Below the pieces are notes generated by a model. That model searched no databases. It saw only the letters and a program-made list of their open reading frames with translations, and had not been told where the DNA came from. A program made the translations under genes and the position numbers. Shown piece after piece: positions 1 to 64,000 of a stretch of DNA of 64,000 nucleotides (positions within the stretch are counted from its first letter, which is position 1; each line of letters begins with the position of its first letter). The DNA comes from Geodermatophilus obscurus DSM 43160 (GTDB lineage Bacteria; Actinomycetota; Actinomycetes; Mycobacteriales; Geodermatophilaceae): NCBI RefSeq assembly GCF_000025345.1, contig NC_013757.1, positions 3,038,001 to 3,102,000 of the forward strand, in the 5' to 3' direction.

Positions 1-290
1 CCGCCCGGCGAGGCGACCCGAGTCGAGGCCGACGAGCCCATCGCCGTCTTCAACGTCGACGTCGCGGTCTACACCATCGACGACACGTGCACCCACCAGG
101 ACGCCTCGCTGGCCGACGGCTGGCTGGACGGCTGCGCCGTGGAGTGCCCGCTGCACGCCTCCTGCTTTGACCTGCGCACCGGGAAGGTCTCCGGCCCGCC
201 CGCCAAGACACCCGTCCGCACCACCGGGTCGTCGGGTGGGACGGCATGGTCTACGTGCAGCCCGCGGCCGCCGCGGACGGTGCCGCATGA
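1..290 (+). pseudogene. Rieske [2Fe-2S] ferredoxin, 5' end outside window, frameshifted
   Basis: Small Rieske-type ferredoxin that would pass electrons to an oxygenase. Frame 1 shows both cluster ligand boxes, CTHQ at about base 88 and CPLHASCF at about base 145, followed by the usual FDLRTGKVSGPPAKTPVRT. After base 220 the expected HRVVGWDGMVYVQP continues in frame 3 and ends at the TGA at 288-290. One base, most simply a C in the ACCAC stretch near 221, is therefore missing. It is either a real frameshift mutation or a sequencing error. The stop overlaps the ATG of a reductase remnant, the normal gene order for this electron-transfer pair. Family assignment is firm; functionality is doubtful. 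Confidence 0.75.
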
Positions 291-445
291 GCCCGACGAT
301 CGCCGTGGTCGGGGTCTCCCTGGCCGGCCTCCCGCGGTCGGTCTGGACCACTTCGACCGCACGGTGCTCCTCCACGACGGCACCGAGGTCCGGGCTGGTC
401 GACGCCCGCCGCCAGTTGCGCGCGGCCGTACTGACGCAGTCGTGA
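287..445 (+). pseudogene. ferredoxin reductase remnant (FAD-dependent)
   Basis: Starts at an ATGA overlap with the Rieske gene. The first 15 residues, MSPTIAVVGVSLAGL, resemble the FAD-binding N-terminus of rhodocoxin/putidaredoxin reductase-type enzymes, which normally run to about 400 residues. After that the frame changes. A second frame (bases about 325-400) reads DHFDRTVLLHDGTEV, a segment found near residue 85 in such reductases. The middle and the C-terminal two thirds are absent. I infer a reductase deleted down to two scraps. The assignment rests on these two short matches and on the Rieske neighbour. Confidence 0.5.
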
Positions 446-1001
446 CCGCCGACCGGGCCTGACCGCCCGCGGCGGGACCGCGCGGCGCCCGGGTCACCCG
501 CCTCTGCGGTGGTCCACCGGCAGCGGTCGCCCAGGGGAGGTCGGCCGCTCCCCCGCGCCGCCGGGCACGAGCACGCGGCCGGCCGGCGCCCGAGCCCCCC
601 GGTCCACGCCCCGTGAGCGCCCACGCCCGAGCCGGCCCGGACGTCCGGCGCGCAGGCGGTGTGGCGCCGCCCCTGAGTGCACGGGCTGGCCTGGCGGCAC
701 GCCGGGACCCGCCGGTGCGCGGGGAGCTCGCGTCGTCCGGACTGCGGACGTCTCAGGAGTGCAACGGCAGGGGCCGGGTCCGCACGGCGTCGCCGACCGG
801 GTCGGGCCTCAGCTGGCTCGCTCCGCACAGCCGGACCGCTGCCCGGTCACCGTCCCCGCAGGGCCACGACCCCGCCCGTCGCGCCGGTGCCCCGTCGGGA
901 CGGCCGACCGCGCCGGCCCCCGACTCGCACACCGCGCTGCGCCGCGACCGGGCCGCGCCGGCCTACCGGGCCCGGTGTGTGAACAGCCCCCGACACGGCA
1001 G
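446..1001. other. no gene recognised
   Basis: Open frames on both strands are long only because the DNA is GC-rich. I recognise no protein family, RNA or repeat here. It may be eroded remains of the oxidoreductase region to the left. Confidence 0.4.
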
Positions 1002-1051
1002 AGCCTCCCGGCACCGGGAGCCGCAGACAGCAGCTCCGGTGCCGGGAGGCT
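1002..1051 (-). terminator. hairpin terminator of the BCCT carrier gene
   Basis: Inverted repeat of about 18 bp: AGCCTCCCGGCACCGG... at 1002-1020 pairs with CTCCGGTGCCGGGAGGCT at 1034-1051, with one bulged base and a 13-nt loop. It lies 68 bp beyond the stop of the minus-strand BCCT gene and no gene follows for 550 bp. No U-tract follows, as is common for actinobacterial hairpin terminators. Confidence 0.65.
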
Positions 1052-1118
1052 CCTCCCGCCGGCCGGCCCCCTGCAGGTCCCGCCGCGAGCCGCGCGAGCG
1101 GGGGCAGGGGGGGTCCGC

Positions 1119-3095
1119 TCAGTCGCGCGGGTCCAACGGACGACCGATGACCTCCGCCCGGGGCTGGGCGGGTGCAGGGACGGCCGCGGTCCCCTCCGGC
1201 GCCACGAAGTTGCCGTTGGGGCTGCTGGACGACGGCTGGGCACCCGCCTCCGGGGACAGCCGCTCCGGCGTGGCCACGGCGTTGGGTGCCGCCGGGATCG
1301 GGGTCTTCTCCACGACGAGGACGAAGTCGTCGCCGTGGCGGGTGATGCCGTCGACGACGGCCTGCTCGATCGCCAGGGCGGCGTAGTTGCCGCGCAGGAC
1401 GAGCGGGTCGCGGCGCAGGTCCTTGACCAGGCTCACGGCCATCGCCGTCATCACCAGGGCGAAGGGCAGTGCCGCGATGATCGTCAAGTTCTGCAGCCCC
1501 GTCAGGGCCGCACCCTCCTCGCCGAGGAGCAGCATGATCGCTGCGACCGAGCCCATCACGACGCCCCAGAAGACGACGACCCAACGGCTGGGCTCCAGGG
1601 TGCCGCGCTGCGAGAGCGACCCCATGACGATCGAGGCCGCGTCCGCACCGGACACGAAGAAGATCGCCACGAGGATCATCACGAGCACGGTCGCGGCGGT
1701 GGCCAGGGGGTACTGCCCCAGGACGGCGAACAGCTGCCCCTCCGTGGTGCCCTGACCGGCTACGTCCGCACCGTCGCGCTGGGCGGCGATCCCGGCGCCG
1801 CCGAAGATGGCGAACCACAGCAGGCTGACCAGGCTGGGCACCAGGAGCACACCCGTGACGAACTGGCGGATGGTGCGGCCGCGGCTGATCCGGGCGATGA
1901 ACAGGCCGACGAACGGCGTCCAGCTGATCCACCAGGCCCAGTAGAAGACCGTCCAGCCGCGCAGCCAGGTGGCCATCGGGTCACCGCCGGTGGCCTCCGT
2001 GCGCGCCGCCATGTTGCCGAGGTCGGAGAAGTAGCTGCCGACCGCGTCGGGGATCAGGTTGAGGATGAAGATCGTCGGGCCGAGGACGAAGACGAACACC
2101 GCCAGCAGCAGGGCCAGGACCATGTTGGTGTTGGCCAGCCACTGAATTCCGCGCTCGATCCCGGAGACGGCCGAGGCGACGAAGGCGGCGGTCAGGATCG
2201 CGATGATGGCGACCAGGACGCCGTTGCCGACGTCTCCTGCCCAGCCGAGGATCTCGACCCCGCTGCCGATCTGCAGCGCACCCAGGCCGAGGGATGCCGC
2301 CGACCCGAACAGCGTCGCGAAGATGGCCAGCACGTCGATGACCCGTCCGGCCGGGCCGGCGGCCCGCCGCTCGCCGAGCAGGGGGACGAAGACGGAGCTG
2401 ATCAGCTGGCGGCGCCCCCGCCGGAAGGTGCCATAGGCGATCGCCAGCCCGACGACGGCGTACATCGCCCACGGGTGCAGCGTCCAGTGGAACAGCGTGG
2501 TCGCCATCGCCGTCTCGATGGCCTGGGACGACTCGGCGTCGACCGTCAGCGGCGGTGGGGAGGCGTAGTGCGACAGCGGCTCGGCGACCCCGTAGAACAT
2601 CAGCCCGATGCCCATACCGGCGCTGAACATCATTGCGATCCACGAGACGGTGCGGAACTCCGGCCGCTCGTCGTCCCGACCCAGCGGAATGCGCCCGTAC
2701 TTGCCGGCCGCCAGCCAGATGACGAAGACCACCAACGTCGACGCCAGCAGCACGAACAGCCAGCCCAGGTTCCCGGTGACCCAGCCGAGGATCGAGCTGC
2801 TCACGGCGCCCAGGCCCGTGGGGGTGGCGAAGCCCCAGAGCACGAAGCCCAGTGCCATGACCGCGGCGACCGCGAACAGGACCCTGTCCACCGCCCAGTG
2901 CCGGTCGGCGACACACGGCGGTGGCTCCGCGATGGCCGGGTGGGTCCCGGTCACGGTCACGTCCGTGGCATGGACGGTGGAGCGCTCCTCCCCCGCTCCG
3001 AGGGCGCCACTGCCAGGCGTCGGAGCAGCTCCGACCGCCTCTGACTGGCTCAGGTGGCCGGAGGGTGAGGCTGGCCGGCTACGCGGTTGCTCCAT
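1119..3095 (-). CDS. BCCT family betaine/carnitine/choline transporter
   Basis: 658-residue secondary carrier of the betaine-choline-carnitine transporter family, expected to take up compatible solutes such as glycine betaine with Na+ across the cytoplasmic membrane. The sequence shows about 12 hydrophobic segments and the family signature RGWTVFYWAWWISWTPFVG in the second half. The N-terminal tail of about 70 residues and the Pro/Ser-rich C-terminal tail of about 80 residues are cytosolic extensions, the latter often regulatory in osmosensing members. The ATG at 3095 is chosen because AGGGAG lies about 8 nt upstream; an in-frame start further up (3251) would add an Arg-rich, non-family extension. 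The gene stands alone and a strong hairpin follows it. Substrate cannot be fixed from sequence. Confidence 0.9.
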   Translation of the reverse strand: MEQPRSRPASPSGHLSQSEAVGAAPTPGSGALGAGEERSTVHATDVTVTGTHPAIAEPPPCVADRHWAVDRVLFAVAAVMALGFVLWGFATPTGLGAVSSSILGWVTGNLGWLFVLLASTLVVFVIWLAAGKYGRIPLGRDDERPEFRTVSWIAMMFSAGMGIGLMFYGVAEPLSHYASPPPLTVDAESSQAIETAMATTLFHWTLHPWAMYAVVGLAIAYGTFRRGRRQLISSVFVPLLGERRAAGPAGRVIDVLAIFATLFGSAASLGLGALQIGSGVEILGWAGDVGNGVLVAIIAILTAAFVASAVSGIERGIQWLANTNMVLALLLAVFVFVLGPTIFILNLIPDAVGSYFSDLGNMAARTEATGGDPMATWLRGWTVFYWAWWISWTPFVGLFIARISRGRTIRQFVTGVLLVPSLVSLLWFAIFGGAGIAAQRDGADVAGQGTTEGQLFAVLGQYPLATAATVLVMILVAIFFVSGADAASIVMGSLSQRGTLEPSRWVVVFWGVVMGSVAAIMLLLGEEGAALTGLQNLTIIAALPFALVMTAMAVSLVKDLRRDPLVLRGNYAALAIEQAVVDGITRHGDDFVLVVEKTPIPAAPNAVATPERLSPEAGAQPSSSSPNGNFVAPEGTAAVPAPAQPRAEVIGRPLDPRD

Positions 3096-3464
3096 GACAC
3101 TCCCTAACTGTGTTGCGTCATCCGAGACCGACTTCGCATGAGGGAACCAGAGGGCCTGTCGCCAAACAAGAGTCTCAAGTGATTCTCTGCACACTCTGGC
3201 CTCGACACAACTGTGCGTCACAGCGGCGCGACGGCGTCGCCGGCCGGTCACGGCCAGCGCCGAACACCTCAGGGCGGACGATTTCCGGTGGGACCGTGGT
3301 CCTCACCCGCCGGCACGGACGTGCCGACCCGAACGTCGAAGGAGCTCGCAGAGACCGGGCGCGCCGAGAACCGCGCCGGCGAGCGACTGCCCTACCCGGA
3401 GAACAGCCGGAGCCGGGTCAACGGCGTGGGTGCCAGGGAGGTGGCCGCCGAAGAGCCGAGTGCG
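3096..3464. other. no gene recognised
   Basis: Presumably holds the BCCT promoter at its left end and the eroded N-terminal part of the integrase pseudogene at its right end. I found no clear homology to place boundaries. Confidence 0.3.
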
Positions 3465-4000
3465 GCGGCACACCAGGACCTGCCCGACCTCGTCCACTCC
3501 CCCCGCCCGGCACCGGCCTGCGCATCGGCTGGGCATGCGCCGTCCTACCCACGGCCGTCGACCTCGCAGCCGCCACGCTGACCGTTGCCGGCACCGTCAT
3601 CCGTGAGGGAGATCGCAGCCTGGTCATCCAGGACGTTCCGAGATCCGATGCCGGCCAGCGCACCATCGCCCTGCCACCGCGAACGGGGCACCTGCTCCAG
3701 CGCCGCCTCACCCACCCTGGCGACCACCGAGGACCCGACGGTCATCTTCTCCGGCCCGTACGATCGCCTCCGCGACCGAGCAGGACCAGCGGTGACCTGC
3801 TCAAGGCCTCGACCGGGCCGGCCCCCTGGGTCACCTCGCACATGTTCCGGAAGACCGTGACCACCCGGCTCGACGAGGCCGGCCTGTCCACCGGCCAGAT
3901 CGCCCTGACACTGCCCGTCACGCTCACCGGGGCCGATCGGGACCCCGAGGGCTCACGCAGCGCCGTCGCGCGCCCCAACGTCACGGGCTTCTTGCGACTC
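3465..4000 (+). pseudogene. tyrosine recombinase (phage-type integrase), decayed
   Basis: Fragments of the catalytic half of an actinobacterial tyrosine integrase lie in two frames. One frame reads GTGLRIG, then VDLAAATLTVAGTVI, then VIQDVPRSDAGQRTIALP, and further on WVTSHMFRKTVTTRLDEAG (bases about 3827-3885). The stretch EDPTVIFSGPYDRLRDRAG (about 3726-3785) is in another frame. At least two frameshifts separate the pieces. The final HxxR/Y box with the nucleophilic tyrosine is not recognisable after LSTGQIA. It ends about 55 bp left of a tRNA-Asn 3' fragment, the usual position of an integrase beside its attachment site. Not functional. Confidence 0.75.
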
Positions 4001-4054
4001 CAGCGGACAGTGGTACCGGGCCGGAGCGGCCTGCGAGCCGCTGACCCGCGGTGC

Positions 4055-4093
4055 TGCTCCCCCGATTGGACTCGAACCAACAACCCTGCGATT
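4055..4093 (-). other. attachment-site scar: 3' fragment of tRNA-Asn
   Basis: Read on the minus strand, this is the end of a tRNA-Asn(GTT): anticodon-stem end AATCGCAGGG, T-loop GGTTCGAGTCCAA and acceptor strand CGGGGGAGC. The match stops exactly at the anticodon; the 5' half of the tRNA is missing. Integrases often recombine at this part of tRNA genes, and an integrase pseudogene lies directly to the left. I read it as a leftover att core whose tRNA body has been lost. Confidence 0.65.
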
Positions 4094-4465
4094 TGATCGC
4101 GGTCTTGTTTGCTGGCGCCCGCAGGCGTTGAACGCGCAGGTCGAAGGGGAAGCGAGTCGATGGTTGGACTCAGTGGACTACGGCTGTTGACGGCAGTATT
4201 GGATGAGTAATAGATGCATGGGGGCAGCTGACGGCGTTCCAGGACAACCTGAAGACGGTGCCCAGCGGCCCGACCACGACGCCGGTGACGAGCAGGGTGA
4301 CCGCCAGTCCCCCGCTGCCTGGCCGTCGAGTACGTGCTCACGGACGCGCTCGCCGACCTCGAGCCGATTGTCTGCGAGTGACGTCGCCGAGCGGGGCCAC
4401 TTCTCAGGCCGGCGGCTCGAGGCCCGCGAGAAGCAGCTGGAGACGGCGGAGGCTCGCCAGGTCGG
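4094..4465. other. no gene recognised
   Basis: A short open stretch on the plus strand ends in VLTDALADLEPIVCE and a stop near 4382; it could be the tail of a lost gene, but I cannot name it. Nothing else is recognisable. Confidence 0.3.
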
Positions 4466-5245
4466 TCAGCCGACGCGCAGACAGTCGCCGACCGCGACGG
4501 TCCCCGGCTCGAGCACCTCGCAGTACAGGCCGAAGGTCGCCCCGACTCCGAGCTCGGATTCCCGGCGGCCGCGGTAGGCCGTGATCAGGCGGAGCGTCTG
4601 CAGGTCGACAGCACCGGAAGCGGGGTCGCGCGTGGTCGCCGCGCAGCGCTTCACCGGGCCACCGCCCCGCAGTACCGCGCCGCCGATCCGCAGGAGCGTG
4701 CCACCCCACGAGTCCTCGAGGTGCGGCGTCCCGCCGACGAACTCGATCAGCATCCGGAAGCGCCGGGGATCGACCGAGGCGAGGCCCGACCGGCGCGCGA
4801 GCTCGGCGACGGAACTGCTGCCGAGGATCGTCGCGGGGTGCACGTCGTAGGCGGACTGCCGGGCCTGCACCAGGCGGACCCGTCTGCCGAGGAGATCGGA
4901 GAAGAAGGTGCTCCACTGCGGGCCCGCCACGACATCGGCGACGATGCTGCGCAGGCCCCACATGTCGGTGTCGATGGCGCCGGCGGAATCGACGGTGCCG
5001 GCGCACAGCACCTCGTCGCCGCTGACCACCTCGAGGCGGCGGCTGTCCTGGTCGAACCTCGCCGCCAAGGGCAGCAGATCGGCGTTGGCGGTGCAGCTCT
5101 GGAGCCGCCCCTCCCCGTCGGTCAGGAAGAACTGCCGGTCGCCGACGGCACCGTGCGTCGTCAGCTCGATCGAGGAGGGATGGTCCAGCGAGAGACCCTT
5201 GATCGGCGTGGTCGACAGGCGGACGACGCTCAGTGCGGCCAGCAT
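4466..5245 (-). CDS. MOSC domain-containing protein
   Basis: 259-residue protein with an N-terminal MOSC beta-barrel (VVRLSTTPIKGLSLDHPSSI, then GDRQFFLTDGEG) and the MOSC domain, including the conserved KRCAATTRDPASG near residue 215 that carries the cysteine expected to bind sulfur or molybdenum cofactor. Relatives are molybdenum-cofactor sulfurase-like or amidoxime reductase-like proteins of unknown substrate. ATG at 5245 is chosen because GGAAGGG lies about 8 nt upstream and the MOSC N-domain begins at once; an upstream in-frame start would add 35 unrelated residues. It sits between two tRNA scars, so it may itself be island cargo. Confidence 0.85.
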   Translation of the reverse strand: MLAALSVVRLSTTPIKGLSLDHPSSIELTTHGAVGDRQFFLTDGEGRLQSCTANADLLPLAARFDQDSRRLEVVSGDEVLCAGTVDSAGAIDTDMWGLRSIVADVVAGPQWSTFFSDLLGRRVRLVQARQSAYDVHPATILGSSSVAELARRSGLASVDPRRFRMLIEFVGGTPHLEDSWGGTLLRIGGAVLRGGGPVKRCAATTRDPASGAVDLQTLRLITAYRGRRESELGVGATFGLYCEVLEPGTVAVGDCLRVG

Positions 5246-5373
5246 GCACGCACCCTTCCACGCACCCGCCGCTGCGCGTCGGGAACGGGCCAGTGGGGTC
5301 CGCCCAGGGACAATCCCGAGGACGGTTGCCGTACCCGGCGTCTTACTCACGCAGGAGTCGGGCCGGCCCGCCT

Positions 5374-5434
5374 CTGACCTGCGGTTTCGCTGCCGGGCTG
5401 GCAGAACTTGAACCTGCGACCCCTAGACCCCCAG
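5374..5434 (-). repeat. direct repeat / att scar: 3' fragment of tRNA-Pro(GGG), left copy
   Basis: Minus strand 5391-5434 reads as the 3' half of a tRNA-Pro: anticodon loop CTGGGGG, GGGGTCGCAGG, T-loop GTTCAAG and acceptor CAGCCCGGCA. The 5' half is absent. The same 44-nt segment recurs at 50608-50651 with 5 mismatches, and homology continues about 17 nt further left (CTGACC-GCGGTTTC). The two copies are in the same orientation, as expected of attL/attR or of successive insertions in one tRNA. Confidence 0.65.
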
Positions 5435-5472
5435 CCGTCGGCCGCGGGTTCGCCCGCGTTCGTCCAGAACCG

Positions 5473-5547
5473 TCTGTGCGAATCAAGCGGCATACGGAGC
5501 AACGGTGAACCGGGCCGAACGACCTCGGACAGAGCCCAATGGTGGTC
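5473..5547 (+). repeat. dispersed repeat, copy A
   Basis: Begins TCTGTGC, contains CGGCATACGG and GAACCGGGCCGAACGACC, and ends CCCAATGGTGGTC. It aligns with 8272-8338 (copy B) and more weakly with 50468-50523 (copy C). Not protein coding as far as I can see. Confidence 0.45.
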
Positions 5548-5608
5548 AAGGACCGCTGTCCCCACCTGCGAGGCCCCCCCGGCCAGCTCGTCGGAATCCG
5601 TCGTCACT

Positions 5609-6578
5609 GAGGTTTTCTCAACGGATTGGTCGTTCGGCGCGGGTCAGGACGAGCGCTGCTTTGGTGACGGCGCCGATCCGCTGAGGGCACAGTCGGATGC
5701 GGTTGAGCGCCTTCCAGCGGGTCTTGAGCAGCGCGATCCCGCGTTCGCCTTCGGCGCGTAGGCAGCCGATGAGCTGGTTGCGGGCGAGGTTGTCCGGATG
5801 CAGGCCGTGGCCCTTGGTTGGGGTCAGCACGCCGGCGCCGGCGCCGTTGTAGCCCTTGTCGGCCAGCGCGGGCAGGCCCAGCAGGGCAGCTGCGGCCTGC
5901 AGCGCGCCGAGGAAGCCGGTGGCTCGGGCGGCAGCCAGGTCATGGGTCGAGCCGGGTTCGACGTCAGAGACTGCGACCGGGTGCCCGTCGGGGTCGCTGA
6001 CGATCTGCACGTTGCCGCCGTGGGTGTGGTGCTTGCCGGAGAACCACAGGTCATGACCGGTGTCGGGGTTCTTCACTCGGCAGCGGTCGGTGCGGATGAG
6101 GGTGCCGTCAAGCACGACATGGGTCCAGCCGGCGGCCTTGCCGGCCTCGAGCACCTGGTGCAGGTCTGGTGCGTGGGCGGCGAGGGCGTCGATGCCTTCG
6201 TGCAGGTAGCGGTAGCCGGTGGCGATCGAGATCTTGGTGTCGGCGGCGAGCACCGTCATGTCGGCGTCCTCGCGAAACCAGCGCAGCACCAGCACCGCCT
6301 GCTCTCGGGCCGACGCGGCGCGGGCGCCCACGCCGGTGCCCCGGCGCAGCCGTTCGGCGATCAGCAGTTCGGTCAGCAGCGTGGCGGTTTCAGCGGGCAC
6401 GTCGAGCGTGGCAGAGTAGGTGATCACGTGGGGTCCTTGCGGTGACGATCGTTCCTAGGCAGAACCGATCCTCGATGCGGGGCCCCACGCTCTATGCAGC
6501 GACACGCCCGACCGGCTGCTGACCTGCACTCTTCAACACAGGCAATCCAGTCGGCCACCAATCCGCTGAGAAAACCTC
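5609..6578 (-). mobile_element. complete IS5-family insertion sequence
   Basis: 970-bp element with 21-bp terminal inverted repeats beginning GAGGTTTTCTCA at 5609-5629 and 6558-6578, one mismatch. It is flanked by a 3-bp direct duplication ACT at 5606-5608 and 6579-6581. It carries one intact transposase gene on the minus strand filling most of its length. The intact ends and gene indicate a recent insertion, in contrast to the other, eroded transposase pieces in this window. Confidence 0.85.
5618..6427 (-). CDS. IS5-family DDE transposase
   Basis: 269-residue transposase. N-terminal helix-turn-helix region (residues about 40-85, with SIATGYRYLHEGIDAL) is followed by a DDE domain: VVLDGTLI (first Asp, about residue 108), LADKGYNGAG (second Asp, about 190) and GERGIALLKTRWKAL (Glu, about 232). 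This is the DDE_Tnp_4-type arrangement of IS5-group elements. Start is GTG at 6427, inside the right inverted repeat's interior side, with AAGGA about 7 nt upstream. It is the only ORF of the element. Codon use and GC content resemble the neighbours, so the donor was probably another actinobacterium. Likely active. Confidence 0.9.
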   Translation of the reverse strand: MITYSATLDVPAETATLLTELLIAERLRRGTGVGARAASAREQAVLVLRWFREDADMTVLAADTKISIATGYRYLHEGIDALAAHAPDLHQVLEAGKAAGWTHVVLDGTLIRTDRCRVKNPDTGHDLWFSGKHHTHGGNVQIVSDPDGHPVAVSDVEPGSTHDLAAARATGFLGALQAAAALLGLPALADKGYNGAGAGVLTPTKGHGLHPDNLARNQLIGCLRAEGERGIALLKTRWKALNRIRLCPQRIGAVTKAALVLTRAERPIR

Positions 6579-6589
6579 ACTGAACGTGG

Positions 6590-7154
6590 CCGCGATGAAG
6601 GGGGTTGTCGACTACCGCTCCCCCATCACCGGGAGGGCCGTCGCCGGGAGCATCCCGCGGCCGCCGGTTGGTGCACTGCTTGTCCCCCAGTCACATCGGG
6701 GTCCGCCACGGTTCGCGACTGTGCAATCAGTGCAGATCAGAGGCCTCCGACGTTCGCCGGCGTCCGGCCCGGTGCGCCACCGTTCGGAGCGCGTTGCCGT
6801 ACTGGTCGCTGTACGACTCCTCCGCGCCGGGCGTGTCGTCCACCTCAGCGCCGCTCCGACCCCGACCTGTCCGCTGCGGACGTAATCCGCCCGAGCCAAC
6901 GCAGGTGGCGTTGACAAGTGAATTCACGCAGCGGCCGGAGCCTTCTCCAGTGACGGGCTGGTCATGGATCGGCTCCGCGTGTCCGGGCGACCGGGTCGCC
7001 GCCTCGCCGCGAGCGGCATCTCGGGCGCCACGTCAGCCCGGTGCCCGTCGCCCGACGACCGGGGCGGCAGATTCAGCCGGCAGCCCGGCGGGCATCCCAC
7101 CGGGCGCACCTGTGGCATCGGCAGGGGGCACCCGGCGACAGGACGGAGACCGGC
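6590..7154. other. upstream region of terC, no gene recognised
   Basis: No protein family or repeat recognised on either strand. The right-hand part must contain the terC promoter. TerC genes often carry a yybP-ykoY manganese riboswitch, but I could not find its conserved core here. Confidence 0.35.
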
Positions 7155-8168
7155 GTGGTCGAGATCAGCGGACTGACCTGGGCGCTCACCATCGCCTTCG
7201 TGCTGGCCCTGCTGGCGGTGGACCTGGTCCTGGCCGCGGTCCGCCCGCACCGCGTCGGCTTCCGCGAGGCCACGGCATGGTCGGTGTTCTACATCGCCGT
7301 GGCCGTGGCGTTCGGCGTGTGGTTCACCGTGGCCTACGGCGGCGGACCCGGCACCGAGTACTTCGCCGGATACGTCGTCGAGAAGAGCCTGTCGGTCGAC
7401 AACCTCTTCGTCTTCGTCATCATCATGACGACCTTCTCGGTGCCCGAGGAGCACCAGCACAGAGCGCTCACCTTCGGCATCGTCCTGGCCCTGATCATGC
7501 GGGCGATCTTCATCGCGCTGGGCGCGACGCTGCTGTCGCTGTTCTCCTTCATGTTCCTGCTGTTCGGCCTGCTGCTGATCTACACGGCCGTGCAGTTGTT
7601 CCGGCACCGCGACGAGGACCCCGACATCGAGGACAACGCGATGGTCAAGGCCGCGCGCCGGTTCCTGCCGGTCACCCCCGACTACGTCGGGGGCCGGCTC
7701 ACCACCCGGGTCCAGGGCCGGCGCATGGTCACGCCGCTGTTCGTCGTGCTCATCGCGATCGGCAGCATCGACCTGCTGTTCGCCCTCGACTCCATCCCGG
7801 CCGTCTTCGGGGTGACCTCCGAGCCCTACATCGTGTTCACCGCCAACGCCTTCGCCCTGCTGGGACTGCGGGCGCTGTTCTTCCTCGTCAAGGGCCTGCT
7901 CGACCGGCTGGTCTACCTCTCCGCCGGGCTGGCGATCATCCTCGCCTTCATCGGCGTCAAGCTGATCCTCCACTGGGCCCACGTCGACATCGACCCGCGC
8001 GTGCCGGAGATCCCCACCCCGCTCAGCCTGGGCGTCATCGTCGTCGTACTCGCCGTCGTCACCGTCGCCAGCCTGGCCAAGACCCGCCGCGATCCCACCG
8101 CCAAAGCCCACCCTGGGTCGCTTCGCGCGACCCGCGCTCGACATGACGAACGACAACAGCGGCCGTAG
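7155..8168 (+). CDS. TerC family integral membrane protein
   Basis: 337-residue TerC-family protein with about nine membrane spans. Conserved acidic positions within spans are visible: AVDLVLA, EKSLSVDNLFVFV and LLFALDSIPAVFG, the last being the TerC signature. Family members are linked to Mn2+ export (Alx/MntP-like function), tellurite resistance and metal insertion into exported proteins. The exact role here is not shown by the sequence. GTG at 7155 is chosen because the first membrane span begins directly after it and GGAG precedes it; longer upstream reading adds Arg/Pro-rich residues. The final 25 residues are basic and cytosolic. No partner gene is adjacent. Confidence 0.88.
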   Translation: MVEISGLTWALTIAFVLALLAVDLVLAAVRPHRVGFREATAWSVFYIAVAVAFGVWFTVAYGGGPGTEYFAGYVVEKSLSVDNLFVFVIIMTTFSVPEEHQHRALTFGIVLALIMRAIFIALGATLLSLFSFMFLLFGLLLIYTAVQLFRHRDEDPDIEDNAMVKAARRFLPVTPDYVGGRLTTRVQGRRMVTPLFVVLIAIGSIDLLFALDSIPAVFGVTSEPYIVFTANAFALLGLRALFFLVKGLLDRLVYLSAGLAIILAFIGVKLILHWAHVDIDPRVPEIPTPLSLGVIVVVLAVVTVASLAKTRRDPTAKAHPGSLRATRARHDERQQRP

Positions 8169-8801
8169 GTCGGAGAGGAGCCGCCGAGCCCGGGACCGGT
8201 GACGGCATCACCGGGGTGGTCGCCTCGCTGCTGAGCCAGAACAGCGTCTCACTCTCGTTCGCTGCGATACATCTGTGCAGGTTGACCGGTACACGGCGAA
8301 TGAAGGCGAACGGGCCCGAATGGACCCCAATGGTGGTCGAGAAACGTCGCTCCAGACTGCCCGAACTCGGCTTCTCTCGCGCGGGAGGCGGCAAGCGGAC
8401 TGGAAGTGCAGGTGAGGTGCTTGCCGTACTCCTCGCCCCCGCGGGGAGGGTGCCGCCCACTCCGTTCGTAGCCGGCCTGCCCGTCGTCGAGGCCGCCCCG
8501 ATGGCCAGGTGGTCGACGAAGTGGTCGGGGCGGCGCCGTGCCAGTGCTACTCCCCCGATGAGCGCTCCACGCCGTCGCCCGGACGTATGGCAACGACGCC
8601 GCCGCTGCGGACCGGCCAGGCCGATCCTCTCGGTGACGTGCAGGGTCCGGCCGCCGGCGATGGGACGTCTCGGCATGGGCTGGTCCGCACCCAGTCGAAG
8701 CCACGGAGCGAGTTCCCGGGTCGGCAGCCCCGGTCACCGCGTGCCGCCAACACGAGGGACGGCTCGTTCGCCCAGCCTGCCTCGCGGCTCATCCGGCCGG
8801 G
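8169..8801. other. intergenic, holds repeat copy B only
   Basis: About 630 bp between convergent terC and nhaA. The dispersed repeat copy at 8272-8338 is the only structure I can support. No terminator hairpin of convincing strength and no protein family recognised. Confidence 0.35.
8272..8338 (+). repeat. dispersed repeat, copy B
   Basis: TCTGTGC..., ACCGGTACACGGCGAA, GGCGAACGGGCCCGAA and the end CCCAATGGTGGTC parallel copy A at 5473-5547. Confidence 0.45.
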
Positions 8802-10193
8802 TCAGCGCTTCCCCTCGGGCGGTCGGCCATCCGACTGGTGACGACGGTTGGAGCGTTCGGTGACCGTCTCGGCGGGGACGTGTGAGCCCGGTGGCTGGAA
8901 CACGTCGGGGATGCCGTCGGCGTCGGCGTCGCGGGCCTCGGCCTCGGCGATGCGCCGGTACCGGCGGTCCCGCAGCCGCAACAGGACCGTGGCCAGCAGC
9001 GCCGCCAGCAGGGTGCCGGCGAGGACGCCGACCTTGACGTGCTCGTCGCGCAACGTCCCGGCGCCGAACGCCAGCTCCCCGATCAGCAGCGAGACGGTGA
9101 ACCCGATGCCGGCCAGCAGCGACAGCCCGATGACGTCGGGCCAGCCGAGGTCGCGGTCGAGCTCGGCGCGGGTGAAGCGGGCGACCAGCCAGGTGGCCGC
9201 GGTGATCCCGATGACCTTGCCCACGACCAGGCCGACGATGATGCCGACCGCGACGCTGTCGGTCAGCGCCGCGCCCAGCCCGGACAGCCCGCCGACGGTG
9301 ACCCCGGCGGAGAAGAACGCGAACACCGGAACTGCCACACCTGCAGACAGTGGGCGGACCAGGTGCTCGAAGTGCTCGGCCAGCCCCGGTCCGGCCTCGG
9401 GTCCGCCGGCGGCCTGGCTGCGGACCACCGGCACGGTGAAGGCCAGCAGCACGCCGGCGACGGTGGCGTGCACACCGGACTCGTGCACCAGCACCCAGGT
9501 GAGCGTCGCCAAGGGGAGAAGCAGCCACCAGGACCGGATCCGCTTCTGCACCAGGAACCTGAAGACCGCCAGCGGGACCAGCGCCAGCAACAGCGGCGTG
9601 ACCGCCAGCGAGGACGTGTAGAAGATCGCGATGATCGTGATGGCCAGCAGGTCGTCGACGACGGCCAGGGTGAGCAGGAAGGTCCGCAGCGCCGCGGGCA
9701 GGTGGGTGGAGATCACCGCCAGGACGGCGAGGGCGAAGGCGATGTCGGTGGCGGTCGGGATCGCCCACCCGGCCAGCGCCCCGTCGCCAGCGTTGGCGTT
9801 GATCGCCCAGTACAGCAGTGCCGGTGCGGCCATGCCGCCGACCGCCGCGGCGATTGGCAACGCCGCTCGACGCGGGTCACGCAGGTCACCGGCGACGAAC
9901 TCGCGTTTGAGCTCCAGGCCTGCGACGAAGAAGAAGATCGCCAGCAGTCCGTCGGCGGCCCAGGTGCCCAGCGTGAGGTCCAGGTGCAGCGCAGCTGGCC
10001 CGACCCGGGTGTCACGCAGGGTCTCGTAGGCGGCCGACCAGGGGCTGTTGGCCCAGGCGAGGGCGAGCACCGCGCCGACGATGAGCAGGACGCCGCCGAC
10101 CGTCTCCTTGCGGAGGATGCCGGCGATGCGGCGGGTCTCAGGCCAGGAGCCGCGGTCGAACAGCCGGAAGGAGGTGGGGGCAGGGGCGGACAA
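8802..10193 (-). CDS. nhaA: Na+/H+ antiporter NhaA
   Basis: 463-residue NhaA-type antiporter that exports Na+ (or Li+) in exchange for protons. Typical segments are visible: [18 protein letters not shown], the unwound-helix region [17 protein letters not shown], and [17 protein letters not shown], with the two adjacent aspartates (VVDD) needed for ion binding. The C-terminal 50 residues are a charged cytosolic tail. Start choice is uncertain. TTG at 10193 has CCCGGAG 8 nt upstream and gives a normal N-terminus (MSAPAPTSF). GTG at 10256 would add 21 residues translated from what looks like a structured leader. A second, divergent NhaA lies at 53321-54766. The leader is probably regulatory. Confidence 0.88.
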
Positions 10194-10203
10194 GAGATCA
10201 GCT

Positions 10204-10262
10204 CCGGGAAGTGGTGGAGGGGTCGGCTGTGACTTGCCGACCAGACTTCCCGGCACACCGAC
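10204..10262 (-). promoter_or_regulatory. structured 5' leader of nhaA (candidate RNA element)
   Basis: On the minus strand the transcript would start near GGTGTGCC and contain GCCGGGAAGTCTGGTCGGCA, nearly identical to the leader of the ABC operon at 12854-12893. A 9-bp outer stem pairs 10245-10253 with 10204-10212 and a 7-bp inner stem pairs 10236-10242 with 10221-10227, both perfect. The outer stem ends in CCCGG, which overlaps the ribosome-binding GGAG of the TTG start, so folding could hide it. Not assignable by me to a known riboswitch class. Confidence 0.5.
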
Positions 10263-10267
10263 TGCAA

Positions 10268-10273
10268 ATGATA
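10268..10273 (-). promoter_or_regulatory. -10 element of nhaA
   Basis: TATCAT on the minus strand, one mismatch from TATAAT. It lies 8 nt before the conserved GGTGTGCC block, which would place the transcription start at or next to the leader motif. No convincing -35 box. Confidence 0.4.
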
Positions 10274-10290
10274 CCGGCGGCCCGTCCGGA

Positions 10291-11931
10291 TCAGCCGGTC
10301 AGGTCGCGGTGGCCGTAGCGGCGGCATCCGGCCCAGGCCAGCAGCGTCGCGACGGCGAGCATGCCGGCCGCCCCGGCGGCGTTCCACGGCTCCGCCGGAA
10401 CCGCGGACAGGTGCGCGAACGGGGAGAACCAGCGGATCGCGCCGGGCCAGCCGAGGGTGTCGGCGAGCACGAGCAGCAGGAAGCCGCCGGCGGCCGGCAG
10501 CACCCCGACGGCGAGCACCGCCGACCGTGCCCAGCCCAGCGCCGCCAGCGCCGCGCCGAGGCACAGCAGCGCGGCCGGCACGACGCTGAGCGCGCCGGCC
10601 AGCGCCTCACCCAGGCCGGGCCCGGCGTCCACCCGGGACGCGCCGGCCCAGGTGGCCAGGCCCGCCGCGGCGGCCAGGACGACCACGGCGGCGGCGACCG
10701 CGGCGGCCTCCGTCGCCGCCCAGCGGGTCCGGGACACCGGCAGCGCATACAGCAGCGCCAGCCGTCCGGCGGTCTCATCGGTGGCGAGCGCGGCGATCCG
10801 GGCCGCGGCGAACGACCCGATCGGGATGGCCAGCAGCGCGTACAGCGCCGACACGTAGCCCTCCACCGACCCCAGCTGCGCGAAGCCGGCTTGCGCGGCC
10901 ATCCGGGCGAAGGCCGGGTTGTCCCGCAGGAAGCTGGTCATCGACGTGGCGAGCAGGCCGATGACCACGAAGTAGGTCATCAGCCCTGCCGTCCACACCA
11001 TCAGCGGGCGGCGGGTGCGGTGCACGGCCAGGCCGGGCAGGGACCGCAGCAGCCGGCTGGGCGCCGTCCGCCGGTCCGGCCCGGCGAGCCGGGCACCGCC
11101 GAGGTCGCGGCCGGACGCCATTCGGATGGCGGCAGCCGCCGGTGCCGCGGCCAGCCCCGCGAGGACCAGCAGGGGCAGCACCCGGTCATCGGCGAAAGGC
11201 CCCACCCGGCCCAGCAGCCCGAACGGGCTGGCCCATGACAGCCAACCCACCACGGGCGCGCCGTCGGCGACCATCCGGGCCAGCAGGCTGCCCAGCAGGA
11301 CCGCGACCGCCAGGCCCGACGCCGACCGGCGCTCGGGCAGCAGCTGCGCAGCCAGGCAGCCCAGAGCCGCCCCGACCATCCCGGTCCCGGCCAGACACGC
11401 ACCGAACAGCACCGATCCGGTCACGGCGGCCCCCGCGAGCACCATCGCGATCGCAGTCGCCGCTCCCGCCGTCGCCGCTGCGGCGAGCACCACGCCGAGG
11501 ACCAGCGCCACCAGCGAGCGCACCCTCAGCCGCCCGCCGAGCAACAGATCACACCGCCGGGCCTCCTCATCGCCCCGGGTCAGCCGGGTCACCGTCAGGG
11601 CCGCCCATATACCGACCAACGCCGCCAGCCCGGTGCCGACGCGCCAGACGGTGAAGCCACCGGCGTCGTCGAGCGCGACCGGCGGGCCGAACAGCGTGCG
11701 GATCGCCGGGTTCTCCGCCAGCGCCGTCAACGACGCCGTGCCGAGGGCGCCGCCGAGGCTGCGGTACTGCACCACCACCAGCGCGCTCATCCCGGCGCAC
11801 ACGATGGCCACGATGAGCGTGCCGCGGCGGACCTGCCGGAGCGCCGCCGTCGTGACCGTCCGCCCCGCGGACCGCGGCGGCTGCGGCCCGGTGACGGCCG
11901 GCGCGCGGGTCGGGGCGGTCCGGGTGGTCAT
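10291..11931 (-). CDS. ABC-2 type exporter permease, duplicated
   Basis: 546-residue polytopic protein with about 12 hydrophobic spans arranged as two similar halves joined by a charged linker near residue 290 ([19 protein letters not shown]). This is the layout of single-chain ABC-2 permeases of the polyketide/antibiotic exporter type. ATG at 11931 overlaps the stop of the ATPase gene by 4 nt, so the two are translationally coupled and form one exporter, one membrane protein and one ATPase. Substrate is unknown; relatives export antibiotics or lipid-like compounds. Ala/Leu-rich throughout, as usual for the family. nhaA follows 98 bp downstream but has its own leader. Confidence 0.8.
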
Positions 11932-12842
11932 GCCGGCACCTCCCCGTAGTAGTCGAGGAAGATCTCCTCCAGCGAGGGCTCCCGTACCTCGAGTCGGGTG
12001 ACGTCGGCGTCGGCCAGCGCCCGCAGCACCGCACCCGGCGGCCCGCTCAGCGACAGCTCCAGCCGCACCGGCGTCGGCCAGCGCAGCCCGGTCACCTCCG
12101 GCAGGGCCGCCAAGCGCTGCAGGCCCGGCGCCGGCGCCGCGAGGTCGGCAACCAGCTCCATCCGCCGCAGCCGGCGCAGCTCCTCCAGCCCGGCCACCTC
12201 CACCAATCGACCGCTGCGCAGGATGCCCACCCGGGAGCACACCGCCTGCACCTCGGCCAGCAGGTGCGAGCTGAGGAACACCGTCTGACCGCGCGCGGCC
12301 GCCTCGGCGATGCAGGCCCGGAACTCCCGCTCCATCAGCGGATCCAGTCCGCTGGTCGGCTCGTCGAGGACCAGCAGCGGCGCCCGGGTCGCGAACGCGG
12401 CGACGAGGGCGACCTTCTGCCGGTTGCCGGTCGAGTACGTGCGGGCCCGCCTGTCCGGGTCCAGCGCGAAGCGCTCCAGCAGCTCCTTCCGGTAGCCCAG
12501 GTCGGTGCCGGGGCCGACGCCGGCCAGCAGGTCCAGGCACTCCCGGCCGGTCAAGGACGGCCACAGCGCGACGTCGGCGGGCACGTAGGCCAGCAGCCGG
12601 TGCGCCCGCTTGACGTCGGCGGCCGGGACGCCGAACACCTCGGCGGTGCCCGCGGTCGGACGCAGCAGGCCCAACAGAAGGCGGATGGTCGTGGACTTCC
12701 CCGCGCCGTTCGGCCCGAGGAAACCGAAGACCGCTCCGGGCGCCACGTCCAGCGACAGGTCGGCCACCGCCTCGGTGGCGCCGAACCGCTTGCTCAGTTC
12801 ATGCGCGCGCAGCGCATGAACGGACGACGAGGTGGTGGCCAT
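11928..12842 (-). CDS. ABC transporter ATP-binding protein (drug-exporter type)
   Basis: 304-residue nucleotide-binding subunit. Walker A GPNGAGKSTT (residues about 40-49), signature region YSTGNRQKVALVAAF (about 138), Walker B plus catalytic Glu LLVLDEPTSGLDP (about 157-169) and the switch His in FLSSHLL are all present. The C-terminal 90 residues form the DUF4162-like extension common in CcmA/DrrA-type exporters. ATG at 12842 has CAGGAG about 7 nt upstream. The gene begins an operon with the permease at 10291. Its leader carries the same motif as nhaA. Confidence 0.92.
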   Translation of the reverse strand: MATTSSSVHALRAHELSKRFGATEAVADLSLDVAPGAVFGFLGPNGAGKSTTIRLLLGLLRPTAGTAEVFGVPAADVKRAHRLLAYVPADVALWPSLTGRECLDLLAGVGPGTDLGYRKELLERFALDPDRRARTYSTGNRQKVALVAAFATRAPLLVLDEPTSGLDPLMEREFRACIAEAAARGQTVFLSSHLLAEVQAVCSRVGILRSGRLVEVAGLEELRRLRRMELVADLAAPAPGLQRLAALPEVTGLRWPTPVRLELSLSGPPGAVLRALADADVTRLEVREPSLEEIFLDYYGEVPA

Positions 12843-12845
12843 TGC

Positions 12846-12893
12846 CGGCTCCTGGCAGTCGGGGACACGACTGCCGACCAGGCTTCCCGGCGC
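12846..12893 (-). promoter_or_regulatory. structured 5' leader of the ABC exporter operon
   Basis: Minus strand holds GCCGGGAAGCCTGGTCGGCA followed by an 8-bp perfect hairpin (12868-12875 with 12854-12861, 6-nt loop) directly before the Shine-Dalgarno sequence. Alternative pairing of CCTGG (12878-12882) with CCAGG (12851-12855) would break the hairpin and cover part of the ribosome-binding site. TACCGT, a plausible -10, sits about 7 nt before the GGTGCGCC start of the block, as in nhaA. Confidence 0.5.
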
Positions 12894-12895
12894 AC

Positions 12896-13451
12896 CAGAG
12901 GGGACGGTAGACCCGCCGACAGGCCGCCGGGAAGGACCTCGGTCGGCGCCCGCTCACAGTCGCTGCGTGAAGGGCCAGTCGCTCCGGTCCTGCTGGCCCC
13001 GCACCGCTGTCGGGCCTGGACCATCGAGCACGCACCATCGCGGCCCGCGCGTGCTGACGAACGGGTACGGCGCAGCAGCGCCAGCCAGACGTCGACGTCG
13101 CGGCGACGGCGGAAAGCGGGAGGATTTGCAGTACTCAGGAGACCACGGGCGAACGAGTCGTCGGGCTGCACTGTGCACTGCTGAGCTACGGCAAGCGCCG
13201 GCCGCCCAGCATGCCGGAGCGGGACCTGGCCGCACCGGTTCCGCGGCGCGCACCGTCTCGGTGGAGTGCTCCGCCTGTCAGGGGCCTCGCTGTGGGGGGT
13301 GCCATGCCGTCGTCGTCTTCGTTCTCCGCTCCCGGCTCCACTCAGATCGGTAGCGCCGACCCGGGCGCCGTCACCGTTTCGCGTACAGACCGCCCATGTG
13401 CGGTTCCGCCACTCGACATGGGGACGACACCATTGACCTTCGGGGACCGCC
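12896..13451. other. divergent intergenic region, no gene recognised
   Basis: Promoter space for the ABC exporter (left) and the 239-residue membrane protein (right). No protein family, RNA or repeat recognised beyond the ABC leader at its left edge. Confidence 0.35.
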
Positions 13452-14171
13452 ATGGCTGAGGATTCCCTGCGGGCCCTCGGTCCGGACCGCAGCGCAGGCG
13501 GTGGACAGTCCACAGCTCTGCGGGGAGCACACCGTCTGACGGTCGGCGTGCTCACCACCCTCTACGTGGCCGTGGCGCTGCTCGGTGCCCTGGGTGCCGG
13601 TCTCATCGTGATGTTCGTCGTGGTCCCCGCAAGCGGACTGCTGGGCGCTGTGGTCGCTCGAGCAGTCCATCGAGCGCTCCACCCCGGTCTGGAGGCTCCC
13701 TTCACGCTCTACCTGCCCGCCGCGGTCAGGACCGGTCTGTTCGGTCCCTTCGTCATCGGCATGGACTCCCTCGGTGAGGACAGCGTGTACGTCTTCATCG
13801 TCCTCACCCTCCTGTGCACGGTGGCGGGTGTGGGATGGGCTCACGCACTCGGCTCGGACGACGCCGTTCCACGGCCTCAGGAGCCGTCGCGGCTGCCGGA
13901 TGCCGAGCTCTCCTCCCTGCGCGACCTCCTCGGTGCTCTGCCCGTCGACGAGCTGCTGCACGAGTGGCGCTGGAGCAAGCAGCGGCTGCGCACCGATCCC
14001 CACAGGGCTGTCCAGCTCCGCGACCTCCTCCTCGAAGAGATCCAACAGCGTGACCCGGCAGGCTTTCGGGCATGGCTGCTCGACGGACTCGAGCGCGACC
14101 CCGGGGACCACATCCGCGGCGACGATGCCGGCGGGACGATGACAGGCCGGCCTTCCGGGCCGGGCCGCTGA
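13452..14171 (+). CDS. uncharacterised membrane protein with C-terminal RDPxGF domain (paralogue 1)
   Basis: 239 residues. Two hydrophobic hairpins (about residues 28-70 and 88-130, the second GLFGPFVIGMDSLGEDSVYV) are followed by a soluble helical C-terminal domain of about 75 residues. That domain holds LPVDELLHEWRWSK and EEIQQRDPAGFRAWLLDGL and ends PGDHIRGD. The protein at 17099-17818 has the same length and layout, with matching ALFAPFVMGIHQLGDRGV and DELERRDPRGFDHWVLDG. A third gene at 33389-34012 shares only the C-terminal domain. I recognise no named family or function; a membrane-tethered protein-interaction module is a guess. ATG at 13452 follows GGGGAC. Confidence 0.75.
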   Translation: MAEDSLRALGPDRSAGGGQSTALRGAHRLTVGVLTTLYVAVALLGALGAGLIVMFVVVPASGLLGAVVARAVHRALHPGLEAPFTLYLPAAVRTGLFGPFVIGMDSLGEDSVYVFIVLTLLCTVAGVGWAHALGSDDAVPRPQEPSRLPDAELSSLRDLLGALPVDELLHEWRWSKQRLRTDPHRAVQLRDLLLEEIQQRDPAGFRAWLLDGLERDPGDHIRGDDAGGTMTGRPSGPGR

Positions 14172-14339
14172 TCCGCCGGTATCGCAGACCGCGACGCGAC
14201 GGTGACCGGACGAGGTCTGGCGACCGGCAGCCGCGTGCCCGCCGCCCCATCCCAGCGCGGTCGGCTGCGTCGCCGTCCCCCGCAGCTGCGGACGACCGCT
14301 GCACCGGCCGCGAGGCCGGTCCCGCCGTCTTGACCGCGA

Positions 14340-15516
14340 GGTGAGCAGCTGCCCTCGGGGAGGTGCAAGACGTCGCGACCGGGGCACGTGCCGGGCCCTG
14401 CGCTGAAGGGGACCAGCGGCCAGTCCTCCCCCCCGTGCGCCCGCGCAGCCACAGCTCGGGGGCGAACCGGTGCGCCTCGGGCAACCGGGTGGAGTCCCGG
14501 TGGAAGAACGGCGTGAAGACGAGCACCGAGGCGCCTGCCGGGAGCACGCCGCTCTCCCAGCGCGTCGCCCCGGTGGTGTCCCGCAGGATCGCCGGCGTGG
14601 TCGGCCACAATCGCAGCGACTCCAGGAGGACGGCGCGCAGGTACGGCAGGTCGGGCGCCGCCGGCAGCTCGGTCCGGGCCCGCGGCACGGCGTCCGGGTG
14701 GGCGGCCAGCAGGGCGAGGGCCCGGAAGGAGGCCCACGTCATCGCGTCGAAGGCGAACAGCCACTGCGGGATCTGCTGGTGTGGCTCCGTTCCCGGGGCG
14801 GCCGGGGTACCGGCCGCCAGGCCCGCCAGGCTCCGGGGCTCGGCCGCCTGTACGTAGTCGGCCATCCGCTGCAGGAACCGCCGGCGAGTGGTCGGCGCCG
14901 ACGGGGCGAGCAACGAGTAGTTGGCCCTGCGGCGCAGCCGGAGGAGGTCGTCGGTCACGTCCTCGTCGTCTCGCGCCCCGTCACCCAGGACGGCGCGGCG
15001 GATCGCCCGCCACCAGGCTGCCGACCAGGTTCCCCAGGTGAGCTCACCGGCCTGGTCCACCTCGGCGACGAGGCGCTCGGCCTCCTCGGCGACCGCGACG
15101 CTGATCGGACCGGCGAGGCGGTGCACCGGGGACCCGGTGTCGAGAACGGTCTCGTTGAACGGACGCCGGCGGGCCGTCTCCTCCGGCCCGGAGATGAGAA
15201 CACCTCCGGTTTGGAAGTGGGCAAGTGCCGCGGACTTCTCCCGGGTGGCTGCGGTGAACGGCCGGGCGTCCCGGCCAGCACGCGCTGCACGTGTTCGGGC
15301 GACAGGACGACGGTGAGCTCTCGGCCGGGGATCCGCACCCGCACCGGACCGGGCCCGTAACGGTCGCGCAGCCGTCGCATCCAGCGGACCGCGCGGGCGT
15401 CCGCGCCGGTCCGCTCGGCCAGGGCCCTCGCACGCGGACGGCGGACGATCGCGCCCCGCGCGACAACGGGGGAGCACGACCGTCGCCACGGTCCGGGCCC
15501 CGTCGGGGACGGACAT
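14340..15516 (-). pseudogene. cytochrome P450, frameshifted
   Basis: Pieces of one bacterial P450 lie in consecutive frames on the minus strand. They are the N-terminus MSVPDGARTVATVVLP at 15516; ALAERTG with VRVRIPGRELTVVLSPEHV around 15310-15430; a long central part with LRAVLLESLRLWPTTPAI, the K-helix ExxR; and the haem-ligand loop FSAGPGTCPGRDVL at about 14365-14410 in another frame. At least three frame changes are needed (near 15460, 15270 and 14440), and the region after the cysteine loop is unrecognisable. It was probably a monooxygenase and is now dead. The equally broken Rieske/reductase pair at the window start could have been from a similar pathway, but they are 14 kb apart. Confidence 0.75.
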
Positions 15517-15554
15517 CGCGGGGACGAGCGGTGACCCCGGCCTCACGCCGGACG

Positions 15555-15734
15555 TCATCGGCGGCCGACATGCTCGGCGGAGCCTGTACGAGCCGACACC
15601 GCCCGCCAGATGACCAGACCCAGCAGGGCCGAGCCGAGCACCAACAGCACGACGACCCAGAGCGCCAGCTCCAGCAGCGTCCCCAGGAAACCACCGGCCA
15701 GCGCCAGCAGCAGGACGAGCACGATCCACAACAC
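15555..15734 (-). CDS. small two-span membrane protein
   Basis: 59 residues, almost wholly hydrophobic: two spans (about 1-20 and 22-43) followed by a short polar tail SARTGSAEHVGRR. GTG at 15734 has a perfect AGGAGG 5 nt upstream, which is why I call it real despite its size. It precedes the P450 pseudogene on the same strand by 38 bp. Function unknown; small proteins of this type are common near stress genes in actinobacteria. Confidence 0.6.
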   Translation of the reverse strand: MLWIVLVLLLALAGGFLGTLLELALWVVVLLVLGSALLGLVIWRAVSARTGSAEHVGRR

Positions 15735-15745
15735 GGAGACCTCCT

Positions 15746-16502
15746 CGGAAGAAGTGGACGCCGACCATCTGCCTCGGGCGGAGACCCGCACACGGTGCGT
15801 CCCCGGCATGGACGGCGCCTCGGGGGTTGCCGGGCCCGGGCACCGGCACGGCACAGGGCTCGGACGCCGACACGTCGATGCCGTCGAGCGCATCGGCCGG
15901 CGCTGCGACCCGCTGTCCCGGGGCACGGTGTGGCCACCGGTCACGGGATCCGCCCCGAGCGGGTCGGGGCTCTGCCTCGGCCGTGGTCGAGGAAGGAGGG
16001 TCCTTCTCGGCTCGGGCGTGCCACGACCGGCGGCTGGAACCGGCCGCATCCCGACCGCTCACGCTCCTCGAGGTACTCGTCCGTCGCAGACGGGGGCCTG
16101 TCGATGTCACGCGCCCACCGTGACCGTGCCCAGGTCAACGGGCGACCGGGACGGGACGCTGCTCGCACTCGGCAACCTCGCCGATCACTTCTTCGCCGAC
16201 CGGGGCTCTCCTCCGCGTCCGGGGGCCGCCTCAGCATCGGGGTCGGCAAGCGCGGACGTGCACCGAGGGAGGAGGCCGGGAGCGTTGGTCACCAGGGCTC
16301 ACCCACCCACGGTCGACGTCCGGCGCCGTTCGGCCGCACACGGGGCGCTCCCGTCGGACCTGCGGATCCGGGCGGCCGGCGCCGCGTCAGCCGTGATCCG
16401 CCGATCCGTGACAGCCCACGACTCGAGGGCGGCATGGAGCCTCGCTCCGCCGCCGACCCCGGCACGGCTCCTGACGCCTCCGATCGAGGGACGGGCACTG
16501 AC
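15746..16502. other. no gene recognised
   Basis: About 750 bp divergent region between the small membrane protein and the HPF-like gene. I recognise no family on either strand and no strong hairpin or repeat. Confidence 0.35.
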
Positions 16503-17099
16503 ATGACCGACCATCCACACGACGCACCCCTCCGCGACGAGCACACGTCCGGCGGCGGACGAGGGCGGGCCTGGTCCACGCCGACGAGCCGCTCACGCCA
16601 CCGGTCGCCCTCGGGTGACGGCAGGTTCGCCGAGATCTCGGGCCGCTCACCGGACGACGCCCCCGGCGAGCCCGGCACGGCCACGGTCGCAGGCTCCCTC
16701 CGACTCGCTGCCGGACTCGGCGAGGGGGAACGCCGTCTCCTGGTGAGGCGACTGGCGCGCCTGGACGCCCAGCTGGCCCGCTACCGAGCCGACCAGGTCG
16801 ACATGGAGCTGTCCGTCAAGGACCGAGGGGGCCGTGGCCAACGCCTGACCCTGGAGTGCTGGATCGCAGGTCGTCCACGTCTGGTGGCCAGCTCGGCGGA
16901 CCACGACCTGGACACGGCCGTGAGCCGAGTACGCGAGGGGATGCGACGCCAGCTCGACGACACCGCCACCCGACGCGAACCCCGGAACAACCGCCTGCTG
17001 CGGCGCTCGACCCGAACCGCCCGCGGGACGCCGAAGCCGGAGCCGGACGGGCTCACCGTCGACGTCCGACCGGCGACCCCGTCTCCGGAGGTCCACTGA
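16503..17099 (+). CDS. HPF/RaiA-like ribosome-associated protein (short form)
   Basis: 198 residues. A disordered N-terminus of about 65 residues, rich in Gly, Arg, Ser and Asp, precedes an alpha/beta domain resembling the ribosome hibernation factor fold: RLLVRRLARLDAQLARY, VDMELSVKDRGGRGQRLTLE, WIAGRPRLVASS, DLDTAVSRVREGMRRQLDD. The tail has the RREPRNNR motif. Classical HPF would bind the 30S decoding site. This protein lacks the C-terminal dimerisation domain of long HPF, so a stress-time ribosome role is an inference. The stop TGA at 17097-17099 overlaps the ATG of the next gene, so the two are coupled. Confidence 0.65.
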   Translation: MTDHPHDAPLRDEHTSGGGRGRAWSTPTSRSRHRSPSGDGRFAEISGRSPDDAPGEPGTATVAGSLRLAAGLGEGERRLLVRRLARLDAQLARYRADQVDMELSVKDRGGRGQRLTLECWIAGRPRLVASSADHDLDTAVSRVREGMRRQLDDTATRREPRNNRLLRRSTRTARGTPKPEPDGLTVDVRPATPSPEVH

Positions 17100-17818
17100 T
17101 GCCGGATCGGACGGAGCGAACGGACCACGGGCCGAGCGAGTTGGAGCGATCCCTGGTCCGAGTGGGCAGGCGGGCCCTCGGCATCCTCTACGGAGGAGTG
17201 GCGCTCTTCGGCGTCCTGCACCTGGACCCGTCGACCACGCTGCTGGTCGTGCCGTTCTTCGCCGTCCTCGTCATGGGTCTGCGCTGGTCGATGCACCAGG
17301 CGCTGCTCATCGAGGCCACCCCGTCGATCGCGTTCCTACTCCCGGCCGCGACCGTGGGTGCGCTGTTCGCACCGTTCGTCATGGGCATCCACCAGCTGGG
17401 CGACCGTGGCGTGCACCTACTGCTCGCCCTGGTCGGACTGCTGACGATCCTGGGCTCCCACTGGCTCTGCCGCCTGGAGGTGCCGACGGGACAGGCCCCC
17501 GTCGACGGCCAGTCCGCTCCACCACCGCCCCGGTCGACGGAGGCGCCCCATCACCCACCCCATGAGCTGCTGCAGAGCCTGACTCTCGAGGACCTGGTCG
17601 ACGAGTGGCGGCGCAGCGACGAGCTGTTCCACCCGACGTCTCTGGCTGACCCCCGCGCGGCCGCCGACTGGCGAGGTGGCCTCCTCGATGAGCTCGAACG
17701 CCGTGACCCGCGCGGTTTCGACCACTGGGTGCTCGACGGCATGACCCGTGGACCCGAGCACCACATCCGTGCTGGCTCGGATGGAGCCGCCACCGGATCG
17801 GACGACCCGACTCGGTGA
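17099..17818 (+). CDS. uncharacterised membrane protein with C-terminal RDPxGF domain (paralogue 2)
   Basis: 239 residues, exactly as long as paralogue 1 at 13452-14171 and collinear with it. Two hydrophobic hairpins (about 28-62 and 78-123) are followed by a Pro-rich linker (residues about 133-155) and the soluble domain with LEDLVDEWRRSDEL, LLDELERRDPRGFDHWVLDG and PEHHIRAG. Start ATG at 17099 overlaps the HPF-like gene's stop (TGATG), implying co-translation with a ribosome-associated protein. No family name or function is known to me. I infer a duplication pair separated by the P450 region. Confidence 0.78.
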   Translation: MPDRTERTDHGPSELERSLVRVGRRALGILYGGVALFGVLHLDPSTTLLVVPFFAVLVMGLRWSMHQALLIEATPSIAFLLPAATVGALFAPFVMGIHQLGDRGVHLLLALVGLLTILGSHWLCRLEVPTGQAPVDGQSAPPPPRSTEAPHHPPHELLQSLTLEDLVDEWRRSDELFHPTSLADPRAAADWRGGLLDELERRDPRGFDHWVLDGMTRGPEHHIRAGSDGAATGSDDPTR

Positions 17819-18025
17819 CGTCCGGCGACGAGTGCCCAACGGGACACGCGTCAGCAAGCCCGCCCGCGGGTACGCGCCACCGGACTGCAGACGAAGTCCC
17901 CGACTACGCCGACAGCCAGCCGCCGCCGATGCGGGCAAGGGGAGGACGGCAACCGTGATGGTGGCCTGCCGGACGATAGCCGCGGCCACGGCCCCGATTA
18001 CTTCCACGAGCACACCGGGACAGCC

Positions 18026-20872
18026 GTGATCCTGCTCGTGGCCCTGGTGGCCATGGCGGTGCTGGCCGTGGCCGCCCCACTCCTGTACCGCCGGCTTGGC
18101 CGCGACACCGGCTACCTGCTGGCCGCCGGGTTCGCGGGGGTGGGCGGGCTGCTGGCGACCGGAGCGCCCACCGTGCTCGACGGCGGAGCGGTGACCGCCT
18201 CGTGGACCTGGCTGCCGTCCCTGCAGGTGTCGTTCGCCCTGCGTCTCGACGGACTGGCGGGGCTGTTCTGCCTCATCGTGCTGGGCGTCGGCGTGCTGAT
18301 CATGGCCTACTCCCCCCGCTACATGGGCGACAGCAGCCGGAACGGCGTCGTCTACGGGCTCCTGACCCTGTTCGCCGGCGCGATGCTGGGCCTGGTCCTC
18401 GCCGCCGACGTCGTGCTGCTCTACGTGTTCTGGGAGCTGACCACGGTCTGCTCCTTCGTCCTCATCGGGACGGCCGGGCAGGTGGCCGTGAAGCCGGGTC
18501 GCCGGGCGCTGCTGATCACCGCGGCCGGGGGCCTGGCTCTGCTGCTCGCGGTGATCATGCTGTCGGTCGTGGTGGGGACCACCGACCTGGCCACGATCCT
18601 CGCCGAGCGGGACCAGGTGCTCGCCTCTCCGTTGGCCTGGCCCATCGGTGCACTGATCGCCACGGCGGCCTTCACCAAGTCCGCCCAGTTGCCCCTGCAC
18701 TTCTGGCTGCCCGGCGCCATGGTGGCGATGACCCCGGTGAGCGCCTATCTGCACGCGGCGACCATGGTCAAGGCCGGCATCTACCTGCTGATGCGCACCA
18801 CCCCGCTGTTCGCCGATCAGCCGGCCTGGTCGGCGCTGCTGATCACCGTGGGGTTGGCCTCGGCGGTGGCCGGCGCGTTCATGGCGCTGCGGGAGCACGA
18901 CCTCAAGGCGATCCTGGCCCACTCGACGGTCAGCCAGCTGGGCCTGTTGATCGCCGTGATCGGCGTCGGCACACCCGTGGCGCTGGCCGCTGCCATGCTG
19001 CACACCTTCGCCCATGCGCTGTTCAAGGCGACGTTGTTCATGCTGGTCGGGATCATCGACAAGGAGACCGGCAGCCGCGACATCCGGGAGCTGTCCGGCC
19101 TCCGCCGGGTCATGCCCGTCACCGCCACGGTCACCGGCCTCGCGGCCCTGTCCATGGCCGGCGTGCCGCCGATGCTGGGGTTCGTCAGCAAGGAGTACCT
19201 GTTCCAAGGGCTGCTGCAGGCGGACTTCGCCCCCTGGGCCGGTGCCGTCGCCGGAGCCCTGGGCGTCACCGCCTCCGCGCTGACCTTCGCCTACGGCATG
19301 CGGATCGTCTACGGCGCCTTCGGTGGACCGACCCGGCAGCCGGACCTCTACGAGCCGTCGGCAGCCTTCCTCGCGCCCGCCGCGCTGCCGGCTCTCGCCG
19401 GCCTGGCGTTGGGTCCCGGCATCGACCTGCTCAATCCGATGGTGACCCGTGCGGCCGCCGACGTGGTCTACGTCGGAGCCGTGCCGGATTTCTCGTTCTG
19501 GCACGGTCTGAGTCCCGAGGTGGTCATGTCGGCGATCACCATCGCCGTCGGCAGCCTCCTGTTCCTGCGGCGGAAACCGGTCGACCGGGCTCTACAGCGC
19601 CTGCGGTTGCCCGACGGGGCAGCGCTGTTCGACCGCACCCACGATGCGGTCCTCGCCCTGGGATCCGCCGTCGGGCGGCCGGACCGGGCCACCGCCCTCG
19701 CCGCTCACCTCGCCCGGCCCGTGATCGTCCTGGTGGTGCTGGGCGCGGTGGGGCTGACCGCCGTCGGAGGGCTGCCCGCACGCCTACCGACCGACCAGCC
19801 CCTGGACTGGCCGGTACTGGCACTGCTCGCCCTCGCAACCGGGGGCACCGTGATCACCCGCTCCGCCTTGGCCGCACTCGGGCTGGTCGGGATCGTCGGC
19901 CTCGTGGTGGCGGTCTGGTTCCTGCTGGCCGGCGCCGCGGACGTCGCTCTGACCCTTCTGCTCGTCGAGGTGCTGACCGCGGTGGTCGCCGTCCTGGTGC
20001 TCCGTTCCCTGCCGCCGCGCTTCGGGCGCGCCGGTCGCCCGGGGGCGGTCCTCGCCGCCGGCCTGGGCATCGCGTTCGGAGTGGCCGCCGCGACCGCCAC
20101 GTTCGCCTTCACCGGACGCCGCGGGCTCTCCGAGACCGGCGCCTGGTTCCTGGAGTCCGCGGAGCCGGAGACCGGCGGGACCAACGTGGTCAACACCATC
20201 CTCGTCGACTTCCGCGGCATGGACACCATGGGCGAGGCGATCGTGCTCGGTGCCGCGGCCATCGGCCTGCTCGTCCTGCTCGGCGGGGAGCCCACCCAGC
20301 GCGGGTCCGGCGGCGCGCCGACCCAACCCGGGCAGACCGACGGCGGTCTCGTGCTGCAGGTCGCCGGCCGGGTCCTCATCCCCGGGATGGCCGTGCTGTC
20401 GGCCTACCTGCTGTGGCGCGGCCACGACGAACCCGGTGGCGGCTTCATCGCCGCACTGGTCGGCGGGATCGCGGTCGGGCTGCACCAGGTCGGCAGGGGC
20501 TTCCCCGGGCTGCCGCGCCTCCTGCGGCCGGAGCCGCTCGTAGGGGTGGGCCTGCTCCTCGCACTCGGCACCGGAACGGCCGCCGCTCTCCAGGGCGATC
20601 CGTTCCTCACCCCGTTCGACGTCCCGGTGCTGAGCACAGTCGGCATCGGCTCGGCCCTGCTCTTCGACCTGGGCGTGTACCTCCTCGTGCTGGCACTGCT
20701 GGTCACGGCGTTCGACCGGCTCGGCGCCGGGGCGGTCCGACCGTCCCCCTCGCCTGGTGACGTCCGGCCGTCGGTGCCGGCAGCGCACTCCCGGCCCGCT
20801 CCCGGCGACCGTCCGCACGGCCGTCATGGCGCAGCCGCCGAGGCGCTGCCCACCCGACGGGCAGCGTCATGA
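18026..20872 (+). CDS. mrpA: Mrp Na+/H+ antiporter subunit A, fused with subunit B
   Basis: 948-residue large subunit of the multisubunit Na+(K+)/H+ antiporter. Residues about 1-500 are the complex-I NuoL-like channel; lysine and glutamate in spans are visible in WELTTVC, FTKSAQLPLHFWLPGAM and HAATMVKAGIYLL. After further spans, the C-terminal 150 residues (GGLVLQVAGRVLIPGMAVL, GHDEPGGGFIAALVGG, TVGIGSALLFDLGVYLLV) are the MrpB/MnhB domain, so no separate mrpB exists. GTG at 18026 directly precedes the first span. First gene of a six-gene operon in which every junction overlaps by 4 nt. Confidence 0.93.
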   Translation: MILLVALVAMAVLAVAAPLLYRRLGRDTGYLLAAGFAGVGGLLATGAPTVLDGGAVTASWTWLPSLQVSFALRLDGLAGLFCLIVLGVGVLIMAYSPRYMGDSSRNGVVYGLLTLFAGAMLGLVLAADVVLLYVFWELTTVCSFVLIGTAGQVAVKPGRRALLITAAGGLALLLAVIMLSVVVGTTDLATILAERDQVLASPLAWPIGALIATAAFTKSAQLPLHFWLPGAMVAMTPVSAYLHAATMVKAGIYLLMRTTPLFADQPAWSALLITVGLASAVAGAFMALREHDLKAILAHSTVSQLGLLIAVIGVGTPVALAAAMLHTFAHALFKATLFMLVGIIDKETGSRDIRELSGLRRVMPVTATVTGLAALSMAGVPPMLGFVSKEYLFQGLLQADFAPWAGAVAGALGVTASALTFAYGMRIVYGAFGGPTRQPDLYEPSAAFLAPAALPALAGLALGPGIDLLNPMVTRAAADVVYVGAVPDFSFWHGLSPEVVMSAITIAVGSLLFLRRKPVDRALQRLRLPDGAALFDRTHDAVLALGSAVGRPDRATALAAHLARPVIVLVVLGAVGLTAVGGLPARLPTDQPLDWPVLALLALATGGTVITRSALAALGLVGIVGLVVAVWFLLAGAADVALTLLLVEVLTAVVAVLVLRSLPPRFGRAGRPGAVLAAGLGIAFGVAAATATFAFTGRRGLSETGAWFLESAEPETGGTNVVNTILVDFRGMDTMGEAIVLGAAAIGLLVLLGGEPTQRGSGGAPTQPGQTDGGLVLQVAGRVLIPGMAVLSAYLLWRGHDEPGGGFIAALVGGIAVGLHQVGRGFPGLPRLLRPEPLVGVGLLLALGTGTAAALQGDPFLTPFDVPVLSTVGIGSALLFDLGVYLLVLALLVTAFDRLGAGAVRPSPSPGDVRPSVPAAHSRPAPGDRPHGRHGAAAEALPTRRAAS

Positions 20873-21210
20873 CCGCCGCGATCGCCGTGGGCCTCCTGGT
20901 GGCCGGGGGTGTCTACCTCGTCCTGCAGCGCGGCCTGGTCCGCGTGGTCATCGGCTTCATCCTGCTCGGGCACGCGGTCAACGTCCTGGTGCTGTCCGCG
21001 GGCGGGATGGCCCGGCGCGGCCTGCCGCTGATCGGACAGGGTGACCCCGATCAGGCCGCGGACCCGCTGCCGCAGGCCTTCGTGCTGACCGCCATCGTCA
21101 TCACCTTCGGCATCACCGTGTACCTGCTCGCCCTCGCGCGGGCGGGCAGCGCAGCGGACGAGGAGAACCGGTCCGACGGCCCGGCCGACCCGGACGGGGA
21201 GTCGCGGTGA
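20869..21210 (+). CDS. mrpC: Mrp antiporter subunit C
   Basis: 113-residue NuoK-like subunit with three membrane spans: residues about 3-23, 27-50 (VVIGFILLGHAVNVLVLSAGG) and 70-95 (QAFVLTAIVITFGITVYLLAL). The PLPQAFVLTAIVI motif is diagnostic for MnhC/MrpC. The C-terminus is a short acidic tail. ATG at 20869 overlaps the mrpA stop (ATGA), and its own stop overlaps the GTG of mrpD. Confidence 0.95.
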   Translation: MTAAIAVGLLVAGGVYLVLQRGLVRVVIGFILLGHAVNVLVLSAGGMARRGLPLIGQGDPDQAADPLPQAFVLTAIVITFGITVYLLALARAGSAADEENRSDGPADPDGESR

Positions 21211-22766
21211 GCGGCGGCCTGGTGGTGCTGCCGGTCGTGGCCCCGCTGACAGCAGCCGGGCTGCTGGTCCTGCTCGGCTCCACGAGAGCCGGTATCTCCC
21301 TCGTCATGCGCCGCGTGGCCGGTGTGGGCGTCAGCACCGGCGTCCTGGTCGTGGCCGCCGTCCTGCTCACCGCGGCGATGGACGGCCAGCGGCCCGTCCT
21401 GCGGCTCGGTGGTTGGCCGTCCGGCATCGCGATCACGCTGGTCGCCGACGTCTTCAGCGCCCTGGTGGTGACCGTCACAGCCCTGCTGGTCGTGGCGTCC
21501 CTGGTCTTCGCGGCGGCCACCGGGGAGGACCAGGACCCCTCCTTCATCCCCTTGGCCCTCGTCCTGTCCACCGGCGTCTACGGGGCGCTGCTGACCGCCG
21601 ACCTGTTCAACCTCTTCGTCTTCGTCGAGGTGATGCTCGTCCCCAGCTACGTCCTGCTCACCGCGGGAGGCGGGCGGCAACGGCTGGCCGCGGGCCGGCT
21701 TTACGTGACGGTCAACCTGCTGGCCTCCACCGTCTTCCTGGGCGGCATCGGGCTGGTGTACGGCGTCACGGGCACGGTCAACCTCGGCGAGCTGGCGGGG
21801 GCCGCCGCAGCGGGGCCGGCCGCCGCGCTGGCCGGTGCAGTCGTTCTCCTGGCGATGGCGGTCAAGTCCGCCGTGGTGCCCCTGCACAGCTGGTTGCCGG
21901 GCACCTACTCGGCGACCGGTCCGGCGGTGACCGTGCTCTTCTCCGGCCTGCTCACCAAGGTGGGCGTCTACGCGCTGATCCGCATCTACGCCGTGGTCTA
22001 CGACGGCGACCGCCGGTACCTGTGGCTGCTCATGGCCGCCGCACTGCTCACCATGGTCGTCGGTGTGCTCGGTGCCGTCGGCGAGAAGGCCGTGCGGCCG
22101 GTGCTCACCTTCCACATGGTCAGCCAGATCGGGTACATGCTGCTCGGGCTGGCCCTGTTCACCGGGGCCGGCCTGGCCGCGGCCGTCTTCTTCCTGGTCC
22201 AGTACGTGCTGGTCAAGGCGGCACTGCTGATGGTCGCCGGTGCGGTGGAGGTGGGCTACGGCACCGGGGAGCTGGCCCGGCTGGGCGGGCTGATGCGTCG
22301 CGAGCCGGCGCTGGCGGTGGCGTTCGCCGTCTCGGCGCTGGCGCTGGTCGGCATCCCGCCGCTCTCGGGGTTCGTGGCCAAGCTCGGCCTGGCGACGGCC
22401 GCGGTGGCGGAGCGGCAGCACCTGGCCGCCGCCGTCGTGGCCGGGGTCAGCCTCTTGACGCTGACGTCGATGCTCAAGGTGTGGAACGCGGTGTTCTGGC
22501 AGCCGGCGCCTGACGGCGACCGGGCCGACGAGGGCCCGCACGACGCCGACTCCCGGGCACCGAGCCCCCACGACGACGCGGAGCGCAGCGCCACGACCGG
22601 TGTCCGTACCCGGCTGCGGCCGGCGCTGACGGCACCGGCCCTGCTGCTGACCGGCCTGTCCGTGGTGCTCGGGTTGTGGGCCGACCCGCTGCTGACGGTC
22701 GCCGCCGCGGCCGCTGACGGGCTGGTCGACACCGGGGGGTACGTGACGGCGGTGACCGCCCGATGA
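21207..22766 (+). CDS. mrpD: Mrp antiporter subunit D
   Basis: 519-residue NuoM/N-like proton channel subunit with about 14 spans. FVFVEVMLVPSYVLL (Glu in span 5), MAVKSAVVPLHSWLPGTYS (Lys in span 7) and LTKVGVYALIRI (Lys in span 8) are the proton-path residues typical of the family. A charged loop near residues 432-470 separates the last span. GTG at 21207 and stop at 22766 both overlap neighbouring genes by 4 nt. Confidence 0.95.
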   Translation: MSGGLVVLPVVAPLTAAGLLVLLGSTRAGISLVMRRVAGVGVSTGVLVVAAVLLTAAMDGQRPVLRLGGWPSGIAITLVADVFSALVVTVTALLVVASLVFAAATGEDQDPSFIPLALVLSTGVYGALLTADLFNLFVFVEVMLVPSYVLLTAGGGRQRLAAGRLYVTVNLLASTVFLGGIGLVYGVTGTVNLGELAGAAAAGPAAALAGAVVLLAMAVKSAVVPLHSWLPGTYSATGPAVTVLFSGLLTKVGVYALIRIYAVVYDGDRRYLWLLMAAALLTMVVGVLGAVGEKAVRPVLTFHMVSQIGYMLLGLALFTGAGLAAAVFFLVQYVLVKAALLMVAGAVEVGYGTGELARLGGLMRREPALAVAFAVSALALVGIPPLSGFVAKLGLATAAVAERQHLAAAVVAGVSLLTLTSMLKVWNAVFWQPAPDGDRADEGPHDADSRAPSPHDDAERSATTGVRTRLRPALTAPALLLTGLSVVLGLWADPLLTVAAAAADGLVDTGGYVTAVTAR

Positions 22767-23182
22767 GCAACCCGGACGCCTCGTCGGCACCGCGCCGGGC
22801 GCTCCTCCGCAGCAGGCGCGTCGCGGCCTTCGCCGGCAACTACCTGCTGCGGTTCCTGCGGGCCAACTACGAGGTGGCGAAGGAGATCGTCACGCCCGGT
22901 GACGGGCTGGCGCCCGCGATAGTCGAGGTGCCGCTGCGCAGCCGCACCCGGTTCGAGATCGCCTCGTACATCAGCCTGGTCAGCCTCTCCCCGGGCACGG
23001 TGGCCCTGGCGCTGAGCGAGGACCGCTCCCGGCTGGCCGTCCACGGCATGCACGCCGGGGACCCGGAGCACTTCCGCGCGGACCTGCGCGCGCTCGAGGA
23101 GCAGATGCTGGCGGCCTGGCGCTCGGGCGACGCCGGCTACGCCGTCGCTGATGACGCCCCTACCGAGAGGAGAACGACGTGA
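22763..23182 (+). CDS. mrpE: Mrp antiporter subunit E
   Basis: 139 residues, an MnhE-type subunit. LLRFLRANYEVAKEIVTPG and IASYISLVSLSPGTVALAL are the family's recognisable stretches. The protein is shorter and less hydrophobic at the N-terminus than subunits of about 160 residues with two leading spans; only RRVAAFAGNYLLRF precedes the core, so the first two spans usual in MrpE seem to be missing or reduced. ATGA overlap with mrpD and GTGA overlap with mrpF. Confidence 0.88.
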   Translation: MSNPDASSAPRRALLRSRRVAAFAGNYLLRFLRANYEVAKEIVTPGDGLAPAIVEVPLRSRTRFEIASYISLVSLSPGTVALALSEDRSRLAVHGMHAGDPEHFRADLRALEEQMLAAWRSGDAGYAVADDAPTERRTT

Positions 23183-23439
23183 TCCTGCTCGACGCCGCCC
23201 TCGTCGTCCTGGCGCTGGCACTCGTCGTGGCGACGGTGCGCCTGGTCGTGGGCCCCACGGACGCCGACCGTGCGCTGGGCGTGGACCTCGGCTTCGCGGT
23301 GGTGATCGCTGCCGTCGCTCTGCTGGCCGTGCGCCTGGACGCGCCCGCCCTGCTCGACCTGGTCCTCGTCGCCACCCTGGTCGGGTTCCTGTCGACGGTG
23401 GCCTTCGCCCGGCTGGTGGCCACGAGGTCGTCGTCGTGA
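23179..23439 (+). CDS. mrpF: Mrp antiporter subunit F
   Basis: 86 residues with three spans: ILLDAALVVLALALVVAT, then the conserved GPTDADRALGVDLGF, AVVIAAVALLAVRLD and LLDLVLVATLVGFLSTVAFAR. The GPTxxDR motif is diagnostic for MrpF. GTG at 23179 has GAGGAG about 8 nt upstream. It overlaps mrpE and mrpG by 4 nt each. Confidence 0.93.
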   Translation: MILLDAALVVLALALVVATVRLVVGPTDADRALGVDLGFAVVIAAVALLAVRLDAPALLDLVLVATLVGFLSTVAFARLVATRSSS

Positions 23440-23795
23440 CCGTCCAGACGGTGGTCGGCGACGTCTTCGTCGCACTCGGCGTCTTCCTCATCGGGGTCGC
23501 GGCGATCGGGCTCCTGCGCCTGCCGGACGTCTACAACCGGGCCAACGCGGTCGCCAAGGCCGCCAGCCTCGGCCTGGTGCTGGTGTTGCTGGGGGTCGTG
23601 GTGCTCACGCCGGGCGTCACGGCGGTGGTGGTCCTGCTGGTCGCCATCGCGCTGCAGTTGTTCACCGTCCCCATCGCCGGCTACAAGATCGGAGAGGCCG
23701 CCCTCCTCTCCGGCGCGCCGGTGACCCCCGGCACCCACTGCGACGACCTCGGGGACCGCTACGGACGGGACGAGGCACCGCCCACCGCACGGTGA
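23436..23795 (+). CDS. mrpG: Mrp antiporter subunit G
   Basis: 119 residues with three spans and the MrpG signature IGLLRLPDVYNRANAVAKAASLG. The last third is a polar tail. GTG at 23436 overlaps the mrpF stop. It ends 34 bp before the end of the convergent zwf gene, with no obvious strong hairpin between them. Confidence 0.93.
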   Translation: MTVQTVVGDVFVALGVFLIGVAAIGLLRLPDVYNRANAVAKAASLGLVLVLLGVVVLTPGVTAVVVLLVAIALQLFTVPIAGYKIGEAALLSGAPVTPGTHCDDLGDRYGRDEAPPTAR

Positions 23796-23829
23796 GCGGA
23801 CCGCTGACGTGCGCCGTCCCGGCAACAGC

Positions 23830-25185
23830 TCAGGCCGCGGGTCCCGCCGACCCGGCCGGGTAGTCCAGCAGGGGCACCTCGCTGGCGGCCCAGGCGGCCA
23901 GTACCGGTTCGACGATGCGCCAGCTCTCCTCGGCCTCGACGTCGCTGATCGACAGCGTGGTGTCACCGTCGAGCAGCTCGCGCAGCAGCAGCCCGTAGGC
24001 GGGCAGGTCGTGGGGCGCCAGCCGCGCCGCGAGCACCTCCCGTTCGAGGTCGAACGGATCCCCCGCGCCGTTGAGGTTGACCTCCAGCGCGATGGCGTCG
24101 GGGGACAGCGAGAGCCGCAGCAGGTCGGGCTCGGGCTCCGCGTCCAGGAACGGCAGGTGCGGCACCGGTCGGAACCGCACGACGATCTCCTGCCGGTCGG
24201 CGCCCAGGGCCTTGCCGGTACGCAACCGGAACGGCACCCCGGCCCACCGCCAGTTGTCCACGGTCACGGTGACCTCGGCGTAGGTCTCGGTCTGCCGGGC
24301 CGGGTCCACGCCCTCCTCGTCGGCGTAGCGCGGCAGCGCACGGCCGGCCGCGGTCCCCGCGGTGTACCTGCCGCGCACGCTGCCGGTCCGCACGTCGGCC
24401 GGTGGCTGGACGGCGCGCAGCACGTCGGCCTTGCGGGCCGGCAGGGAGTGTGCGTCCACGGCCAGTGGGGGCTCCATCGCCACGATCGCGAGCAGCTGCA
24501 GCAGGTGGTTCTGCACCATGTCGCGCAGGGCGCCGGCCTGGTCGTAGTAGCCGGCCCGTCCCTCCAGGCCGAGGGTCTCGTCGGCGACGATGTCGACGCG
24601 CTCGACGTGGGCGGCGTTCCAGATCGGCTCGAAGACCCGGTTGGCGAACCGCAGGCCGAGGATGTTGAGCACCGTCTGCTTGGCGAGGAAGTGGTCGACC
24701 CGGAACACCGCCTCTTCGGGCAGCAGCCGGTGCAGCAGCTCGTTGAGCGCGCGGGCGTCGGCCTGGTCCGCGCCGAACGGCTTCTCGACGACGACCCGTG
24801 CGCCCTCCGGCAGCCCGACCTCGGCCAGCGCGGTGAGCGTGGGGCGGAAGAGGGTGTGTGGCAGGGCCAGGTAGACCACCGGCTCGCCGTCGACCCGAGC
24901 CAGCGCGGCGCGCAGGTCGGCGGCATCGGTGACATCCCCCTGCACGTAGCGCAGGCGGTCGACGAGCCGTTCGTGCGTCTCCCTCGACAGGTCGCCGGCA
25001 TGCGCGGCCAGCCGGTCGCGGGCCCAGCTCCGGTACGCGTCGTCGTCCCACTCCTCCTGGGCGACGGCGAGCAGTTCGCTCCCCTCCGGAAGGACGCCGG
25101 TGTCGTACAGCCGGGCCAGCGAGGGCAGCAGCAGCCGCCCGGTGAGGTCGCCGGAGCCGCCCAGGACGACGAACGAGCGGCTCAC
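23830..25185 (-). CDS. zwf: glucose-6-phosphate dehydrogenase
   Basis: 451-residue G6PD, converting glucose 6-phosphate plus NAD(P)+ to 6-phosphogluconolactone, the entry to the oxidative pentose phosphate path. Visible: dinucleotide motif GGSGDLTGR (residues 8-16), VVVEKPFGAD, the substrate/catalytic FRVDHFLAKQTV (family RIDHYLGKE), DNWRWAGVPFRLRTGK. It is somewhat shorter than the usual 480-510 residues. GTG at 25185 overlaps the stop of the upstream GH15 gene (GTGA), so the two are co-translated. This is not the canonical opcA/tal zwf locus; a second zwf elsewhere is likely. The pairing with a glucan/trehalose hydrolase suggests channelling of released glucose to NADPH. Confidence 0.9.
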   Translation of the reverse strand: MSRSFVVLGGSGDLTGRLLLPSLARLYDTGVLPEGSELLAVAQEEWDDDAYRSWARDRLAAHAGDLSRETHERLVDRLRYVQGDVTDAADLRAALARVDGEPVVYLALPHTLFRPTLTALAEVGLPEGARVVVEKPFGADQADARALNELLHRLLPEEAVFRVDHFLAKQTVLNILGLRFANRVFEPIWNAAHVERVDIVADETLGLEGRAGYYDQAGALRDMVQNHLLQLLAIVAMEPPLAVDAHSLPARKADVLRAVQPPADVRTGSVRGRYTAGTAAGRALPRYADEEGVDPARQTETYAEVTVTVDNWRWAGVPFRLRTGKALGADRQEIVVRFRPVPHLPFLDAEPEPDLLRLSLSPDAIALEVNLNGAGDPFDLEREVLAARLAPHDLPAYGLLLRELLDGDTTLSISDVEAEESWRIVEPVLAAWAASEVPLLDYPAGSAGPAA

Positions 25186-27035
25186 CGCGCGCTCCGCCCG
25201 GCCGCCTCGGCTCGCGCGAGATTGGCGCCGCTGGCGATCAGCCCCAGGTGGCTGAAGGCCTGCGGGAAGTTGCCGAGGAAGGCGCCGGTGCCCGGGTCGA
25301 TCTCCTCCGACAGCAGGCCCAGGTGGTTGGCCCGGCCGCACAGCGATTCGAACAGCGTGTGCGCCTCGTCCAGCCGCCCCTGCCCGGTCAGGTTGTCGGC
25401 CAGCCAGAAGCTGCAAAGCAGGAACGCGCCCTCCCCGCCGGGCAGCCCGTCGTCGGACTCCTCGTGCAGGTAGCGGTAGAGCAGGCCGTCGCCGGCATCC
25501 AGGTGCCGGCGCACCGCCTCGGTCGTGGCCACCATCCGCGGGTCGTCGAAGGGCAGCAGACCGCGCAGCGGCAGGGTGAGCAGCGAGGCGTCCAGGCCGC
25601 CGCGCTGGCCGCCGTCATCGTCGGCGAGCTGCTCGGTGAACGACCCGCGGTCGGGGTCCCAGGCCCGGTCCAGCACCGCTGACCGGATCCGGTCGAGCTC
25701 GGCGCGCCACCGGTCGCGCGGGTGGTCCAGACCGCGCGCCTCGGCGATCCGCAGCGCCCGCTCGACGGCGACCGCGCACAGCGCCACCGAGTAGGTGAAC
25801 GGCCGCCCCGCGCTCCGGACCTCCCAGATGCCGTGGTCGGGAGTCCTCCAGTTCGCGATGGCGGCCTCGGTGAGGTCGCACAACGCCGCCCACAGGTGGT
25901 CGTCGACCCGGCCCCCGGACCTCACCCACCCCCAGGCGACGTCGAGCAGCTCGCCGTAGACGTCGTGCTGGGTCTGCCCCGCCGCGCCGTTGCCCCAGCG
26001 CACCGGCGCCGAGCCGCGGTAGCCCGAGAGGGCCGCGTCCTCCTGCTCGGGCGGCGGCTGGCCACCGTCCAGGGCGTACATCAGGTGCGGTTGCCCGTCC
26101 CGCTCGACGTTCGTGAGCGTCCAGGCCAGGAACGCCTCCGACTCGCTGGGCATCCCGACCTGGCGCAGCGCGTAGGTGGAGAACGCGGCGTCACGCACCC
26201 ACGTGAAGCGGTAGTCCCAGTTGCGCACGCCGCCGATCTCCTCCGGCAGGGACGACGTCGCCGCGGCCGTGATCGCCCCGCTGGGCACGTGGTCGAGCAT
26301 CTTGAGCGCCAGGGCCGAGCGCAGCACCAGACCGCGCTGGGGACCCTCGTACTGCAGGTTCCCGGCCCACGACCGCCAGGCCTGGGCGGTCTGGTGCACC
26401 AGTCGGGCCGGGTCGGCGCGGTCGAGCAGCCGGGTGCTGCCCGACCAGTGCAGGGAGGCGGTCAGCCGCTCCCCGGCACGAAGCCGCACCGCTCCCCCGA
26501 TCGACCCGTCGGGAGCGACCTCGAGGTCGTGCGAGCACCACAGCACCAGGACGAGGTCGGGGCGCGCCGGCCAGTGGATCCGCCAGGCGCCGCTCTCGCG
26601 GGTGACGCGGACGTCGTCGCGGACAGCCAGCCGCACGTCGAGCTCGGCCGCGCCGGAGACCACCCGCGCGACCCGCAGCAGCTCGCTGCGTCCGGCCGGC
26701 ACCAGCTCCCCCAGATCGGCGCCGGAGCGCAGTGCCATGCAGTCGGTGAGCTCCACGACGCCGTCCGGACCGGTCAGCTCGGTGATCAGCACGTTGCTCT
26801 CGTCGAGGTAGCGCTGGCCGCCGGCCCGCAGTCCGCGCGGGGCCATGGTGAAGGCGCCGCCGCGATCGGTGTCGAGCAGCCCGGCCAGCAGCGGCGGGCT
26901 GTCGAACTCCGGCAGGCACAGCCAGGGGATCGACCCGTCGCGGGCGACCAGGGCGCAGGTGGCGCCGTCCCCGATCAGCCCGTGCTCCTCGATGGGCAGG
27001 TATCCGTCGACGCGGGAGAGCGGACGAGTCAGCAC
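25182..27035 (-). CDS. glycoside hydrolase family 15 protein (glucoamylase/trehalase-like)
   Basis: 617-residue GH15 enzyme. N-terminal beta-sandwich (GYLPIEEHGLIGDGATCALV, GSIPWLCLPEFDSPPL) is followed by the (alpha/alpha)6 barrel with GGVRNWDYRFTWVRDAAF, the substrate-binding signature of bacterial GH15 proteins, and near the end SEEIDPGTGAFLGNFPQAFSHLG. Such proteins release glucose from alpha-glucans or split trehalose; sequence alone does not separate these. There is no signal peptide, so it acts in the cytosol. GTG at 27035 lies 9 bp after the GlsB stop, which favours it over start points within the preceding gene. Operon with GlsB upstream and zwf downstream. Confidence 0.88.
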   Translation of the reverse strand: MLTRPLSRVDGYLPIEEHGLIGDGATCALVARDGSIPWLCLPEFDSPPLLAGLLDTDRGGAFTMAPRGLRAGGQRYLDESNVLITELTGPDGVVELTDCMALRSGADLGELVPAGRSELLRVARVVSGAAELDVRLAVRDDVRVTRESGAWRIHWPARPDLVLVLWCSHDLEVAPDGSIGGAVRLRAGERLTASLHWSGSTRLLDRADPARLVHQTAQAWRSWAGNLQYEGPQRGLVLRSALALKMLDHVPSGAITAAATSSLPEEIGGVRNWDYRFTWVRDAAFSTYALRQVGMPSESEAFLAWTLTNVERDGQPHLMYALDGGQPPPEQEDAALSGYRGSAPVRWGNGAAGQTQHDVYGELLDVAWGWVRSGGRVDDHLWAALCDLTEAAIANWRTPDHGIWEVRSAGRPFTYSVALCAVAVERALRIAEARGLDHPRDRWRAELDRIRSAVLDRAWDPDRGSFTEQLADDDGGQRGGLDASLLTLPLRGLLPFDDPRMVATTEAVRRHLDAGDGLLYRYLHEESDDGLPGGEGAFLLCSFWLADNLTGQGRLDEAHTLFESLCGRANHLGLLSEEIDPGTGAFLGNFPQAFSHLGLIASGANLARAEAAGRSAR

Positions 27036-27043
27036 GGCCGCGG

Positions 27044-27316
27044 TCAGCGGGTCCGGGTGCCGCGACGACCGCTGACGGCGACGTAGACGCCGAGCACGAT
27101 GATCGCTCCGATGATGGAGCCGATCCACCCGGCCGGTGCCAGTTCGAAGCCCCGGCCGCTGATCAGCCCGCCGAGCAGGTTGCCGACGAACGAGCCGATG
27201 ATCCCCAGCACGATGGTGGCGACGATGCTCAAGTCCTGCTTGCCGGGGATGACGGCCCGGGCGATGAACCCGGCGACCAGGCCGATGACGAGCAGGACGA
27301 TGAGGTTCCAGATCAT
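27044..27316 (-). CDS. GlsB/YeaQ/YmgE family membrane protein (copy 1)
   Basis: 90 residues with three Gly-rich spans: IWNLIVLLVIGLVAGFIARAV, LSIVATIVLGIIGSFVGNLLGG and WIGSIIGAIIVLGVYVAV, typical of the transglycosylase-associated/GlsB family of general-stress membrane proteins. ATG at 27316 has AAGGAG 6-7 nt upstream. First gene of the GlsB-GH15-zwf run. A second member lies at 28240-28524. Biochemical role unknown. Confidence 0.9.
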   Translation of the reverse strand: MIWNLIVLLVIGLVAGFIARAVIPGKQDLSIVATIVLGIIGSFVGNLLGGLISGRGFELAPAGWIGSIIGAIIVLGVYVAVSGRRGTRTR

Positions 27317-27500
27317 GATGTCTCCTTGTTGGGTACTGGGTGTCGGGGTCCGCGGTCGCGAGCTAACCGGGTGGCGCTGTCGTGCGGCCGCGCGGGGTCT
27401 GACGTGTGCACATCGGCATCGTGGTGGTGACCGAGCCAGGCCGGTGTCGAGTTCGTCCTCCCCGTCGGGCGCTCCTCCTCGGCGCGGACGGAGCTGCCGA

Positions 27501-28139
27501 TCAGGTGCGGCCAGCGGGCGGGGCGGCCAGCAGCACCGGGCACCGGGAGCGCGTGCTCAGGGCGGTCGCCGCGCTGCCGAGCACCGCGCGGGACAGCCCC
27601 CTGCCCCGTCGTCCCACGACGATGAGGTCGACGTCCTCCGCTTCGGCCAGCTCCAGCAACGCGGCCGCGGGCTGGCCGGCTACGACCTGCGTCTGCACGA
27701 CGGGTCCCTCGGGGAGGCTGCGCCGGTGCCGCGACAGCAGGTCCTCGGCCCGGGCGCACTCCTCGTCGTGTCCACCGTCCGCGGCCTCCTTGCTCACCAC
27801 ACTCGCGAGGAGGAACCGGCCGGCGGTCGGTGCCGCCAGCCGGGTGGCGGCCCGTACAGCCTCCTCCGACTCGGGGGACCCATCCACGCCGATCAGCACG
27901 CACGGCCCGCGATCCGCCGTCCGCTCGGTGGAGGCGTGCGCCCCGGCCCCCTTGAGTCGCCGGGACCTCTCCTTGGCGCGCTCGACGGCGATCGGCACGA
28001 TGAGGGGACCGAGGACCGCCCCGATCAGCAGCCAGCTGCGGTCCCGGTGACCGTGCCGGTACAGGAGCACCACCACGGCGCCCACGCCGATGACCACCCA
28101 GGGCAGCGGCACCAGCAGCGTCCAGTAGGGGAAGTCCAT
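27501..28139 (-). CDS. membrane-anchored universal stress protein
   Basis: 212 residues. Two spans (about 6-27, LLVPLPWVVIGVGAVVVLLY, and 35-53) and a basic linker precede a UspA domain from residue about 80: CVLIGVDGSPESEEAVRAAT, then VDLIVVGRRGRGLSRAVLGSAATAL. The last is the ATP-binding G-2x-G-9x-G(S) motif of the nucleotide-binding Usp class. A membrane tether on a single Usp domain is unusual. ATG at 28139 lacks a strong ribosome-binding site. Stands between the two GlsB genes on the same strand, which supports a stress cluster. Partner or signal unknown. Confidence 0.82.
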   Translation of the reverse strand: MDFPYWTLLVPLPWVVIGVGAVVVLLYRHGHRDRSWLLIGAVLGPLIVPIAVERAKERSRRLKGAGAHASTERTADRGPCVLIGVDGSPESEEAVRAATRLAAPTAGRFLLASVVSKEAADGGHDEECARAEDLLSRHRRSLPEGPVVQTQVVAGQPAAALLELAEAEDVDLIVVGRRGRGLSRAVLGSAATALSTRSRCPVLLAAPPAGRT

Positions 28140-28239
28140 ACGGGGTCACCCGTTCTCCACGTGCCGGCCCGGGTTCGGGCGACGCCCGGCGGGCCGGCGG
28201 GACGATCGGTCGTCGGATCGGCAGCGGACGGCCACTCGC

Positions 28240-28524
28240 TCATGCACCGGGACCACGCGGCAACGACCGGTGTGCGATCCACCGGTCGTAGACCAGCAAC
28301 ACGATCACCGCGCCGATGAACGAGCCGATCAGGCCGGCGGGGCCGAACCCGCGGTCCCGGAGGCCTCCGGTCACCAGCCCCAACAGGAGTCCGCCGACGA
28401 GAGAGCCGGCCACCCCGAGCACGAGGGTGGCGAGCAGGCTCATCGATTCCTTGCCGGGCACGACGAGGCGGGCCAGCAGGCCCGCGAGCAGGCCGATGAT
28501 GAGCAGCCAGAGCAGGGACAGCAC
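28240..28524 (-). CDS. GlsB/YeaQ/YmgE family membrane protein (copy 2)
   Basis: 94 residues with three Gly/Leu-rich spans (LWLLIIGLLAGLLARLVVPG, LLATLVLGVAGSLVGGLLLG, GLIGSFIGAVIVLLVYDRW). It resembles copy 1 at 27044-27316 but is clearly diverged. GTG at 28524 follows GGAGGAGC at close range. Upstream of the Usp gene by 100 bp on the same strand. Confidence 0.88.
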   Translation of the reverse strand: MLSLLWLLIIGLLAGLLARLVVPGKESMSLLATLVLGVAGSLVGGLLLGLVTGGLRDRGFGPAGLIGSFIGAVIVLLVYDRWIAHRSLPRGPGA

Positions 28525-28599
28525 AGCTCCTCCAGATGTCGTCGTGGTGCACCGGTGGGGGTCGACTCGAGCCGAAAGACGGATCCGGCACGTTCCAGG

Positions 28600-28917
28600 T
28601 CAGCTGGGTCGTGGACCCGAGAGCACCGGGACAGCGCGCAGGCGCTCGTCCGGTGCCGTCACCGGCACGGGGCCGGCCACCAGCTGGAGCAGTCGTGTGA
28701 CCACCGGCGAGGCCCCGCAGATGGTCGCGTTCGCGTCGAGGACCGGGGCCAGCCCATGACTGTCGGCGTAGTCGACGTGGGTGAGGTCCACCAGGGCGGA
28801 CCGCCCCTCGGTCAGCCGGACGTGGTCGAGCATGGCCGAGAGCAGGGCCGCGCCGGACACGTCCAGGGCGCCGATCACGGTGACCACCGGCCGCGGTCGG
28901 CTGCGGTCGACGCACAC
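28600..28917 (-). CDS. STAS domain protein (anti-sigma factor antagonist-like)
   Basis: 105-residue STAS domain: VVTVIGALDVSGAALLSAML, ALVDLTHVDYADSHGLAPVL, then a final helix. The DSHG stretch sits where SpoIIAA-like antagonists carry the phosphorylated Ser, so switching by a kinase/phosphatase pair is plausible. GTG at 28917 has GGAGGAG 6 nt upstream and fits the family length. Alternative: a leaderless ATG at 29043 would add 42 Arg/Gly-rich residues. I prefer the shorter form, with the promoter at 29051 giving a 126-nt leader. No anti-sigma factor or sigma gene is adjacent. Confidence 0.75.
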   Translation of the reverse strand: MCVDRSRPRPVVTVIGALDVSGAALLSAMLDHVRLTEGRSALVDLTHVDYADSHGLAPVLDANATICGASPVVTRLLQLVAGPVPVTAPDERLRAVPVLSGPRPS

Positions 28918-29050
28918 GGTGAACTCCTCCGGCACGCCCGGGGCCGTGTCGGAGCAGCCCTCCTGCTCGTGGTGTCGCCCCGACGCCGTGCCCGCCGGGA
29001 GACCGCCGGTACGGAGCCGGTTCCGCTTCCGCTGTACTCGCATGGGCCGG

Positions 29051-29056
29051 ACGCTA
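29051..29056 (-). promoter_or_regulatory. -10 element TAGCGT before the STAS gene
   Basis: Minus strand CCTAGCGTC, then ATG 7 nt after the hexamer. The same CCTAGCGTC-N-ATG arrangement, with identical spacing, occurs before the gene ending at 47276. It suggests a TANNNT-type -10 with transcription starting at or near the ATG. Confidence 0.35.
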
Positions 29057-29140
29057 GGAGTCGTCCGGACGGGCGGCGACGGCATCGCCCGGACGACATC
29101 GGCGTCCGGCATTGCCGACGGCGGGCAGGCACGGGGACGC

Positions 29141-30358
29141 TCACTCCCTGACCAGCGGGCGCTGGGGCCAGCCGAGCAACCGTGCGCCGGTCACGGCCAC
29201 GAGCAGGGGCAGGTGGTGGTCGGGCTCCCCGGCGTCGTAGCCGGTGAGTTCCCGCACGCGCTGCAACCGGTAGGTGACGGCCCGGACGCTCAGGTGGAGC
29301 CGGCGGGCCGTCTCGGCGGCGTTCCGCCCGGCGGAGAAGTAGGCCTCCAGCGTCTCGACCAGCGGCGCTGCTCCTCCGCGAGCACCCGTCAGCGGCTCGA
29401 GGACCGTGTGGACGAGGTCGGACAGGGCCGTCTCGTCGCGCGCGAGGACGCGGTACACCAGCAGGTCGGCAGCCTGGACCACCTGCTGCCGCAGGCTCAG
29501 GCGGCTGGCCGTCTCGAGGGCCTCCACCGCCTCCTGGTAGGACCGTTGCACGCCCCGCGGCCCGGTGTGCGGCCGTCCGGCCCCGGCCCGCCACGGCCCC
29601 CCGCGCGCGGTCCGGGACACGAGGGGCCCGACGATCCCGGCGACCTGCCGACCGAGGTCGGCACAGCCATCCGCGTCCCGTGGACAGCTGAGGACGCAGA
29701 CGAGCCGACCGTTCTTGGCCGCTGCGAGCAGCCCCCTGTCCCCGAAGCGGGCCCGCAGGGCGTCCTCTGCAACTCCGCGGACACCACTGCCCGAGTCGAT
29801 GGGCCGCTGCCCCTCGGCCACCACCACCACGTGGGCACCGTTCAACTGCAGCCCGAAGAACTCGGCGCGCTCGATCAGCAGGCCGACCGGGGCCAGACCG
29901 GCCAACAGGTCGTCGACGAACTCGAGCCGGAACTCCTCCTCGCGCCGGACGACGAGGCGTTGCGCCTCGACGTAGCCCGCGGTCAGAGCGGCCAGCGCGG
30001 CGTCGGCGGCTCGCCACACGGCCTCCCCGATGCCCATGAGCTCCGCCGACCGGACCGGCCGACCCCGGGATGCGCGGAGGAGCTCGGGCAGGCGGGACCA
30101 CAGCCGGCGCGACGCGTTCATGTGCACGTCGACAAGAGCCGGTAGGCCGACCCCCATCGCGACCGCCTCACCGCCCAGTCGGCGACAGGCCGCCTGCTCC
30201 TCGGCGCTGAGCATCCGGCCGGTCCGGGCCACCGTCATCAAGGCCCGTGGATAACCGTCCAGTAGTGCAGGAGGAAGACCGTGTCGAGCGCTGGCCGCCC
30301 CTGCCACCTCGGACAGCACCTCGTCCACGTGGCTGCCGTTCACCGTGGCGCTGCGCAT
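29141..30358 (-). CDS. PucR-type helix-turn-helix transcriptional regulator
   Basis: 405 residues. The N-terminal half is helical and sensor-like (residues about 1-160), followed by a GGDEF-related CdaR middle domain (AEFFGLQLNGAHVVVVAEG onward). The C-terminal HTH_30 domain is VETLEAYFSAGRNAAETARRLHLS with RAVTYRLQRVRELTG (residues about 345-385). Regulators of this class control purine, sugar-acid or aromatic catabolism, often neighbouring genes; the target here is unknown. ATG at 30358 is chosen because GGGAGG lies 6 nt upstream; upstream ATGs at 30364 and 30382 are poorly placed. Located 20 bp after the response-regulator gene on the same strand. Confidence 0.85.
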   Translation of the reverse strand: MRSATVNGSHVDEVLSEVAGAASARHGLPPALLDGYPRALMTVARTGRMLSAEEQAACRRLGGEAVAMGVGLPALVDVHMNASRRLWSRLPELLRASRGRPVRSAELMGIGEAVWRAADAALAALTAGYVEAQRLVVRREEEFRLEFVDDLLAGLAPVGLLIERAEFFGLQLNGAHVVVVAEGQRPIDSGSGVRGVAEDALRARFGDRGLLAAAKNGRLVCVLSCPRDADGCADLGRQVAGIVGPLVSRTARGGPWRAGAGRPHTGPRGVQRSYQEAVEALETASRLSLRQQVVQAADLLVYRVLARDETALSDLVHTVLEPLTGARGGAAPLVETLEAYFSAGRNAAETARRLHLSVRAVTYRLQRVRELTGYDAGEPDHHLPLLVAVTGARLLGWPQRPLVRE

Positions 30359-30378
30359 GACCATCCTCCCTGTCGCCC

Positions 30379-31038
30379 TCATGCCTCGAGGAGCCCGGTC
30401 CTGATGGCGTATCGGGTGAGCTGCGTGCGATCCCGCATGTCGAGCTTCTGCAGGATGTTCGCCCGATGCCGCTCCACCGTCTTCGTGCTGATGACCAGGA
30501 GCGCCGCGATCTCTCTCGAGGAACAGCCTTCGGCGATGAGCTTGACGACCTCGGCCTCGCGGGCCGTGAGGACCCGCTCGGGCACGGGTTCACCGCGGCC
30601 GGCCCGGTGCAGGTGCTCGCGCATGAGGGTCGTCAGCGCGTCCGGGTAGATGAACGGCTCGCCTCGCACCGCGCCCCGGCAGGCCGAGACGAGGTCCTGG
30701 TCGGCGACGGACTTGAGCACGTAGCCGGAAGCGCCGGCCTTGAGGGCCTCGAAGAAGTACTGCTCGTTGTCGTACATGGACAACATCAGGATGGGCAAGG
30801 CCGGAGACCTCCTGGACATCTCCCGCGCCGCGTGCAGACCAGTGAGCCGGGGCATGGCGACGTCCAGCACGGCCAGGTCGACCTCGACCTCACGCGCGAG
30901 CGCAACGGCCTGGGCGCCGTCCCCGGCCTCGGCCACGACGGTGAAGTCGGGCTCGCTCTCGAGGATCAGGCGCAAGCCGCGGCGGACCAGGGCGTGGTCG
31001 TCAGCGAGCAGGACCCGTGTCGGCTGACCGCCGGTCAC
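30379..31038 (-). CDS. NarL/LuxR-type response regulator
   Basis: 219 residues. Receiver domain with acidic pocket ADDH (residues 12-15), phospho-acceptor in LAVLDVAMPRLTG (Asp about 59) and the lysine in GYVLKSV. LuxR HTH at the C-terminus: LTAREAEVVKLIAEGCSSREIA, then ISTKTVERHRANILQKL. GTG at 31038 overlaps the stop of the kinase gene by 4 nt, so this is its cognate partner. Targets unknown. Confidence 0.93.
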   Translation of the reverse strand: MTGGQPTRVLLADDHALVRRGLRLILESEPDFTVVAEAGDGAQAVALAREVEVDLAVLDVAMPRLTGLHAAREMSRRSPALPILMLSMYDNEQYFFEALKAGASGYVLKSVADQDLVSACRGAVRGEPFIYPDALTTLMREHLHRAGRGEPVPERVLTAREAEVVKLIAEGCSSREIAALLVISTKTVERHRANILQKLDMRDRTQLTRYAIRTGLLEA

Positions 31039-32036
31039 GACCGCGCCTCACGCGCGTGTGTGGGCACCAGCAGCCGGACGTCGGTACCCCCTGCCTCGGA
31101 TGTCGAGATGTGGAGGGTGGCGCCGACGAGCAGCGCCCGTTCCCGCATCCCCCGGACGCCTGCCCCCTCCACGCTCCCGTCCATGCCCCGCCCGTCGTCC
31201 GCGATCCGGAGCAGCACCCCCGCTGCGCCCGCAGTCGGGGCCAGCTCGACGAGGACCTGCTCCGCCCCTGCGTGTCGGGCGACGTTGGTCAGGGCCTCCT
31301 GGGCCACTCGGTAGATCACCAGTTCGGTCTCCGGATCGAGGGGAGGTAGGGACGGGCTGAAGGTGCGCTGCACCGCTGCACCGGTGAGCCGGGCGTGTGC
31401 GCTCAGGAGGGAGGTGAGGGCACTGCACAACCCCAGGTCGTCCAGGACACCCGGGCGCAGGCGGCGCACCACCTGACGCACCTCGTCGAGGCTGGCCCGC
31501 GCCGTCTCCTGGGCGATGCCGATCTCCGGTGCCAGGTCAGCAGGAGCGCGATCGGCGATCCGTCGCAGTCCGAGCAGGACAGCCGTCAGGCTCTGCCCGA
31601 CCTCGTCGTGCAACTCCTGGGCCACCCGACGCCGCTCGTCCTCCTGGGCCGCCAACGCGCGGCCGGTACTGGCGGCACGTTCGGCCTCCAGCCGGTCCAG
31701 CATCGCGTTGAAGGTGCTGATGACGTCCCCGACGGGGCCGTTGCCCTTCTCGGGGAGACGGTGACCCGGCCGCAGGAGGTCGACGTCCTCCATCAGCTGC
31801 TGGAGCCGGTACAGCGGCGCCAGCGTCGCGCGCACCAGCGCCGCGTTGGCGAGCACGAGCAGGGCCAGGCCCCCGAGCAGCACGAGGAGCTCGCCGGGCA
31901 GGATCGGAGAGGACACCGTTGCCGGTGATGTCGCCAGCACCACCAACCCGACGGCGAACACCGCCGCGTTGATCAGGCAGACCCGCCAGAAGAGGGAGAT
32001 CTCCATCTGGTCGGACCTGCGGCGTCGGTCGCCCAT
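31035..32036 (-). CDS. NarL-family sensor histidine kinase
   Basis: 333 residues. Two spans near the N-terminus (about 14-33, 45-66) with a very short outside loop, then a HAMP linker (LAPLYRLQQLMEDVDLL). HisKA_3 with phospho-accepting His follows in RRRVAQELHDEVGQSLTAVL, then an HATPase with N-box EALTNVARHAGA, DDGRGM and GVRGMRERA. The small outside loop suggests sensing within or near the membrane. ATG at 32036 is chosen over an upstream in-frame ATG that adds low-complexity residues; ATG at 32006 is also possible. Operon with the response regulator. Confidence 0.9.
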   Translation of the reverse strand: MGDRRRRSDQMEISLFWRVCLINAAVFAVGLVVLATSPATVSSPILPGELLVLLGGLALLVLANAALVRATLAPLYRLQQLMEDVDLLRPGHRLPEKGNGPVGDVISTFNAMLDRLEAERAASTGRALAAQEDERRRVAQELHDEVGQSLTAVLLGLRRIADRAPADLAPEIGIAQETARASLDEVRQVVRRLRPGVLDDLGLCSALTSLLSAHARLTGAAVQRTFSPSLPPLDPETELVIYRVAQEALTNVARHAGAEQVLVELAPTAGAAGVLLRIADDGRGMDGSVEGAGVRGMRERALLVGATLHISTSEAGGTDVRLLVPTHAREARS

Positions 32037-32498
32037 CTCCCTCGTCCTCGTCCAGGAACCACGTGTAGCGCTCGATTCGATGGTGGCCGTCAGGCAGGGC
32101 TGCGCCAAGCGCGCGCAGCGAAGATGGGGTCCAGACCCCATCTCCCGCCGTCGCCGACGGCATCCTGAGCGCAGGACGCCACCGGTGATCGACGCGCACG
32201 TGCCCCGGCGGCGGGCACCGCCACCAGGTCCGTGAGCGGAAGCTGATTGCCGGGATCAAGCAACCAGGGACTGCGGGGATCGTCCCGTCATGGCGTACCG
32301 CCCGGTGTCCGACCGTCCATACCGTTCGGCCCGGGAGCAGGCCAGGACGTCGGTTCTGCGCGTCGCGCTGGACCGTGCGGAGAGGACGGTGGTGTACGAG
32401 GTGACGACACACACGGAAGGTGCGGGACCGTGGGCCTGTGCGCGGCCCGCCGTCCCGACAGCCGTGGCCTCCCCGCTCGCGGGTGGACGGACGGAGCC

Positions 32499-33119
32499 GT
32501 GTCACCCGTGAGGCGGGCGGTGCGGCCCGCGGCCGTCGTCCTCCTGCTGCTGTCGCCGATGGCGCTCAGCGGGTGCAGCGCCGGTCAGGTCACGCAGACC
32601 GCCACGCAGGCGCGCGACAAGACCGGCGGGGCCGGCCAGGTGGAGGACATCAGCGTCCACGCCGTCCAACTCGTCCATCCGCCCGGTGGTGTCTACGAGG
32701 TGGGCGACCAGGTGGAGGTGACGATGGCGATCGTGAACAGCGGGCGCGTCGACGACCGGCTGATCGACGTCACCGGTCCCGAGTTCAGCGGCGCCTCGGT
32801 CAGTGAGTCCCCCACGGCCGCGGACACGCCTCACGAGACGAGCTATTCCGAACCCGACCCCGCCGCCACCGTGGCGTTGAGCGGGCAACCGCCCGCTGTG
32901 GGGACGACCGCCGTGGACGTCCTCGTCCCGGCTCCCGGTGCCGTCTTCGTCGGCAGTAGTGCCCCGACGGTCGTCCTGACGGGGCTGACCCGCCGCATCG
33001 ACGCGGCGCAGTCGATGGAGTTGACCCTCACCTTCGCCCGGGCCGGTCAGACGACCGTTCCCGCGATCACGGGATCTCCGCCCGACGTCCTGCCTCGAAC
33101 CTCCGTCGTCGACCTCTAG
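32499..33119 (+). CDS. putative lipoprotein, PCuAC/LpqE-like
   Basis: 206 residues. Signal peptide of lipoprotein type: basic N-terminus, hydrophobic PAAVVLLLLSPMALSGC with lipobox LSGC, then a Ser/Thr/Gln-rich linker (GQVTQTATQARDKTGGAG). The mature part is a beta-rich domain (VHAVQLVHPPGGVYEVGDQ, VEVTMAIVNSGRVDDRLIDV) similar to the actinobacterial LpqE and copper-chaperone-like (PCuAC/DUF461) lipoproteins. The metal-binding Met/His pair of true PCuAC proteins is not evident. GTG at 32499 or 32508; the first is shown. Divergent from the two-component pair. A broken paralogue lies at 38661-38850. Confidence 0.75.
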   Translation: MSPVRRAVRPAAVVLLLLSPMALSGCSAGQVTQTATQARDKTGGAGQVEDISVHAVQLVHPPGGVYEVGDQVEVTMAIVNSGRVDDRLIDVTGPEFSGASVSESPTAADTPHETSYSEPDPAATVALSGQPPAVGTTAVDVLVPAPGAVFVGSSAPTVVLTGLTRRIDAAQSMELTLTFARAGQTTVPAITGSPPDVLPRTSVVDL

Positions 33120-33206
33120 CCCGAGGGCGGCGTGACCCGCCCGGGCAAGCAGTGCGGCAGTCCTTCGTCGCATCCGAGAACCGCCGACCCATGTCGCCGA
33201 CCTGCT

Positions 33207-33233
33207 CGCCGAGGCCGGTCGGTCACCTCGGCG
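33207..33233. terminator. hairpin between convergent genes
   Basis: CGCCGAGG at 33207-33214 pairs perfectly with CCTCGGCG at 33226-33233, 11-nt loop. It lies between the lipoprotein gene end (33119) and the convergent membrane-protein gene end (33389), and could serve both strands. Confidence 0.4.
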
Positions 33234-33388
33234 GCCCGCTCCCGCAAATGCGTTGATCGTCGAGGGCCTACGGGGGACGTGTGGCCCATGCTGCAGTGCC
33301 GGGACGGCCGTCGCTCGCCGTCCGCCGGCTCCGGCCCGGTCGGGTGGGTGCGCGTCCACCGGAGCAGGGGGTACGGCTCCTCCCCCGG

Positions 33389-34012
33389 TCACCGCTCCGC
33401 CGTCGCAGGGAAGAACGGGGTCGGATCCGTGGCGGCCGGCGCCTCGGCGAGCCAGCGCGTCAAGCCCTGCGGGTCCCGCCGCTCCAGTTCATCGAGGTAC
33501 TCCACCCGCAGTTCGACGAGCATCTGAACGGGCCTGGGGTGGGCCACGCGCTGCAGCGCTGCGGACGTGATCTGCCAGGCGCGGCACAGTTCAGCGGTGC
33601 CCAGGTCCTCGGTCAGGATCGTCGCCGGAGGACCGACCGGCTCCCGGGCCTGCGCGGCCACAGGTCCCTCCCGCGCTGCACAGGACCGCGCCCGGTAGCG
33701 GAGTGGCAGCCCCGCGAGGCACAGCGCCGCGGCGATGACGAGACTGCCCCACCCCTGGATGAGTGCCAGGCCGAACACCGACAACGTCAGGACCGGGTAC
33801 GACAGGGCCGCACCGAGGGTGCGCGTCCTCAGGTGGGGTGCCGCTCCACCTCCCCACACGAGCCAGCCGTACACCGTTCCCTGCGCCGCCATGCCGCCTC
33901 CGATGAGGAGCAGCCCGGCAACCGACAGATGTCGGAGTGCGCCCAGGAGGCCGTGAGCCAGCGCCCCGAGCAGGCTCGCCCACCACAGGCCGCGGTAGAT
34001 CGACCAGGACAC
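33389..34012 (-). CDS. membrane protein with C-terminal RDPxG domain (paralogue 3)
   Basis: 207 residues. Four hydrophobic spans (about 8-28, 31-54, 62-82, 86-101) form a membrane part different from paralogues 1 and 2. The C-terminal 75 residues are the same soluble domain: EDLGTAELCRAWQITSAALQ, MLVELRVEYLDELERRDPQG, LTRWLAEA, then a Pro/Phe tail. GTG at 34012 has GGGAGG upstream and begins just before the first span. The domain is thus combined with at least two unrelated membrane regions in this window. I do not know its function. Confidence 0.7.
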   Translation of the reverse strand: MSWSIYRGLWWASLLGALAHGLLGALRHLSVAGLLLIGGGMAAQGTVYGWLVWGGGAAPHLRTRTLGAALSYPVLTLSVFGLALIQGWGSLVIAAALCLAGLPLRYRARSCAAREGPVAAQAREPVGPPATILTEDLGTAELCRAWQITSAALQRVAHPRPVQMLVELRVEYLDELERRDPQGLTRWLAEAPAATDPTPFFPATAER

Positions 34013-34454
34013 CCGCCCCACCTCCCGGACCGGTCCAGCGGTCCGATCAGCCCGTCGACCGACAGGACATCTCGCGGTGCACTGCTCGTCCACGTCACTG
34101 CCAGGCAGGGAGGTCCGTTTCTCCGTGCCGCATGGCTGCAGCCCGGAGGGATCGGCGCCGTGGGCGGGAACTCCTCGCCCGGTCCTGCCCCACCGCACCG
34201 GCTGGTCCCCAGGGGCTCCACGCCGACCGGACACCGCCCGGCGAGCACTCCGGCGCTGCGCGCAGTCGGCAAGCTCGTCGGGCGGTTGTTGGCCGACTGT
34301 CGTCCTCCCCCGTGCTCGTGACCGCACCTAGCGTCCGGTCAGCAGGCGGGAGATCCGGGGCGAGCCCTGCACGAGGCGCCCCGCCTGTGCGAGCGGGCAG
34401 GCCGCCGCGAGGCCGGTCGCGGCGCGACGACATCCGACCCGTCAGGAGGCCGGG
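34013..34454. other. divergent intergenic region
   Basis: Promoter space for paralogue 3 (left) and the baeRF gene (right). The plus-strand hexamer TAGCGT at 34329-34334 is a plausible -10 for the latter. No gene recognised. Confidence 0.35.
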
Positions 34455-35594
34455 ATGACCACCTCGACGTCGAGACCCCCGAACCGCACGACGCGACCGC
34501 CCGCTCCGTGGCAGCCACCGACCCAGTTGCACGAGCTGGCAGACACCGGTCCGGTGGCCTCCGTCTACCTCGGGACACGGAACGACGTCCGCGACGGCGC
34601 CGACCGTGTGCTGACGACATGGCAGGGGATCCGCCGCCGGCTGCGGGACGAGGGCGCGCCCGAGTCCATGCTGGTGGCGCTGGACCAGTGCATGCGCCAG
34701 GCGCCGGTGCATGGCGAGACGATGGCCGCCTTCGCCAGCGCTGACGGGCGCAGCCACGTCGAGCACCTGTCCCGTGCGGTGGAGGAGCGGGTCTGCCTCG
34801 GCCCGCTGCCGCACGCGTCCCCACTGCTCACCGCACGACACCGGGGGGTGCCGGTGATCGTCGTGGTCACCGACCGACGAGGCGCCGACCTGCTCCTCGT
34901 CGAGCCCGGTGCTCACGACCTGGTCTGCCAGGTGATCGGCGAGGACCTCCTGATCACGGGCTCCGCACCGGAGGGATACCACCGGCGGCTCGAGCGTGCC
35001 GAGGAGCAGTGGACGGCCAACGCGCGGGCCATCAGCGAGTCCCTCACCTGGCTGGTGGACCGCAGCCGGGCTCGGCTCGTCGTCGCGGGCGGCGAGCCCG
35101 GGACGCTGCAGCTCCTGCGTGCGGGCCTGGAGCCCCGCATCCGGGCCCTGCTCGTCGGCGTCCGGGCTCCGCCCTCCGACCCGGGGCAGTTGGCCGCCCG
35201 TGCGCGGGTCATGGCCGCAGATGCCGCCGCCCTCGAGGAGGCGGCCGTCGTGGAGGAGGTGCTCGCCGGCCTCGCCGACGGCCGCGCCTGCGTCGGGGCC
35301 GCACCGACACTTCGAGCCGTCGTGCGCGGACAAGTGGAGGAGGTCCTCATCACGCCGGACGAGGCCGACCGCCACCGGGTGCGGCGGCTGTCGGTCGACG
35401 TCGCAGGTCTCCGCCGCCGGCGCCGGGACGTCGGATCGCCGACCGGGCCTCACGCCGCGCTGTCCGACGTCCTCGTGCGCGCCGCGGGCGCCACGTCCAC
35501 CGTCGTCCGGACCATCCGCGACGGGCGACGACTCGACGGAGGCGTGGGCGCCGTCCTACGCGGTCCCGTCGACGTCTCCCCTCTTGTGGGCTGA
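34455..35594 (+). CDS. baeRF/Rv2629-like protein (eRF1-Vms1-related)
   Basis: 379 residues. The arrangement, LHELADTGPVASVYLGT at the start, a central VPVIVVVTDRRGADLLLVEPG, RRLERAEEQWTANARAISE and a last third with VVRGQVEEVLITPDE, matches the bacterial homologues of archaeo-eukaryotic release factor 1 (baeRF group), such as mycobacterial Rv2629. These are thought to act on stalled ribosomes or peptidyl-tRNA. There is no GGQ loop that I can see, so hydrolysis should not be assumed. ATG at 34455 follows CAGGAGGCCGGG. Mycobacterial relatives respond to hypoxia, and the neighbourhood is stress-related. Confidence 0.78.
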   Translation: MTTSTSRPPNRTTRPPAPWQPPTQLHELADTGPVASVYLGTRNDVRDGADRVLTTWQGIRRRLRDEGAPESMLVALDQCMRQAPVHGETMAAFASADGRSHVEHLSRAVEERVCLGPLPHASPLLTARHRGVPVIVVVTDRRGADLLLVEPGAHDLVCQVIGEDLLITGSAPEGYHRRLERAEEQWTANARAISESLTWLVDRSRARLVVAGGEPGTLQLLRAGLEPRIRALLVGVRAPPSDPGQLAARARVMAADAAALEEAAVVEEVLAGLADGRACVGAAPTLRAVVRGQVEEVLITPDEADRHRVRRLSVDVAGLRRRRRDVGSPTGPHAALSDVLVRAAGATSTVVRTIRDGRRLDGGVGAVLRGPVDVSPLVG

Positions 35595-35659
35595 CCGGGA
35601 CTGCCATGAGCCACCACGACGCTGCCGCCCGGTCCACGAGACCCCTGGCCCACCGGTGC

Positions 35660-35870
35660 CGGTCGGCCACGCCTGGTGCAGCAGGCCGAAGGCAACCCGC
35701 AGGAACCGCTCATACTCAGCCCGGTGCTCCAGCTGCACCCGTTCGCGGTCATCCTGGCCGTCACTGCTGGCGCAGTCATCTCCGGCGCCCTCGGCGCCTT
35801 CCTCGCTGTCCCGATGGCCGCCATCCCGGCCCGGGTCGTCGACTACCTGCGTGGACGCCGTCCTGCTGCG
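35660..35870 (+). pseudogene. AI-2E family transporter, C-terminal fragment
   Basis: Reads QQAEGNPQEPLILSPVLQL followed by HPFAVILAVTAGAVISGALG and AFLAVPMAAIPARVVDYL. This is the last two membrane segments of an AI-2E/PerM family permease, which normally has about 350 residues. No upstream part is present, and the frame runs on into unrelated sequence. A relic of a deletion. Confidence 0.65.
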
Positions 35871-36449
35871 GCTCCGGCTCGAAGCCGGACGACGACACAC
35901 CAGCATGGAGGGATGAGGCCGATCCGGCGTCGGAGGACTCCCCGGAGCAGTCGAACCGCAGTACTGGCGGACGCTCGACCACACAGCCGATCGGCGCGAC
36001 CGGGGGACCCAGTGGGGGCAGGTCGGGCTTCGAGGGGACCTGATGGAGGTCGGTCCGCCCGCCCGGTGAGAACGGGCCATCCCCCTCCACCGTGCACAGG
36101 GCATGACGCGGTGGCACCCACCGGTGATTGCCGTGTACGGCGCTCATCGCCTCATGGGACGGCGTGACAGGTGGGTCCGAGCGAGGGCTGCGAGCCCAGC
36201 GATCCGCCATGGGACGACACGCCCCCGCGGGCCGTGTCCCGCGGTTGCCGCGCTGCGCAAGACTGCTCGTCGCGGTGCCTGTGGCTGGAGTCGCGGCCAG
36301 GCGGGACCCATGCACACCGCCTGTGACACGACGGAGGCACGGGCCCCAGTGCTCGGTGGTGGAGGTCTGCCCGTCCGACAGCAGGGAACGCAACGTCGGA
36401 TCCGGGTCAGCGGCAGCTGAGCGCTCGTCGAACGTGCCGAGGGGGTGGC
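35871..36449. other. no gene recognised
   Basis: Follows the permease fragment. Nothing recognisable on either strand except promoter space for the antiporter gene. Confidence 0.3.
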
Positions 36450-38057
36450 GTGTCGGTCGACGACCTAAACCTTGTCGTTCTCGCGGTCACCGCCCTGCTG
36501 CTCGTCGCGGTGGCGGCGGTGCGGCTGTCCTCGCGCGCGGGACTGCCGACGCTGCTCCTGTATCTCGGTCTCGGGGTCCTCATCGGCGAGGCCGGGCTGG
36601 GCATCGAGTTCGAGGATGCCGAGCTCACCCAGGCCGTCGGGTTGGTGCTGCTCGGCATCATCCTGGCCGAGGGTGGCCTGACCACACGGTGGCCGGTCAT
36701 CCGACCGGTGCTGGGACCGGCTCTGCTGCTCGCGACGCTGGGTGTGGCGGTCAGTGTGACCGTCACCGCCGCGATCACGTATGGCCTGCTCGACGTCGAC
36801 CTCCGGACGGCCGTCCTCCTCGGGGCGGTCGTCTCTTCCACCGATGCCGCCGCCGTCTTCTCCGTCCTGAGACGGTTGCCACTGCGGCGGCGCCTCGGTG
36901 CGACGCTGGAGGCGGAGTCCGGATTCAACGACCCGCTGGTGATCATCCTGGTGGCCCTCGTCGTGTCCGACGGCTGGGAACAGGCGGATCCACTGCTGTC
37001 CCTGGGCCAGGTGATCTATCAACTCGTCGTCGGCGCGGCGGTGGGGGTTCTGGTCGCCCGCGCGGGAGAGAGCGTGCTGCGCCGCAGCGCGCTGCCGTCG
37101 GTGGGTCTGTACCCCATCGCCACCGTGGCGATCGCCCTGTTCGCGTTCGCGGTCGCCGGTGTGGTCGGAGCGTCGTCCTTCATGGCTGTGTACCTGGCCG
37201 GCCTGTGGCTGGGCAACGCCCGCCTCCCCCACCGCAACGCCACCCTCGGTTTCGCCGAGGGCCTGGCGTGGCTGTCGCAGATCGGTCTGTTCGTCCTGCT
37301 GGGCCTGCTGGCCAGTCCCAGCAGGCTCCCAGACGCGCTGCTGCCTGCACTGATCGTCGGCGGGGGCCTGTTGCTGTTGGCCCGCCCACTGTCGGTGGTC
37401 GTGTGCGCGACGCCGTTCCGCTCCTCGTGGAGGGAACAGGCGTTCATGTCCTGGGCCGGACTCCGGGGCGCTGTGCCGATCGTGCTCGCCACCATCCCGA
37501 TCAGTGCGGAGCTGCCGGCAGCCGAGACGATCTTCGACATCGTCTTCGTCCTGGTCGTCGTCTTCACGATCGTCCAGGCGCCGACCTTGCCCTCACTGGC
37601 GCGGCGCCTGGGGGTCGGTGACGCGGAGGACGCGAGCGACGTGCTCATGGAGTCGGCACCACTGGAGCGGCTCGACGCGGACCTGCTCCAGTTCCTCGTG
37701 CCGGCGGACTCGAAGCTGCACGGCGTCACCATGTGGGAGCTGCGCCTGCCACCTGGCGCCGTCGTCTCCCTGATCGTCAGAGACGGCCACACGCTGGTCC
37801 CCGACCGGCAGACCACCCTCCGCCATGGCGACCACCTCTTGTTGGTCGTGCCGAGCAGGAGCCGGCTCGCCGTCGAACGTCGGCTGCGTGCCGTCCACCG
37901 AGCCGGTCGCATGGCCGGCTGGCTGGGCGAGAACGGTGAGGACGGCTCGAGCCCCCGCGACCCCGATCGTGGCACTCCCGGCAGGTCACGCCTCGAGGTC
38001 GTCCAGCAACTGCTCCGCCGGATGAGGCGAAGCCGCCCTCCACCGACGAGCGGCTGA
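36450..38057 (+). CDS. CPA1-type K+(Na+)/H+ antiporter with RCK_C domain
   Basis: 535 residues. About 12 spans (residues 5-385) with GAVVSSTDAAAVFSVL and the ion-site EAESGFNDPLVIILVAL motif of CPA1 exchangers. A cytosolic TrkA-C/RCK_C domain follows (about 400-475: LVPADSKLHGVTMWELRLPP, GDHLLLVVPSR). This combination is that of NhaP2/CvrA-like K+/H+ antiporters, where the RCK domain gates export. The tail is basic. GTG at 36450 has GAGGGGG about 5 nt upstream. It adds a further exchanger to NhaA and Mrp in this region. Confidence 0.9.
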   Translation: MSVDDLNLVVLAVTALLLVAVAAVRLSSRAGLPTLLLYLGLGVLIGEAGLGIEFEDAELTQAVGLVLLGIILAEGGLTTRWPVIRPVLGPALLLATLGVAVSVTVTAAITYGLLDVDLRTAVLLGAVVSSTDAAAVFSVLRRLPLRRRLGATLEAESGFNDPLVIILVALVVSDGWEQADPLLSLGQVIYQLVVGAAVGVLVARAGESVLRRSALPSVGLYPIATVAIALFAFAVAGVVGASSFMAVYLAGLWLGNARLPHRNATLGFAEGLAWLSQIGLFVLLGLLASPSRLPDALLPALIVGGGLLLLARPLSVVVCATPFRSSWREQAFMSWAGLRGAVPIVLATIPISAELPAAETIFDIVFVLVVVFTIVQAPTLPSLARRLGVGDAEDASDVLMESAPLERLDADLLQFLVPADSKLHGVTMWELRLPPGAVVSLIVRDGHTLVPDRQTTLRHGDHLLLVVPSRSRLAVERRLRAVHRAGRMAGWLGENGEDGSSPRDPDRGTPGRSRLEVVQQLLRRMRRSRPPPTSG

Positions 38058-38660
38058 GCCGGCCCCGGGCTGTGGGCGTCGAGATCGTCCCCGTCCAGCG
38101 ACACCACGCGTCGCCTCGGGGCTACTCGCCGCCCCACCTGGCCTCCAGCCCTCCCTACGACCGCGCCACTGCCGGCGCGGCATCGCAAACGACTCCGATG
38201 GCCCTGTGCAGGGGCCCGCGCGAGCACGCCCAGATCGCGCGAGGAGCGCCCACTGGGCTCCGCCTCCCGGATCCACCAGCACTCCACGTCGCGGGACGCC
38301 GCGTCCGATGAACGCAGCCGGGCCGAGTGGGACCGCGCCGCTGTGCCGGTACACGGCTCCACAGGACGTCGTGTTCGCCATGGCCACGCTCGTGTCCGGG
38401 AGTGCTCACCAGGAGCAGCACTGGGCGCCTTGCCGGGGCTCGGCAACCACCGCCCTCGTAGTCGTCCGGCATCGCGCGTGTCCGGCCGACGAACCGCGCA
38501 TACCGTCGGCCTCCACGACCTGACCGACGAGCCGACTGGTCCGTCCCACGAGCGAAGCGCAGGAGGAGATGTCCCCTGCCTCACCCCTGCGGGTCGGTGT
38601 CGGTCCGTCGCACCCACTCATGGGAGTGCCCGTCAGGTGTTCAGGAGGAGTTGGAGAACT
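38058..38660. other. no gene recognised
   Basis: About 600 bp after the antiporter. Open frames exist on both strands but none resembles a family I know. Probably part of the eroded stretch that continues to 39.8 kb. Confidence 0.3.
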
Positions 38661-38850
38661 GTGGTCCGAGCAGTGCGGGCAGCGACGGCCGGGATCCTGC
38701 TGGCCGCGTCGAGCGCTTCCACCACCGGCCAGGTCGCGCGGGCTTGCTACAGGACCGGCCGGGCCCGTCAGATCGGGGAGCTCACGGTCCGGCGGGTCCG
38801 ACCAGCCCATCAGCCCGGTGGCGTGTATCGGCCGGACGGCATCCCCACGA
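38661..38850 (+). pseudogene. LpqE/PCuAC-like lipoprotein, truncated paralogue
   Basis: VVRAVRAATAGILLAASS, STTGQVARACYRTG and QIGELTVRRVRPAHQPGGVY line up with the signal region, the GQVTQTATQARDKTG linker and the VHAVQLVHPPGGVY start of the intact lipoprotein at 32499-33119. The lipobox cysteine is lost, and homology ends at about 38835, where a different gene fragment begins. Confidence 0.6.
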
Positions 38851-39124
38851 CGTGCCGAACTGCATCGCTCACCATGGCGTAGAACAGTGCAGCGTCGCGC
38901 GGGCGACGGTCTACAGCGACGACCTCTTCGAACGATCGGAACCACTGTTGCCCGCAGGGGTGAGCTTGCTCGACACGAGCTCCTACTTTTGCGACGGGAT
39001 CGTGTGCCCAGCCCTCATCGGCAACATCTGGGTGTACCTGGACACCGGTCACGTGACCCCCACGTACATGCGCACCGTCGCACCGTCGTTGGAGCGGGAC
39101 CTCACAGCGGTGACCGGCTGGTGA
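38842..39124 (+). pseudogene. acyltransferase/SGNH hydrolase (OafA-like), C-terminal fragment
   Basis: In a second frame from about 38842 the sequence reads DVPNCIAHHGVEQCSVARA, LLDTSSYFCDGIVCPALIGN and YLDTGHVTPTYMRTVAP, ending at a stop at 39124. This is the end of the SGNH domain of large OafA/YrhL membrane acyltransferases, including the catalytic D-x-x-H region (DTGHVT). The membrane acyltransferase part (about 400 residues) and most of the SGNH domain are missing. Joined directly to a lipoprotein fragment, so this is a deletion junction. Confidence 0.65.
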
Positions 39125-39419
39125 CCCCTCGCAGCCACGGGCACCCGTGCCCCATAGCCCTCGGCCGGCTGAGGAGCGCCAGAAGCGGCCGGAGGGTCCG
39201 ATGGTCTCGGCACGGTCGGCCGTGAGTGGAGAGCAGACCGGCGCCGTGCGGAGCCTGGGGCGGCTCACCGGCGTTGCGCTCACAGACTCTCGGTGCAGTC
39301 CGAGCACAGCAGGGACGCTGTCCTCGGTGGAGGACGGCGCCCAGGCCTGGTTCATCGGGCTGAGTCCGGACGGGAACTGCTACCTGAACACGTCCTTGAC
39401 CTTCGCCTGCCTGCCTGAG
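39125..39419. other. no gene recognised
   Basis: Between two gene fragments. A frame with GLSPDGNCYLNTSLTFACLPE is visible but I cannot assign it. Confidence 0.25.
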
Positions 39420-39790
39420 GTTCCGGGGCAAGGCCGGCAGCAAGTACTACCTGCTCGTCGACGCGCACGGCCGGCCGTTGAACGTGCGGGTCGGGAGCCA
39501 ACCGACATGACGGCCTGCTCGTCGAGCCACTCCTGGACTCGATGCCGGCGATCAGACGCAGCGGACGCGGCCATCCGCAGCGTCGGCCGGTCAAGCTGCA
39601 CGCCGACGAGGGCTACGACACTCGCGGGTGCGCCGCTACCGGCGTCGCCGCGGGATCACCGCCCGCATCGCTCGGATCGGCCGGGGACTCGAGCGCCCGA
39701 CCGGGCTGGCACTGTTGGGGCGTCGAGCGGACGCTCGGCTGACTGCTGTCCTACAAGCGCTCCGCCCGCCCCGACCACTTCGTCGAAGAG
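39420..39790 (+). pseudogene. IS5-type transposase remnant
   Basis: Pieces in several frames: RGKAGSKYYLLVDAHGRPL, RHDGLLVEPLLDSMPAIRR, KLHADEGYDTRGC, ITARIARIG and HCWGVERTLG. They are the DDE domain of an IS5-family transposase of the type that needs a programmed frameshift. At least three frame changes and no terminal repeats found. Different from the intact IS at 5609. Confidence 0.65.
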
Positions 39791-39856
39791 AGACATGAGC
39801 CCCGATCACAGCCCCCAGGCCGCGCACCCCCAGCTCGGTGAGGGGGTGCGTGGCCG

Positions 39857-41266
39857 GTGACCGAAGTGCTCTCACTGCTGCTCGGTGTGGTGGTCGTCTT
39901 GGCGATCACGGTGGTCACCGGCTACTTCGTGGCCCAGGAGTTCGCCTACATGGCGGTCGACCGGGCCACGCTGGCCGCCCGCGCCGAGGCCGGGGACACC
40001 GCGGCCAAGCGTGCCCTGACGGTCACTCGCCGCACCTCGTTCATGCTGTCCGGTGCCCAGCTGGGCATCACCGTCACCGGTCTGCTGGTCGGCTACGTCG
40101 CCGAGCCCCTGATCGGTGAGTCCCTGGGCGTGCTGCTCAGCGGCGTCGGCATCCCGACCGCGGTGAGCATCGGCATCGGCGCGGTTATGGCGCTGCTGTT
40201 CTCCACCATCGTGCAGATGCTGTTCGGCGAGCTGTTCCCGAAGAACCTCGCCATCGCCCGCCCAGAGCCCGTCGCCCGCCGGCTGGCCGCCTCCACCACC
40301 GTCTACCTCAAGGTCTTCGGCTGGCTCATCTGGGTCTTCGACCAGGCGTCGAACCTGCTGCTGCGGGCGCTGAGGATCGAGCCGGTGCACGACGTCGAGC
40401 ACGCCGCCACCGCCCGCGACCTGGAGCACATCGTCGAGGAGTCCCGCGACAGCGGCGACCTGCCGGCGGAGCTGTCGATGATGCTCGACCGGATCCTCGA
40501 CTTCCCCAACCGCGACGTCGAGCACGCGATGATCCCGCGGCCCCGGGTGGGCACCGTCGCCGACACCGACACCGTCGGCCACCTCCGCGAGCTGATGGCG
40601 CACGGCCACTCCCGCTATCCGGTCCTGGAGGTCGAGACCGGTGACGTGGTCGGCGTGGTGCACCTGGCCGACCTGCTGACCACCACCGAGCCCGACACCG
40701 CGCCGGTGACCGCCATCGCCCGCGAGTGCCTGGTCGTCTCCACGGTCACCTCGCTGCCTGACGCGCTGCGCCAACTCGCCGACACCCGCAACCAGATGGC
40801 CTGCGTCATCGACGAGTACGGCGGGTTCGCCGGCGTCATCACGCTGGAGGACCTCGCCGAGGAACTGGTCGGGGAGATCACCGACGAGCACGACGCCGAC
40901 GTCGACCCCGCCTACGTGCCGGTGGAGGGCGACGGCGTGTGGGAGATGCCCGGCGACGTGCACGTCGACGAGGTCGAGCGGTCCCTCGGTGTTGACCTGC
41001 CCCGTGGGGACTACGAGACGATCGCCGGCCTGGTCATCGCCGTCCACGGCGGTCTGCCCCAGCCCGGCACCGCGCTGCAGGTCGAGCTGCCGCCCGATCC
41101 CGGTGACCTGGTCCGCGAGGACGAACCCGCAGCGCGTCTGTTGCACGCGCAGGTGCTCGCCGTCGAGCGGCACGTGCCCTCCCGGGTGCGCCTGGAACTC
41201 CCCGACCGCACGGCAGCCGCAGACGACACCAGCGCCACGCTGACCGCCGAGGAGGGCTCCCGATGA
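39857..41266 (+). CDS. CNNM/CorC family membrane transporter (hemolysin family), long form
   Basis: 469 residues. DUF21 membrane domain with about four spans (residues 3-170; TGYFVAQEFAYMAVDRATL, SGAQLGITVTGLLVG, FGELFPKNLAIARPE). A CBS pair follows (about 215-335; AMIPRPRVGTVADTD, SRYPVLEVETGDVVGVVHLAD, ACVIDEYGGFAGVITLEDL), then a C-terminal CorC_HlyC domain (VPVEGDGVWEMPGDVHVDEV). The family transports or regulates Mg2+/Co2+ across the membrane. GTG at 39857 is preceded by GAGGGGG. It overlaps the second CNNM gene by 4 nt, and the two probably act as a hetero-oligomer. Confidence 0.9.
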   Translation: MTEVLSLLLGVVVVLAITVVTGYFVAQEFAYMAVDRATLAARAEAGDTAAKRALTVTRRTSFMLSGAQLGITVTGLLVGYVAEPLIGESLGVLLSGVGIPTAVSIGIGAVMALLFSTIVQMLFGELFPKNLAIARPEPVARRLAASTTVYLKVFGWLIWVFDQASNLLLRALRIEPVHDVEHAATARDLEHIVEESRDSGDLPAELSMMLDRILDFPNRDVEHAMIPRPRVGTVADTDTVGHLRELMAHGHSRYPVLEVETGDVVGVVHLADLLTTTEPDTAPVTAIARECLVVSTVTSLPDALRQLADTRNQMACVIDEYGGFAGVITLEDLAEELVGEITDEHDADVDPAYVPVEGDGVWEMPGDVHVDEVERSLGVDLPRGDYETIAGLVIAVHGGLPQPGTALQVELPPDPGDLVREDEPAARLLHAQVLAVERHVPSRVRLELPDRTAAADDTSATLTAEEGSR

Positions 41267-42288
41267 GCGAGAACCCGTGGGTGGTCGTCACCGCCACCGT
41301 GGTCATCGTCGCGTTGAGCGCGTTCTTCGTGGCGGTCGAGTTCGCCGCGCTGGCCGCGAAGCGACACCGGCTGGAGGAGGCCGCGCCGACCAGCCGGTCA
41401 GCGCGGGCGGCACTGCGCAACTCCTCGGAGCTGACGCTGCTACTGGCCGGGTCACAGCTGGGCATCACCGCGGCCACCCTGGCCCTGGGGGCGATCAGCA
41501 AGCCGGCGGTACACCACCGGCTCACCCCGCTGTTCGAGACCTGGGGGCTGCCGCTGGTCGCCGCCGACGTCGTCGGCTTCGTCCTCGCGCTGCTCATCGT
41601 GACGTTCATCCACCTGGTGGTCGGCGAGATGGCCCCCAAGTCGTGGGCGATCGCGCACCCGGAGCGATCGGCCACCCTGCTCGCGGCACCGATGCGAGCG
41701 TTCATGGCGGTGTTCCGGCCGCTGCTGCGGGCGCTCAACGCCGCGGCCAACGCCCTGGTCCGCAAGGTCGGCGTCGAGCCGTCGAACGAGCTCGCGGTCG
41801 GGCACAGCCCCGACGCGCTGCGCCACCTGGTGGAGCACTCGGCCAACGTCGGCGCGCTGGACGCGGGCTTCTCCGCGCAGATCTCCGTCGCGCTGGAGCT
41901 CGAGCGCCTCACCGTCCGCGAACTGCTCGGGCCGCCCTCCCGCCCGACCGGCGTCCGCGCCGCCGCGACCGTCGGCGAGGTGCGGGAGCTCACCCGCCGC
42001 TCCGGGCACCTGCGCATCCTGCTTGGCGCGGCCGACGGGGAGGACATCACCGGCGTGGTGCACGTCCGCGACACCCTCACCGCGCCCGACGAGGCGCCGG
42101 CGGCACCTCTGGCCCGCCCGGTGTTCGCGCTCGAGGCCGACACCACCGTGCACGCGGCGCTCAAGGCGATGCGCGAGACCCGCAACCACCTGGCCGTCAT
42201 CACCGACGGCGGCACGACCATCGGCGTCATCACGCTGTCCGACGTGCTCCGCCGGCTGTTCCCCCAGCCGACGACCACCGCGGCCTGA
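41263..42288 (+). CDS. CNNM/CorC family membrane transporter, short form
   Basis: 341 residues. DUF21 membrane domain (FFVAVEFAALAAKRHRLE, AGSQLGITAATLALG, GEMAPKSWAIAHPE) followed by a CBS pair with weakly conserved first half, and ending HLAVITDGGTTIGVITLSDVL. The C-terminal CorC_HlyC domain is absent, unlike the neighbour at 39857. ATG at 41263 overlaps that gene's stop. This long-plus-short tandem pair is a common actinobacterial arrangement. A strong hairpin terminator follows. Confidence 0.9.
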   Translation: MSENPWVVVTATVVIVALSAFFVAVEFAALAAKRHRLEEAAPTSRSARAALRNSSELTLLLAGSQLGITAATLALGAISKPAVHHRLTPLFETWGLPLVAADVVGFVLALLIVTFIHLVVGEMAPKSWAIAHPERSATLLAAPMRAFMAVFRPLLRALNAAANALVRKVGVEPSNELAVGHSPDALRHLVEHSANVGALDAGFSAQISVALELERLTVRELLGPPSRPTGVRAAATVGEVRELTRRSGHLRILLGAADGEDITGVVHVRDTLTAPDEAPAAPLARPVFALEADTTVHAALKAMRETRNHLAVITDGGTTIGVITLSDVLRRLFPQPTTTAA

Positions 42289-42296
42289 ACAGCGGA

Positions 42297-42328
42297 GCGG
42301 CCGGGCCCCCGGTCAGGGGCCCGGCCGC
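42297..42328 (+). terminator. terminator of the CNNM operon
   Basis: Perfect 13-bp stem: GCGGCCGGGCCCC at 42297-42309 pairs with GGGGCCCGGCCGC at 42316-42328, 6-nt loop, 9 bp after the stop codon. Confidence 0.8.
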
Positions 42329-42741
42329 AGCTAGGTCATCAGCGCGCTCGGGGAGTCAGCGCGCTCAGGAAGTCAGGGGACCGAGCGCTGCCGTGAGCCC
42401 GCGATGCCCCCGGCGACGCCGATGAGCAGGACCGCGGCGATCACCGCCACGACGGAGCCGAGCACAGCGGGAGACCCGTCAGGAGCCACGATCAGCGGCG
42501 TTTCCGGAGCGCGGAACCACAGCCAGCGCAGGCCGGAAGCGTTGAGGCGACTTCCGCAGCGGCGAGTCCGACCGCTCGTCGCCGAGCGGCGACGACCTGC
42601 GGGTGGTGCGGCGGGTTGATCCAGCCGAAGGCCCGTGGGCGCATCCCCACCTGGTGCTCGCCGGCGTGCCGGCAACGCGCCCGGTAGCAATCGCGGGCGG
42701 CGGCTTCGGGCCGGGCGGCCGTCCAGGTCGTCGAGCGGCGC
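42329..42741. other. no gene recognised
   Basis: A minus-strand frame ending at 42373 gives a single membrane span and tail (GSVVAVIAAVLLIGVAGGIA), perhaps the end of a lost gene. Nothing else recognised. Confidence 0.3.
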
Positions 42742-42966
42742 GTGGAGGTCCCGACACGGCTGCCGCTCACCCGCCGCGACTGGCCCCAGGCGCTGCAGGA
42801 GCTGGCTCGGCAACTCGATGACGGGCGGATCTACGACCGCGACCTCTCCGGACTGTCCGTCGCACTCGACGCCGTCCTCGAGGCCTACAACCGCCGGCCC
42901 TACGTCCGCCTCGGAGCTGCCGATCAACACCGCGCGACCTGGCATCGCGGACATCCGCTTCGCTAA
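42742..42966 (+). CDS. small hypothetical protein
   Basis: About 74 residues, with a regular-looking N-terminal part (LTRRDWPQALQELARQLDD, DLSGLSVALDAVLEAYNRR) whose codon use fits coding DNA. The last 20 residues look like read-through. It may be a small intact gene or the front of a truncated one. No family recognised and no good ribosome-binding site. Confidence 0.3.
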   Translation: MEVPTRLPLTRRDWPQALQELARQLDDGRIYDRDLSGLSVALDAVLEAYNRRPYVRLGAADQHRATWHRGHPLR

Positions 42967-43249
42967 CGCGATCGCCGGTGACGCTGACGTACTGGAGGCC
43001 CACAGGTGGCGCGGGTACGTCAGACCGCCCCTGGACCCGTCCTCAGGGAATCATCTCCTCCAGCCCTTCTCCAGTTGAGGCTCCGGGAACTGGAGGAGCG
43101 TCGCAGCTCCGAGCTCCCCTGCCGTGTCGACAGCACATCGTTGGTCGCAGAGACACTGGAGAAGCACCCGAGGCCGCTCCCCCATCGTCGACGGACGGGC
43201 GCACCGGCGTCGTCGGCGCCTGACCGGATGGAGCGGCCGACCGCCACGG

Positions 43250-43490
43250 TGGCCCGCTTCTTGCCGCGCCGTTGCCGGTGCCGGCGTTGCCCTTCTCTGC
43301 GCCGGCCGACTCGCTGACCCCGGGGCGAACCGCGTCCAGGAGGTCGGATGCGGCGGCGTGGGGAAGCGGCCCATGTCGGCGCCGATCTCGGCCAGGATCA
43401 TCTGCGCGGCGATCGGTCCGATCCCTGGTATGGCATCGAGCCGGGCGACCGCGGGTGCCAACCCGCCGAGTTGGATCCAGCAGCCTGAGA
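43250..43490 (-). pseudogene. IS110-family transposase remnant
   Basis: Minus strand reads LGGLAPAVARLDAIPGIGPI and AAQMILAEIGADMGRFPT, then in another frame RPGVSESAGAEKGNAGTGNG. This is the transposase_20 (IS116/IS110/IS902) C-terminal domain around the helix-hairpin-helix. N-terminal DEDD part and ends of the element are not found. Confidence 0.65.
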
Positions 43491-43701
43491 CTGGCCCCCG
43501 CTCGACGCCTCGACTTCCCGGCGCGGACACCACGGTCACGTCCTGACGACCTGGACCGCGCGCACAGGCTGGTCCCGGTCTCCGCCTGCCACGCAGCGGA
43601 GCCAGACAGCTTCCTCACCGGCGTCCGGGCGTTCCTCCTCGGCCCCAGGGACCATGCGCGAGGAGCACGAGCGACGGGTAGGCGGCCAATAGCCTGCCGC
43701 G

Positions 43702-46407
43702 GTGGCCCCCGTACCGTCCCGTGCTCACGCCACCGTCGTCGACGAGCTCTTCCGGCGGCTGAGCGGGGACGCGGATCGGGCAGTCCTGCTCACGGGGCTG
43801 CCAGGGATCGGGAAGTCCACGACGGTCGGCCTCCTGGCGGCCAGGTTCGCCCGTGCCGGGACGTCCGTGCACTGGGTGGAAGCGGACGAGATGAGCCGCA
43901 GCCGGCCGTTCGGTCTGATCGCGGGCCTGCTGGGGGTCGAGGCCGTGTACCCGCCGGGGCCGGACACCGGGGACCGGATGGTGGAGGCGACGGAGAGACT
44001 GTGCGCCGAGGGACCGGTGCTGTTGTGCGCGGACGATCTCCACCAGGCCGACGGGGACTCGCTCGACCTGCTCGGGTGGCTCGTCGACATGTCGCGGTAC
44101 CTGCCGCTGTCGTTGCTGCTCACGCGGCGGCCGCTGCCCGTCCGTGAGGGTCTGGCCGTGCTGGCGGCCCGCCCCGATGTGCACGAGGTGGAGCTCAGCG
44201 GGCTCGCCCCGGAGGAGCTGGACGCTCTGGTCACCGCCCGCTACGGCGCGCCACCCGGTCCGCAGGTCCAGGAGCTGCTCGCCGTGACCGGCGGCAACCC
44301 GTTCCACGCGCGCGTCATGCTCGATGACCTGCAGCGGCGCGGGCTGCTCGACGCCGGGCGAGAGCTGCTCACCACCTCGGCCACGGCCGCCGACACGCCG
44401 GCGTCGGTGCAGGCCGGGGCGCGGACGCACCTGGCGATGCTCGACCCGGCGTCCCGGGACCTGTTGCAGGTGCTGGCCGTGTGGGGCAGGCCCGCGGCGC
44501 CGGACCAGCTCGCGGCGGTGACCGGCAGCAGACCAGCCGCCCTGCTCGGCGCCATCCAGGCCGCCGTCGGCTCGGGTGTGGCCCGCTGGACCGACGACGG
44601 GCTGCTCGCCTTCCGGCACGACCTCTACCGCGACGTCGTCTATGCCGATCTGGAGCCCCCGCTGCGGGAGATGCTGCATGCGGCGTGCGCGGCGGAGCTG
44701 CGAACAGGCGGGGAGATCCCGTCGCAGGTGCTGCAGCAATCCGCCGCCGCGGCTCTGTCCGCGGCATCGCAGGCGGAGGTCGCGCTTCAGGTCGCCGGTA
44801 CCGACCTCGCCCACGCCCCTGTGCAGGCAGCCGATCTGCTCGCCACCGCCGCGCAACAGGTGGCCGCGCTCCCCGCGGGCCCGGAGCGGACGCAGCTGGA
44901 GAACCGGATCGCCGTCGCCCGGACGGGGGTGCTGGCAACGGCGGGCAGGATGGCGGAGGCGATGCAGGTGGCGAGCGAGGCCCTGGACCGCACGTCCGAT
45001 CCCGCTGTGCGCGCGGAGCTCGTGCGGCTCCGCCTGCACCACATCGTGAGCACCGCCGACGTCCCCGGCGCACTCAGCGAGATCGACCGTCATCTGGCTG
45101 GCGAGCTCCCCGACAGCGCCCGCGAGGCGCTGATCCAGCTGCGCCGGTGGGTGGTCGTGCTCGGGGGACGTCAGCCGGTCGGGGACGGGGTCCCCACAGG
45201 CAGCAGCGGCGCCGCGCTGCTGCCAGCCGCGGTGGACCTGTTCCTGTCGGGCCGCTGCCGCCGGGCCCTGTGCATGATCGACGACGCGGTGCGCGCGCGC
45301 GTGGACGCCGGCTCCCCGGACTGGGCGGACGGGCCGACGGCTCCAGTCCTGCCACCGTGGTTCGCCCTGTACGCCGACGGCATCGAGGTCGCCCGCGCAC
45401 GGTCGGTGGAGCTGCGCCGGCAGGCACAGCAGTCGGGGCGCGGCTGGCAACTGCCGTACCACCTGTTCGTCGCAGCTTCGATCGACTACGTCGGAGGCCG
45501 CTGGGACGACGCGCTGGCCTTTCTCGACTCCGGTCTCGAGGCGACCGCAGTCACCGGGACGGGATGGCTCTCCCGCGCGGTCGGCCTCGGCCTCGGCATC
45601 CGGGTGCGGCGCGGCGAGCTCGACACCGCCGCGACGGGGCTCTCCCGGTGGAAGCTGCGGGCGCTGCCCGAGCAGTACGGGTTACCGGCCGTCGGACACG
45701 CGGAGATGCTGCTGCACGAGGCCCGTGGCGACCTCGCCGGCGCCATCGCCCTGGCGCGGCGGAGCTGGATCGAGACCCTCGACTCCGGCCGCCTGGTGTG
45801 GGCGGTGTACGCCGGTCCGGACACCGCCCGCATCGCTCTGCAGGCCGGGGACACCGACCTGCTCGCCCGAGTCACGGCCGACTCGGCGGCGGCGCCCGTC
45901 CAGGAGATGCCCGGCATGGCCCCGGCGACCGACCTGGTCCGGGCGATCGCGGAGCGGGACCCGGACCGGGCGATGGCGGCCGCGTCGGCGTTCGCCGAGC
46001 GCGGGCACATCCCCGGTGAGCTCGGTGCCTGGGAGGAGGCCGCCGTGGCCGCCGCGGCCCGCGGGGACACTGAACGGGCCCGCAGCTGCGCGGCCCGGTG
46101 CACGAGCGTGGCCGACCTGCTCGGCGCCACCACCGTCGAGCGACGGCTGACCGCCCGGCTGCGCGAGAACGAGATCCGGCTGGGTGTGACCGGCCGGCGG
46201 CGACGTCCGTCATCGGGGTGGAACAGCCTCACGCCCACGGAACTGCAGGTCGCCGAGCTCGTCGGGCGGGGGCTGACCAGCCCGCAGATCGCCGCCCGGC
46301 TCTACGTCTCACCCCGCACTGTGCAGACCCACATCTCGCACAGCCTTCGCAAGCTCGGCCTCGGCTCCCGGGTCCAGCTGGCCACCACGGTGGCGCGGCA
46401 CCGTTGA
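43702..46407 (+). CDS. LuxR family regulator with AAA ATPase domain (LAL type)
   Basis: 901 residues. N-terminal AAA/STAND ATPase with Walker A LLTGLPGIGKSTT (residues about 29-41) and Walker B PVLLCADDLHQAD (about 109-121). It is followed by a long helical TPR-like sensor region (about 330-810). The C-terminal LuxR HTH is LTPTELQVAELVGRGLTSPQIA with RTVQTHISHSLRKLGL. Such large regulators activate transport, antibiotic or catabolic genes in response to a bound small ligand. Target genes here are unknown. GTG at 43702 follows a weak purine stretch. A degraded relative lies at 47960-48470. Confidence 0.9.
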   Translation: MAPVPSRAHATVVDELFRRLSGDADRAVLLTGLPGIGKSTTVGLLAARFARAGTSVHWVEADEMSRSRPFGLIAGLLGVEAVYPPGPDTGDRMVEATERLCAEGPVLLCADDLHQADGDSLDLLGWLVDMSRYLPLSLLLTRRPLPVREGLAVLAARPDVHEVELSGLAPEELDALVTARYGAPPGPQVQELLAVTGGNPFHARVMLDDLQRRGLLDAGRELLTTSATAADTPASVQAGARTHLAMLDPASRDLLQVLAVWGRPAAPDQLAAVTGSRPAALLGAIQAAVGSGVARWTDDGLLAFRHDLYRDVVYADLEPPLREMLHAACAAELRTGGEIPSQVLQQSAAAALSAASQAEVALQVAGTDLAHAPVQAADLLATAAQQVAALPAGPERTQLENRIAVARTGVLATAGRMAEAMQVASEALDRTSDPAVRAELVRLRLHHIVSTADVPGALSEIDRHLAGELPDSAREALIQLRRWVVVLGGRQPVGDGVPTGSSGAALLPAAVDLFLSGRCRRALCMIDDAVRARVDAGSPDWADGPTAPVLPPWFALYADGIEVARARSVELRRQAQQSGRGWQLPYHLFVAASIDYVGGRWDDALAFLDSGLEATAVTGTGWLSRAVGLGLGIRVRRGELDTAATGLSRWKLRALPEQYGLPAVGHAEMLLHEARGDLAGAIALARRSWIETLDSGRLVWAVYAGPDTARIALQAGDTDLLARVTADSAAAPVQEMPGMAPATDLVRAIAERDPDRAMAAASAFAERGHIPGELGAWEEAAVAAAARGDTERARSCAARCTSVADLLGATTVERRLTARLRENEIRLGVTGRRRRPSSGWNSLTPTELQVAELVGRGLTSPQIAARLYVSPRTVQTHISHSLRKLGLGSRVQLATTVARHR

Positions 46408-46892
46408 CCTCAGGCGTACGGCCGACGGCGCCGGACATGGGCCTTGACCGACCGTGCTCTTCCCGGGGACAGCGTGCCCGGTCTGGCGGGCCGCGCCACC
46501 GCCAGCCGGACCGCTTTCGCAGGGAAGCGCCGGGCGAGGTCACCGGCTCCCGGTGTTCCCGTCCACCTCCCGCCGGGAGCCGCCGTCGACCCATCGGGTG
46601 CCCAGCAGCGATCGCCTCGGATCACGGCGACGCGGCCGCGACACAGGTCCTCGTGATCCGATCCGTCACATCCCGTTGACCCAGCAGTGGGAAGCCAGAG
46701 GGGTGTGTCGGTGGGACCGGCGAGGTCTGCTGAGCACCCGGCGGCGACACGCACAGGTGCCGTTGCGTCCGAGCGTGGGCGCTGCGGCTCACTCGACAGC
46801 CAGCGCCACCCGACGACATCCTCGCGGTGGGTAGTCGCCATCTGCGTCCACACCCGACCGTTCCGGCACGCGGTCGGCAGGAGGGAGCCGAC
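46408..46892. other. no gene recognised
   Basis: Nothing recognisable on either strand apart from the region just upstream of the oxidoreductase relic. Confidence 0.3.
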
Positions 46893-47164
46893 GTGCCCGC
46901 CACCGAGTTCTACCAGCGGTCCCACCCGCTGCCCGACGACCTGCGCGCCCACGCCGCGGCCGCGGAGGACGACGGCTGGGACGGGCTGTTGCTGACCGAC
47001 ACGCAGAACCTCAGCAGTGCGTGCAGCGGCTGCGCCGGCTGATCGGGCTCGGCCTGTCCCACGTGACCGTCGTGGGCGGGTCCCGCGACATCGACTCCCC
47101 CGTGCGGGAGCGCTCGGACCGCCTGGTCGCCGAGGAGGTGCTGCCCGTGCTGCGGTCGCCGTAG
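46893..47164 (+). pseudogene. LLM-class F420-dependent oxidoreductase, internal deletion
   Basis: GTG at 46893 with GGAGGGAG upstream begins a normal N-terminus with DDLRAHAAAAEDDGWDGLLL and TDTQNLS, as in luciferase-like monooxygenases of about 330 residues. At about 47015 it jumps, with a frame change, to the C-terminal VQRLRRLIGLGLSHVTVVGG and RDIDSPVRERSDRLVAEEVL, ending at 47164. About 250 residues between are deleted. Confidence 0.7.
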
Positions 47165-47275
47165 CGCCGACCGCTCGACGAGCGCGCGGTCAGCCTCGTC
47201 CCGCGGCCCACAGGTCGTACGAGCCCGCCGCGGACACCACCCCCGTCCTGGTACTCCGGGTCCCCCCGACACGGG

Positions 47276-47911
47276 TCAGGTCCTGCGGTCGTGGTCCTGC
47301 GCCGGCGTCGGGACCGTCTGCTCCCTTCCGGTGACGTGGTCGGGGTAGGCAGCCGTGAACTTCACCAGTCCCCAGATGACCGCGATAGGGATCACCCAGT
47401 TGAGGAGCAGCTCCACGAGGTGGACCGAGGAGAAGGTGGTGTGCTGCTGGTCGAGAGCCGTGAGGAGCAGGGAGCACCCCCCGATGACGACCAGGCCGAG
47501 TCCCCAGGCCGCGCTGATGACCCGGTTGATGGAGTGGAACGTCGGTGATCCCCAGTACTGACGCGGGGTCGACTGCCGGGCGTACTGCTCGGTGAAGGGG
47601 CGCACCGAGGCTGTGGCCAGGACGTACACGCCGAGGACCACGCCCACGAGGGGCCGGCCCCAGGTGTAGAGCCAGTCGTCGACCGGAGGGCCGCCAACGA
47701 ACCCGAGGGTGGCGATCACCCCGAAGGTGCCGAGGGACACGGCGTTCAGCGTCGTGGGATCGCCCCGCTGCCTGGCCCTGATCAGCAGGACGGCTGTGAG
47801 GACGACCGCGAGCAGCGCGCTCCACGCCACGGCATCCGCGGCCGATCGACGCGCCACGACCGTGAAGACGATCCACGGGAGGAAGTCGAGGACGAAGGAC
47901 AGTGGCTTCAT
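47276..47911 (-). CDS. uncharacterised membrane protein, about six spans
   Basis: 211 residues with about six hydrophobic spans (residues 7-22, 27-45, 57-73, 84-104, 138-155, 172-190) and a polar tail. The middle loop has TEQYARQSTPRQYWGSPTFH. It vaguely resembles the intracellular-septation A-like/DUF3159 membrane proteins but I cannot confirm this. ATG at 47911 has no ribosome-binding site; a -10 hexamer TAGCGT ends 7 nt upstream of it, so a leaderless transcript is likely. Function unknown. Confidence 0.7.
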   Translation of the reverse strand: MKPLSFVLDFLPWIVFTVVARRSAADAVAWSALLAVVLTAVLLIRARQRGDPTTLNAVSLGTFGVIATLGFVGGPPVDDWLYTWGRPLVGVVLGVYVLATASVRPFTEQYARQSTPRQYWGSPTFHSINRVISAAWGLGLVVIGGCSLLLTALDQQHTTFSSVHLVELLLNWVIPIAVIWGLVKFTAAYPDHVTGREQTVPTPAQDHDRRT

Positions 47912-47918
47912 GGCAGCG

Positions 47919-47924
47919 ACGCTA
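47919..47924 (-). promoter_or_regulatory. -10 element TAGCGT, leaderless start
   Basis: Minus strand CCTAGCGTC followed 7 nt later by the ATG at 47911. Same hexamer and spacing as at 29051. Confidence 0.45.
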
Positions 47925-47959
47925 GGAAGCCGCCACCGAGGAGACATCCGCCATCAGGC

Positions 47960-48470
47960 CGATGTTCGGTCCAGGCGGGAGCGACATCGGCGCACTGCGC
48001 GGCGATCTCCGTCCCGGAGCGGAGGTCGAACTGGGCGAGGATGTGCGGGACGTGGCTCTGGACCGTCCGCGGCGAGACCTACAGCCGCCGGGACGGCACT
48101 CACGTCGTTCGACACAGCGATCCGGTCGCGACCCGACCGGACGAGCAGGCCCCGGGTCTGCAGGTCCCCATCAGCAGGAGGACGAAGAGCGGGTTGCCGC
48201 GGCTTGGTCGAGAACAGCAGAGACGCGGTGTCCAGCCGGGGGCGTCGTCGACGCACAGCAGGACCGGCCCCGCCTGGCACCAGGGGTCCACCTGTGCGCA
48301 GGCGAAGTCAGCCGGGTGGGTGCCGTCCGGCGGGGCGCCAGCAGCTGCGCGACCACTGCGAGGCCGTGCCGCAGGCCGCGGTCGTCCCCACTCGCGCGGG
48401 GCACCACGTGGCCGGCGACGAGGGGATCGGCAGGCAGCCGGTCCGGCAGGACACCCCCGGCACCGTAGGA
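47960..48470 (-). pseudogene. LuxR/AAA regulator, decayed
   Basis: The minus strand contains the end of a LuxR HTH (SPRTVQSHVPHILAQFDL with RSGTEIAAQCADVAP, about 47965-48070). Some 200 bp further up in other frames is a Walker B-type stretch (QAGPVLLCVDD, about 48245-48285). Everything between the ATPase and the HTH, normally about 700 residues, is missing and the frames are broken. Same architecture as the intact regulator at 43702 but opposite strand. Confidence 0.6.
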
Positions 48471-48516
48471 ACCCAGGTTTGGTACAGGCCGGGAAGCACG
48501 GGTCGCGGCCTGGACG

Positions 48517-49773
48517 TCAGCGGCTCGGCAGGTGGGCCTCCAGCCACTCGAACGCGCGCAGCGCGGTCAGCCGCCGCCCGAGCGGCTGACAGTGCCAGTT
48601 GGCGCCGTCCGCCACGCCGAAGCGGGCCATCTCGTGCGGTGCGCTGAGCAGCCCGGCCAGTTGCTCGGACTGCCCGGGCCAGAACTGCTCGTCCTCGGGT
48701 TCGGTGATCAGCAGCGGGGTCCGGATCCGCTCCGCCACGTCCCGCAGTTGGTAGCGGCGGACCTCGGTGAACAGGTCGAACGGGCTGCTCACGCCGAAGG
48801 GACGGGCCCGGTAGGCGAAGGTGCGCGCCGTCTCCGGGTCCCCGCCGGCCTGGGCCATGTACCGGTCGAAGTCGTCCTTGCGGCCGGCGTCGAGCAGCTG
48901 GAGCATCTCGGCCGGCAGGTACTCCGTCCAGGACGTCGACACGTCGACGACCCCCGGGTCGGCGACCGCCGCGACGAACCTGTGCTCGAACGCCAACGCC
49001 CGTGGCACCCAGTACCCGGCCTGGCTGATCCCGGAGGCGGTGAGGGCGGTGGCGTCGACGTCCGGGCGCCCGACGAGGGCATCCACCACCGGGGTGAGCA
49101 CCGCCTCCCAGTCGGGACGGAAGGTCGTCTTCCGCTCGAAGAGCATCGACTGCTGCCCCGGGCCGTCGTAGACGAACGCGTTCCAGCCGCGGTCCAGGGC
49201 CTCCGCCGCGCCGGCCCACCACATGTCGGTGATCGGGCCGTCGCTGCCGTTTGTGATCACCAGGGTCGGCCGCGCCCTACCGGAGGCGTCGGGCCGTAGC
49301 AGGTACCCGGGCAAGGTGGTGTCCTCGTACGGGACGTCGACCCGCACGAACCGGGAGCCCGCGCAGTCGATCCACGCCTCCCAGCAGTCGCGCCCCTTGC
49401 GGAACGTCGGCAGCAGGACGGCCTCGGCCTGCTCGGCCGGCAGGCCGTCGATGGCATCGAGCGAGCGGGACCAGGCGTCGGCCGCCGCAAGGAAGGCCCA
49501 GCTCGCTCCCCGGAGGTCGCCCGCCTGGCGGTGCTGCGCAGCGAGTGCCGCGAGCTGGTCCGCCCGATTCGTCCACGCCGAGAACCAGCTCGCCCAGTCG
49601 CCGTTGGTGATCCGTGCCGCGGTCGCCAGCACCGTTCCGACGTCACCCACCCCGTAGGCAGTGGCGCCGAGTGCGATGCGGATCCCGTAGTCGAAGCTCC
49701 GGTTGGCGAAGAATCCCTCCTCCAGCACGTGGGAACCGGTCGCGGTGGTCGGGACCGTCTGCTGCGCGGTCAT
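48517..49773 (-). CDS. alpha/beta hydrolase (FrsA/DUF1100-like)
   Basis: 418 residues. N-terminal helical lid domain (residues about 1-140) followed by an alpha/beta hydrolase core: LVITNGSDGPITDMW (oxyanion region), nucleophile in TASGISQAGYW (Ser), Asp in LLITEPEDEQFW and His in DGANWHCQPLG. Relatives include 2,6-dihydroxypseudooxynicotine hydrolase and acyl-peptidase-like enzymes. Substrate unknown. ATG at 49773 has GAGGAGGC directly upstream. Lies next to the decayed LuxR/AAA gene on the same strand, which may once have controlled it. Confidence 0.82.
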   Translation of the reverse strand: MTAQQTVPTTATGSHVLEEGFFANRSFDYGIRIALGATAYGVGDVGTVLATAARITNGDWASWFSAWTNRADQLAALAAQHRQAGDLRGASWAFLAAADAWSRSLDAIDGLPAEQAEAVLLPTFRKGRDCWEAWIDCAGSRFVRVDVPYEDTTLPGYLLRPDASGRARPTLVITNGSDGPITDMWWAGAAEALDRGWNAFVYDGPGQQSMLFERKTTFRPDWEAVLTPVVDALVGRPDVDATALTASGISQAGYWVPRALAFEHRFVAAVADPGVVDVSTSWTEYLPAEMLQLLDAGRKDDFDRYMAQAGGDPETARTFAYRARPFGVSSPFDLFTEVRRYQLRDVAERIRTPLLITEPEDEQFWPGQSEQLAGLLSAPHEMARFGVADGANWHCQPLGRRLTALRAFEWLEAHLPSR

Positions 49774-50286
49774 GCCTCCTCCTCGGCTCGAGCTGCTCGG
49801 GAGCCGAGCCTCGCAGCCGGAGGTCTCGCGGACATCCGCCATCTGACGGACGGGACCCGCCCAGATACCCCTTGCGCCAGGCCACCGCTCGCGCGGCGAC
49901 CGCCCCGCGGGCCACATGCGCGGTGCGAACCAGCGGCTGCCGCATCGACGACCGCGTGCCGGGGCTCGACGACGCGGCGCCGGTCCTCACGGGGTCATGA
50001 CCGTGGCGGCGAACGCGACCGTTGCCACTCCTCCGTCCGTGGTCCGGGCCCGCCGTCCCCAGCCCCGCGGCTGACGGTGACGGACGTCTGCGACCCACCC
50101 CCACCCGCAGCCGCGACCACCGCCCGGGTCGCCCTCACGGCCGCGCCGACGGCCGCGCCGACGGCCGGCTGCCCTCCCGGCCGCGCCCGGTTCCACGACG
50201 ATCAACTCCAGGGGTGGGTCCGGCACCGTCGGCGGTCGTCACACCGATCAACGAGCGCAGCCGGCCGCGACGGCGAGGTGGGCTGG
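49774..50286. other. no gene recognised; short tandem repeat
   Basis: Contains a 12-nt tandem repeat (GGCCGCGCCGAC, about 2.5 copies, 50138-50168). No gene, RNA or promoter I can support other than space upstream of the hydrolase. Confidence 0.3.
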
Positions 50287-50440
50287 TCAGATCGTCGACA
50301 ACTGCGTGATGCGCAGCGCGTCGGCCAGATAGGTGCGGAGCACGCCGGCATCGGCCGAGTCCGCCACGAGGCCGAGGTACCCGTCCGGGCGGATCAGGGC
50401 AAGCCCCCGCCCCGCCCCGCCCAGCGGCCTGCATGGCGCG
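50287..50440 (-). pseudogene. FAD-dependent monooxygenase, C-terminal fragment
   Basis: Minus strand ends ALIRPDGYLGLVADSADAGV with RTYLADALRITQ, then stop. LVRPDGYVG followed by a short helical tail is the end of aromatic-ring hydroxylases of the PheA/TfdB type (about 500 residues). No other part of the gene is present. Confidence 0.55.
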
Positions 50441-50467
50441 GGCTCCGTGCTTGTCACCGAGGAACAC

Positions 50468-50523
50468 ACGCTGCGCACCAGCACGGCGAACGTGCACGAC
50501 CTCAGGGTGACCTGATGGTGGTC
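50468..50523 (+). repeat. dispersed repeat, copy C (weak)
   Basis: ACCAGCACGGCGAA, GAACGTGCACGACCTC and the end TGATGGTGGTC parallel copies A and B. It lies 66 bp left of the right-hand tRNA-Pro repeat. Confidence 0.3.
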
Positions 50524-50589
50524 AGATCGGGGGTCGAACCGCCTCGAGAAACAGTCAGGAGCCGTTCCGGATTTCCCCGAACACGGCCC

Positions 50590-50651
50590 CTGACCGCGGT
50601 TTCCCACTGTCGGGCTGACAGGATTTGAACCTGCGACCCCTTGACCCCCAG
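50590..50651 (-). repeat. direct repeat / att scar: 3' fragment of tRNA-Pro(GGG), right copy
   Basis: Minus strand 50608-50651 reads as the 3' half of tRNA-Pro(GGG): loop CTGGGGG, stem TCAAG, GGGTCGCAGG, T-loop GTTCAAATCC, acceptor CAGCCCGACA. The match stops at the anticodon loop. It is 39/44 identical to 5391-5434, same orientation. Confidence 0.7.
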
Positions 50652-50852
50652 ACAACTTCTTCCCGTCCATGGACGTTCGCCTGCGTGCCATCTACCCAGG
50701 TGGCAAGGGGTGCGGCGTCCGGTGACATACGCGACCGTCCGTAAGAGTCCAAGTCGCGTTGCGGTTCCGGTTGCGGTCCGCGGCTTCGGCTAGCGAGCCT
50801 CCGCGACCTAGCGCACGGTGCCGGCGCCCCCACCGAGCGCAGGAGCACCCCG

Positions 50853-50895
50853 GGTGGAGGTGAGGGGACTTGAACCCTGACCCCTACACTGCCAG
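50853..50895 (-). other. att scar: 3' fragment of tRNA-Ala(GGC)
   Basis: Minus strand reads the anticodon loop CTGGCAG, stem TGTAG, then GGGTCAGGGTTCAAGTCCCC and acceptor end CACCTCCACC, typical of alanine tRNA. One G of the T-stem is missing and the 5' half is absent. It lies 200 bp right of the tRNA-Pro scar. Confidence 0.6.
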
Positions 50896-51071
50896 GCCGT
50901 CGTGATCCCGTTCGGAGACGTGCGTTGACGGCCGCAACAACCCTCCGAGCTGGAGGTTCGCGACTCTCCGAGACAGCAGCGGACTGAGGTGATCAACCAC
51001 GGATCCACCGCAACTGCAACCAGAACTGCAACCACCCGGCCGAGCGGTCGGAACCACGTCACCCCGGGACG

Positions 51072-51502
51072 TTGCCGATCCGCACCATCTTCGCCCAGCC
51101 CGACGCCGAGCAGGTGCACGCCGAGCTCGACGTCATCGCCGGTACGCTCGGCCGCCAGTTCCTCCAGGTCGAGGCCATGCTCCGCGACGCCAGCGACGAC
51201 CTGCCGGCCTTTACCGGCTTGCCGGTGGCGCACTGGAAGAGGATCGGGCGACCAATCTACTGGAACGGCTGAACAAGGAGACCAAACGCCGCACCGACGT
51301 CGTCGGCTGGGGGCACCTCCCACTTGCGGGGGACTTTCCCGATCCCGACGCCCTCCTGCGTCTGGCCGGCGCGGCCCTGGTCGAGGCGCACGTCGACTGG
51401 CAGGTCTCCGACCGCCGTTACCTCCCCGAAGGCTCCATGGCCCTGCTCGACCGGGCCGCGGCAGTAGAGGAGGTGGCGCGGCCGGCCCTGATCGCGTCAT
51501 AG
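51072..51502 (+). pseudogene. IS256-family (Mutator) transposase remnant
   Basis: MPIRTIFAQPDAEQVHAELD, LGRQFLQVEAMLRDASDDLP and FTGLPVAHWKRI are in one frame. LLERLNKETKRRTDVVG, LRLAGAALVEAHVDWQVSDR and RYLPEGSMALL follow in another. This is the C-terminal quarter of a Mutator-type transposase, whose WSTNPLERLNKEIKRRTDVVGIFP signature is recognisable. One frame change near 51265. N-terminal catalytic part absent. Confidence 0.75.
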
Positions 51503-51596
51503 TCACCCCACCCCTGAGCAGCGCGGCGAGGAGCACTTCCGCCACTCAGCGGGCCTCACCGCCGTGCGGTGCCGTGCAGGCACGGGAGGAGCGAAC

Positions 51597-51998
51597 GTGC
51601 CGTCGCTGCAAGTCGACCTCCCGCTCCGGCTGGACCCGGACACCAAGAAAAACCTGGCCCGCGAGCTCGGATCGATCTACGCCGAGGTGATGCAGGTCCG
51701 GACCGACATCATCACCATCTCCATCCACGACCTCGGCCCCGGTGGCGTGTGGCGCTGCGGCGACGATGAGCCCAGCCCTGCCGGACTGGTTATGTGCGAC
51801 GTACGCGCCGGGCGGTCGACCGAGACCCGCGGCCTGCTAGCGCGTCGGATCGTCCAGGCCTGCGCCCGGGCCTCCGGCCTGGAGGAGCGCCATCTGAAGG
51901 TCGAGTTCACCCAGCACTCCGGCGATGAGATGTTCCACCCGCACCTCGGGGGCTTCAACGAGGATTGGCGCCCAGGGGAGGGCGGCGGTATGGGCTGA
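51597..51998 (+). CDS. tautomerase family protein
   Basis: 133 residues, Tautomerase/MIF superfamily. GTG-CCG start gives Met-Pro, and removal of Met would expose the catalytic N-terminal proline (PSLQVDLPLRLDPDTKKNLA). Further family features are ELGSIYAEVMQVRTDIITIS, VRAGRSTETRGLLARRIVQA and LKVEFTQHSGDEMFHP. The length fits the longer cis-CaaD/Tautomerase_3-like members rather than 62-residue 4-oxalocrotonate tautomerase. GTG at 51597 has GGGAGGA 7 nt upstream. It is intact although flanked by two transposase remnants. Substrate unknown. Confidence 0.8.
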   Translation: MPSLQVDLPLRLDPDTKKNLARELGSIYAEVMQVRTDIITISIHDLGPGGVWRCGDDEPSPAGLVMCDVRAGRSTETRGLLARRIVQACARASGLEERHLKVEFTQHSGDEMFHPHLGGFNEDWRPGEGGGMG

Positions 51999-52059
51999 GC
52001 TCGGCAGAGGCAGGGTCGTCGGTCTGCGCGCTCCGAGGTACAACTGTCCCCGAAGTCGC

Positions 52060-52920
52060 CCTACCGGCGAGCTGGCGAGTGCCGCTGAGCCCCCGCTCGA
52101 GAACTCGACGTCGACCACGAGACGCTGCGGAACCGGGTCGGCGCGCTCTCGTGTGAGTGGGCACCGGGGCGGTCCGGTGAGCAGTGATGAGCGGGCCGAG
52201 CTGGCCCGGCTGCGCCGGCGGGTGGCCGAGTCGGAGCTCGAGAAAGAGATCTTGGTAAAGGGCCGCGGTCTTCTTCGCGCGTTAGACGGGGCGGTGAACC
52301 GGGGCGCGGTCTTCGGCTTCGTCGCCGCGGAGAAGACCACCTACGGCGTGCGCCGCCTCCGCCGAGTCCTCGGGGTCAGCAGTACCGCCTTCTATGACTG
52401 TCACGCCCGCGGCGGCGATCCGACCACAGCCGAGCTCGAGGAGGCCTATGCCATCCACGCCGCCCGCGAGGCCTGGTGCGAGCACCGGCGGGTCTATGAC
52501 GCCCGCCGGCGGACCGCCGAGATTCGCCATCGCGGCCATGCGTGGAACCGCAAGAGGGTGGCCCGGCTCATGCCAGTCGGCGGCATGGAGGGCGTCCACT
52601 GCCGCCGGCGCGGCAAGGATGGCCGGCGCACCACCTCGACCGCGACCGCCGCGCACCTGGTCGAACGGGACTTCACCGCGGGCGCACCCGACCGGCTGTG
52701 GGTCGCCGACATCCCATACCTGTGCACCTGGGAGGGCTTCCCCCACCTCGCTGTCCTCGACGCCTGCAGCCGCAGGGTCGTGGGCTGGGCGATGGCCGAC
52801 CATCTGCGCACCGAGCTGGTCCTCGACGCCGTCGGCATAGCGCTGTTCGCCCGCAAGTCCAAACTCCCAAGGGAGTCGCTGGGCTACCGACTGCCGCCCA
52901 GGCAAGGCCCCGGCCACTCG
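52060..52920 (+). pseudogene. IS3-family transposase remnant (OrfA end plus OrfB)
   Basis: OrfA traces: ELDVDHETLRNRVG and SDERAELARLRRRVAESELE then KEIL. OrfB continues in one long frame: FGFVAAEKTTYGVRRLRRVL, REAWCEHRRVYDARR, KRVARLMPVGGMEGV, then the catalytic APDRLWVADIPYLCTWEGF (first Asp) and LAVLDACSRRVVGWAMAD (second Asp). The expected segment with the final Glu is lost after LFARKSKLPRESLG. The end of OrfA and the end of OrfB are eroded. Confidence 0.7.
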
Positions 52921-53320
52921 GTCGCGGGTCCGCGTGCTGCGCGAGAACGGCGTCCGGCTTCGGGTGATCGCGGTGGACGTGACCTCGGCCGGGCTCGTGT
53001 CACGGGGCGTGGAGGCAGCGGGAGGGGTGGCGGCTCAGGCCGCGCGGCAGGTTCTTGGGCGCGCGGCCACGGCGCGCACGCCCAGCTCGTACTACAGCCG
53101 CACGTGAGGTTTGGCTGTCCGAGCTGCACAGAGGCAGCAGCGGGCTCCGGCTGTCCCCGTGCAGCCAGGGGCTCGCCAAAGGACACTGCTCGGGTCGGGC
53201 CGGCGAGTACTGCTCAGGCGGGTGACGGAGGTGGCGGGTCTCGGGGAGGGACGCCGGACGACCGTTGACCGCCGGCACTGCCCCGGGGCTTCGTCTTCTG
53301 ACCGGTGACCGCTCGGCCGG
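52921..53320. other. no gene recognised
   Basis: A plus-strand frame (about 52934-53107) reads RVLRENGVRLRVIAVDVTS and ends TPSSYYSRT before a stop; I cannot assign it. Otherwise intergenic between the IS3 remnant and the convergent nhaA. Confidence 0.3.
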
Positions 53321-54766
53321 CTACGTCACGCGCTCGTCGATTGGCTGTTTCCGGCTGTCAGGGGCACCCGCGGCGGTACGCCGACCCGCCAGGACGAGGA
53401 CTGCGGCCCCGGCGACGGCCGCCACGAACGAGGCGATCAGAATGCCGATCTTCGCTTCGCTGGCCTCCGCCGCGGTGTAGTCGAAGGCCAGGCCGGTGAT
53501 GAACAGCGACACCGTGAAACCGATGCCGGCGACGAGCGACAGGCCGGCGACCTGAAGCCAGTTCGACCCCCGCGGCAGTGGCCCGACGCCGGACCGGACG
53601 GCCAACCACGTCACGCCTGTGATGCCGATGAGTTTGCCCAAGACGAGCCCGGCGAAGATGCCGAGCGTAACCGGCGAGCCCGCTGCCGCGACGAAGGCCT
53701 CTCCGCTCAGGGGGATGCCGGCGTTCGCGAAGGCGAACATCGGCAGGAAGAAGTAGGCCGTCCAGGGGTGCAGCGCGCGCGCGAGCCATTCGGCCGGGGA
53801 CGTCGACTCGGAGATCAGGAACCGCAGCCGTCGGAGATCGTCCGTCGTGAGATCGTCGTCGTCGGCGGCTTCCCGAACCGCGCGGCGCGCCGCCGGTGCG
53901 TTCAGCAGGGGTCTGGCGGGCGTGAGCAGCCCGAGGACGACACCGGCGATGGTGGCATGGACGCCTGACTCGAACGTCGCCAGCCAGATGACGGCGCCGA
54001 GGAGGATGTAGGGCTCGCGTGACCACACGTGCAGGCGTTGGAGCACGATGACGACGATCACTCCGGCGGCTGCTACGCCTAGCCAGGGGAGCGACAGATC
54101 GTCGGTGTAGAAGATCGCGATCACGGCGATGGCGCCGATGTCGTCGACGATGGCCAGGGTCAGCAGGAAGATGCGCGCGGCGAGCGGCACGCGGGGACCG
54201 AGCACCGCCAGCACCCCCATCGCGAAGGCGATGTCGGTCGCCATGGGGATGCCCCAGCCGGCCGCACCCTCACCCCCGGCATTGAAGAGCAGGTAAAAAG
54301 CGGCAGGGACGACCATGCCGCCGAGGGCTGCCAGTGCGGGGACGGCGGCGGCCCGTCGGTCCCGCAGTTCTCCGGCGACCAACTCGTACTTGATCTCGAG
54401 GCCGACGACGAAGAAGAAGAAGACCATGATGAGGTCGTTGACCCAGTGCCGCAGGTCCTCGGCGAGCGTGAAGGGACCGAGGTTGATCTCCAGCACCGTC
54501 GTCCAGAAGGCCTCGTAGTAGTCGGCCCAGGGCGAGTTGGCCAGGATCAGGGCCTGCGCCGTGGCGATCAGCAGGACGACCCCGCCGGCGGACTCCACAT
54601 GGAGAAAGGTCGCCACCGGGCGCCCAACCCACCGGGCCAGGGTGCGGTCGCTCGCGATCCAGACCGGCTTCGCTCGCCACAGGTCCTGGGACCAGCCGTG
54701 GTGGGGCGGGTGCCCATGCTGCTTTTCGTCGTCCGGCGCAGCGGGCTCGCGTGAGCGATCCGGCAT
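53321..54766 (-). CDS. nhaA: Na+/H+ antiporter NhaA (second copy)
   Basis: 481 residues. FFFFVVGLEIKYELVAGELR, WGIPMATDIAFAMGVLAVLG and LTLAIVDDIGAIAVIAIFY give the NhaA core with the paired aspartates. The C-terminal half contains FAFANAGIPLSGEAF and [17 protein letters not shown]. It is clearly diverged from the copy at 8802-10193 and has a longer His/Asp-rich N-terminus (EKQHGHPPHHGW), possibly pH-sensing. ATG at 54766 has GAGAGGGG about 9 nt upstream. It does not carry the leader motif of the first copy. Same strand as the DASS carrier gene, 156 bp downstream of it. Confidence 0.92.
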   Translation of the reverse strand: MPDRSREPAAPDDEKQHGHPPHHGWSQDLWRAKPVWIASDRTLARWVGRPVATFLHVESAGGVVLLIATAQALILANSPWADYYEAFWTTVLEINLGPFTLAEDLRHWVNDLIMVFFFFVVGLEIKYELVAGELRDRRAAAVPALAALGGMVVPAAFYLLFNAGGEGAAGWGIPMATDIAFAMGVLAVLGPRVPLAARIFLLTLAIVDDIGAIAVIAIFYTDDLSLPWLGVAAAGVIVVIVLQRLHVWSREPYILLGAVIWLATFESGVHATIAGVVLGLLTPARPLLNAPAARRAVREAADDDDLTTDDLRRLRFLISESTSPAEWLARALHPWTAYFFLPMFAFANAGIPLSGEAFVAAAGSPVTLGIFAGLVLGKLIGITGVTWLAVRSGVGPLPRGSNWLQVAGLSLVAGIGFTVSLFITGLAFDYTAAEASEAKIGILIASFVAAVAGAAVLVLAGRRTAAGAPDSRKQPIDERVT

Positions 54767-54922
54767 CGACCGCGTCCCCTCTCGATGCGATGAGTGCCGG
54801 ACGCTGGGCGTTCCGGTCCCGGTGGAGGCTGCACCACCGCAGGGTGGTCCCGGTGCAGGTTGGACCACCGCACGGCGGCACGTCGAGGAGGTTCGCTCGC
54901 TGCTCCGTGCGCTGACCCCGGG

Positions 54923-56545
54923 TCAGAACTGCAGGCCGAGCGCCCAGCCGCCGAGCAGCCACGCGAACCCGGTGATCAGGATGACGCCGACGACATTGAG
55001 CACCGCTCCGCCCCGGGCCATCTGCTGGATGGTCACCGTCCCGCTGGCGAACACGATGGCGTTCGGCGGGGTTCCCACCGGCAGCATGAACGCGCAGGTG
55101 GCCGCCAGCGCGGCCGGGATCAGCAGGGTCATCGAGTCCGCCCCGATGCCGATCGCCACGCCGCCGAGGATGGGGATGAAGGTGGCCGCCGTGGCGGTGT
55201 TGCTGGTGATCTCAGTGAGGAATAGCACCAGCGTGACGATCGCGGCGACCAGCAGGACGAGCGGCAACGCACCCAGCGGCTCGACCTTCGAGCCGATCCA
55301 GGCGTCTAAACCGCTGGCAGCCACCGCGGCGGCCAGGGCGAGCCCGCCACCGAACAGCAGCAGCACGCCCCACGGCAGGCCCTTCTGGGCGTCTTCCCAG
55401 ACCAGCACCATCCGTCCGCGCTCGGCAGGCAGCAGGAACAGCACGATGCCGGCGGCGATGGCGATGGCGGTGTCGTTGAACTCGCCCAGCCAGGGGAGGT
55501 TCTCCGAGACCGCGGGGAACTCCGACAGCAGGCCGGGCACGATCCACAGGAAGGCCGCGCCCGCGAACACCGCGAGCACCGTCTTCTCCCCCCGGCTCAT
55601 GGGACCCAGGTTGTGGAGTTGCTGGGCGATCATCTCCTTGCCCCCGGGGATCTCCTCGAGGTCGTTGCGGTACAGCACGCGGGTGATCAGCAGCCAGGCG
55701 ATCAGGATGAACACCACCACCACCGGCACGCCCAGCTGCATCCACTCCACGAACCCGATGCTCTCGCCCAGCTCTTCGGCGACGTAGCCGGCCACGATCG
55801 CGTTGGGCGGACTGCCCAGCAGCGTGCCCAGCCCGCCGATCGAGGCGGACCAGGCGATGGCCAGCACCAGGCCGACACCGAACATCCGCACCGAGCGGTC
55901 GTCGATCGCCGCGTTGAGCGTCGTGCCCCTCTGAATGGCGTCGCCCTCCTGCTGGGCCCCGGCCGAGCGGGTGCCGGTGCGCTCGACGACCAGCGACAGC
56001 ACGCTCAGCGCGATCGGCAGCATCATCAGCGTGGTGGCCGTGTTGGACACCCACATGCTCAGGAAGGCCGTCGAGACCATCATCCCGAGCACGATCTGGC
56101 GCGGGTGGGTGCCCACCGCACGCAGTGTCAGCAGCGCGATGCGCCGGTGCAGGTTCCACTTCTGCATGGCGATGGCGATGAGGAAGCCGCCCAGGAAGAG
56201 GAACACGATCGGGTTGGCGTAGGGCGCCGTGGCGTCCGCGACGGCCAGCACGCCGAACACCGGGAAGAGCACGATCGGGAGCAGGGCGGTTGCCGAGAGC
56301 GGCAGCGCCTCGGTCATCCACCAGGTGGCCATGAGGATGCCGATCGCGGCCGTCGTCCGGCCGGCCGGCTCAAGTCCCTCGGCCGTGCCCAGAGCGAGCC
56401 AGACCAGCCCGGCGAGCACCAGGCCCAGCCCGCGGAAGAGCCACACCCTGCCCGACGACCGCCCCTCCTGGGGCTTCTGCCGCTCCGACGGGCCGGCGGC
56501 CCTCCGGTCCTCCGACACCGAACTCCGAGCCTCGGCCTCCGCCAT
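54923..56545 (-). CDS. DASS/SLC13 family sodium:dicarboxylate symporter
   Basis: 540 residues with about 11-12 spans. The two SNT motifs of the family, WVSNTATTLMMLP and EITSNTATAATFIPI, which form the substrate and sodium sites, are both present, as are the paired LLGSPPNAIV and LPVGTPPNAIVFASG repeats. It is expected to import C4-dicarboxylates (malate, succinate, fumarate) with Na+. ATG at 56545 has AGGAGG 6 nt upstream. Divergent from malic enzyme, which would use the imported malate. A CGTGA-N6-TCACG palindrome lies 13-28 nt before the start codon. Confidence 0.9.
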   Translation of the reverse strand: MAEAEARSSVSEDRRAAGPSERQKPQEGRSSGRVWLFRGLGLVLAGLVWLALGTAEGLEPAGRTTAAIGILMATWWMTEALPLSATALLPIVLFPVFGVLAVADATAPYANPIVFLFLGGFLIAIAMQKWNLHRRIALLTLRAVGTHPRQIVLGMMVSTAFLSMWVSNTATTLMMLPIALSVLSLVVERTGTRSAGAQQEGDAIQRGTTLNAAIDDRSVRMFGVGLVLAIAWSASIGGLGTLLGSPPNAIVAGYVAEELGESIGFVEWMQLGVPVVVVFILIAWLLITRVLYRNDLEEIPGGKEMIAQQLHNLGPMSRGEKTVLAVFAGAAFLWIVPGLLSEFPAVSENLPWLGEFNDTAIAIAAGIVLFLLPAERGRMVLVWEDAQKGLPWGVLLLFGGGLALAAAVAASGLDAWIGSKVEPLGALPLVLLVAAIVTLVLFLTEITSNTATAATFIPILGGVAIGIGADSMTLLIPAALAATCAFMLPVGTPPNAIVFASGTVTIQQMARGGAVLNVVGVILITGFAWLLGGWALGLQF

Positions 56546-56557
56546 CCCCGACCTCCT

Positions 56558-56573
56558 CGTGACCCAGATCACG
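56558..56573. promoter_or_regulatory. CRP/GlxR-like palindrome 1
   Basis: CGTGACCCAGATCACG, a perfect CGTGA-N6-TCACG inverted repeat matching the actinobacterial CRP/GlxR consensus (TGTGA-N6-TCACA) at 8 of 10 conserved bases. It overlaps the start region of the DASS carrier gene. Confidence 0.6.
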
Positions 56574-57288
56574 TACTGTCGCGAAACTGTTCGCCTACGG
56601 ACCGGCGGACAGTGATCCCGAGAAGCCTGCGCCGAATCGTGATCTGTGTCACGTTTTTGTTCATTCTGTGTCTGCTGGACAGTCACACGACCAGCACTCC
56701 GCCACTTCCAGCCGGCCGCGACCTCCGTCCTCAAGGGCGCCGGCCAGACCGCTGCCGACGGCGCCTGGAGCTGACTCCCTAGCGACCTGGAACCCGTCCG
56801 TCGGTACGGGGTCCGCTTCCAGCCGTCGCTGGACGCTGCCAGGTCGACGCCTCGCACGTCCCAGCGCTGACGAGGGGGGTGTGGCCGCATCGCCTCGTCG
56901 AGCGACCGGACCGCTGCGGCTGGCGCTGTTGGCCGCAGGGCCGTCGCGCGTTGTCCCGGCGTGTCGGTGCCCAGTGATTCAGGGGTCAGCCGGCGGCCAG
57001 CGGCCGGGAGATCGAGATGCAGCCCGACGGCGCGCAGGCGAGCAGGTGAGCACCGCCCACTCAGCGGTAGGTTCTCGGCGGACACGTCTGCTTCGTACTC
57101 GGCACAGGACTGGGTCGACGCGCTGGGTGGGACAACGCGCCCATGTCGCGGAGGAAGGTCGAGCCTTGGACGACCTCGACCGGTGGCCTGAAAGCGGGCT
57201 ACCGGGCCGCCGGGTCCGGCACGCCGATCATCCATCAGGGACCGGGATCAGCACCGCCCCCGGTCGGCGAGGTCCACGGAGGGTCAGG
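56574..57288. other. long divergent control region
   Basis: About 715 bp upstream of malic enzyme. It holds the second palindrome at 56638 and an AT-rich run (CACGTTTTTGTTCATTCTG). Right of about 56760 no gene or element is recognised. Confidence 0.4.
56638..56653. promoter_or_regulatory. CRP/GlxR-like palindrome 2
   Basis: CGTGATCTGTGTCACG, again a perfect CGTGA-N6-TCACG repeat, exactly 80 bp from palindrome 1. Confidence 0.6.
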
Positions 57289-59007
<1,719 letters not shown>

Positions 59008-59015
59008 CCCCCTGA

Positions 59016-59033
59016 GCTCCATCGAGATGGAGT
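59016..59033. terminator. weak hairpin between malic enzyme and lpd
   Basis: GCTCCATCGAGATGGAGT: 6-bp stem CTCCAT/ATGGAG with loop CGAG, between the convergent gene ends at 59007 and 59072. Could act on both strands; short. Confidence 0.3.
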
Positions 59034-59071
59034 CTCCGAGCTGCGTCGCGGTGAGGTTCCCGAAGACGGGG

Positions 59072-61108
59072 CTACTTCCTCCGCTTGGGTAGGTAGAGGT
59101 CGGTGAGGGTGCCCTCGAAGGCCTCCGCGGCCATCCCGACGGTCTCCGACAGCGTCGGGTGGGCGTGGATGGTCAGGCCGATGTCGGCGGCGTCGGCGCC
59201 CATCTCGATCGCCAGGCCCAGCTCGGCGATCAGTTCGCCGGCCGACGGGCCGACGACTCCGGCTCCGATCACCCGGTGGCTGGTCTCGTCGAACAGCAGC
59301 TTGGTGAACCCCTCGTCGCGGCCGAGGGAGAGCGCGCGGCCGCTGGCCGCCCACGGGAAGACGCCCTTGCCGTACTGGATCCCGGCGGTCTTGGCTTCGT
59401 TCTCGGTGATGCCGACCCAGGCGACCTCGGGGTCGGTGTAGGCCACCGAGGGGATGACCCGCGCGTCGAAGTAGCTGTTCTGTCCAGCGGTGACCTCCGC
59501 GGCGACCTTGCCCTCGTGCGTGGCCTTGTGCGCCAGCATCGGCTGCCCGACGACGTCGCCGATCGCGAAGATGTGCGGGACGTTGGTGCGCATCTGCTTG
59601 TCCACGGGCACGAAGCCGCGCTCGTCGACCACCACGCCCGCCCGCTCCGCCCCGATCTCCGGGCCGTTGGGTCGCCGCCCGACGGCCACGAGCATGCGGT
59701 CGAAGGTCGCGGTGGTGGAGGTCTCGCCCTCCAGCGTGGCGACCAGTCCCTCGGGTCGCGCCTCGACGGCGGCCACCTTGGTCTTCAGGTGGACACCGGC
59801 GTAGGCCTGCGAGATCCGCTTGTGCAGCGGCTGCACCAGGTCCTTGTCGGCGCCCGGGATGATCTGGTCCATCAGCTCCACGACGGTGACCTCGGCGCCG
59901 AGTTCGTGGTAGACGGTCGCCATCTCCAGGCCGATGATCCCGCCCCCGAGGACCAGCAGCCGCCGAGGGACGTCGGCCAGCTCCAGCGCGCCGGTGGAGT
60001 TCATGACCCGCGGGTCGTCGTGCGGGACGAACGGCAACCGGACCGGCTCCGACCCGGCGGCGATGATCGCGTGTTCGAAGTCGACCGTGGTCGTGCCGCC
60101 GTCGGCCAGCTCGACCTGTACCTGGCTCGGGGAGGTGAACCGGCCGTACCCGCGGATGGTGGTGACCTTGCGCTGCCGGGCCAGGCCCGTCAGCCCGCCG
60201 GTGAGGCGGCCGACGACGGTGTCCTTCCAGCCGCGCAGCTTGCCGACGTCGATCGACGGCTCCCCGAACGCCAGCCCGTGCTCGGCCATCTCCCGGGTCT
60301 CGGCGATCACCTTGGCCGCGTGCAGCAACGCCTTGGACGGGATGCAGCCGACGTTCAGGCACACCCCGCCCAGCGCGGGCCACCGGTCGACGAGGACAAC
60401 CGACTTGCCCAGGTCGGCGGCGCGGAAGGCCGCGGTGTACCCGCCGGGGCCGGCGCCCAGGACGAGCACGTCGGCGCGGACGTCCCCGGGCCCGTACGCG
60501 GCTGCCGGCGTCGGGGCGGGCGTGGCAGCCGTGGCGGGCCGGGACGGCGCGTCCTCGGGACGGAGGAAGAGCAGGATGCTGCCGGCGCGGACGCGGTCGC
60601 CGACCCGCACCGTCACCTCCTCGACGGTGCCCGCCTGCGAGGCGGGGATCTCCATCACCGCCTTGTCCGACTCCAGGGTCACCACGGGGTTGTGCGGGCC
60701 CACGCGATCGCCCGGTCCGACGAGCACCTCGGTCACCGGCACGTCGGCGAAGTCGCCGAGGTCGGGCACGGTCACCTCGATCCGGTCGTAGACGCCGGCG
60801 GCCGAGCCGTATCCCGGGCGGTCCACCGGGGCGGGGACGGCGTCCTCGTGGGTCACGGTGTGGGTGGCCGGCGGGGCGCCGGTGTCGCTCGCGGTCAGGC
60901 GCAGCACCAGGTCACCGGGCGACACTCGGCTGCCGACCTGGACCAGCACCTCCTCGACGGTCCCGGCGGCCGGCGCGGGGATGTCCATCGTCGCCTTGTC
61001 CGACTCGAGGGTCAGGAGGGGGTCCTCGGCGGCGACCACGTCACCGGGAGCCACGTGCACCTCGATGACGGGCACGTCCGCGAAGTCGCCGATGTCGGGG
61101 ATGCGCAT
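59072..61108 (-). CDS. lpdA: dihydrolipoyl dehydrogenase (E3) with two N-terminal lipoyl domains
   Basis: 678 residues. Lipoyl domain 1 (about 1-72; lipoyl-Lys 38 in ESDKATMD), lipoyl domain 2 (about 110-183; Lys 149 in ESDKAVMEIP), linkers rich in Ala/Pro/Thr, then the flavoenzyme from about 212. That part shows LVLGAGPGGYTAAF, redox disulfide GGVCLNVGCIPSK (Cys 250/255), LVLGGGIIGLEMATV (NAD) and the C-terminal HAHPTLSE with the catalytic His. It reoxidises dihydrolipoyl groups of E2 with NAD+. One lipoyl domain on E3 is known in some bacteria; two is unusual. Domain 1 is almost the same as the lipoyl domain of the adjacent E2. ATG at 61108; 43 bp after E2. Confidence 0.93.
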   Translation of the reverse strand: MRIPDIGDFADVPVIEVHVAPGDVVAAEDPLLTLESDKATMDIPAPAAGTVEEVLVQVGSRVSPGDLVLRLTASDTGAPPATHTVTHEDAVPAPVDRPGYGSAAGVYDRIEVTVPDLGDFADVPVTEVLVGPGDRVGPHNPVVTLESDKAVMEIPASQAGTVEEVTVRVGDRVRAGSILLFLRPEDAPSRPATAATPAPTPAAAYGPGDVRADVLVLGAGPGGYTAAFRAADLGKSVVLVDRWPALGGVCLNVGCIPSKALLHAAKVIAETREMAEHGLAFGEPSIDVGKLRGWKDTVVGRLTGGLTGLARQRKVTTIRGYGRFTSPSQVQVELADGGTTTVDFEHAIIAAGSEPVRLPFVPHDDPRVMNSTGALELADVPRRLLVLGGGIIGLEMATVYHELGAEVTVVELMDQIIPGADKDLVQPLHKRISQAYAGVHLKTKVAAVEARPEGLVATLEGETSTTATFDRMLVAVGRRPNGPEIGAERAGVVVDERGFVPVDKQMRTNVPHIFAIGDVVGQPMLAHKATHEGKVAAEVTAGQNSYFDARVIPSVAYTDPEVAWVGITENEAKTAGIQYGKGVFPWAASGRALSLGRDEGFTKLLFDETSHRVIGAGVVGPSAGELIAELGLAIEMGADAADIGLTIHAHPTLSETVGMAAEAFEGTLTDLYLPKRRK

Positions 61109-61151
61109 GTCCACGGGGGGCTCCAGGGGCTGCGGGTCGGGTCGGGCGGGG

Positions 61152-62483
61152 CTAGAGCACGAGGCGGCGGACGTCCTCGAGCACGTGGCACAGGTACCGG
61201 GTGAAGCGCGCGGCGAGCGCACCGTCGATCACCCGGTGGTCGTAGGAGAGCGACAGCGGCAGCACCAGCCGCGGCACGAACGTGGCGCCGTCCCAGACCG
61301 GAGCGGTCTTCGACCGCACGACGCCCAGGATGGCCACCTCCGGGGCGTTGACCAGCGGGGTGAACGACGTCCCGCCGATGCCGCCGAGGCTGGAGATGGT
61401 GAAGCAGCCGCCCTGCAGGTCGGTGGCGGTCAGCTTGCCGTCCCGGGCCCGCGCGGACACGTCACCGAGCTCGCGGCTGAGCTCCCGGATGCCCTTGCGG
61501 TCGACGTCGCGGATCACCGGCACGACCAGGCCGTCGGGCGTGTCGACGGCGACCCCGACGTGGAAGTAGCGCTTGTAGACCAGCGCGTCCTTTTCCGGTG
61601 TCAGGCTGCTGTTGAACCGCGGGAACTCGCGCAGCGCGGACACCGAGGCCTTGAGCAGGAACGACAGCAGGGTGACCCGGTACCCCTCGGCCCGGGCCTC
61701 GGTGTCGAGTTCCTTGCGGTAGGCGTCGAGCTCGGTGATGTCCGCGTCGTCGTCGTGGGTGACGTGCGGGACGTTCAGCCAGGAGCGGTGCAGGTGCGGT
61801 CCGGACAGCCGCTGGATGCGGGACAGCGGTTGAGTCTCGACCGGGCCGAACTTCGAGAAGTCCTGCGGCGGGATCTCCGGGATGCCACCGCCGGCCGCCG
61901 CGGCGGGAGTCGGCGCGCTGGGCGCCGGGCCGCGGACCTCCCGGAGCAGGTCGTCCTTGGTGATCCGGCCCTTCGGCCCGGACCCGGACACGGTGCCCAG
62001 GTCGACGCCGAGCTCGCGGGCCAGCCGGCGCACGCTCGGCCCGGCGTGGACGTCGGCGAAGTCCGGCGGCGCCGCGGCCGCCGTCACAGGGGCGCCGCCG
62101 GGCGCGGTCGGCGGGGTCGCGGCCTCGGCCGAGCGGCGCGCCGACTCCTCGACGGTCGATGCCGCACTGGTGGGCGCCTCGGTCGGCGGCTCGACCTGGT
62201 CGACGGTCGCCGCGGCGAGCTGCTCGACCGGGGCCGCCCCGTCGGACTGGTCGAGCAGCAGGATGGGTGTCCCGACGTTCACCAGGTCGCCGAGGGAGAC
62301 ACGCAGCTCACGGACGGTGCCGGCCGCCGGCGACGGGACGTCCATGGTGGCCTTGTCGGACTCCAGCGTGACCAGCGGGTCCTCGGCCGCGACGGCGTCA
62401 CCGGGCGACACGTGGATCTCGATGACCGGGATGTCGGAGAAGTCACCGATGTCGGGGACCGTCACTTCGGCGGGGGAGGTCAT
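61152..62483 (-). CDS. aceF: dihydrolipoamide acetyltransferase (E2 of pyruvate dehydrogenase)
   Basis: 443 residues: one lipoyl domain (about 5-78, Lys 44 in ESDKATMDVP), an Ala/Pro/Thr linker, the peripheral subunit-binding domain (about 147-184; AGPSVRRLARELGVDLGTV, GPKGRITKDDLL) and the acyltransferase core (about 215-443). The core carries the catalytic SYDHRVIDG near residue 413. It transfers acetyl from lipoamide to CoA. E. coli E2 has three lipoyl domains; this one has a single domain, and the two on E3 may compensate. ATG at 62483 has GGAAGG 6 nt upstream; 31 bp after the E1 gene. Confidence 0.93.
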   Translation of the reverse strand: MTSPAEVTVPDIGDFSDIPVIEIHVSPGDAVAAEDPLVTLESDKATMDVPSPAAGTVRELRVSLGDLVNVGTPILLLDQSDGAAPVEQLAAATVDQVEPPTEAPTSAASTVEESARRSAEAATPPTAPGGAPVTAAAAPPDFADVHAGPSVRRLARELGVDLGTVSGSGPKGRITKDDLLREVRGPAPSAPTPAAAAGGGIPEIPPQDFSKFGPVETQPLSRIQRLSGPHLHRSWLNVPHVTHDDDADITELDAYRKELDTEARAEGYRVTLLSFLLKASVSALREFPRFNSSLTPEKDALVYKRYFHVGVAVDTPDGLVVPVIRDVDRKGIRELSRELGDVSARARDGKLTATDLQGGCFTISSLGGIGGTSFTPLVNAPEVAILGVVRSKTAPVWDGATFVPRLVLPLSLSYDHRVIDGALAARFTRYLCHVLEDVRRLVL

Positions 62484-62514
62484 GTCAGGCCTTCCGGACG
62501 AGGAGGGGATGCGG

Positions 62515-64000
62515 TCAGACCGTCCACGGCGGCGGCGCCTCGGGGTCGATGCCGTACCGGCGGATCGCGTCGGCCACCGTCGTGGCCGGGACGGCGCCCT
62601 CGGCGGCGAGCGAGGCCAGCGCCGCCACGGCCACCGCACCGCGGTCGACCTCGAAGAAGCGACGCAGGTTGCGGCGGTAGTCCGAGCGCCCGTAGCCGTC
62701 GGTGCCCAGCACCCGGTAGCTGCCCGGCACGAAGGGGCGGATCTGGTCGGCAAAGGCCCGCACGTAGTCACTGGCGGCGATGACCGGCCCCTGCCGGTCG
62801 GCGAGGCACTGCTCGACCCAGCTGCGCCGTGGCTGCTCGGTCGGGTGCAGCAGGTTCCACCGCTCCACCGCCATCCCGTCCCGCCGCAGCTCAGTGAAGC
62901 TGGGGGCGCTCCACACGTCGGCGTCCACGCCGAAGTCGGCGGCGAGCAGGTCGGCGGCGGCCAGGACCTCGCGCAGGATCGTGCCGCTGCCCAGCAGTTG
63001 CACCCGCGGCCGCGCGGCCTTGCGGCTGCGGCCCGACGGCGCGGCCGGCCCCTCGCGCAGCAGGTACAGCCCGCGCAGGATCCCCTCCTGCGAGCCCTCG
63101 GGCATCCCCGGGTGCTCGTAGTTCTCGTTCATGAGGGTGAGGTAGTAGAAGACGTCCTCCTGCTCGGCGACCATCCGGCGCAGCCCGTCCTGGACGATCA
63201 CCGCGACCTCGTAGTGGAAGGTCGGGTCGTAGGAGACGCAGTTGGGGATCGCCGAGGACAGCAGGTGGCTGTGGCCGTCCTCGTGCTGCAGGCCCTCGCC
63301 GTTGAGCGTGGTCCGCCCGGCGGTGGCACCGAGCAGGAAGCCGCGCGCCCGGGAATCCCCGGCCGCCCAGGCCAGGTCCATGACCCGCTGAAAGCCGAAC
63401 ATCGAGTAGTAGATGTAGAACGGGATCATCGGGGTGTCGCTCAGGCTGTAGGACGTCGCCGCGGCGATCCACGACGACATCGCCCCGGCCTCGTTGATGC
63501 CCTCCTGCAGCATCTGCCCGTCCGGGGCCTCCCGGTAGTACATGAGCTGGTCGGCGTCCTGCGGCCGGTAGAGCTGGCCGACCTGGCTGAAGATGCCGAA
63601 CTGCCGGAACATCCCCTCCATCCCGAAGGTGCGCGACTCGTCGGGCACGATCGGGACCACCCGCTTGCCGATCGCCTTGTCCCGCAGCAGCGTGTTGAGG
63701 ATCCGGACGAATGCCATCGTGGTGGAGATCTGCCGGCCCTCGGTCGGCACCAGCTGCCCGCCGAAAGCATCGAGGCCCGGGACCTGCAGGGTCTCGCTTG
63801 AGCGCCGCCGGCGCACTGGCATGGGCCCGCCCAGCGCGGCCCGCCGCTCCCGGAGGTAGCGCATCTCCGCGCTGTCCTCCGGGAAGCGCAGGAAGGGCAC
63901 CTCCTCGAGCTGCTCGTCGGAGACGGGGATGTCGAAGCGGTCCCGGAACCGGGCCAGCGCCGCGCCCGCGACCTTCTTCTGCTGGTGGGTGATGTTCTGC
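62515..64000 (-). CDS. aceE: pyruvate dehydrogenase E1, homodimeric (AceE), 3' part
   Basis: The last 494 residues of single-chain pyruvate dehydrogenase E1; the start lies beyond the window. Recognisable AceE segments are QNITHQQKK at the window edge, RFDIPVSDEQLEEVPFLR, GRQISTTMAFVRILNTLLRD, VPIVPDESRTFGMEGMFRQ, NEAGAMSSWIAAATSY, TLNGEGLQHEDGHSHL and DYVRAFADQIRPFV. The thiamine-diphosphate GDG motif lies in the missing N-terminal half. It decarboxylates pyruvate and acetylates the E2 lipoyl group. First visible gene of the E1-E2-E3 operon. Confidence 0.95.
   Translation of the reverse strand, partial: QNITHQQKKVAGAALARFRDRFDIPVSDEQLEEVPFLRFPEDSAEMRYLRERRAALGGPMPVRRRRSSETLQVPGLDAFGGQLVPTEGRQISTTMAFVRILNTLLRDKAIGKRVVPIVPDESRTFGMEGMFRQFGIFSQVGQLYRPQDADQLMYYREAPDGQMLQEGINEAGAMSSWIAAATSYSLSDTPMIPFYIYYSMFGFQRVMDLAWAAGDSRARGFLLGATAGRTTLNGEGLQHEDGHSHLLSSAIPNCVSYDPTFHYEVAVIVQDGLRRMVAEQEDVFYYLTLMNENYEHPGMPEGSQEGILRGLYLLREGPAAPSGRSRKAARPRVQLLGSGTILREVLAAADLLAADFGVDADVWSAPSFTELRRDGMAVERWNLLHPTEQPRRSWVEQCLADRQGPVIAASDYVRAFADQIRPFVPGSYRVLGTDGYGRSDYRRNLRRFFEVDRGAVAVAALASLAAEGAVPATTVADAIRRYGIDPEAPPPWTV

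Follow-up and report, generated by a model that had tools for sequence, protein, structure and literature searches.

A C-terminal domain common to three membrane proteins of Geodermatophilus obscurus and its possible place in a PucR-STAS-GlsB stress cassette

Three membrane proteins encoded in a stretch of 64,000 nucleotides of Geodermatophilus obscurus DSM 43160 (NC_013757.1, positions 3,038,001 to 3,102,000; hereafter the window) raise the question of what a common C-terminal domain does on them. The proteins are P1 (13452-14171, plus strand, domain at about 13908-14135), P2 (17099-17818, plus strand, domain at about 17549-17794) and P4 (33389-34012), which is encoded solely on the minus strand, a correction to the sequence-only reading that had picked out the three. 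P4 starts with the GTG at 34012, and the ribosome-binding site GGGAGGTGG lies upstream. A profile built from the 17 non-window rows of alignment A2 was run against the 749 six-frame window ORFs of at least 40 aa. It returned exactly these three ORFs (E 4e-23 for P4, 7.4e-18 for P2 and 2.2e-14 for P1), while the fourth-best window ORF had an E value of 0.39. Pairwise BLASTP of the domains gave 1e-15 for P1-P2 (42% identity), 1e-7 for P2-P4 and 9e-6 for P1-P4. P1 and P2 had been called full-length paralogues of 239 residues, and the length was borne out; their membrane parts also match (4e-11). Among 3,000 shuffled versions of the three domains with composition preserved, the best score was 9.2 bits, compared to 48.6-76.6 bits for the real domains, indicating that the domain is more than a charged low-complexity stretch. 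Among 20 diverse domain rows, the columns L, W, R, L, E, R and P were invariant and D, R, P, W and L nearly so; the motif quoted earlier is slightly over-specific. A fourth copy, absent from the earlier reading, lies outside the window in the same genome (G000:C1:704805-705020). By these comparisons, P1, P2 and P4 are members of one unnamed actinobacterial family.

The database comparisons agree with the earlier statement that no annotated family carries this pattern. In Pfam, the three window proteins and the 20 domain rows reached best E values of 0.021 and 0.032, and the printed scores were below the gathering cut-off; in NCBIfam, the best E of the window proteins was 0.11, with 11.9 bits against the 310 required. 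PADLOC gave 0 matches for the three proteins at E up to 1, a search of PDB sequences with the domain profile gave no significant match (best E 0.16), and Foldseek returned nothing from the PDB at E up to 0.001. With the structural aligner, the full model reached a Z score of at best 5.6 and the domain one of at best 6.5, both close to unrelated helical rows, the latter belonging to the dimerisation domain 2a26_B (rmsd 1.8, 46 aligned). A likeness to ribosomal protein S15 was dismissed because small helical bundles score alike: the S15 rows (1a32, Z 5.3; 4a5u_B, Z 4.8) were mixed with Tsi2, encapsulated-ferritin and GPCR-fusion rows. SHOCT-type domains are likewise short, C-terminal and helical and sit on membrane proteins, but their motif differs, and the Pfam scans of the window proteins and the 20 domain rows contained no SHOCT row. 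A literature search (with no query by motif, and with subscription journals mostly outside its scope) gave no account of the family among the matches listed.

In the AlphaFold2 model of P4, N-terminal helices at residues 3-28, 31-53, 59-86 and 88-114 (33671-34006) are followed by domain helices at 139-155, 159-179 and 181-190 (33389-33616), with block-mean pLDDT of 86-96 over residues 131-200. The domain alone was modelled as a confident three-helix fold (mean pLDDT 90.7, pTM 0.78). The predicted layout is an N-terminal membrane part and then a C-terminal three-helix domain of about 75 residues. Among 26 relatives from 24 of 25 named loci (L075, where the gene is cut at the contig end, was left out), the domain ended a protein with hydrophobic N-terminal segments in 25 cases and a seemingly soluble ORF in one, so that the idea of its re-use on different kinds of membrane protein holds in part only. 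A simple hydropathy scan counted four segments in nine of these relatives, three in 14, two in two and none in one, and two, three and one in P1, P2 and P4, respectively; the assignment of four membrane helices therefore rests on the AlphaFold2 model. The membrane part of P4 was undetectable against those of P1 and P2 (0.67 and 4.2), so the claim that P4 joins the domain to a different membrane region is fair at the level of sequence. A membrane-only profile without window rows found P2 weakly among the window ORFs (0.0009, with unrelated ORFs near at 0.006 and 0.014) and found neither P1 nor P4. The domain is probably on the cytoplasmic side: both the N-terminus and the linker that follows TM4 contain more K+R than D+E, as an N-in/C-in topology would have it. 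This evidence is weak, since the loop charges run counter to the model: D+E exceed K+R in the TM2-TM3 loop, which is cytoplasmic in it, and K+R exceed D+E in the TM1-TM2 loop.

The gene neighbourhoods were drawn with our own codon-usage gene caller, which called the domain gene in 59 of the 61 loci used (63 genes; none in L075 and L090) and missed some genes, e.g., orn in L156 and the first 32 residues of P1. In a first survey, PucR or STAS lay directly upstream on the same strand in only 8 of the 63 domain genes. A close PucR homologue (at least 60% identity) was present in 19 of 96 genomes of the bacterial family. Fifteen of these carry no island like that of the window, and 14 of the 15 have the domain gene within 1.5 kb (the exception, G036, has none); their block consists of PucR, STAS, GlsB and the domain gene and adjoins orn. 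In the four island genomes the distance between PucR and the domain gene was 2.5 kb (G006), 3.0 kb (G000), 6.6 kb (G020) and 13.4 kb (G009). When positions were compared by eye, no domain gene lay within 20 kb of any of the 26 PucR homologues of lower identity (45-48%). The linkage also has exceptions: in L091, STAS and the domain gene overlap by 4 bp and PucR is absent, and in L133, PucR and STAS are present and the domain gene is absent.

The orn site was then compared in occupied and empty states. In 17 occupied genomes (8 loci chosen for holding the domain gene and 9 for holding PucR), the domain gene was found in 16, PucR in 16, STAS in 10 and GlsB in 4. These genomes do not represent independent events, because the occupied site lies within a conserved block. 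None of the four cassette genes was present at the site in 19 genomes, which were 19 of the 23 of genera g6 and g12 without a close PucR (G050, G056, G402 and G428 were left out); as they were picked for the absence of PucR, the finding is confined to their lack of the other three. The comparison points to PucR, STAS and GlsB as partners for testing.

The same genes occur in the window on the minus strand. The PucR-type regulator (29141-30364, queried as 29141-30382) has GGDEF_2 and a C-terminal HTH_30 by Pfam, and its homologue in L136 was also scanned. It is accompanied by a STAS-domain protein (28600-29112; PF13466, E 5.4e-5, below the gathering score, with homologues in the cassette) and a small GlsB/Transgly_assoc membrane protein (28240-28524; PF04226, E 9.2e-9; 4.6e-10 for the L136 homologue). 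The regulator is preceded by a LuxR-type response regulator (30379-31038; PF00072, PF00196), and this by a histidine kinase (31035-32006, start from the codon-usage gene caller, queried as 31035-32141; PF07730, PF02518, PF00672). PucR, STAS and GlsB stand in that order behind the two-component pair in the window, L130 and L081, and in the window island ribosome-hibernation genes are added. Of the earlier description of the domain as standing next to stress and ion genes, the stress part holds and is sharpened to PucR, STAS and GlsB and, in four genomes, HPF-like and Balon genes; by neighbourhood labels, Mrp ion-transport genes and Usp turned up in islands only. DosR-type boxes were counted as well, and both counts were below expectation (76 matches to GGGACN4GTCCC with up to two mismatches against 118 expected; 67 to GGACN4GTCC with up to one mismatch against 88), indicating no enrichment here.

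The recurrence of the relatives in a stress-regulator block that is present in some genomes and absent in others suggests that the domain is a membrane docking part. We favor this reading tentatively and put it somewhat short of an even chance: the domain proteins may be the membrane docking partner in a stress-regulatory cassette that is gained and lost. The accessory copies would form the membrane component of the PucR, STAS, GlsB-type and domain-protein cassette. The membrane part would respond to envelope state; a soluble cassette partner (STAS or PucR) would be docked at the membrane by the C-terminal domain, which would hold or release it. In the window lineage, the cassette would have expanded into an island by taking in a two-component system and hibernation factors. 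The analysis shows homology, gene linkage and where the block is present or absent, whereas the docking and the direction of signalling are inferred, as is the interaction module suggested earlier.

The family might instead act as a small transporter or channel in the membrane or stabilise the envelope, the C-terminal domain doing no more than dimerise or pack against the membrane; we consider this unlikely but the most serious of the alternatives. Conserved glycines in the membrane part, sub-threshold Pfam matches there (FUSC_2 0.021; a holin family 0.017), the presence alongside GlsB (and Mrp genes in the island), and a dimerisation domain as top structural-aligner row would all suit it. However, every match cited is insignificant, and conservation is higher in the domain than in the membrane part, the reverse of what is expected for a transporter.

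The hibernation genes of the island raise another reading, in which the island domain binds ribosomes loaded with HPF-like protein or Balon and parks them at the membrane. A protein weakly assigned to HPF/RaiA (16503-17099, plus strand; PF02482, 17.1 bits against a gathering score of 23.7) has a stop overlapping the start of P2 (TGATG). PF02482 matched in five of five homologues, all below the gathering score (best E 0.0028); a profile found 1imu_A HI0257 as its sole PDB row (E 0.4), and the single sequence found no HPF chain in the PDB. The gene divergent from P4 (34455-35594, plus strand) encodes a Balon/Rv2629-like protein of baeRF family 2 (PF18844, E 6.9e-24), which is similar over residues 29-369, near its full length, to PDB chain 8v9k_z "Ribosome hibernation factor Balon (Rv2629)" (phmmer, E 6.6e-12). 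The HPF-like gene occurs in seven copies in 6 of the 96 genomes. Five copies, all in the four island genomes, are directly 5' of a domain gene, and their stops overlap its start in all five junctions (TGATG or GTGA), although one runs into a truncated domain-gene copy (L080:5127-5411). The order in L082 is Balon, HPF-like gene, domain gene with overlapping ends, and a close Balon paralogue (72-100%) is confined to the same four genomes of 96. Among the 59 domain-gene loci, genes labelled HPF-like or Balon (phmmer at E up to 1e-4) stood within six genes only in L077, L079, L080, L082 and the window.

According to PMC10901736, the typical setting of Balon genes is a stress-response operon, with RaiA as the commonest neighbour, and the L080 and L082 operons fit this; the word "membrane" does not occur in the main text of that paper, so a coupled membrane gene as third operon member is not described there. 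A precedent for anchoring is E. coli YqjD, in which the membrane helix is C-terminal and the part that binds ribosomes N-terminal (PMC8778775). Compared by description rather than sequence, the family resembles YqjD/ElaB/YgaM, E. coli membrane proteins to which stationary-phase ribosomes bind, in its membrane-anchored soluble part, several paralogues per genome and, in the island, the link to hibernation. It is built differently, as the membrane helices predicted for P4 come before the soluble domain. Moreover, the linkage to HPF-like and Balon genes is seen in one genus, the HPF-like copies in L128 and L129 are away from domain genes, and P1 and P4 lie outside the HPF operon. We therefore regard the ribosome anchor as improbable, and as slightly less probable still an actinobacterial hibernation operon of Balon, HPF-like and membrane-protein genes in which the three-helix domain brings hibernating ribosomes to the membrane. 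The overlap of the genes in this order opens membrane storage of dormant ribosomes to direct testing in Actinomycetota; if true, this storage would be built differently from that of YqjD. A membrane-bound transcription factor with the three-helix domain as DNA-binding helix-turn-helix is very improbable, as the HTH_33 matches (0.17 in P1, 0.032 in one row of A2) fall well short of the cut-off, the domain as judged by eye has many D and E residues, and the predicted second and third helices (21 and 10 residues) are unlike those of the usual helix-turn-helix.

The docking reading concerns the accessory copies, and the family itself is wider. Its bacterial family, recognised from the named loci and from the tree position of the genome's own core copy, consists of desiccation- and radiation-tolerant soil bacteria, and the domain gene was present in 85 of the 96 genomes sampled from it; the unnamed protein family now has a definite anatomy and a set of genetic partners. 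In wider samples it was rare, at least 13 of 296 genomes of the class and at least 2 of 198 of the phylum (own genome included), which are lower bounds because scoring was confined to the best 19 and 29 first-look candidates, respectively, of each genome. Genomes of that class are also part of the phylum sample, whose second match covers 23 positions in a reading frame interrupted by a stop (E 7.8e-4). Neither 39 pattern stretches from viral contigs nor 70 from a first scan of genome contigs with P2 alone contained a relative. The tree joins the PucR/STAS-linked copies with island copies of the P1/P2 type (17 rows, 96/91), with P1 in a clade with L077_11, L080_8 and L081_8. P4 is a long branch that could not be placed, and position alone thus ties it to the cassette. 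PucR and STAS are not obligatory partners of the family, since a Pseudonocardia group of domain genes has another gene context and the core orthologue sits away from the cassette, beside what we take to be rlmB-like and ispF-like genes. The core copy of the window's own genome (L005) stands beside that of Geodermatophilus siccatus in the tree.

The three membrane proteins P1 (13452-14171, plus strand), P2 (17099-17818, plus strand) and P4 (33389-34012, minus strand, with a GTG start at 34012 preceded by GGGAGGTGG) have homologous C-termini. The ORF lengths agreed with the 239 residues previously given for P1 and P2. To guard against chance and circularity, a profile built from the 17 non-window rows of an alignment of 20 diverse domain rows was run against 749 six-frame ORFs. 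It matched P4, P2 and P1 at 4e-23, 7.4e-18 and 2.2e-14, respectively, while the next-best ORF scored 0.39. The likeness proposed by the sequence-only reading also went beyond charged low complexity, since 3,000 shuffles reached at most 9.2 bits compared with 48.6 to 76.6 bits for the real sequences. The membrane part is common to P1 and P2 (4e-11), and that of P4 was indeed different at sequence level, with undetectable relatedness. A fourth domain copy lies at 704.8 kb of the G. obscurus genome.

The columns L, W, R, L, E, R and P were invariant in the 20 diverse rows, within or around the core LDELERRDP..F..WL......DP. We obtained 26 domain proteins from 24 of 25 named loci, which came from Geodermatophilaceae genera, Pseudonocardia, Kribbella, Actinokineospora, Nocardioides, Marmoricola and one record titled Streptomyces. 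A simple scan found hydrophobic N-terminal segments in 25 of the 26 (four in 9, three in 14, two in 2), and no membrane segment in a 99-residue domain ORF from Nocardioides (L074, about 7905-8207). The same locus also encodes a membrane-type copy, at a distance of 4.6 kb. The predicted layout of membrane part and domain was seen in the AlphaFold2 model of P4, with four long N-terminal helices followed by a three-helix domain; whole-model pTM was only 0.48, and block-mean pLDDT was 86-96 over residues 131-200. Modeled alone, the P4 domain gave a pLDDT of 90.7 and a pTM of 0.78. No neighbor stood out in structural comparison of the full model or the domain, and no curated family reached its cut-off for the family protein.

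The family gene had 0 to 5 copies per genome and was present in 85 of the 96 genomes surveyed within its bacterial family. Counting the own genome, it was found in at least 13 of 296 genomes in the class sample and at least 2 of 198 in the phylum sample, the other phylum match being doubtful. No member was found in the viral contigs searched. Tandem pairs occurred at L072:7530-9054 and on G402:C30, G422:C18 and G428:C4. A tree of 62 proteins, holding part of the copies from the 96-genome survey, separated a core group (22 rows, support 100/100), drawn entirely from the same bacterial family, from an accessory group (17 rows, 96/91) that included P1, P2 and the copies linked to PucR/STAS. The placement of P4 was uncertain on its long branch (1.49).

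A first neighborhood survey covered 63 domain genes. Eight of them were immediately preceded by PucR or STAS in the same orientation, and all eight fell in the accessory group. To see whether this linkage extends beyond synteny, homologues of the window PucR were surveyed, giving 45 in 39 of the 96 genomes, in two identity tiers. Tier 1 (at least 60%) comprised 15 non-island genomes and four that carry the window-type island. A family gene lay within 1.5 kb in 14 of the 15 (G036 had none), and at 2.5, 3.0, 6.6 and 13.4 kb in the island genomes G006, G000 (the window's own), G020 and G009. With positions from two genome scans matched by eye, none of the 26 tier-2 copies (45-48%) had a family gene within 20 kb.

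The non-island cassettes share one site, downstream of a gene that we take to be orn (oligoribonuclease), and a converging chemoreceptor gene (Cache/HAMP/MCPsignal) usually follows. The 17 occupied genomes held PucR in 16, STAS in 10, GlsB in 4 and the family gene in 16; as eight of these loci were picked for the family gene and nine for PucR, the unbiased family-gene figure is the 14/15 among non-island tier-1 genomes. The fullest order, PucR > STAS > GlsB > family gene, was seen in L134, L135, L136 and L138. In 19 genomes of two genera, selected for lacking tier-1 PucR, orn is present, protein search found none of the four cassette genes at the site and six-frame search found no domain; orn directly abuts the chemoreceptor gene in 12 of them. 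L133 lacks the family gene and L091 lacks PucR, which shows that the parts are separable. Apart from these two, the block is present or absent largely as one unit.

Proteins of the PucR type are regulators, a STAS domain often acts as the partner in a switch, and GlsB-type proteins are small membrane proteins. The neighbors are of known kinds, and the membrane family and the four-gene cassette are new as far as literature listings tell. The comparisons establish that the proteins are homologous, that the genes are linked and that the block is present in some genomes and absent from others. We tentatively propose that the domain lies on the cytoplasmic side, where it may dock a soluble partner from the cassette to the membrane. 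That the family protein serves only for structure or transport seems rather unlikely.

In the window island, HK-RR-PucR-STAS-GlsB-Usp run at 27.5-32.0 kb on the minus strand. P4 lies upstream of HK, with a single plus-strand gene between them (32508-33119; partial copper chaperone PCu(A)C match below cut-off, E 1.8e-5). Divergent from P4 is a Balon gene, so identified by its Rv2629 match (8v9k_z, 6.6e-12), with a close paralogue in 4 of 96 genomes. The HPF-like gene, whose HPF assignment is suggestive only, occurred as seven copies in 6 of 96 genomes. The four genomes with both genes are those whose rows make the P1/P2 clade in the tree, which holds part of the copies. Five of the seven HPF-like copies immediately precede a family gene, and stop and start overlap in all five; the other two, from a different genus, are not beside one. 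One of the five family genes so preceded, at L080:5127-5411, is truncated (94 aa, membrane part only); it ends a Balon > HPF-like operon, and a full copy follows 1.1 kb downstream. In mycobacteria, homologues of Balon bind to the A site of the ribosome (PMC10901736). That the family protein anchors ribosomes is improbable: the overlapping operon with the HPF-like gene is striking, but it is known from one genus only.

Other features of the window were also noted. The Usp protein (27501-28139, minus strand) has a hydrophobic N-terminal segment ahead of its Usp domain (residues 81-204), and with similar starts in L130, L079 and L081 it is perhaps membrane-anchored. A small membrane protein (15555-15809, minus strand; VLWIVLVLLLALAGG...) resembles proteins encoded in the islands L077, L079 and L082. 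The match of the gene at 35676-36167 (plus strand) to the AI-2E transporter family PF01594 was confined to the final 56 profile positions (E 3.1e-8, just under the gathering score); it is likely the remnant of a gene. At 13800-15400 (minus strand), ORF translations gave apparently cytochrome P450-like remains across more than one reading frame, probably a pseudogene.
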